21,305 nucleotides of DNA, from positions 1-21,305 of the IMG/VR virus record IMGVR_UViG_3300009285_006881; one strand, 5' to 3'. Positions within the stretch are counted from its first letter, which is position 1. Every line of letters starts with the position of its first letter. The DNA is from a virus. Below are positions 1 through 21,305 of the stretch, one piece after another. Under the pieces are notes generated by a model. The model worked only from the letters and a program-made list of their open reading frames with translations, was not told where the DNA came from and did no database searches. The translations under genes and the position numbers were made by a program.

Positions 1-255
1 GGGGCTGTAGTGCTGACATGGACGCGCGATGCGCCCGTGCTCGAGCCGGCCGAGTCTGGCTTCCGCGTCGAGCGGGCCGAGCGGATCACCGATAGCGAGT
101 GGTCGGAGTTCGTCACGATCAACAGCGTCGGCGCCGGCGTGGTGACGCTCACAGATGGACAGGCAGTCGTGGGCCAGACGTACCGCTATCGAGTCATCGC
201 CTACAACGCCTACGGTGATGCCGTGGCGTCCAACGCTGCCCAGGTGACGCGGTGA
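1..255 (+). CDS. C-terminal part of a structural protein ending in a fibronectin type III domain (cut by window edge)
   Basis: The frame is open from base 1, so the gene starts upstream; the GTG at 10 is only an internal codon. The visible 84 residues look like most of one fibronectin type III repeat: a LTWTRD strand near the start, a FRVERA strand, and the hallmark YRYRVIAYNAYGDA strand and turn, then SNAAQVTR at the end. Such domains are common surface decorations on phage head and tail proteins. The stop codon overlaps the next start in GTGA (252-255), so it is co-translated with the neck gene. Its place just before the neck and sheath genes suggests a head, decoration or connector protein, but the main domain is outside the window and the function cannot be named. 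The FnIII call is firm; the rest is open. Confidence 0.8.
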   Translation, partial: GAVVLTWTRDAPVLEPAESGFRVERAERITDSEWSEFVTINSVGAGVVTLTDGQAVVGQTYRYRVIAYNAYGDAVASNAAQVTR

Positions 256-1010
256 GCGCGGCTGACACCATCGACCAGGAGGCCATCGAGGCGGCGCTGG
301 TAGCCTGGGCGAGGTCCGTGGCCGGCTCGGGCGTGGCGGTATGGATGGCGGAGCAGTCCGAGCCGCGCCCGATGGGCGCCTACGTCGAGCTGCGCATCAC
401 ATCGACCGCGCAGGATGGCGCAGACCAGGCACCCGTGGACATGCTGCCGATCCTGGCGCTGAGCCAGCAGGGCAAGTGGTTCCAGGTGGCCGGCGACCAC
501 GCGCGTAAAATGGCGGCCGGCAAGTCGGTCGTGGTGAGCGAGAGCAGCGGCAACGACGCCACCTACACCATCGCGGCGAGCCGCTACCTGGACGGCCAGA
601 CGCGCGTGACTGTCGCGGAAGCGCTCGCCAGCGCGACCGTAGACGGCTACCTGACCGGCACCCGCGAGGTCACATCCATGGCGGAGATGACGATCCGCGT
701 CGAGTGCCACCGTCAACGGGCGGTCGCGCTGGCGCAGCGTCTGCGGGATTCGCTCGATGCCGAGGATGAGGCGTCCGACGCAATCTTGACCGCTGCCGGT
801 CTGGCGGTCTACCCTAGCGGCGTGGTGCAGAATCTTACCGGGCTCGGCGACACGAGCATGGTTTCGCGAGCAGGATTCGACGCCGTGCTCCTGGTGCCGA
901 GCGTGCGCTACGAATACCCGGGCATCGTCGACCACCTGATCGCCAGCGGCACGGTGCTGCGCGATGACGGCACGACGGCGGGCACCATCTCCATGGAGGT
1001 CGATGCCTGA
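252..1010 (+). CDS. Neck / tail terminator-like protein with an inserted beta module
   Basis: 252 residues from GTG 252, overlapping the previous stop. The ends resemble the phage neck/tail terminator family often annotated as LIC_12616-like: an N-terminal helix (EAIEAALVAWARSVAG), a WMAEQSEPRPMGAYVELRIT segment at about 31-50, and a C-terminal half (about 145-240) with MTIRVECHRQRAVALAQRLR, LTAAGLAVY and RAGFDAVLLV. Such proteins cap the tail and join it to the head, which fits the position directly before the sheath. Residues 74-136 do not belong to that family: this is an inserted module (GKWFQVAGDH, SSGNDATYTI, ASATVDGYL) that recurs in four other virion proteins here. It sits between two core strands, so it probably projects as a loop domain. 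Family assignment rests on remembered patterns, not a search. Confidence 0.72.
   Translation: MSAADTIDQEAIEAALVAWARSVAGSGVAVWMAEQSEPRPMGAYVELRITSTAQDGADQAPVDMLPILALSQQGKWFQVAGDHARKMAAGKSVVVSESSGNDATYTIAASRYLDGQTRVTVAEALASATVDGYLTGTREVTSMAEMTIRVECHRQRAVALAQRLRDSLDAEDEASDAILTAAGLAVYPSGVVQNLTGLGDTSMVSRAGFDAVLLVPSVRYEYPGIVDHLIASGTVLRDDGTTAGTISMEVDA
471..659 (+). repeat. Recurrent virion beta module, copy in neck protein
   Basis: Residues 74-136 of the neck protein. Hallmarks: FQVAGDH, a central SSGNDATYTI (elsewhere STGNDGTYTV) and ASATVDGYL at the end. It interrupts an otherwise recognisable terminator fold. See the finding on the recurrent module. Confidence 0.8.
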
Positions 1011-3052
1011 TGGCACTCCGCGATCACGTCAACTGGACCATCCGCCGCGTGGGCACGTCGCTCAAGCGCGCCAACTTCGGCATCGGCCTCGTGCTCGCCA
1101 TGCACCGCGCGTGGGAGGCCCGAACGCGCAGCTACGACGAGGAGGGCATCTCGGATGACTTCGAGTCCACATCGGTTGTGCGCCGGATGGCGGATGCGTA
1201 TTTCGCGCAGTCGCCCAGTCCAGCGACCGCTCTGATCGGCCGGCGTGACACCGCCGACGACGTGGGCGTGCGCGTGGTCTCCTTGCGCAACAGCACGTCC
1301 TACGACGTGACCATCGGCGGCCTGCTCCACCGGGTCACGTCCAGCGCAAGCGAGACGGCTGCCAACCTGATCGGCAAGATGGTCACGCAGATCGCGGGCG
1401 GGTACGAGGTCACTGCGGTGGTCGCGGGTGCTGCCGGGTACTTTCAGGTCGCGGGCAATCATCTCGACGAGTTCCTGGTCGGGCAGACGTTCACGATCTA
1501 CGGCAGTACTGGCAACGACGGCACGTACACGGTGGTCTCGGCAGCGCTCTCGGCCGGCAACACGCGGATCACTGTCGCCATGGTGCCCGACGCCACGGTG
1601 GATGGGCACATCGGCGGCTACGCGATCATCGTCGCGGACGCCACGAACAACCACTTCACCGTGACCGGCGACGTGCGCACGCGCTTCCCGGCCGGCCTGG
1701 AGGTCGGCGTCAAGGGCAGCACCGGCAACGACAACGCGGCCGGATCGCCCTACGTGGTCGTCAGCACCGCGCTGGACGGCAACGGCGACACCGAAATCTA
1801 CGTGGTCAACGTGGCCAGCGCTGTTGCCGATGGCGCGATCGTGAGCTTCGCCGACGGCGCGACGGCGCAGAACGAAGTATCCGCTGACGTGGCCACATGG
1901 GCGGTCGCGACTTCGGTGCTGGGCACCGACACGATCACCGTGACGGCCGACCTGACCGGCGTGCTGGCAGTCGGCGAGTACTTCTGGATCACGGACAGCG
2001 CTGGCAACACCGGCCGCTACCGGGTCGCGTCGATCGCGTTCGTCACGCCGACCACCACCATCGTCACGGCCGAGGATCTGCCGGCCACCGAGACATCGCC
2101 GAACGCGGGCAACCTGTCCATCGAGCGCGCGGTGGTCAGCCCGGACAGCGCCTCGCAGTTCTACACGATCGTGACCGAGAGCAAGCTGCGGCTAGAGTTC
2201 GCCGCCGGGCAGGCGGCGGACGAGGACTTCGACGACTGCGTGGACAGCAACAACACCTTCTACGGCGTCTATCTCGACGGGCGCGACGTGGACGACGTGA
2301 TGGCTCTGGCCAACCACGTCGAAGCCCTGGGCGATGCCAATCCCAAGCTGTTCCAGACGGGGACCAGCGACAGCACTGCGCACGACACCGCGGACGCTTC
2401 GGACGATCCGCTGGTGGGCTCGGTCGGCAAGCGCATCCGGTCACTGGGGCTCGCGCGTACATGGTGTTTCTGGCACTCGACGGCAGGCGAGGACGGCGAC
2501 GAGTCCGCGTCGGACACCTACCCCGAGATCAGGCTGTGCGCCAAGATGCTCACGACCGACCCGGGCTCATCGACCTGGCATGACCAGACGCTCGTGGGCC
2601 TGACGGTGGACGAGTTCACAGCGGACGCGCGCGCCAACCTGGTCGCCAAGGGCTACACGTTCTACGAGGACGTGTCGGGCCTGAGCGCGACGGTGGGCGG
2701 CACGGTGGGCGAGTCGGGCATCGCCTGGATCGACACGATCGTAGGCTCCGACTGGCTGCGTATGCGGCTCATGGAGGAGTGCTACACGGCGGTCCACAGC
2801 GCCGCGAACGCCGGGACCAAGGTGCCGCATACGGTCAAGGGCTACGGCACATTCGAGTCGGCGATCCGGTCTGTCGCTCAGGAGGGCGTGGACAACGGCT
2901 ACATCGAGAGCATCGGGACCATCACGGTGCCGACCGAGCGGGCGCCGGCGGCAGACCGCCAGGCGCGCGTGCTCAACCTGCCGAGCGCGTTCAGCTTCGG
3001 CTTGGCCGGTGCGGTCGGCACCATCGACGGTTCCGGGGAGGTCTATCAGTAA
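1010..3052 (+). CDS. Contractile tail sheath protein (DUF3383-like) carrying three tandem inserted modules
   Basis: 680 residues, ATG 1010 overlapping the previous stop as TGATG. The C-terminal half is the conserved sheath part: FYGVYLDGRDVDDVMALANH, TWCFWHS, a DQTLVGLTVDEFTADARANL region, GYTFYEDVSG, an IAWIDTIVGSDWLRMRLMEE helix, VPHTVKGYGTFESAIRSV and a final strand region with ITVPTERAPAADRQARV. This pattern and the tube gene just downstream indicate the DUF3383 type of sheath, which polymerises around the tube and contracts on infection. DUF3383 sheaths are usually near 450-500 residues. The excess is explained by residues about 141-371, which hold three successive copies of the beta module found in other virion proteins. 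They fall between the N-terminal strand domain (about 85-125) and the core, so they likely stand out from the sheath surface. Confidence 0.9.
   Translation: MALRDHVNWTIRRVGTSLKRANFGIGLVLAMHRAWEARTRSYDEEGISDDFESTSVVRRMADAYFAQSPSPATALIGRRDTADDVGVRVVSLRNSTSYDVTIGGLLHRVTSSASETAANLIGKMVTQIAGGYEVTAVVAGAAGYFQVAGNHLDEFLVGQTFTIYGSTGNDGTYTVVSAALSAGNTRITVAMVPDATVDGHIGGYAIIVADATNNHFTVTGDVRTRFPAGLEVGVKGSTGNDNAAGSPYVVVSTALDGNGDTEIYVVNVASAVADGAIVSFADGATAQNEVSADVATWAVATSVLGTDTITVTADLTGVLAVGEYFWITDSAGNTGRYRVASIAFVTPTTTIVTAEDLPATETSPNAGNLSIERAVVSPDSASQFYTIVTESKLRLEFAAGQAADEDFDDCVDSNNTFYGVYLDGRDVDDVMALANHVEALGDANPKLFQTGTSDSTAHDTADASDDPLVGSVGKRIRSLGLARTWCFWHSTAGEDGDESASDTYPEIRLCAKMLTTDPGSSTWHDQTLVGLTVDEFTADARANLVAKGYTFYEDVSGLSATVGGTVGESGIAWIDTIVGSDWLRMRLMEECYTAVHSAANAGTKVPHTVKGYGTFESAIRSVAQEGVDNGYIESIGTITVPTERAPAADRQARVLNLPSAFSFGLAGAVGTIDGSGEVYQ
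1430..1618 (+). repeat. Recurrent virion beta module, sheath copy 1
   Basis: Sheath residues 141-203. The best preserved copy: YFQVAGNHLDEFLVGQTF, YGSTGNDGTYTVVSA, RITVAMVPDATVDGHIGGY. Bases 1583-1605 are identical over 23 nt to 14463-14485 in the tailspike copy. Confidence 0.9.
1625..1849 (+). repeat. Recurrent virion beta module, sheath copy 2
   Basis: Sheath residues 206-280. HFTVTGDVRTRFPAGLEV, KGSTGNDNAAGSPYVVVSTA and TEIYVVNVASAVADGAIVSF align with copy 1; a short insertion follows the STGND turn. Confidence 0.8.
1904..2122 (+). repeat. Recurrent virion beta module, sheath copy 3 (divergent)
   Basis: Sheath residues 299-371. DTITVTADLTGVLAVGEYFW, TDSAGNTGRYRVASIAF and TTTIVTAEDLPA keep the strand and turn spacing, but the STGNDG signature is reduced to SAGNTG and ATVDG is lost. 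Confidence 0.6.
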
Positions 3053-3462
3053 TGGGCCGCGTGTACAATCCGAAGGCGAACACGCTCATCATCGGGCCGC
3101 ACATCATCGGTGGATTGGCCGAGGACGGCATCGAGGTCTCGCTGCAGGACGACGACTGGCTGGTGGACGCCGGCATGGACGGCGAGATCATCCTGTCGCT
3201 GAATCCGACCAACATCGCGGCCGTGACGATCCGGTGCTTGATGAACTCGTCGAGCAACGCGATCCTATCGGCAGTGCGTTCCGCCGCGAAGGAGGCCGGC
3301 ACGCTGGTGCCGTTCCTGCTGCGCTCGGGCACCACCATCATCGCCTCGGGCCAGTTCGTGATCAGCAAGGCGCCCGACGTCAAGCAGCACAAACGGGCGC
3401 AGGTGCGCGAGTGGAAGGGCATCGCGCTGAACTGCGCTCCGTACTTCGTCGGATCGGTGTAG
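3052..3462 (+). CDS. Tail tube protein (DUF3277-like)
   Basis: 136 residues starting at ATG 3052, whose A is the last base of the sheath TAA stop (TAATG). A start further upstream in this frame would overlap the sheath gene and give non-phage-like Arg-rich sequence, so 3052 is the right one. The sequence YNPKANTLIIGPHIIGGLAE, DDDWLVDAGMDGEIILSLNP, a TIRCLMNSSSNAILSAVRSA segment, VPFLLRSGTTIIASGQFVIS and the end REWKGIALNCAPYFVGSV match the DUF3277 tube family of myoviruses such as KPP10-like phages. It forms the inner tail tube inside the sheath. Length is normal for the family, with no inserted module. Sheath then tube is the expected order. Confidence 0.88.
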   Translation: MGRVYNPKANTLIIGPHIIGGLAEDGIEVSLQDDDWLVDAGMDGEIILSLNPTNIAAVTIRCLMNSSSNAILSAVRSAAKEAGTLVPFLLRSGTTIIASGQFVISKAPDVKQHKRAQVREWKGIALNCAPYFVGSV

Positions 3463-3465
3463 CCC

Positions 3466-3999
3466 GTGGAGGGCATCCGGGAAAAGACGATCGGCGGTCG
3501 CCGCTGGCAGTGCGGCTACCCACCCGCGACGCATGCGCTGGACGTACTGCTGGCGCTGTTTGACCGCATCGCGCCGGCCATCGTGTCGCTGGCGCCGCTG
3601 TTCCTGGGCGGCGATGAGGACGATGCGCCTGTCGCGGCCGGTCCTGCCGGCGCTCAGGCGCGTCGTGAGCGCGCACAGGATGTGGGCGCTCGCAGCAGCG
3701 CCGCTCTCGGCAGCGCGTTGGCCGCGCTGCACCTGAACGATGGCAAGTCGGTCAGGCTGATCAAGGATATCTTGGAGGGCGTGCAGTACAGCGACGACGG
3801 CGGCGAAACGTGGCTGCCGGCGCGCGAGACGTTCGACACGGTGTTCGCCGGGCCGGAGGGCCTCGAGACGCTGTTCCGCGTGGTTGGTTGGTCGGTGGAG
3901 GCCAACTACAAAGGCCCTTTGGTCTCGAGGCTGCTCGCCGGCGGCGGGGGGCCGAAGATGGCGAAGACGCTCAAGTCCCTGGGCCTGACGATGTCCTAG
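3466..3999 (+). CDS. Tail assembly chaperone, short (zero-frame) product
   Basis: 177 residues from GTG 3466, three bases after the tube stop. It lies in the usual slot of the tail assembly chaperone, between tube and tape measure. Visible parts: IGGRRWQCGYPPATHALDVL, a hydrophobic stretch DRIAPAIVSLAPLFLGG, an Ala-rich linker with EDDAPVAAGPAGAQARRERA, then IKDILEGVQYSDDGGETWLP and GPEGLETLFRVVGWSVEANY. The last segment, tying the chain to a residue-rich VEANYKGPL end, is typical of N-terminal chaperone products. These proteins coat the tape measure during tail assembly and are absent from mature virions. The tail of the frame (after the slippery site at 3915) has no obvious function. The role is inferred from position, frameshift architecture and composition. 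Confidence 0.8.
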   Translation: MEGIREKTIGGRRWQCGYPPATHALDVLLALFDRIAPAIVSLAPLFLGGDEDDAPVAAGPAGAQARRERAQDVGARSSAALGSALAALHLNDGKSVRLIKDILEGVQYSDDGGETWLPARETFDTVFAGPEGLETLFRVVGWSVEANYKGPLVSRLLAGGGGPKMAKTLKSLGLTMS

Positions 4000-4247
4000 G
4001 CGCCGAGGGCGCCGAGCGGCTGCGGCGCGACTGGCCTCTCACGCGTCTGGTCGCCTCGCAGTGGTGCCGCTGGTCGGAGTTCCAGCGCGCATACCCGGAC
4101 GGCCTGACGCTGGAGCGCGTGTTGCTGCTCAATGAGGCGCTGGATTACGAGAACGCCGCGCGCAAGGCGGCGGTGAAGCCGGAGACTGACGACGCGCCGG
4201 ACCCGGGCGTAGCGGCCGCGTTGGCTTCTGCGCGGGGACGCAGGTAG
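3466..4247 (+). CDS. Tail assembly chaperone, long product made by -1 ribosomal frameshift
   Basis: The reading frame open until 4247 lies in the -1 frame relative to 3466-3999 and has no credible start of its own. Shifting at 3915-3921 joins residues 1-152 of the short product to 108 residues from the second frame, giving about 260 residues. The second frame becomes clearly protein-like after the zero-frame stop: RLRRDWPLTRLVASQWCRWS, EFQRAYPDGLTLERVLLLNE and ALDYENAARKAAV, a short helical segment of the kind that follows the shift in lambda G-T-like chaperones. This two-product layout directly before the tape measure is conserved in many tailed phages (established for lambda gpG/gpGT). The frame relation and the heptamer are seen; use of the site is inferred. 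Confidence 0.78.
3915..3921 (+). promoter_or_regulatory. Slippery heptamer C_CCT_TTG for -1 frameshifting
   Basis: CCCTTTG is read in zero frame as CCT TTG and fits X_XXY_YYZ exactly; after slipping the tRNAs would sit on CCC and TTT. It lies 76 nt before the zero-frame stop and inside the open second frame. An imperfect hairpin downstream is possible (3935-3939 with 3960-3964, 3942-3945 with 3951-3954) but weak. Confidence 0.72.
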
Positions 4248-4250
4248 GAT
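4221..4250 (+). promoter_or_regulatory. Possible promoter before the tape measure gene
   Basis: TTGGCT (4221-4226), an 18 nt spacer and TAGGAT (4245-4250) give a sigma70-like layout 11 nt before the tape measure ATG. The TAG of TAGGAT is also the stop of the chaperone frame, so chance is a real alternative. Confidence 0.22.
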
Positions 4251-4261
4251 AGACGTCGGCC

Positions 4262-5932
4262 ATGGCGATCAAGATCCGCGAGTTGATCACGACATGGGGC
4301 TTCAAGGTCGATTCTGCCAAGGTCGAGGCGTTCGAGAAGCGGCTGACGAGCGTGGTCGGCACGGCCAAGGTCGTCGGCGCGGCTGTGGTCGGCGCGGCCG
4401 GAGGGCTGTTCGCGCTGGCGGTATCGGCCGCCCGCACCGGCGACGACCTCCAGGAGATGGCGCAGCGGACCGGAGTGAGCGTCGAGGCGCTGCAAGAGAT
4501 CGGCTACGCCGCGAAGCTGTCCGGCATGGACATGGGCAGCCTGGAGACGAGCCTGCGATTCATGTCCCGGGCGATGGTGGACTCCCCGGACAAGTTCGCC
4601 AAGCTCGGCGTCAGCATCCGGGACGCGCGGGGCGAGCTACTGCCGGCGACCACCGTGATCGACAACCTCGCGGCCAAGTTCGCGGGGATGCCGGATGGTC
4701 CGACCAAGACCGCTGCTGCCGTCGAGGTGTTCGGCCGTGCCGGCTCGTCGATTATCCCGATGCTAAATCAGGGCGCAGAGGGCCTGCGCAGAATGCGGGA
4801 GGAAGCCATCGCGCTGGGCCTGGTCATGTCGGCAGAGGACGCTGCCGCCAGCGACAAGTTCATGGACTCGCTCGCCGGTCTGGAGGCGGCGGCTACGGGT
4901 ATGCGCAACACCCTCGGGATCATGCTGCTGCCGATGATCCAGAACGTCGTCGAGAAACTCAAGGCGTGGTTCATGGCGAACCGCGAGTTGATCGCGCAGA
5001 AGGTCGAGGCCATCTTCACCGGGATCGGCAAGGCGTTGGAGGTGGTCTGGTCGATCATGTCCGGGCTGGTGCGCGTGGTCGTCTCCGTGGTCAACGCACT
5101 GGGCGGCTTCGGCCGCGTCGCGACGATTCTCTGGGTCATCGCGGGAGCCTTCGCCGCGTGGCAGATCGGCGCGCTGCTCATGTCGTTGACGGCGCTGATC
5201 GGCGCGCTGGGGGCGGTCGGAACCGCCGGACTGATCGCGCAGTTGAAGATCCTGGCGCTGCCGCTCGTCATCGGCGCGCTGTTTCTCCTGGTCGGCGCCA
5301 TCATCGAGGACTTCGTCGCGTTCTTCCAGGGGCGGGCAAGCGTGATCGGCGAGCACATTGACGGCGTGGCGTTCGCCAGCGAGCTCGGCAGGCAGGCCGT
5401 CAGCGACCTCGGGCTGGCAGTCGGGGCGCTGGCGCTGGTTTTCGGGCTCCTGTTCTCGCCGGTGCTCGCGTTCGTCGGCGCGCTCGGCTTGATCGTCGTC
5501 TCGCTCGGCATCGTGCTGGACAACTGGGACGACTTCACCAAGGAGTTCGGCGACGGCCTCGACATGCTCGGCACGTGGTGGACCGAGAAATGGACGGCGA
5601 TGAAGGACTGGTTCGCCACCAACTTCATCGAGCCAATCAAACTCATGTGGCGCGACCTGCGGCGCACCGGAGGCATCGGCGACATCCTCGACTACCTCGG
5701 CGGCGAGGTCGGCAACACGAAGTTCGGCAGTGCGGCTCCGTCGCCCGCCGGTGCGCCATCTGCTGGCGCGGCCGGCGGTAGCAGCAGGACGGTCGGCGTC
5801 CACAACGAGGTGACGGTCAACCTCGGCGGGGATGGCGGAGCGGCGAGCCCGACAGCTGCAAGCGACATCGCCCGCGCCGTGCGCAAGGAACTCGACCGGC
5901 ATGCCGGCCAGGTCGCGGCGGAGTTGGGCTGA
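4262..5932 (+). CDS. Tail tape measure protein
   Basis: 556 residues, ATG 4262, 14 nt after the long chaperone stop, with no strong ribosome binding site. The N-terminus (ITTWGFKVDSAKVEAFEKRL, hydrophobic 31-57, then TGDDLQEMAQRTGVSVEALQ and IGYAAKLSGMD) is typical of tape measure proteins. Two hydrophobic regions follow at about 258-350 and 385-420, which in such proteins help genome entry through the host membrane. A Gly/Ala/Pro linker (490-508) leads to a C-terminal end with VTVNLGGDGG and a helix DIARAVRKELDRHAGQVAAE, also typical. It sets tail length and sits in the tube lumen. At about 0.15 nm per residue the tail would be near 80 nm, assuming most of the chain is stretched. Position after the chaperone supports the call. 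Confidence 0.92.
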   Translation: MAIKIRELITTWGFKVDSAKVEAFEKRLTSVVGTAKVVGAAVVGAAGGLFALAVSAARTGDDLQEMAQRTGVSVEALQEIGYAAKLSGMDMGSLETSLRFMSRAMVDSPDKFAKLGVSIRDARGELLPATTVIDNLAAKFAGMPDGPTKTAAAVEVFGRAGSSIIPMLNQGAEGLRRMREEAIALGLVMSAEDAAASDKFMDSLAGLEAAATGMRNTLGIMLLPMIQNVVEKLKAWFMANRELIAQKVEAIFTGIGKALEVVWSIMSGLVRVVVSVVNALGGFGRVATILWVIAGAFAAWQIGALLMSLTALIGALGAVGTAGLIAQLKILALPLVIGALFLLVGAIIEDFVAFFQGRASVIGEHIDGVAFASELGRQAVSDLGLAVGALALVFGLLFSPVLAFVGALGLIVVSLGIVLDNWDDFTKEFGDGLDMLGTWWTEKWTAMKDWFATNFIEPIKLMWRDLRRTGGIGDILDYLGGEVGNTKFGSAAPSPAGAPSAGAAGGSSRTVGVHNEVTVNLGGDGGAASPTAASDIARAVRKELDRHAGQVAAELG

Positions 5933-6591
5933 TGGCCGCCCTTGACGTGCTGTCGCTGTTCTTCGGCAAGGATCCGCGGACACAACTGTGGACCGCCGAC
6001 GGCATCCGGCTGCCGTGCGATGGCGTGTTGGCCTTCGATCACACCATGGAGTCCGAGATCACGGACTCACCGGTCGAGGACGGATCCAAGATCAGTGACA
6101 GCATCATCCACGCGCCGCGCGAAGCCACGCTGGAGGGCATCGTCAGCGATTACCCGGCCAAGATGCTGGGCGGAGTCCTCTCGGGTGGGCTATCCGGCGC
6201 GGGCATTACCGGCGCGACCGACCTGATCGGTGGGCCACTGGGCGACTTGTTCGGCAAGGAGCGATTCTCGCAGATCGCCTTCCGCACGCTGGAACAGGCG
6301 TGGGAGACGCGCACGGCGCTGACCGTGATCACGCGCATGCGGCCCTATGACGACATGTACATCCAGCGGCTCTCGATCCCGCAGACCAAGGCGACCGCGA
6401 ACACGCTGCGTTTCTCGATGCGCCTGCGGCAGATCAAGACCGTCAGCTCCAGCCTGGTCGCAGTGACCGTCGCGGCCACTGTCACCGCGGCCGCTGCGCC
6501 AGCGCGCAAGGCTGGCCGGCAGCCACCCGCGCCTGCCCCCGCACCCGCTGCCGACCGTGGCGAGTCCATGCTGCACGCGCTCCTGTACTGA
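5932..6591 (+). CDS. Dit-like baseplate protein
   Basis: 219 residues, ATG 5932 overlapping the tape measure stop as TGATG. The middle part shows the Dit-like N-terminal domain of simple contractile tails: GVLAFDHTMESEITDSPVED, GSKISDSIIHAPREATLEGI, VSDYP, followed by a Gly-rich stretch (about 79-105), FRTLEQAWETRTALTVITRM, RPYDDMYIQRLSIPQTKATA and a final strand FSMRLRQIKTV. The last 45 residues are an Ala/Pro-rich low-complexity tail (PARKAGRQPPAPAPAPAA). In related phages this protein links the tube end to the baseplate hub. Its place between tape measure and baseplate plug agrees. Family recognition is from motif memory only. Confidence 0.8.
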   Translation: MAALDVLSLFFGKDPRTQLWTADGIRLPCDGVLAFDHTMESEITDSPVEDGSKISDSIIHAPREATLEGIVSDYPAKMLGGVLSGGLSGAGITGATDLIGGPLGDLFGKERFSQIAFRTLEQAWETRTALTVITRMRPYDDMYIQRLSIPQTKATANTLRFSMRLRQIKTVSSSLVAVTVAATVTAAAAPARKAGRQPPAPAPAPAADRGESMLHALLY

Positions 6592-6593
6592 CC

Positions 6594-6935
6594 ATGCCTA
6601 CACTGATCCCACTCGGAGACCCGACCATCGCTGACCTGGCGGTGACGACGCAGTTGGGCGACGAACTCTACTCGCTGCGCCGAGTCTGGAACGACCGTGG
6701 CGCATGCTGGGCTCTCGATCTGGCGGGTGCCAGCGGCGAGCCGGCCGTACAGGGATGGCCGTTGCGCCTTGGCATGCCGGTCGCACTGGGCGTGGTCGCC
6801 GATGGCGTACCAACCGGCGCGCTGGTGCTGGTGGATGAAGACGGCACCGGCATCGAGTGCGCGCAGATTGACCTCGGCGGGCGATGCAAACTGCTCTACT
6901 TCACGGCCGAGGAAGTCGCCGCGTTGGCGGCATGA
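6594..6935 (+). CDS. Baseplate plug protein (Pam3 gp18-like)
   Basis: 113 residues, ATG 6594, two bases after the previous stop. It has the pattern of the small cyanophage-type baseplate plug family: a first strand with TTQLGDELYSLRRVWNDRGA, CWALDLAGASGEPAVQGWPL, RLGMPVALGVV, TGALVLVDEDGTGIE and the end IDLGGRCKLLYFTAEEV. The W-N-D-R turn followed by W.LDL, and the GR.KLLYF strand, are the strongest signs. The protein probably closes the channel between tube and spike. Its normal length, and its position between the Dit-like and hub genes, support this. Its stop overlaps the next start in ATGA. Confidence 0.8.
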   Translation: MPTLIPLGDPTIADLAVTTQLGDELYSLRRVWNDRGACWALDLAGASGEPAVQGWPLRLGMPVALGVVADGVPTGALVLVDEDGTGIECAQIDLGGRCKLLYFTAEEVAALAA

Positions 6936-7894
6936 CCATGTCCGACGTGCTCGATCCGACCGCGCTGTGGGGGCGACGGGCGGTCGTGACGGTCGGGCCA
7001 CAGGGGCAACTCGGATGGTCCTTCGACAGCCTTCCGCACGGCGACAGCTTCCGCATCGTGTTCGACGTGGAGAAGACGCTGGACCGCACGACGAACAAGG
7101 CTCGCGTCAGCATCTACGGCTTGTCGGCAGTGACCGCGCACGGGTTCGATGTGAACCGGGACTTCCTCGACCTGTCAGCCGGCTTCGGCGAGAACATCGA
7201 GATGATCTATCACGGCGACCTGGCGACGGTGCACACCGAGCGGCGCGGCGCGAGCATGGTCACGGACCTGGAATGCTCGGACGGCGTGCGCAAGATCAAG
7301 GAGGCGAAGGTCGCCAAGACGTTCCCGCGCGGGACGCCACAGGTGAACATCGTGGCCGATGTTGCCGCCACCATCGGCGACCTGAAACGTGACATGCTCG
7401 CATCGATCTCGGCAGCGGTTGCGGACGCGAAGAAGAACGGCATCACGGCCGCGCTTACCAAGTCGTTCACGGCAAGCGGTCCGGCGGCGACCGAGATGGA
7501 CCGCCTCGGCCAGAAGCTCGGCTTCAAGTGGTCGGTCCAGGATGGCGCTGTGCAGGTAGTGCCGAACGGCCAACCACTGCCTGGGACCGCCGTGCTCCTG
7601 ACGCCGTACACGGGGCTCGTGGGCGTGCCTACGCGGCTCGCGCAGACCAAGGGCGAGGACGGCAAGATGCAGGGATTCGACGGATTCAAGGCCAGCTTCC
7701 TGCTGATTCCAGGCGTGACGCCAGGTGCGCTCGTGGCCGTGTCCAGCACGACGCTGCGCGGCGTCGGGCGCGTGCGCAAGGTCCACCTGTCGGGCGACAC
7801 GCGGAGCGGCTGGTTCGGCGGTGAGTGCGAGGTCGAGGAGCTGCCCGGCGTGACCGCGCTGGTCCCGGAGTGGCCGGTCGAGTCGCCGTGGTAG
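6932..7894 (+). CDS. Baseplate hub protein (gp44/gpD-like)
   Basis: 320 residues from ATG 6932, which overlaps the plug stop as ATGA; a second in-frame ATG at 6938 is possible, and an upstream one at 6884 would run deep into the plug gene. The N-terminal strand region FRIVFDVEKTLDRTTNKARV followed by SIYGLS is typical of phage hub proteins. Then come NIEMIYHGDLATVHTERRGA, VTDLECSDGVRKIKEAKVAK, a helical part (about 150-205), GFKWSVQDGAVQVVPNGQ and a last strand region with GRVRKVHLSGDTRSGWFGGE and CEVEEL. The layout resembles the gp27/gpD/gp44 group that forms the trimeric hub holding the spike. The spike gene follows directly. The family is fairly sure; sub-family is not. Confidence 0.75.
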   Translation: MTMSDVLDPTALWGRRAVVTVGPQGQLGWSFDSLPHGDSFRIVFDVEKTLDRTTNKARVSIYGLSAVTAHGFDVNRDFLDLSAGFGENIEMIYHGDLATVHTERRGASMVTDLECSDGVRKIKEAKVAKTFPRGTPQVNIVADVAATIGDLKRDMLASISAAVADAKKNGITAALTKSFTASGPAATEMDRLGQKLGFKWSVQDGAVQVVPNGQPLPGTAVLLTPYTGLVGVPTRLAQTKGEDGKMQGFDGFKASFLLIPGVTPGALVAVSSTTLRGVGRVRKVHLSGDTRSGWFGGECEVEELPGVTALVPEWPVESPW

Positions 7895-7903
7895 GCTTGA
7901 AGC

Positions 7904-8488
7904 ATGGCTGACGACCGCGTGGACGGCTGGGCCGAGTTGACCCGGACGATCATCCGGCTCGCGCGCGCGGGCGTGCTGTGCGGGCTGCCTGGCCGCGTGG
8001 AGCGGTACAGCGCAAGCCCGAGCCCCGTGGCATCGGTGCGGCTGCTGGTCCGCGAGATGCTGCGCGACGGCGCGCTCGCTGAGGATCCTGTGCTGGAGGA
8101 CCTGCCGGTGCTGTTCCCGGGCAACGGCCGGATCGCGTTCCGCTGGACAGTGATGCCGGGCGATCAGGTGTGGGTGTCGTTCTCAGGCCGCGAGTTGGGC
8201 GCATGGATGGCGACGTTGCAGGCGCCGGCGCTGGCTCTCGCGCCGGCGGTAGTAGATCCGGTGGAGCCCTCGATCCACGCCCGGGAGGATTGCGTTTGCT
8301 GGCCGTTCGCGGTGAGCGGCGCCCCGGTGCAGGTGGACGTGTTGGAGTGGATCGGCGCCGTGATTGAGGCTCTCACGGTGGCTGCGCCCAGCTTCGTCAT
8401 CGGCCCGCCGGGCGGGCCGTGGACGCTGGACGCCACGCTGCTCGCCACTCTGACCGCCAGGTTGGCGCAGTTGAACGCGGTGAGGTAG
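7904..8488 (+). CDS. Central spike / puncturing protein with Gp138-like OB domain
   Basis: 194 residues, ATG 7904. Residues about 25-115 fit the Gp138 N-terminal OB-fold domain: GLPGRVERYSASPSPVASVR, LLVREMLRDG, ED..LEDLPVLFPGNGRIAF, RWTVMPGDQVWVSFSGRELG. This domain starts the membrane-piercing spike at the tip of simple contractile tails. The rest (about 116-194) contains WPFAVSGAPVQVDVLEWIGA and a short C-terminal part with GPWTLDATLLATLTARLAQL; there is no long needle helix, so the spike tip is short or supplied by another protein. It follows the hub gene as expected. The upstream TAGGCT (7892-7897), six bases before the ATG, could be a -10 box for a leaderless start, but it overlaps the hub stop. 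Confidence 0.8.
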   Translation: MADDRVDGWAELTRTIIRLARAGVLCGLPGRVERYSASPSPVASVRLLVREMLRDGALAEDPVLEDLPVLFPGNGRIAFRWTVMPGDQVWVSFSGRELGAWMATLQAPALALAPAVVDPVEPSIHAREDCVCWPFAVSGAPVQVDVLEWIGAVIEALTVAAPSFVIGPPGGPWTLDATLLATLTARLAQLNAVR

Positions 8489-8491
8489 CAT
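8462..8491 (+). promoter_or_regulatory. Possible promoter before the gp25-like gene
   Basis: TTGGCG (8462-8467), an 18 nt spacer and TAGCAT (8486-8491) have the same geometry as the element at 4221-4250 and end 10 nt before the ATG at 8502. The TAG again doubles as a stop codon, so the match may be chance. Confidence 0.18.
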
Positions 8492-8501
8492 CGGGGAGAC
8501 C

Positions 8502-8870
8502 ATGGCCGAACTGCTCGACCTTGCCGCCGGAGACGACGGCGACCTCGCTGAGATGGTGGACGGCGACCTGGCCCACGTCGAGGACGGCGACGCTCTGGCG
8601 CAGATCATCCAACTGCGACTGGAGACGCCGACGGACTCGTGGTTTCTCGACACGTCGGTCTACGTAGACTACCGCCGCCGCGTGTTCATCAAGGGCGTCT
8701 CGCTCGCCGAGGTGACGTCCGAACTTCGCGGCGCCATCCTGGGCGCGCCGTTCGTGCGCGACATCAAGCGGCTCGACCTGAACTTTGACCGCCCGGCCCG
8801 GCGACTGCAAGTGGCGTTCGTGGCCCGCTCGCGCTTCCGCGAGGTGGGCGCCACGGCGACGGTGGCATGA
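8502..8870 (+). CDS. Baseplate wedge protein, gp25/DUF2634-like
   Basis: 122 residues, ATG 8502, with a GGGGAG at 8493-8498 as a close ribosome binding site. An acidic N-terminus (AAGDDGDLAEMVDGDLAHVE) leads into the gp25-type core: DALAQIIQLRLETPTDSWFL, DTSVYVDYRRRVFIKG, a helix around LAEVTSELRGAILGAPFVRD, and strands IKRLDLNFDRPARRLQVAFV. The order, with ALAQ.I..RL.T..GSWF-like start and the final strands, is that of the T4 gp25 / phage W baseplate wedge family, which joins the sheath's first ring to the baseplate. Location directly before the J-like protein is the standard arrangement. The stop overlaps the next start (ATGATG at 8867). Confidence 0.82.
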   Translation: MAELLDLAAGDDGDLAEMVDGDLAHVEDGDALAQIIQLRLETPTDSWFLDTSVYVDYRRRVFIKGVSLAEVTSELRGAILGAPFVRDIKRLDLNFDRPARRLQVAFVARSRFREVGATATVA

Positions 8871-10564
8871 TGGCGTGGGGCGTCACGGCTGCCGGCTTCG
8901 CGCGCAAGCGCCTGGTGGACGTGCTGGCAGACGTGTACGCCGCGCTTCGGGCCGCGTTCGGCGGCGGCATCCGGCTGGCTGCCGATAGCCGCTACGGGCG
9001 CCTAGCGGGCGTGTACGCCGCACAGGAGGCGAGTCTGTGGGAGGTAGCGGAGCAGGTATTCTGGTCGCAGTATCGAGCGACGGCCACCGGCGTGGCGTTC
9101 GACCTGGCGCTCGCACAGACCGGGCATCGGCGCCTAGCTGCGGAGGCATCGCAGTGCTGGTGCCGTCTGGACGGGACGCAGGCCACCGTGGTTGAGGAGC
9201 CGGCGCAGGTCCGCAATCCGCTCACAGGCGACGCCTACGCGCTGACCGCCGACGTGACCATCGACGCTGCCGACTGCCTGCGCGCAGTGGTGGAGGTCGT
9301 GACTGCCGAGGCGGGCGACTACACGCTCCGCATTGACGGCACCGACTACACGTACACGTCGGTCGGCACCAACCCGCTGGCCATCGCTGCGGGCCTGCGC
9401 ACCGCTCTGAATCTCGGCTACCCGATTACCGCCGTCGCGCTGCTAGCCCGGCAGGTCACGATCGGCGGCAACCATCTGGCCGAGTTCCCGGTCGGCAAGG
9501 GGGCTTTCGTTACGGCCGGCGCGAACCTCGGCTATCGCACCGTCCAGGCGCGCGAACTCGACGGCGGCGACACGGTAGTCACGTTCATGGAGGACCTCGA
9601 CTCGGCGGCGGTCGCGGGCAATCTGCGCAAGGGGCTCGCCGCCAGTTCTGAGGGCTTCGCCGGGCCAGCCCCGCCGACGGTCTACGGGACGCTGACGGTG
9701 GTTCTTGGCTTCCCAGAGCCCGCCGACGAGGCCGCCGGTTACGCGGTGGACCTGTCGGTCCAGGCGGAGCCCGCGCCCGGCGACCTGGACATCACGTCGG
9801 TTGGCTCGCCAGCGTTGATCGAAGCGACCGCGACCGGACCGAAGGATCTGGCGGCCGGCGTGGACATGGAGATCCTCAACGCGGCGATGGGTTGGACGGG
9901 CGCCGTGACCGTGCTCGCCGCTGACGTGGGCCGGAACCGGGAAACTGAGGTCGAGGGGCGCATCCGCGTCGCGGGCGATCTCCAGGTGGCCGGCGCTTCG
10001 GTGTTGGGCGCCATCCGCGCCCGCATCGCACAGGTGGCCAACGTGGACTCGGTGGTCGTCTACCACAACACCGGCGACGCCGCGGACTCGGAAGGGCGCC
10101 CGGGGCACAGCGTCGAGGCCGTGGTCGAAGGCGGCCTGGCGCGCGACATCGCCCAGGCGCTCTTGGAAGCGGTCGCTGCCGGCATCGCCACGTTCGGCAA
10201 CCAGTCCGAAACGGTCTATGACTCGGAGGGCATCCCGCGCGTGCAGATGTTCTCGCGCATCTCGCGCATCCGCACGGTGGTCGAGGTGACGGTGACGGCG
10301 CTTCACGCAGAAGAGGATCTGCCCGATGATGCGGCCGACTTGGTCATCGCCGCCGTGGTCGACTACGGCGACGCTCTCGCCGACGGCAAGGACGTGGTCG
10401 GCCAGCGGTTCATCGGCGGCATCTTCGCGGCGGTGCCCGGCATCGAGGCCATGGCCGTGCTGGTGGATCGCTTCGGCGGTGGCGGGTTGGCTCCGACCGA
10501 GGCCATCGGTCCGCGCGAGCGCGCGGTCTTCGACGCGGCCGACGTGACGGTGGTGGGCCTGTGA
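8867..10564 (+). CDS. Baseplate wedge protein J / gp47-like with inserted beta module
   Basis: 565 residues, ATG 8867 overlapping the previous stop (8870 is an alternative ATG). Its end shows the baseplate J pattern: EVEGRIRVAGDLQVAGASVL, GAIRARIAQVANVDSVVVYH, an RPGHSVEAVVEGGLARDIAQ segment with ALLEAVAAGI, SRISRIRTVVEVTVTALHAE, and the last part with GQRFIGGIFAAVPGIEAMAV. The N-terminus (LVDVLADVYAALRAAFGGGI, a helix up to about 90) is also typical. This wedge protein forms the outer baseplate ring that receives tail fibers. Residues about 193-256 are an inserted copy of the recurrent module (QVTIGGNHLAEFPVGKGAF, VTAGANLGYRTVQA). A preceding segment, about 145-185 (DYTLRIDGTDYTYTSVGTNP), resembles another small phage beta module seen in many virion proteins. 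Confidence 0.85.
   Translation: MMAWGVTAAGFARKRLVDVLADVYAALRAAFGGGIRLAADSRYGRLAGVYAAQEASLWEVAEQVFWSQYRATATGVAFDLALAQTGHRRLAAEASQCWCRLDGTQATVVEEPAQVRNPLTGDAYALTADVTIDAADCLRAVVEVVTAEAGDYTLRIDGTDYTYTSVGTNPLAIAAGLRTALNLGYPITAVALLARQVTIGGNHLAEFPVGKGAFVTAGANLGYRTVQARELDGGDTVVTFMEDLDSAAVAGNLRKGLAASSEGFAGPAPPTVYGTLTVVLGFPEPADEAAGYAVDLSVQAEPAPGDLDITSVGSPALIEATATGPKDLAAGVDMEILNAAMGWTGAVTVLAADVGRNRETEVEGRIRVAGDLQVAGASVLGAIRARIAQVANVDSVVVYHNTGDAADSEGRPGHSVEAVVEGGLARDIAQALLEAVAAGIATFGNQSETVYDSEGIPRVQMFSRISRIRTVVEVTVTALHAEEDLPDDAADLVIAAVVDYGDALADGKDVVGQRFIGGIFAAVPGIEAMAVLVDRFGGGGLAPTEAIGPRERAVFDAADVTVVGL
9443..9634 (+). repeat. Recurrent virion beta module, copy in J-like wedge protein
   Basis: Residues 193-256. 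VTIGGNHLAEFPVGKGAFV aligns closely with sheath copy 1 (VAGNHLDEFLVG); the middle is TAGANLGYRTV in place of STGNDGTYTV, and the end is SAAVAGNL in place of ATVDG.I. Confidence 0.72.
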
Positions 10565-10956
10565 GCGCATTGCCCGATGCCGGCCGGTGCCTCGCGCTGA
10601 GCGCGCTGATTCGCGGACTCGGACCGCTGTCGCTGCGGCTGTACACCGGTCGCACGCAGCCGGTGGATGCCGTCGCGCAGACCAACGAGTTCATCGAGGC
10701 GACGTTCACCGGCTACGCACGCATCGAGCTTGACCCGGGCGCATGGGAGGCCCCGGCCACGGACGGCGATGGCATAAGCGCCATCGCTTACCCAGTGCAA
10801 TACCTCGTGGCCGGCGGTACGCAGGGCCTCGCCGGCTACATCCTCACGGACCTCAAGGGCCGGCTGATCTTGTTCGAGGAGGTGGACGGTCTCGGCGCGG
10901 TCGAGGGCTTCCCGATCGCCATCACGCCGCGCCTTGAAGCGGGAGCGGTCGACTGA
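10561..10956 (+). CDS. Small virion protein, tail tip / appendage associated
   Basis: 131 residues from GTG 10561 overlapping the J-like stop as GTGA. The pattern LSLRLYTGRTQPVDAVAQTN, EFIEATFTGYARIELDPGAW and the end YILTDLKGRLILFEEVDGLG, VEGFPIAITPRLEAG recalls a widespread small phage structural protein in which an LRLYTN...PTD start and an F.EATF.GY segment are conserved. The molecular role of that family is not settled in my knowledge; the genes tend to lie next to tail fibers. Here it stands between the wedge protein and a large appendage protein, so a tail tip or fiber-base part is likely. It contains no copy of the recurrent module. The stop overlaps the next start as TGATG. Confidence 0.6.
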   Translation: MSALPDAGRCLALSALIRGLGPLSLRLYTGRTQPVDAVAQTNEFIEATFTGYARIELDPGAWEAPATDGDGISAIAYPVQYLVAGGTQGLAGYILTDLKGRLILFEEVDGLGAVEGFPIAITPRLEAGAVD

Positions 10957-12926
10957 TGGCTCTGCGGCGCAACACCATTGAGTTTGCGTGTGTCCACGAG
11001 GACGCGGCAGTCGCCGCTGGCGTGCCTTACGACTTCGCGCCGCTGACGGTCTACGTGCCCGAGGTGGACTCGCGGACATTCCGAGCCGCCACCATCGAGG
11101 TCTGCGCCCGACAGAACGACGCGGCGGCTGTGTCGCTGACAAGCTGGCTGATCGGCGTGGACCTGGACGGCGCCGGCTTCGACAGCGAGACCAAGACGGA
11201 CACACTGACGCACAGCAGCGAGCACGCGGCGTGGATCTTCCGGCGCGACGTGACCGCATACTTCAACGCCAACTTTGGCGCGGGAGCATCGGCGGCGGTG
11301 ACCGTGCGGGTGGCGTTCGGCGCCGTCTCGGTCAACAACATCTGCGCGCGGCTGATCCTGTCCTACGAGTACGACGACGCGGCGGCCGGAACGCGGATCA
11401 AGACCGTGCGGATTCCACTGGACAGCCCGGTGGCATCTCTCTCCGCCGCCTACGCCACCATCGACACGATCCCGCAACTGACCGGCGTGGGAGGCTTCCT
11501 GCCGGAGTCGTCGCCTGTCATCCGCGACGAGTTCTTGATTCTGGAGTCGGGCGAATCCGTCGTCGGCGGCGCGACCACCACCGACTTTGGGATCGACGTG
11601 CGGCTTGACGGCGCCGGCGTGGTCGCAAGCGAGGGGCTGCGCGAGTCTGCCCTGGCAACATCCTGCCACGCCCGGTACATCGTCAAGGACGGACCGCTGC
11701 CGTTCGACCCGGCCACGTCGCACACCATCGAGGCGCAGTCGTCGCTGGCCAGCCGCTTCAACCTGCTGACGCCGGTGCTCTACGTGACCTACGAGTACGA
11801 CCACGCCGCGAGCGTGGCGGCGGACAGCGACTTCCTCAACTCGTTGGTGCTGGCGCTCGACGCCGACACGGTCATCGGTGGCCAGACGGCGGCCGAGCAA
11901 AGCCGCGGCTTGATCCAGTGGTTCGTGGAGGAGCCTGGGCCGGTCACGTTGGCGCGGTCGGCGGTCATCATGCGCTTCTCGATCAGCGATGAGGCCCCGG
12001 CCACGCTCAACGTCATGGTCGGGGCGCAGGGATGGCGCGCGTACACGCCGGTCGCTGGCACCGCCGGCAACGCCTCACCGGGGCAGTTGTGCCAGCGGTT
12101 CGACGCTGGTGCGGCCGGCGGTGACGCGGGCTACGTCCTAGCGAGAGGGCTCAATGCCATCGAAGCACGCTGGTACAGGACCGGCGTTTACCCGAGCGCA
12201 GGTGTCTCCGTGGTCGCCCTCATCAACTACTACTCCAAGATCCACGCAGAGGGCTCGGGCGCGCACGCGCACAGCACCTACGCGCCGATCCTGGACACGA
12301 CGGATAGGTGGGGCGACTCGACCGGTCGCGAGGCGCTCTCGGCATCGCTGGCGCCGGCCATCCCTGAGACGGCGTACCAGGTGCTCGCTTTGGTCGGCGA
12401 TCTGCTACTCATGTCGTCCTCGTCGCAGTCGGTCTACCAGGTGGCCGTGGAGATCGGCGCATCCGGCGGGTTCCAGTTGGCAGCCGCGCCGTGGATCGAA
12501 GCCGCGAACGAGGTGCAGGCTCAGACGATACTCCCGTTGCTGACGCGCGGCGATCGGTCATGCGGCGCGTTCCAGCGGCACGTCGGCGATCCGCTCGGGC
12601 TCGACCTGGAGACGGCGCGCCGGTGGAGATTCCGTGCAGCGTCCAAGGACTCCGCCTTTGCTGCTGGCCTCTGGGTCACCTACCACGCGATCCGGGCGGT
12701 CTGCGCCGGCAACGTGAAGCGGTACGACCCAAGCGGCGACGGCTCCGGTATCACGGTTGCAATTCACGATGCACTGACCGGGGACAAGTTGGGCTCCGTG
12801 GTCAGCGCGGTCGGCGGCGGCTACTCGTTCACCTGGTACGACGACACGCGAGAGGTCTACGCCGAGGCGTGGGTCAGCGACAGCTACCGTGGCCGGTCGT
12901 CCAACTACCTGCCGGTGGCGGTGTAG
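10956..12926 (+). CDS. Large beta-rich tail appendage protein of unknown family
   Basis: 656 residues, ATG 10956 (TGATG overlap). I do not recognise the family. The sequence is rich in alternating strand patterns: TFRAATIEVCARQNDAAAVS, a symmetric pair of similar segments ending NNICARLILSYEYDDAAAG (about 130-145) and LLTPVLYVTYEYDHAASV (about 270-290), so two or three related beta-sandwich domains are likely. LSYEYDDA and VTYEYDHA are the clearest sign of internal duplication. A segment LIQWFVEEPG follows, then helical stretches at about 470-520. The last 69 residues (588-656; ITVAIHDALTGDKLGSVVSA, GGGYSFTWYDDTREVYAEAW) look like a carboxypeptidase-regulatory/transthyretin-like beta domain. 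Position among fiber genes suggests a tail fiber or baseplate-periphery protein that may bind the host; this is inference. Confidence 0.6.
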   Translation: MALRRNTIEFACVHEDAAVAAGVPYDFAPLTVYVPEVDSRTFRAATIEVCARQNDAAAVSLTSWLIGVDLDGAGFDSETKTDTLTHSSEHAAWIFRRDVTAYFNANFGAGASAAVTVRVAFGAVSVNNICARLILSYEYDDAAAGTRIKTVRIPLDSPVASLSAAYATIDTIPQLTGVGGFLPESSPVIRDEFLILESGESVVGGATTTDFGIDVRLDGAGVVASEGLRESALATSCHARYIVKDGPLPFDPATSHTIEAQSSLASRFNLLTPVLYVTYEYDHAASVAADSDFLNSLVLALDADTVIGGQTAAEQSRGLIQWFVEEPGPVTLARSAVIMRFSISDEAPATLNVMVGAQGWRAYTPVAGTAGNASPGQLCQRFDAGAAGGDAGYVLARGLNAIEARWYRTGVYPSAGVSVVALINYYSKIHAEGSGAHAHSTYAPILDTTDRWGDSTGREALSASLAPAIPETAYQVLALVGDLLLMSSSSQSVYQVAVEIGASGGFQLAAAPWIEAANEVQAQTILPLLTRGDRSCGAFQRHVGDPLGLDLETARRWRFRAASKDSAFAAGLWVTYHAIRAVCAGNVKRYDPSGDGSGITVAIHDALTGDKLGSVVSAVGGGYSFTWYDDTREVYAEAWVSDSYRGRSSNYLPVAV

Positions 12927-12928
12927 CC

Positions 12929-13153
12929 GTGGCCGACGTCGCGCGTGATGTAGGATTCCAAGTGGTGCTTGCCGGCGACGATCCGGCTGACGTGCTGATG
13001 GCCGGCCCGGTCGAGCTTGTCTGCGACGGCGGTCTCGGCCTCGGGGGCGCGGCTCACGTCGCAGTCCACCAACCCGGGTTCATCTTCGACCATTCGCCGC
13101 GGGCGATCGCGCACCTGCCGGCGAGCCACCCGCGCACGCGCGCGGAGGCGTAG
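12929..13153 (+). CDS. Small hypothetical tail-region protein
   Basis: 74 residues from GTG 12929, two bases after the previous stop; the frame is open further upstream, but that part is the shadow of the appendage gene. The stop is one base before the GTG of the next gene, so the two are probably coupled. Sequence: VARDVGFQVVLAGDDPADVL, AGPVELVCDGGLGLGGAAHV, then HQPGFIFDHSPRAIAHLPAS. A short beta-rich part is followed by an Arg/Ala end. I know no family for it. The compact spacing and the plausible amino acid mix support a real gene. Confidence 0.55.
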   Translation: MADVARDVGFQVVLAGDDPADVLMAGPVELVCDGGLGLGGAAHVAVHQPGFIFDHSPRAIAHLPASHPRTRAEA

Positions 13154-13154
13154 C

Positions 13155-13928
13155 GTGGCCATCGCCTCCCGCTTCGCTCGGCTGATCGAAGCGCTGATCG
13201 GGCGGCCGACCGGGCACCTGCCGACGTGGGGGCTCCAGGAACTCGAGGAGGTCTTCGACGCGATGGGTTGGCGCCGATCGGTGCTGGGCGCGACGGGGAC
13301 GCTGCTGGAGTTGGTAGGCGCAGACCTCGGGCTCGGGCGCACGTCGCTCGACGACGACGAGTACCGGACGGACCTGCTGATCCAGATCCTAATCAACACG
13401 TCCAAGGGCGAACTGGAACGCATGCAGACCATGATGCGCATGGTGCCCGGCCGCGTGCAGTCGTGGGTGGACGTGCTCCCGCCAGCGTGCATCTCGCTCC
13501 AGTTGCTCGGCACTATCCTGCGACCGGGCACGTGGACGCGGTTTCGCTCGGCGGTTGCGGCCGGCGTCGGCTGCGAGGTCGTGGCGACTGCCACGCTGGT
13601 GCCGATGCGGTTCGGTTCCCTGACGGTCGATCCGCGCACGCCAGCCGGCCGGATCGCGTCGTTGTGGACCATCGCCGGCGTGGTGGTTGGCGGTCCTGGC
13701 GCTGGCGCCTTCGTGCTGACTGGCGACAAGACCGCGCTCTACGACGTGGGCGATCCCGTGAGCGTCGAGGGCAGCGTGGCCGACGACGGCGACTACGAGA
13801 TCACCGGCGCCACATTCGGCGCGGGCGTGACGCAGGTGGATGTCGCCGAGGCTGTGGTCGGCCCGGCGAGCGGCGCGATCCTGTACGGCAAGGCGACCGA
13901 AGCCGGGCGCATGGCGAGCATCCTCTGA
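13155..13928 (+). CDS. DUF2612-like baseplate protein with a C-terminal beta module
   Basis: 257 residues. GTG 13155 lies one base after the previous stop; the frame upstream gives only Arg/Ser-rich shadow sequence. Residues about 23-145 match the DUF2612-type baseplate pattern: ELEEVFDAMG, LLELVGADLGLGRTSLDDDE, YRTDLLIQILINTSKGELER and a hydrophobic continuation (ACISLQLLGTILRPGTWTRF). In related tails such proteins belong to the outer baseplate and usually follow the J-like gene; here three genes lie between them. The C-terminal third (177-246) is a copy of the recurrent module: FVLTGDKTALYDVGDPVSVE, ADDGDYEITGATF, VTQVDVAEAVVG. It has been added as a terminal domain, unlike the internal copies elsewhere. 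Confidence 0.72.
   Translation: MAIASRFARLIEALIGRPTGHLPTWGLQELEEVFDAMGWRRSVLGATGTLLELVGADLGLGRTSLDDDEYRTDLLIQILINTSKGELERMQTMMRMVPGRVQSWVDVLPPACISLQLLGTILRPGTWTRFRSAVAAGVGCEVVATATLVPMRFGSLTVDPRTPAGRIASLWTIAGVVVGGPGAGAFVLTGDKTALYDVGDPVSVEGSVADDGDYEITGATFGAGVTQVDVAEAVVGPASGAILYGKATEAGRMASIL
13683..13892 (+). repeat. Recurrent virion beta module, copy in DUF2612-like protein
   Basis: Residues 177-246. GAFVLTGDKTALYDVGDPVSV followed by ADDGDYEITGATFGAG matches the module's first strand, F.VG turn and NDG.Y.V hairpin; the end (VVGPASGAILY) replaces ATVDG. Confidence 0.68.
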
Positions 13929-13942
13929 CACCGTGGTAGGAT

Positions 13943-13947
13943 AGGAG
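13943..13947 (+). promoter_or_regulatory. Strong ribosome binding site of the tailspike gene
   Basis: AGGAG with a five-base spacer before ATG 13953. Most upstream genes depend on overlap with the previous gene, so this marks an independently initiated gene. A TAGGAT lies just before it (13937-13942). Confidence 0.6.
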
Positions 13948-13952
13948 TACAG

Positions 13953-15923
13953 ATGTCCCAGTACCCGCAGCCCACCGAAGATACCCGCTTTGCCTCCGTG
14001 CTCGGGACCGATCCGATATCGGGCGAGCCAACCAGGGCCGCACTCAGCGCCGGTCGGCGCAATACCGGATGGCTGCACGACGAGTTCTTGCCCGGCAACG
14101 GGGCGAACACGCTCGCCTACGCCTCGCACGTCTGGCGGCTGTACCTCCAGGCGCATGCGATCCGGGTCGCCTCACGCATGGTCGGCGCTCTCGATTCGGA
14201 CCCGGACGGCACCGAGTACCTGGGCGACGGACTGGCGGACAACGTGCCGATCCAGGCGGCCATCGACTCGACGATGGACACGCACGGGATCACCGGCGTG
14301 GTGGCTGGCGCGGGCGGGACACTCACGATCGCGGGTGATCGCGTTGACGACTTTCACGTCGGCCGCACGTTCCACGTCGAGGGCTCGACGGGCAACGACG
14401 GCGCCTACGTCGTGACGGGCGTGGCCCTCGCGGCCGGCGATACTGTGCTGACCGTGGCGAACGTGCCCGACGCCACGGTGGATGGCGACGTAATGCTCTA
14501 CCGGGGCGGCGTGGTGCAGTTGAGCGAGGGGCTGTTCACGCTGACGGCCGGGATAGTCCTGCGACGAAACGTCACTCTGCGGGGTGCAGGCAAGCGCCGG
14601 ACGGTCCTGCGCGTGGCCGGCGCGAGCGAGGTGGGCGGCGATGCTGCCGATTTTATCGTCATCAGCGCGTCAAGCACCGATCATGTCGGCGTCGAGTGCC
14701 TCACGGTGGACGGCAACGGCGGCGATCTCGCTATCCACGGCAACGACGGGATTGAGTTCTCCACGGTGGACGCCGGTGTGCTGCGGGAGGTCGAGGTCTT
14801 CAGGTGCCATTCCATCGGGGCGCCCGGAGCCGAAGGCATCGGGGTGCGCGTGAGTTCGACATGCACGGGCATCGTCCTCGACGACGTCGCGGCCGAGGAC
14901 TGCGATACCTACGGCCTCCTGATCGGCGGATCCGGTCATCGCGCGCGGGGGCTGTCGGCCATCGGCTGTGACTATGAGGGATGCTCGTGGAGCGCCGACG
15001 CAAGCGACCTCGACGGATACTTCTCGTCAGGGTGCGCCGGCGGCATCCAGATCGACGCGACCGAGTCGACGTTTCGGCACATGCGCACGACGGCCGCTGT
15101 GGCGCCGTTGCCTCACGGGATCGTCATCAGCGGCGCCGCGGCGCGCTGCGACTTCTCCGACTGCTGGTCCTACGCCAACGACGGGCACGGGTTCTACGAC
15201 ACCAGCTCGGTCGGAGAGCACACCTTCGCGCGCTGTCGTGCGACCGACAACCTCGACGGGGGATTCGTCAGCGACGATGGTGGGCGCAACCACTACGTCA
15301 CTTGCACCGCCAGCGGCAACACGGCTGACGGGTTCGAGCAGGCAGCAGGCAGCGACGGTCTCAACTCGTGGGTCGACTGCCTCGCCAAGGACAACGGCGT
15401 CAACGGCTGGCTGCTCACCGCGGGCACGAAGAACCGCCTCGTCAACTGCCGAGCGGAAGGCAACGCAGCATGGGGCGTCAAGAGCTACGGAGCGAAGACG
15501 ACCTTCACCGGCTGCGTGGCCGAGGGCAACGGCGAGGAAGGCGTGTTGCTCAGCACGGGCGCGGAGCAGAAGTGGCTTGGCGGGCGCATCGATGAGAACG
15601 ACAAGGGCGGGATCTGGCTACACCAGAGCGACGAGTCCGAGGTGCGCGACTGCCATCTGACCGACAACGGCCAGACCGGCGCCGATGCCTACGACGCGAT
15701 CGTGGTCGAGGACGCCGACCAGTGCGGGGTGGTCGGGAACACCTTAAGCCAGCACGGCGCTGGCATCCGGTACGGGGTCAACCTGCTAACGACTGCCCAG
15801 AACGTGAAGTTCTACGGCAACCAGATCGCGGCGGGCGCCACGGGCGCTTACAACGTGGGCGGCGTTGCGACAACGTTCTCCATGGGCATCGATGTCGCCG
15901 TAGCGAATCTCACATGGTGGTAG
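13953..15923 (+). CDS. Tailspike / receptor-binding protein, right-handed beta-helix, with inserted module
   Basis: 656 residues, ATG 13953 behind a good AGGAG site. Residues 1-105 are a putative virion-binding head (TRFASVLGTDPISGEPTRAA, WRLYLQAHAI) and end in the classic DNVPIQAAIDS start of pectate-lyase-3-like folds. The continuation GGVVQLSEGLFTL, VLRRNVTLRGAGKRRTVLR (186-220) is the usual next part, but residues 113-185 of the recurrent module have been placed between them. From about 220 to 620 lie parallel beta-helix coils of about 23 residues with a regular cysteine ladder (C404, 428, 451, 476, 499, 521, 567, 591) and repeated [AR].GN/DN turns. Such proteins bind, and often cut, surface polysaccharide; no catalytic residues can be assigned here. 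It likely determines host range. Confidence 0.88.
   Translation: MSQYPQPTEDTRFASVLGTDPISGEPTRAALSAGRRNTGWLHDEFLPGNGANTLAYASHVWRLYLQAHAIRVASRMVGALDSDPDGTEYLGDGLADNVPIQAAIDSTMDTHGITGVVAGAGGTLTIAGDRVDDFHVGRTFHVEGSTGNDGAYVVTGVALAAGDTVLTVANVPDATVDGDVMLYRGGVVQLSEGLFTLTAGIVLRRNVTLRGAGKRRTVLRVAGASEVGGDAADFIVISASSTDHVGVECLTVDGNGGDLAIHGNDGIEFSTVDAGVLREVEVFRCHSIGAPGAEGIGVRVSSTCTGIVLDDVAAEDCDTYGLLIGGSGHRARGLSAIGCDYEGCSWSADASDLDGYFSSGCAGGIQIDATESTFRHMRTTAAVAPLPHGIVISGAAARCDFSDCWSYANDGHGFYDTSSVGEHTFARCRATDNLDGGFVSDDGGRNHYVTCTASGNTADGFEQAAGSDGLNSWVDCLAKDNGVNGWLLTAGTKNRLVNCRAEGNAAWGVKSYGAKTTFTGCVAEGNGEEGVLLSTGAEQKWLGGRIDENDKGGIWLHQSDESEVRDCHLTDNGQTGADAYDAIVVEDADQCGVVGNTLSQHGAGIRYGVNLLTTAQNVKFYGNQIAAGATGAYNVGGVATTFSMGIDVAVANLTWW
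14289..14507 (+). repeat. Recurrent virion beta module, copy in tailspike
   Basis: Residues 113-185. GGTLTIAGDRVDDFHVGRTF, VEGSTGNDGAYVVTGVA, VLTVANVPDATVDGDVMLY: very close to sheath copy 1, including 23 identical bases (14463-14485 with 1583-1605). Confidence 0.9.
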
Positions 15924-15939
15924 CGAGCGAGGGACACAG

Positions 15940-16182
15940 ATGGCTCACGAGACCGATGACCCGACGACCGAGCGCGTAAATGTCGCGGCGCCCGCCGCCA
16001 TCCCGCGCGGACGCAATCGGCGCCCGCCGTTGCCACCCGCGGCGGTCACGGTGCCCGTCGAATGCGGTCCGATCGACCTGCCCGACGGCAGCCGCGTTGT
16101 GGTCGTGTTTGTCCACCCCGACCGCGCCAAGGCGGTCCGCTACGCTGCTGACGGGCGCCTCCTCAGGTCGAGCGGGCTCTAG
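15940..16182 (+). CDS. Small hypothetical protein after the tailspike
   Basis: 80 residues, ATG 15940, 16 bases after the tailspike stop, with a GAGGGA-type ribosome site at 15930-15935. A disordered basic/Pro-rich start (RVNVAAPAAIPRGRNRRPPL) leads to a short strand region VECGPIDLPDGSRVVVVFV and HPDRAKAVRYAADGRLLRS. I recognise no family. It is the last gene of the tail operon. Its TAG stop shares a CTAG with the stop of the convergent minus-strand gene. A small tail fiber accessory or assembly protein is possible but not shown. Confidence 0.55.
   Translation: MAHETDDPTTERVNVAAPAAIPRGRNRRPPLPPAAVTVPVECGPIDLPDGSRVVVVFVHPDRAKAVRYAADGRLLRSSGL
16179..16182. other. Shared CTAG: overlapping stop codons of convergent operons
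   Basis: The palindrome CTAG contains the plus-strand TAG (16180-16182) and the minus-strand TAG (16181-16179). There is no space for a terminator between the two operons. Confidence 0.9.
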
Positions 16183-16598
16183 CGAGGCCGCGCCACATCT
16201 GCGCCGTGACGCCGCAATTTGCCCAGCGCGAGACCCTCCATCTGGCGAATCCTCTCGCGGGTGACGTTGAGCAACTCTCCCGCGTCCTCCAGCGTTACGC
16301 CGTCCCGTGCTGCCACGTCCAGCGCGCACGTCTCGCTGAGTTGAGTCGGGTCGCGGTCCGGAAAGTTCAGCTTGATCGTTCCGGTGTCGCGCATCACGTC
16401 GAGGAACAGATGATGGCGGCAGGAGACGAATGGGCATGGCCGAAGCCCGTCCACGCAATCAGCTCGCGTTCGCGGCCGGGCGGTTGCCACGTCAACGTGG
16501 GCAAGGCGAGCACCGGCGCGCATCTCGGTCGCGCTCAGTGATCTGTGGCCGGGGATAGTGACTGGCCGGTCGCCGCGCTGGCGCTTCCGGCGTGCCAT
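16179..16598 (-). CDS. Sigma-70 region-4-like HTH protein with a cysteine cluster
   Basis: 139 residues from ATG 16598, which overlaps the previous gene's stop (TGATG on the minus strand); further upstream starts would run into that gene. The C-terminal part VTLEDAGELLNVTRERIRQM, EGLALGKLRR (101-130) has the sigma-70 region 4 helix-turn-helix pattern (TLEEIG..L.VTRERIRQIE..AL.KLR) that reads -35 elements. Regions 1-3 are absent, so it cannot be a full sigma factor. In front lie C48, C55, C60 with H62-H63 (RADC, RPCPFVSCRHH) and C91, which could bind zinc, and IKLNFPD. I recall similar CPFVSCRHH / SIKLNFP proteins in myxobacteria and phages, but cannot verify. A DNA-binding regulator or an RNA-polymerase partner is likely. 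Confidence 0.72.
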   Translation of the reverse strand: MARRKRQRGDRPVTIPGHRSLSATEMRAGARLAHVDVATARPRTRADCVDGLRPCPFVSCRHHLFLDVMRDTGTIKLNFPDRDPTQLSETCALDVAARDGVTLEDAGELLNVTRERIRQMEGLALGKLRRHGADVARPR

Positions 16599-18904
16599 CA
16601 GGTCGTCCAGATGTACGTCGGCGTCCGGCCACGGCAGGTCGGCTGCCCCGCGTAACCGGCGCTGACCAGCCACGCGCTCGCCCGCGCGAACTCAGCGTCC
16701 GTCGCGAGCTCGACGCAGAGCACCGGGTGTTGCTCCCGCAGGATGCGCGCCGCGCTTCGGAGCACGGCATCCTGCGCGCCCTCCACGTCGATCTTGAGCA
16801 CGCCGACCGGACCGCAGATCAGATCGTCAAGCCGCACGCAGCGGACATCGCCGCCGCCTGCGACGGCCGACATGCCGAGGTTGCCAGCCGGGCCATCGTC
16901 GACTCGGACTGATTGCCACAGGTCATGGACGGCGGCCTCAAGGACGACGACAGGGACGCGCGCATGGTGCGCGAGGTTGGCGCGCAGCAGGACGGCGGAC
17001 GCTGCGCGAGGCTCGATAGCGACCACGCTGGTTGCCTGCTTCGCGAGCGCCGCAAACGGCACGGCATGCGTGCCGACGTAGGCACCCACGTCGATCCACG
17101 CGCCCGGCCGGCCGGACTCCAGTAGGATGCCGATCACGTCGGACTCGTACCACGCGCCGTCCATGAGGCGGCCGACATGGTCGCCCGCGAACACCTGCAT
17201 CTCCGCGCGCCAGTCGCCCAGGAGTGCCGTGACGGTCGCGTGGCCGTTCGCGCGTGGCGATATCGCCAGCGGACGCCGTTGGCGGCGGCGTTGCGACGAC
17301 GGGCTCAGCGCGCCGGGCCGGGGCGACTCGGTAACGCTCTCCAGGAATACCATTCTGCCCACGTCGGCATCGTCTACGTGGTCGCCAGCAACGGTGGCGG
17401 TCCCGTGCGCGCACGAGACGACCGGCAAGACGGGCGTGGGCGCGTGCCGCACGGCCGCTGGCGCAGTGGCGTGGACCGTCCACTCGCCCAGCGACGCGAC
17501 CACCTCTGTCTGGCGCGCGCTCGTGTCGCGGGCGCTGCCGTCACGCCGCTTGCAGGCGCGGTAGATGCCGCCGGCCTGCACCTCGGCGCAGTGGGTCAGC
17601 CAGTCGGCGCTGTGCGCGACGCATACCACCGGCACGCGCTGCCGCTGGCATGCCACGCCCAGCCAGATGTCCGCCATGTTCGCCTCCGGGAAGTCGGCCG
17701 GCGACAGGCTGATCGTGCTCGCATGGTAGGCGCAGCAGGACGTGGCGACCAAATGGACTGGCAGATCCTCGGCGACGCCAAGCGCAGAGTGGAACACGTC
17801 GCGGCTGCCGTAGTACCCGCCTGGCCCGAGCGGATGGTGCAGAGTGACGCCGTGGACGCCGACGACGGCACGCCTGCCGTACCGCTCGATGGATGCGACC
17901 ATGCCCGCCGCGTAGTCCGGCGGAAACACGATGTCGTCGTCGCAGACCATGTGGTAGCCGGCCACGTCAGCCGACCACCAGAACTTGCGCGCGTCGCCGA
18001 GGTCGCCGTGGTCCTGGCTGGTCGCCACGCGCACGCGCGGATGGTCGAGGAAGTCGGGCACGTCCGAGTAGCCGTTGAGGAACACACGCACGATGTCCAC
18101 CTGCGGCAGCAGCGACTCGACTGCCCGGCGCAGCGCATCGCGCCGTTCGGGGATCGAGCACAGCGAGGCGGACACCATCTCAGCCGGCCCGGGCGGCGCA
18201 ACCTCGATGGGCTTGTGCAGTGCGAAGGGCGGCAGGTGGCCGTTCATGACGCTTTGCCTGTCGGGCGGGTGCCAGACCATCGAGCGGTCGGTGTGGTAGA
18301 GCGTGCGGCCGGCGTCGACCAATCGCCGCGACATCTGCGCACCGGTCCCAGATCCGCGCGTGGCGCGACACCGGCGGATCGGATCCATGCGCCATTCCAG
18401 CGCGTCCATCGTGGAGCGCGGCGCGAGATAGGTCTGGTCCACCCACTGCGTCTGGACCACCTCGCCGAGCGGCACCGGCTCGAAGTCCGTCCACCCGATG
18501 TTCCCGAGTTGCGACGTGGCTCGCCAGAGCGCGAGCGTCGCCTTGCGCGGATCGTCGATGCTGTGCCACAGCCACCATGCCTGCGCGATGCAGTCGGGTA
18601 GGATGCGGTGGTCGTCATCGAGGCGCAGCAGGTAGTCGTCGGCGGCCATGCGCTCGCGCAGCCAAGCGAAGACCTCGCTTTGCAGGATGGCGTATCCTTC
18701 GCGCCCGTGCGGCGCGCTCGTGCGCTGGTATGTCCAACCCGGAAACGCGGCGATGAACGCACGCACCGGCGCGTAGTCGGCCAGGCTGGCGTCGTCTACG
18801 ACGTGGACGATGAACGCCGGGCAGACGCGCTGGCGCGACAAGTCGCGCAGCAACCAAAGCATGCGGTCGGGCCGCTGGTGCGTGCAGACGACGACGTGGA
18901 TCAC
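16598..18904 (-). CDS. Trifunctional fusion: glycosyltransferase, glycosyltransferase, FkbM methyltransferase
   Basis: 768 residues from GTG 18904, with AGGAGG (18916-18911) six bases upstream and a GTGA overlap with the previous gene; the open frame further upstream is Arg-rich shadow. Domain 1 (about 1-235) is GT-A-like: VVVCTHQRPDRM 4-15, VVDDAS 35-40 and a metal-binding LRLDDDH at 93-99. Domain 2 (about 243-440) is another GT-A: SLCSIPERRDAL 248-259, FLNGY 275-279, GDLGDARKFWW and CDDDIVFPPDY 321-331. Domain 3 (about 570-760) is an FkbM-type methyltransferase: WIDVGAYVGTHAVPF 603-617, AIEPRAASAVLLRANL 629-644 and VLKIDVEGAQDAVL 702-715. A linker (about 480-565) holds a degenerate copy of the virion module. 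It probably transfers and O-methylates sugars; the acceptor is unknown. Confidence 0.82.
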   Translation of the reverse strand: MIHVVVCTHQRPDRMLWLLRDLSRQRVCPAFIVHVVDDASLADYAPVRAFIAAFPGWTYQRTSAPHGREGYAILQSEVFAWLRERMAADDYLLRLDDDHRILPDCIAQAWWLWHSIDDPRKATLALWRATSQLGNIGWTDFEPVPLGEVVQTQWVDQTYLAPRSTMDALEWRMDPIRRCRATRGSGTGAQMSRRLVDAGRTLYHTDRSMVWHPPDRQSVMNGHLPPFALHKPIEVAPPGPAEMVSASLCSIPERRDALRRAVESLLPQVDIVRVFLNGYSDVPDFLDHPRVRVATSQDHGDLGDARKFWWSADVAGYHMVCDDDIVFPPDYAAGMVASIERYGRRAVVGVHGVTLHHPLGPGGYYGSRDVFHSALGVAEDLPVHLVATSCCAYHASTISLSPADFPEANMADIWLGVACQRQRVPVVCVAHSADWLTHCAEVQAGGIYRACKRRDGSARDTSARQTEVVASLGEWTVHATAPAAVRHAPTPVLPVVSCAHGTATVAGDHVDDADVGRMVFLESVTESPRPGALSPSSQRRRQRRPLAISPRANGHATVTALLGDWRAEMQVFAGDHVGRLMDGAWYESDVIGILLESGRPGAWIDVGAYVGTHAVPFAALAKQATSVVAIEPRAASAVLLRANLAHHARVPVVVLEAAVHDLWQSVRVDDGPAGNLGMSAVAGGGDVRCVRLDDLICGPVGVLKIDVEGAQDAVLRSAARILREQHPVLCVELATDAEFARASAWLVSAGYAGQPTCRGRTPTYIWTT
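17339..17407 (-). repeat. Degenerate half-copy of the virion beta module in the glycosyltransferase linker
   Basis: Residues 500-522: GTATVAGDHVDDADVGRMVF LE aligns with the tailspike's GTLTIAGDRVDDFHVGRTFHVE. The second half (STGNDG.Y.V) is absent and replaced by an Arg/Pro-rich stretch. Confidence 0.5.
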
Positions 18905-20079
18905 GATGCGCCTCCTGGCCGGCGGCAGACGGTGAGCCCGGACGAGTGCGCGTTTAGCACCTCGAATCCGGCGGCGATGTAGCGGTCGTTCCAGTCGCGC
19001 CCGGGCGCCCAGACGTGGCCGTGATCGCCGGGCGGGTCGAGTCGCGCGGTGGTGATGCCCACGATGGGCACGTCGAGATATGCGAGCCCGCCCGGGCGCA
19101 GGAGTCGGAAGCACTCGCGGATCGCGGCATCTGCGTCAACGATGTGCTCCAGCACGTGCGAGGCGACGATCGTGCCGAATGACTCCGCCGGCAGCCTGGT
19201 GTGCGTAAGGTCGGCGGTCACGTTCATGCCGTGCCGAGCATCGATATCGAGCGTGACGTATCGGGCGCCGAACGCGCGGCGAACGATGGATTCCTTGACG
19301 GCGACCTCGGGCGCCACGTGGAGGATCGGTCCCGACAGCCCGTGTCGCCGGGTCATCAGCACCATGCGGCGGTGCCGGCGTAGCGCGCCGCAGTCGCGGC
19401 AGCGCTCGTACTCGCGCCCGCGGTACGCGCTGGCCGCGCGGTGCGACCCGCACACGACACAGCGGACAGCCCATCCGTTGCCGTCCACGTGGATGGATCC
19501 GAAGTCGTCGCCGAGCACTGCGCGCACCGCACGGCGCACCGGGTAGTCCTTCTCAGGCGCCCAATCCCAGTCGTCGCCCACCAGCGCCGTATCCGGGAAT
19601 GCGGCGAGAATGGCCCGGGTCTCGGCGACCGTGGCGTTGTACCCGTGGCTGGAATCGAGGTAGACCAGCGCCGGTGCAACGCCCTCTCGCGCGCACTCGG
19701 CGATGGCCGCGAGCGTATGCGCCTGCATCGGGATCAGCCGCGCACGATGGGCGCCGCAGTTGACCAGGAACGTCTCGCGAACGCCGGCATCGACCACCGG
19801 CAGCAGGTGCGGGTGGCGCGACGCGATCCACGGTCGGATGATCGCGGCGTCCCAGTGGTCGACCGCGATCACCGTTGCCATGGGCGCGTTCGCCAGCAGG
19901 TGTCGGGTGCTCTTGCCGAGCCACGCCCCGAGCTCGAGGATCGCGCCGTCGCCGACGATCTGACAGGCGTCCGTCAGGATGCGCGCCGTGCCCTCGTCCA
20001 GCCACCCGTGGTCGACTCGCGGGACATCTGGGCGCACGGACGGCCAAGGGTGAGCGTCGCGAAGCGTGGCGAGTGACAT
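18901..20079 (-). CDS. Two-domain methyltransferase joined by a zinc ribbon
   Basis: 392 residues from ATG 20079; an in-frame GTG at 20097 is an alternative, and the sequence further upstream is shadow of the divergent gene. Domain 1 (about 20-200) is a class I SAM methyltransferase of the type 24/CmcI-like kind: ILELGAWLGKST 47-58, VDHWDAA 73-79, LDSSHGY 141-147, VGDDWDW 167-173. Residues 207-230 form a zinc ribbon (CVVC...CRDC, C207, C210, C227, C230). Domain 2 (about 245-390) is a methyltransferase-11-like enzyme: ILHVAPE 252-258, TLDID 276-280, ADLTHTRLPAESFGTIVASH and VLEHI 289-313, LRPGG 327-331. Both SAM motifs look intact. It is first in the minus operon, overlapping the glycosyltransferase fusion by four bases, so it likely acts on the same glycan. 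Confidence 0.8.
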   Translation of the reverse strand: MSLATLRDAHPWPSVRPDVPRVDHGWLDEGTARILTDACQIVGDGAILELGAWLGKSTRHLLANAPMATVIAVDHWDAAIIRPWIASRHPHLLPVVDAGVRETFLVNCGAHRARLIPMQAHTLAAIAECAREGVAPALVYLDSSHGYNATVAETRAILAAFPDTALVGDDWDWAPEKDYPVRRAVRAVLGDDFGSIHVDGNGWAVRCVVCGSHRAASAYRGREYERCRDCGALRRHRRMVLMTRRHGLSGPILHVAPEVAVKESIVRRAFGARYVTLDIDARHGMNVTADLTHTRLPAESFGTIVASHVLEHIVDADAAIRECFRLLRPGGLAYLDVPIVGITTARLDPPGDHGHVWAPGRDWNDRYIAAGFEVLNAHSSGLTVCRRPGGAS

Positions 20080-20128
20080 TTGCCCGGAGGCTACCACGCT
20101 TGACAGCGCATATGGACCCTCCGAAGCT
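20080..20128. promoter_or_regulatory. Divergent intergenic region, likely two-way control
   Basis: 49 bp separate the starts of the minus modification operon and the plus receiver-domain gene. It holds a perfect TTGACA (20100-20105, plus strand) but no convincing -10 at 16-18 nt, and a 6 bp inverted repeat CGGAGG (20085-20090) / CCTCCG (20118-20123) that could be an operator. Confidence 0.35.
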
Positions 20129-20716
20129 ATGGCGGTGCGCGTCCTCCTGGTCGACGACAACCCCGCGATGGCCGCGGCCGTGCGCCGCGCGCTGCCGGAG
20201 GCGGAAGTCCTGTCGAGCCTGTCACCGGTGGACGCCTCGAGCGCGACCGGATGCGACGCGGCGATCGTGGATCTCGTGCTGGGCGACGGCCGGCACGGGC
20301 TCGACGTGGCGCGGGAGATCGCGCGGGTCTGCCGGGTTGTCGTGATCAGCGGGCACCAGCGGCCGCACGGGTGCGAGTTCCCGTTTCTGGCGAAGCCGTT
20401 CGCTGCCGGCGAGTTGCGCCGCGCGTTGGGATTGACGGAGCGCGCGCCGTCGCCTATCGTGTCGGAAGTGCCCGTGACACTTACCTCGCCAGCGTCCCCG
20501 TCGAACATCCTGACAGCGGTGTTCACGCTGCTGATCGCGACGCTCGGCTACTGGGCGGCGCGCAACGACACCCGTATTGACGACGTGGCCGGCGAGCAGC
20601 AGCAGGTATCGAAGGAGGTCGCGGAGGTCCGCGGGCTGCTGCGCGGGCAACTGTCCGCGATCGACAAGCGGCTTGAGCGCATCGAGGACAGCCTCGCCGA
20701 GAAGCGCGCGCCGTAG
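20129..20716 (+). CDS. Receiver domain fused to a transmembrane segment and coiled coil
   Basis: 195 residues from ATG 20129; an in-frame ATG at 20066 lies inside the divergent region and its extra residues do not look like a receiver start. Residues 1-101 are a response-regulator receiver domain: VRVLLVDDNP with acidic D9-D10, phospho-acceptor D48 in AAIVDLVLGDG, S74 in VVISGHQ and K89-P90 in FLAKPF, so phosphorylation is possible. A 25-residue linker leads to one transmembrane segment (about 127-143, ILTAVFTLLIATLGYWA), then a charged coiled coil (about 150-192, with VSKEVAEVRGLLRGQLSAID). No DNA-binding or enzymatic output domain is present. TM plus coiled coil recalls small phage lysis proteins. 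An internal GTG at 20474 behind GGAAG would give an 80-residue membrane protein alone. No kinase is in the window. The role is unknown. Confidence 0.8.
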   Translation: MAVRVLLVDDNPAMAAAVRRALPEAEVLSSLSPVDASSATGCDAAIVDLVLGDGRHGLDVAREIARVCRVVVISGHQRPHGCEFPFLAKPFAAGELRRALGLTERAPSPIVSEVPVTLTSPASPSNILTAVFTLLIATLGYWAARNDTRIDDVAGEQQQVSKEVAEVRGLLRGQLSAIDKRLERIEDSLAEKRAP

Positions 20717-20754
20717 GGTAGACAGGCGCACCCGCGCTGTGGCACCCTGGGTCC

Positions 20755-21270
20755 ATGCTCATCCACATCGGCCCGCACGGCGGACCCGGCGGAATCGTCA
20801 TCGACCTGTACGTCGATATCTCGGAGGACGGCCACCGGCGCGTCCAGAACTGCGACCCGCCGCAGGGCTCGGCGCTGATCGACGAGGGCGAGCCGTACGA
20901 CTTCGGCGCGCTCGATCTCGCGCTGGCGACCGCCGAGGGGCGCGACAGCATCGGCATCGGCCCCGGCCCGGAGGGCTACGGCGCGCTGCTGGTGGACGGC
21001 GAGCCGGTCGGGTACTTCCCGGTCGTGCAGTTCATGCCGGCGGTCGAGCCCGAGCCAATCGGCGATCCGGGACCCGACGACCCGCAGGAGATCGAGGTCA
21101 TGGTGCCGGCGGGCTGCTCGGCCGTCTCGGTGGTGCTGTCTGACGCCACCTACCTCAAGCTCGACATCGGCGAGATCAGCGTCAACGTCAGCGTGCGCAC
21201 CTGCGACCCGACCGATCCCGAGTCCGAGGACGTGACGGTCGCCGAGGCCCTCCTCGCGCTGCCGGTGTAG
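20755..21270 (+). CDS. Acidic hypothetical protein
   Basis: 171 residues, ATG 20755, 38 bases after the previous stop, without a clear ribosome site. I recognise no family. The start IHIGPHGGPGGIVIDLYVDI is Gly-rich with strands, followed by GEPYDFGALDLALATAEG, a GPGPEGYGALLVDGEPVGYF segment, a Pro/Asp-rich linker (EPEPIGDPGPDDPQE) and a second beta-rich part, AGCSAVSVVLSDATYLKLDI, GEISVNVSVRTCDP. Three cysteines are present. Overall charge is strongly negative and no signal peptide is visible. Two small beta domains joined by a linker is the most that can be said. The steady codon pattern and lack of an equal competitor on the other strand support a real gene. Confidence 0.6.
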   Translation: MLIHIGPHGGPGGIVIDLYVDISEDGHRRVQNCDPPQGSALIDEGEPYDFGALDLALATAEGRDSIGIGPGPEGYGALLVDGEPVGYFPVVQFMPAVEPEPIGDPGPDDPQEIEVMVPAGCSAVSVVLSDATYLKLDIGEISVNVSVRTCDPTDPESEDVTVAEALLALPV

Positions 21271-21272
21271 CG

Positions 21273-21305
21273 ATGGCACCGACACCGACGACGGTCAGGC
21301 AGGCA
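21273..21305 (+). CDS. Possible start of a further gene, cut by the window end
   Basis: ATG 21273, two bases after the previous stop, opens a frame that runs to the edge (11 codons, MAPTPTTVRQA). Tight spacing like the other genes is the only support. Confidence 0.3.
   Translation, partial: MAPTPTTVRQA

Follow-up and report, generated by a model that had tools for sequence, protein, structure and literature searches.

The window analysed here, a whole viral contig of 21,305 bases from IMG/VR that encodes a contractile tail, contains seven copies of one small beta domain (hereafter, the module) in five virion proteins. The copies are of common descent and have been inserted into complete carriers; the module is found in many kinds of virion carrier, and among relatives the same slots are reused with varying copy number. 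This kind of domain is already known, since it has been documented that phage structural proteins in general share domains (PMC10684548); the new elements are the module family and the use of fixed slots for it throughout the virion.

The tail genes of the window comprise a neck terminator, sheath, assembly chaperone, tape measure, Dit-like protein, hub-like protein, wedge, DUF2612-like protein and beta-helix spike. The five carriers among them are:

252..1010, + strand: phage neck (tail) terminator (PF23961, 1.9e-12; NF047498, 2.3e-13)
1010..3052, + strand: tail sheath, DUF3383 / phrog_205 (phrog_205, E 2e-55; PF11863)
8867..10564, + strand: baseplate wedge, J-like (phrog_6, E 1e-21)
13017..13928, + strand: DUF2612-like baseplate protein, start codon uncertain (PF11041, 18.7 bits, below cut-off; baseplate PHROGs)
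13953..15923, + strand: beta-helix tailspike (PF13229, 2.1e-22)

The sheath matches the tail assemblies of Sf14 and Bas63 by Foldseek (E ~1e-20), a homologue of the wedge (L161) matches PF04865 (Baseplate_J), with Erwinia phage phiEt88 among the closest isolates for this protein, and a homologue of the DUF2612-like protein (L157) reaches 50.3 bits with PF11041, above the cut-off. The module copies, with the E-values obtained when each was left out of the profile, are located as follows:

426..686, + strand: module copy in the neck terminator 252-1010 (1.8e-17; inserted piece ~441-653)
1382..1621, + strand: module copy 1 of the tail sheath (4.1e-22)
1607..1873, + strand: module copy 2 of the tail sheath (1.7e-10)
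1877..2149, + strand: module copy 3 of the tail sheath, degenerate (1.7e-7)
9401..9652, + strand: module copy in the J-like wedge 8867-10564, degenerate (9e-8)
13647..13907, + strand: module copy at the C-terminus of the DUF2612-like protein, degenerate (2.4e-9)
14262..14522, + strand: module copy in the tailspike 13953-15923, at the beta-helix entry (2.3e-21; inserted piece ~14289-14507)
17324..17437, - strand: possible truncated N-terminal half module, between the GT2 and FkbM parts of ORF 16598-19114

A first-pass annotation of this DNA had proposed that seven segments in five mutually unrelated virion proteins share one unit of 60-75 residues. Searches of the window's proteins confirmed the shared unit: when any one segment was withheld, a profile HMM trained on the remaining six still detected it (E 4e-22 to 2e-7), and all seven are therefore one domain, although the HMM envelopes place its length nearer to 80 residues. 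The carriers were likewise supported as unrelated to each other. BLASTP alone pairs the sheath with the spike (1e-19), the sheath with the neck (4e-11) and the DUF2612-like protein with the spike (8e-6), and links the wedge more weakly to the neck and sheath. The most conserved residues are GD, F..G, GSTGNDG.Y.V and DG; the STGNDG mark, which had been given as a feature of the unit, is present in the intact copies, while the degenerate sheath-3, wedge and DUF2612-like copies lack an intact one. No further predicted tail protein of the window scores with the module HMM, and one half-length match falls in the minus-strand ORF 16598-19114. One could instead suppose that Gly/Thr-rich beta segments resemble each other by chance, or that each segment is native to its carrier, and the low pairwise identity among modules (20-54%) would fit this, but the leave-one-out E-values, together with the module-free homologues and excision tests described below, make this explanation extremely improbable.

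Comparison of the carriers with their homologues indicates that the module is an insertion that belongs to no carrier's own family. As had been claimed, a carrier core exists without the unit, and module-free homologues were found for the sheath, neck, wedge and DUF2612-like protein. More than 80 module-free homologues of about 430 aa were identified for the sheath, among which those of Pakpunavirus (~428 residues) lack the ~245-residue block that holds the three copies, and a further sheath (L060) has a single copy in the same slot. For the wedge, 39 homologues of about 490 residues are without the module, and the wedges of two syntenic relatives, G010 and G045, each have one copy at the same site. 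In these two relatives the same slots are occupied and copy numbers differ (window/G045/G010: neck 1/1/0, sheath 3/3/1), so that the neck of G045 has one module and that of G010 none. The DUF2612-like protein has two modules in G045, one in G010 and none in the homologue L157, its module standing at the same C-terminal position in both relatives. In silico excision of the inserted piece from the neck protein turned a split PF23961 match into a contiguous one (2-148 of 153), with a rise from 47.6 to 58.5 bits; the same operation on the spike, where the copy is flanked by AIDSTMDTHG and GVVQLSEG at the entry to the beta-helix, extended the PF12708 match from 17.8 bits (34-75) to 28.0 bits (11-75), which is now above the cut-off. 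The view of the segments as native parts of their carriers is thus refuted for the neck, sheath, wedge and spike, the refutation being weakest for the C-terminal copy of the DUF2612-like protein.

At the slot, module-free sheaths and module-free wedges share a domain some 85 residues long (hhalign 94.5%, E 7.7e-8), and in both carriers the module comes after a segment predicted to be helical in the sheath model. Modules may be transferred by recombination within this common domain, and the slot that the two carriers share hints at a way in which a domain could pass from one gene to an unrelated one and leave both intact. The two tail proteins, otherwise unrelated, have this domain in common even where the module is missing; it corresponds to aa 85-130 of the sheath and aa 136-180 of the wedge in the window, and the module-free homologues are found among L095-L174.

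With regard to the origin of the copies, in-genome copying had been proposed as the source of their spread, and only one pair, sheath copy 1 and the spike copy, shows it clearly in nucleotide comparison: positions 1404-1605 and 14284-14485 are 69% identical in DNA over 204 bp, and this long match ends near the module boundaries. The spike copy is also the only one whose best match (54%) lies inside its own genome. The sheath-1, wedge and DUF2612-like copies find their best match in the same slot of G045 (65, 43 and 44%, respectively), sheath-2 in the single sheath copy of G010 (49%), and for the neck and sheath-3 copies, modules from several other phages are matches of nearly equal quality. 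When 64 contig clusters were compared, the nearest neighbour of modules from multi-copy contigs was at home in 6 of 56 cases versus 1.5 expected (p 0.009), and mean module identity was 0.316 within contigs versus 0.326 between them. Based on these best-match and nearest-neighbour patterns, the copies are mostly old, having been inherited with their slot or exchanged between phages, and in-genome copying is an occasional event; general in-genome amplification was rejected as the rule in view of the same-slot best matches in relatives and the small within-contig excess.

The module could be a passenger of little benefit, carried from one phage gene to another by recombination and tolerated because it folds by itself in exposed loops, which we consider unlikely. 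The very uneven copy number (1-21), the truncated or degenerate copies and the slot turnover between relatives speak for such a passenger. The module sequence is constrained, on the other hand, as sheath-1 and spike copies differ with a dN of 0.40 and a dS of 0.85 (dN/dS ~0.46), and this value and the persistence in the same slots across diverged relatives argue for constraint; however, constraint for folding alone would also give both.

The distribution of the module extends far beyond the window. A scan of IMG/VR with a degenerate DNA pattern that encodes GSTGNDG.Y.V retrieved 88 stretches, nearly all of which encode the domain, and after iteration the family comprised 148 copies in 109 ORFs (those of the window included), almost all viral; because copies whose motif is intact are preferentially found in this way, the counts do not estimate prevalence. 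By a search with a 107-member profile, all 50 whole contigs searched carry the module, at 1-21 copies each (a few of these contigs being near-duplicates), and 23 of the 50 have two or more. The earlier description of seven copies in five carriers does not, therefore, point to a peculiarity of this phage. In two contigs, of 364 and 379 kb, the counts reach 12 and 21, respectively. Three large viral contigs, L042 (G031), L059 (G037) and L028 (G019), have 21, 18 and 15 copies, many of them in proteins of more than 1000 residues. Carriers of known family are mostly virion parts, including sheath, baseplate wedge, DUF2460 proteins, Gp84-type hub, SU10-type adaptor, tail tube, head decoration, spike and fibre. 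Among cultured phages, tblastn with single window modules found nothing, and only the family consensus reached a few (e.g. XacN1 and RcXuper); in Rhodobacter phage RcXuper the module lies in the tail tube protein, where a tube profile of 266 positions is spread over 461 residues. Plasmids gave no module match. In a sample of one bacterial phylum, the module was present in one of 198 genomes, which was the search seed itself, and it is thus not a common chromosomal domain in the sampled phylum. A contig assigned to the bin of an uncultured Bacteroidia MAG encodes a 1662-aa protein with six modules (L004, ORF 2872-7857), and this contig is probably phage DNA within the bin.

The fold of the module is predicted with confidence. 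AlphaFold2 modelling of the sheath-1 copy with the family alignment (pLDDT 94.2, pTM 0.84) gave a compact beta fold of seven strands with a short helix or helical turn. In a model of the full sheath, the module region is moderate (pLDDT mostly ~40-85) because few rows of the alignment bear modules, and sheath-3 shows a similar strand order there at low to moderate confidence. Foldseek against predicted viral proteins retrieved H9YRQ5 and H9YRP6 (TM 0.84), followed with weaker E-values by sheath, J-like baseplate and fibre proteins. Against solved structures the matches were weak (all E >0.05), the nearest being barrel-like domains, and included the K1 lyase 7W1C, phi92 endosialidase, T5 pb9 (Dit), HerA and F1 ATPase chains, and UBA6. 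A search of PDB sequences with module profiles returned only short, chance-like matches, and the motif STGNDG was not found in the literature searched.

The first-pass annotation knew of no named family for the unit and suggested a profile HMM search, which, once carried out, showed the segments to form one family and matched none in Pfam: across 107 modules no Pfam model fits the members, the best matches being weak (e.g. DUF5666, matched by 5 of 107, best E 5e-4). Annotation therefore misses the module, and sheaths, wedges and spikes that bear one look like orphans. Known domains that come near to it include: (i) K1-lyase_N (PF24145), the N-terminal domain of the Klebsiella K1 lyase; (ii) E1_FCCH (PF16190), as found in phage proteins; (iii) the PHROG phrog_1236; and (iv) Ig-like, FnIII and BIG2 domains. 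The K1 lyase structure 7W1C is the best PDB entry by Foldseek (probability 1.0, TM 0.63, E 0.055), its chains ranging over probabilities of 0.96-1.0 and TMq of 0.53-0.65, all at E >0.05 and most with an rmsd of ~5 A. PF24145 is also the Pfam model matched by most single modules (7 of 107, weak, best E 0.0033), but these matches are far below the cut-off of 27 bits (12.8 bits for the sheath-1 copy) and the family was described from one lyase. E1_FCCH has a similar register (I..V / GD.V.(I)SG / NG.Y.V) and aligned with the module profile over 46 columns in a single hhalign comparison (E 4e-4, probability 34%), and UBA6 is among the Foldseek matches; a distant tie of the module to phage FCCH-like domains is possible. 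The two differ in a loop and in the C-terminal half, and occur as separate domains within the same phage protein. E1_FCCH was rejected as the family name, given that PF16190 matches none of the window's copies and that in other contigs its above-cut-off matches adjoin modules and do not lie on them. The E1_FCCH-like domain (ITGATQANPVVVT..HG.S.GD.V.ISGV.GMTELNG..YTV) is itself very common in phage contigs, the pattern GMT[E/Q]LNG..Y.V identifying at least 120 stretches (L185-L304) among viral contigs. The profile phrog_1236 is matched by 38 of the 107 modules (best E 5e-5), but over only ~35-50 of its 177 positions (33-37 residues for the window's copies, not full-length), and its annotation is "head protein", not a module.

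Promiscuous Ig-like, FnIII and BIG2 domains have been described on phage virion proteins (Fraser et al. 2006, as cited in PMC9230969 and PMC5259590). Like them, the module is a small all-beta domain that recurs in several unrelated virion carriers and is absent from close carrier homologues. It differs from them in that its top structural neighbours, all of them weak matches (E >0.05), are barrel-like and not Ig sandwiches, and that four of the five window carriers hold it in internal slots; across the 107 modules no Ig-like, FnIII or BIG2 model of Pfam matched at cut-offs, and there were only isolated weak matches, e.g. to Big_6 (E 0.04) and Fn3_arc (E 0.011).

Regarding its role, the module may be an exposed accessory domain for adhesion or decoration, an explanation to which we give roughly even credence and which we rank first, ahead of stabilisation, passenger and glycosylation target in that order. 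According to this proposal, the ~80-residue beta domain would fold independently and act as a plug-in decoration, entering loops or joining an end of virion proteins whose own fold is retained. Modules would then lie on the outer face of the neck, sheath, baseplate and spike, where they could add many weak contacts to cell-surface or environmental polysaccharide and keep the phage near its host before specific binding, as has been proposed for phage Ig-like domains. Surface exposure is suggested by analogy with added (outer) sheath domains, which sit away from the tube and have been proposed to help in adhesion or stability (PMC9230969). Those domains are mostly Ig-like and were studied in sheaths alone, whereas the module is also found in the neck, wedge, DUF2612-like protein and spike. 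Weak carbohydrate binding has been attributed to Ig-like domains (Fraser et al. 2006, as cited in PMC9230969), and adhesion by the module is plausible by the same analogy; against it, the most conserved module residues look structural, unlike a ligand site. A bolder form of the adhesion proposal, which we hold to be possible but doubtful, is that an undescribed beta-fold "plug" moves as a clean cassette between unrelated virion genes and coats most of the outer surface with the same binding unit from neck to spike. It would land at fixed sites, namely the host domain that sheath and wedge have in common, the turn leading into the beta-helix of the spike and a hairpin of the terminator, with up to ~20 copies in large phages.

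The chief rival explanation, which we judge rather unlikely, is that the module stabilises the assembled sheath, baseplate or spike, acting there as cement, spacer or oligomerisation element. The K1 lyase likeness given above is relevant here, as the N-terminal domain of this enzyme, the best-characterised of the structural neighbours, has been described as resembling the collagen XVIII trimerisation domain (PMC8822698), a resemblance that favours a role in assembly or stability; moreover, the spike module stands at the start of the beta-helix, which is also the place of the K1 lyase domain, and stability is the second role offered for added sheath domains in PMC9230969. A stabilising role is harder to reconcile with carriers that differ in symmetry, with module-free homologues that assemble, and with a presence and copy number that vary among relatives, as listed above for neck and sheath. 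The matched sets identified here (a given carrier bearing 0, 1 or 3 copies among syntenic relatives, and the >80 module-free sheaths) make the part played by such add-on domains directly testable, for a module that can number ~20 per phage and that occurs in nearly every kind of outer virion protein.

Past the spike lie two ORFs on the minus strand, in which glycosyltransferase and methyltransferase domains are encoded. The first, 16598-19114, combines a GT2 glycosyltransferase with a C-terminal FkbM methyltransferase, and may represent two genes fused into one open frame; the second, 18901-20526, overlaps it and has two methyltransferase domains. Between the GT2 and FkbM parts lies the possible half module (17324-17437), which is 50% identical to the spike copy over 34 aa and scores 15.3 bits with the seven-copy model (best of 2000 shuffles, 5.6), but a non-significant 1.1 bits with the broad family model. 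An eighth, truncated copy at this position is therefore possible but uncertain. The GT2/FkbM ORF, with the half module possibly inside it, is the one hint that modules might be glycosylation targets, carrying sugars added by the phage's own enzymes and masking the virion. We regard this as very unlikely: no homologue of the glycosyltransferase ORF was found in the two module-bearing relatives (G045 and G010), and no conserved acceptor motif is evident outside the structural core.

Finally, two further plus-strand proteins were identified towards the ends of the window. Positions 1-255 encode the C-terminal end of an FnIII-like protein (PF00041, E 0.022; phrog_18315), cut at the contig start, and positions 20066-20716 encode a response-regulator receiver-like domain (PF00072, 24.5 bits, below cut-off) followed by an apparent membrane segment and a coiled coil, an arrangement that is unusual for a phage tail region.

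Follow-up and report, generated by a model that had tools for sequence, protein, structure and literature searches.

A phage receiver domain with a predicted membrane tether and coiled coil, and a recurring receiver/membrane-coiled-coil pairing in phage records

Introduction

What output could a phage obtain from a phospho-receiver domain that is joined to a membrane segment and a coiled coil? This question is raised by a gene near one end of an IMG/VR virus record, 21,305 bases long, which was analysed at its full length and is referred to here as the window. Receivers and kinases of phages were as such known before: they are present in protein-family libraries as families of 'unknown function' (phrog_731 and phrog_857), and also among predicted viral structures. 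Our literature search on phage two-component modules, with most subscription papers beyond its reach, found no paper that treats them as a system. What is added here is the REC-TM-coiled-coil protein and the pairing of a receiver with a membrane coiled coil in phages.

Results

Genomic context of the receiver gene

The window contains a myovirus tail module with sheath, tape measure, baseplate hub and wedge genes. A beta-helix fibre-like protein is encoded at 13953-15923 (+ strand) and is followed, ahead of the receiver gene, by a glycosyltransferase/methyltransferase block (16598-20079, - strand). This block specifies a protein with Glycosyltransferase-2 and FkbM methyltransferase domains plus a double-methyltransferase protein, and it probably has a role in glycan or virion modification. 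The product of 16179-16673 (- strand) is a small protein that carries a helix-turn-helix resembling sigma-70 region 4 and may be a late transcription factor.

The gene for P0001, a 195-aa REC-TM-coiled-coil protein, extends from the ATG at 20129 to the stop codon at 20716 (20129..20716, + strand) and diverges from the minus-strand block across 49 intergenic base pairs. The GC content at codon positions 1, 2 and 3 (0.73, 0.49 and 0.90) resembles that of other genes in the window, which argues that this ORF is coding. A clear Shine-Dalgarno sequence is absent at ATG 20129 and likewise at the start codons that lie in frame shortly before the membrane segment. An internal start that would give rise to a separate TM-coiled-coil protein was ruled against, since no Shine-Dalgarno-like signal was detected. 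By sequence, a -35-like TTGACA hexamer is located in the divergent intergenic region (20100..20105, + strand), with no convincing -10 element at the usual spacing from it. The next gene (20755..21270, + strand) encodes a 171-aa protein for which neither a family nor relatives were found, and the record ends 589 bp past the P0001 gene. No recognisable kinase, second receiver, holin or endolysin was found in the window, and this includes the search for a kinase or second receiver upstream of P0001.

Some further features of the window were observed. A domain of ~60 aa (F.VAGDH..DF.VG..F.V.GSTGNDGTYTV...) is repeated within several tail proteins, one of them the sheath, where it forms an insert; it was detected at 252-1010, 1010-3052 (twice), 8867-10564, 13017-13928 and 13953-15923 (+ strand), and possibly at 16598-19114 (- strand), and it overlaps phrog_1236 'head protein'. 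In addition, the motif GGTAGnnT, at 4243, 7890, 8484 and 13935 on the + strand and at 20095 on the - strand, is positioned 6-11 bases before the start codons of five genes. Several of these five genes have no good Shine-Dalgarno sequence, and the motif may be a -10-like element for transcripts that are nearly leaderless.

P0001 has a receiver domain with an intact phosphorylation site

Residues 1-102 of P0001 (20129..20434, + strand) were assigned as a receiver domain on the basis of Pfam, an AlphaFold model, VIA-align and invariant site residues. As claimed in an earlier note on this DNA, all receiver residues are present, namely D9 (20153-20155), D10 (20156-20158), D48 (20270-20272), S74 (20348-20350) and K89 (20393-20395; all + strand). 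In an alignment of 21 receivers, D10, D48 and K89 are invariant. The Pfam Response_reg match (E 2.3e-5, 25 bits) stays slightly below the curated cut-off of 30.2, because the alpha-2 region and the beta-4-to-beta-5 stretch are short in the alignments.

The AlphaFold2 model, for which the 21-sequence alignment was used in place of a 2-sequence run with a pLDDT of 41, had a mean pLDDT of 87.7, with values of mostly 93-96 in the receiver. Foldseek with this model retrieved 310 PDB chains at E<=1e-3, and VIA-align matched residues 1-104 to a solved receiver, the receiver domain 4qpj_C (Z 14.4, rmsd 2.1 over 103 residues). The alpha4-beta5-alpha5 region is the customary output face of receivers. 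In P0001, the beta4-beta5 segment is shortened in the alignments and the model (residues 75-85; 20351..20383, + strand), and these residues form no helix in the model, meaning that alpha-4 is missing. Alignments and model together show a predicted receiver fold at the N terminus of P0001 with the full five-residue phosphorylation site, minus alpha-4.

The C-terminal half combines a membrane helix with a coiled coil

The receiver is followed by a low-confidence linker (residues 103-122; 20435..20494, + strand; pLDDT about 50-60), a membrane helix assigned by insertion energy (residues 125-143, SNILTAVFTLLIATLGYWA; 20501..20557, + strand) and a coiled-coil helix assigned by heptad score and model (residues 145-193; 20561..20707, + strand). 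On the rough home-made scale that we applied, the insertion energy of the membrane segment was -1.0, a value reached by 14 of 2000 shuffles, while related phage coiled-coil/TM proteins ranged from -1.8 to +1.2 and soluble controls from +2.3 to +6.7. A weak transmembrane prediction, a possibility that the earlier note had raised against its own reading, is therefore not what was found: the segment is comparable to those of the related phage proteins and clear of the soluble controls. The heptad score of the coiled coil was 0.71, and residues 123-193 form a single unbroken helix in the model. According to Pfam and the model, the C-terminal half, consisting of the membrane segment and one helix, has no DNA-binding domain. 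Insertion energy, heptad score, model and Pfam thus bear out the earlier description, in which one transmembrane segment and a coiled coil stand in the place of a DNA-binding part.

Within 15 residues of the membrane segment, P0001 has no lysine or arginine on the receiver side versus two on the coiled-coil side. The same count in L124, a fusion protein from another virus record, gave one versus four. The more positive coiled-coil side in both proteins argues against a topology with the receiver inside and the coiled coil outside.

The TM-coiled-coil half of P0001 weakly matches phrog_17237 (E 0.015), an 83-aa family that matches this part only. Matches to Jedunavirus proteins, some of which are annotated as Rz-like spanins, were at E 0.07 or worse. 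At this level of sequence similarity, neither set of matches makes P0001 a spanin.

Relatives of P0001 match the receiver, not the whole protein

Searches of annotated phages, plasmids, IMG/VR and a genome set of 84,980 species yielded no whole-protein homologue of P0001, the matches being confined to the receiver. Likewise, the matches in 289 genomes of one bacterial class spanned the receiver and never the whole architecture. Bacterial homologues with the full architecture, from which the earlier note would have suspected an ordinary chromosomal function, did not turn up. Near relatives in IMG/VR were not retrieved via the tail tube and gene 20755, and P0001 was unmatched in PADLOC. None of 50 sheath-related virus records contained a receiver in a search that, run identically, recovers the window's own receiver, which indicates that the P0001 gene is not a constant feature of phages of this type. 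Many receiver matches in the 'phages' collection that lie within unannotated or bacterial-looking records were left out of the analysis, and the hybrid-kinase receivers on viral contigs (L090, L091/L096, L097/L118 and L117) were not counted toward the pairing described below.

Phage records carry a recurrent set of kinase, receiver and membrane coiled-coil genes

Virus records with two-component genes were gathered by scans using receiver and kinase alignments. A recurrent order in these records was a PAS (or GAF) histidine kinase, an Rcp1-like receiver, a receiver with a helical tail (REC2; 171-275 aa, phrog_731-like) and a CC-TM gene, the product of which has a coiled coil and one TM segment near the C terminus (124-189 aa). 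Carriers of this set are L101/L110 (37.7 kb), L105/L108 and L106/L109 (195 kb), L111 (169 kb), L125 (186 kb) and L114/L115 together with the named Microcoleus phage My-WqHQDG (OR578706; L121); L112 has the REC2 and CC-TM genes only. REC2 is located directly 5′ of the CC-TM gene in six phage lineages, most often with a PAS histidine kinase and a further receiver upstream of it, and in all six the CC-TM gene either overlaps REC2 or starts at most 10 bp from its end. As a background, the TM/coiled-coil criterion picked out 16 of the 1318 ORFs in the loci of the sheath relatives. The L114 and L121 modules sit among replication genes.

The link between receiver and CC-TM gene is frequent, not universal, in phage records: L104 has a kinase-REC-REC arrangement with no adjacent CC-TM gene, and a CC-TM partner is absent from L126, L133 and several receiver-only records. 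The searched records contain 1 to 3 receivers each, unlike a bacterial chromosome. Profile searches (Terminase and Phage_sheath_1) detected a terminase in L112 and L110 and a sheath protein in L112 and L125. These profiles support L128 weakly. L128 also has matches to a minor tail protein and to a repressor of phage type, and L104 encodes a head morphogenesis protein. The phage status of the other module contigs rests on the IMG/VR classification, neighbouring genes and the low receiver number.

More histidine kinases, some with receivers and none with a coiled-coil partner, were observed in virus records of 42-548 kb (L126, L127, L129, L132 and L133). A stand-alone receiver of 123 aa (L102 2995-3366, and L103) was observed in a 94-kb virus record, with neither a kinase nor a coiled-coil partner in the flanks seen.

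The TM-coiled-coil parts of the relatives weakly match the holin profile phrog_689 (E 4e-4) and the Rz-like spanin profile phrog_739 (E 3e-5). These matches are tempered by the fact that coiled-coil profiles attract chance matches.

Receiver, coiled coil and membrane segment are fused in three domain orders

The search for REC-TM-coiled-coil proteins in phages that the earlier note had proposed revealed three further lineages with receiver, coiled coil and TM segment in one chain, L124 having the order of P0001 and the two others having different orders. Specifically, L113 encodes a REC-CC-TM protein (P0003, 265 aa), L124 a REC-TM-charged helix protein (4231-4998, 255 aa; IMGVR_UViG_3300022719_000283, a 618.7 kb virus record) and L128 a TM-CC-degenerate REC protein (3009-3863, 284 aa), the TM segment of which scores weakly. 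A kinase and a second receiver adjoin each of these fusions. In L128, the kinase gene set (3009-8010) is flanked by a tail gene region on one side and a phage-repressor-like gene on the other, and it includes a multi-TM ORF with no family match (7429-8010) that could be a holin.

Receiver trees were built with 29 and 30 receivers; the L128 receiver, too divergent to be placed, was omitted from the second of them. The REC2, L113 and L124 receivers clustered together (91/84 and 95/88), separate from the REC1 group. In the best tree, the P0001 receiver was placed weakly with bacterial receivers, outside REC2 (88/78 with L002), and a single clade of P0001 and REC2 was not rejected (p-AU 0.19). Judged from these trees, the architecture of P0001 may be convergent, that is, a separate invention.

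Discussion

As an architecture, the phosphorylation switch at the membrane that the earlier note envisaged is well supported by sequence and model, and its combination of parts is found again in other phages. We tentatively interpret P0001 as a membrane-anchored phospho-receiver, the single-chain form of the phage pairing, with its output at the envelope instead of at a promoter. P0001 would then be the one-chain version of the receiver/CC-TM pairing. A histidine kinase, either the host's or one of the phage's own encoded beyond the contig end, would phosphorylate D48, and the ensuing change in the receiver would alter the oligomer or the contacts of the membrane coiled coil. The envelope would be the site of the output, for instance through control over when a holin-, XhlA- or spanin-like event takes place at the membrane. 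A natural output at the membrane is indicated by the gene set, since its receivers have no DNA-binding domain and its last gene encodes a membrane coiled coil. In addition, a direct partnership of receiver and TM-coiled-coil protein would be supported by the occurrence of fusions in several domain orders. Counting against our interpretation are a window without a kinase, second receiver, holin or endolysin, the position of P0001 outside REC2, the charges around its membrane segment, the order of coiled coil before TM in the unfused modules and the lack of a receiver in the sheath relatives.

The proposed coupling to lysis and to a host kinase fared less clearly. A role of P0001 in lysis is plausible, the link being suggested by the weak holin and spanin profile matches of the relatives; against it stand the lack of a holin or endolysin in the window and the location of L114 and L121 among replication genes. 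A host kinase is unneeded in most relatives, which bring their own, and the P0001 contig ends 589 bp downstream of the gene.

Alternatively, the membrane-held receiver might act as a decoy or phosphate sink that drains or blocks phosphotransfer from host kinases, with the TM-coiled-coil part merely localising and oligomerising it. We regard this as unlikely. The phosphorylation site is intact, the window is without a kinase, and the nearest receivers by tree and search are bacterial and include hybrid-kinase receivers, so that docking to a host kinase is conceivable; moreover, the phage LSL4 protein PIT4 is reported to affect several host two-component systems (PMC10714779). However, most of the related phage pairings carry their own kinase and receiver, and a sink would have no need of a partner coiled coil. 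Rather improbable as well is that P0001 keeps the site but works constitutively at the membrane, as an adaptor or scaffold in, for example, tail assembly or host takeover. The missing alpha-4, part of the usual output face, and the L128 receiver, which has lost the acidic pair and the lysine, would fit a mere docking module, but P0001 keeps five of five site residues, and bacterial receivers with an equally short segment exist.

That the ORF represents two proteins, with an assembly error or internal start splitting the receiver from an 80-aa TM-coiled-coil protein, appears very unlikely. It could draw on the GTG codons 111, 114 and 116 upstream of the TM segment, on the match of the 83-aa phrog_17237 to the TM-coiled-coil part only and on the charge pattern, which would fit a coiled coil inside; yet all three GTG codons are without a Shine-Dalgarno match, the codon bias is that of one gene, and L124 has the same fused order. 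Least credible of all would be a cREC-like enzyme. Divergent receivers of this sort are encoded by phages and have been proposed to process cyclic nucleotides or ADP-ribose products (PMC7824862). At E<=0.1, however, P0001 matched only Response_reg in Pfam and not cREC_REC (PF20274), and the modules of its relatives have histidine kinases, with which cREC domains are described as never co-occurring (PMC7824862). The cREC domains are a different thing from receivers of the P0001 type.

The receiver/membrane-coiled-coil pairing is recurrent and is fused in three domain orders, from which we derive the hypothesis that some phages govern a membrane event by phosphorylation. Should lysis be the event in question, phosphorylation would offer phages a new means of timing their exit from the cell. 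In its broadest form, the idea would be that diverse phages carry their own histidine kinase circuit, with a membrane-anchored coiled coil instead of a promoter as its output, and that P0001, as a one-chain form of possibly separate origin, lets the phage sense the state of the cell and, in response, set off or restrain an event at the membrane, for instance lysis; we consider this broad version somewhat unlikely. The pairing merits study outside this window.

Compared with known systems, the receiver of P0001 shares its short beta4-beta5 stretch with bacterial receivers, including the hybrid-kinase receivers L090, L091, L093 and L094 and the stand-alone receiver L095. Both L090-L095 and the Sinorhizobium medicae receiver 2rdm have the receiver fold and the site residues of P0001 but, unlike P0001, no TM segment or coiled coil C-terminal to the receiver. 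Conversely, Rz-like i-spanins and XhlA/holin-like small phage proteins combine one TM segment with a coiled coil, as does P0001, but are without a receiver domain, and their similarity to P0001 is at noise level (E 0.07 at best). An Rz-like i-spanin has a TM anchor at its N terminus and a coiled coil in the periplasm, and it works together with an o-spanin and an endolysin. P0001 shows the order of TM and then coiled coil, but the charges point to the other side, the similarity is not significant, and no endolysin was recognised in the window. The phage gene set (L121, L105, L111 and L125) resembles P0001 in joining a receiver without a DNA-binding part to a coiled-coil protein with one TM segment, but it consists of separate genes, has the coiled coil before the TM segment and includes its own kinase and second receiver, whereas P0001 is one chain with the TM segment first. 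L113 and L128 have all three elements in a single chain, as in P0001, but in other domain orders and with an adjacent kinase, and the L128 receiver, unlike that of P0001, lacks the acidic pair and the lysine. L124 shares the order of receiver, linker, one TM segment and charged helix with P0001 at 25% identity, but its receiver is full-length with alpha-4 and belongs to the REC2 group, and its kinase and second receiver are located directly downstream.
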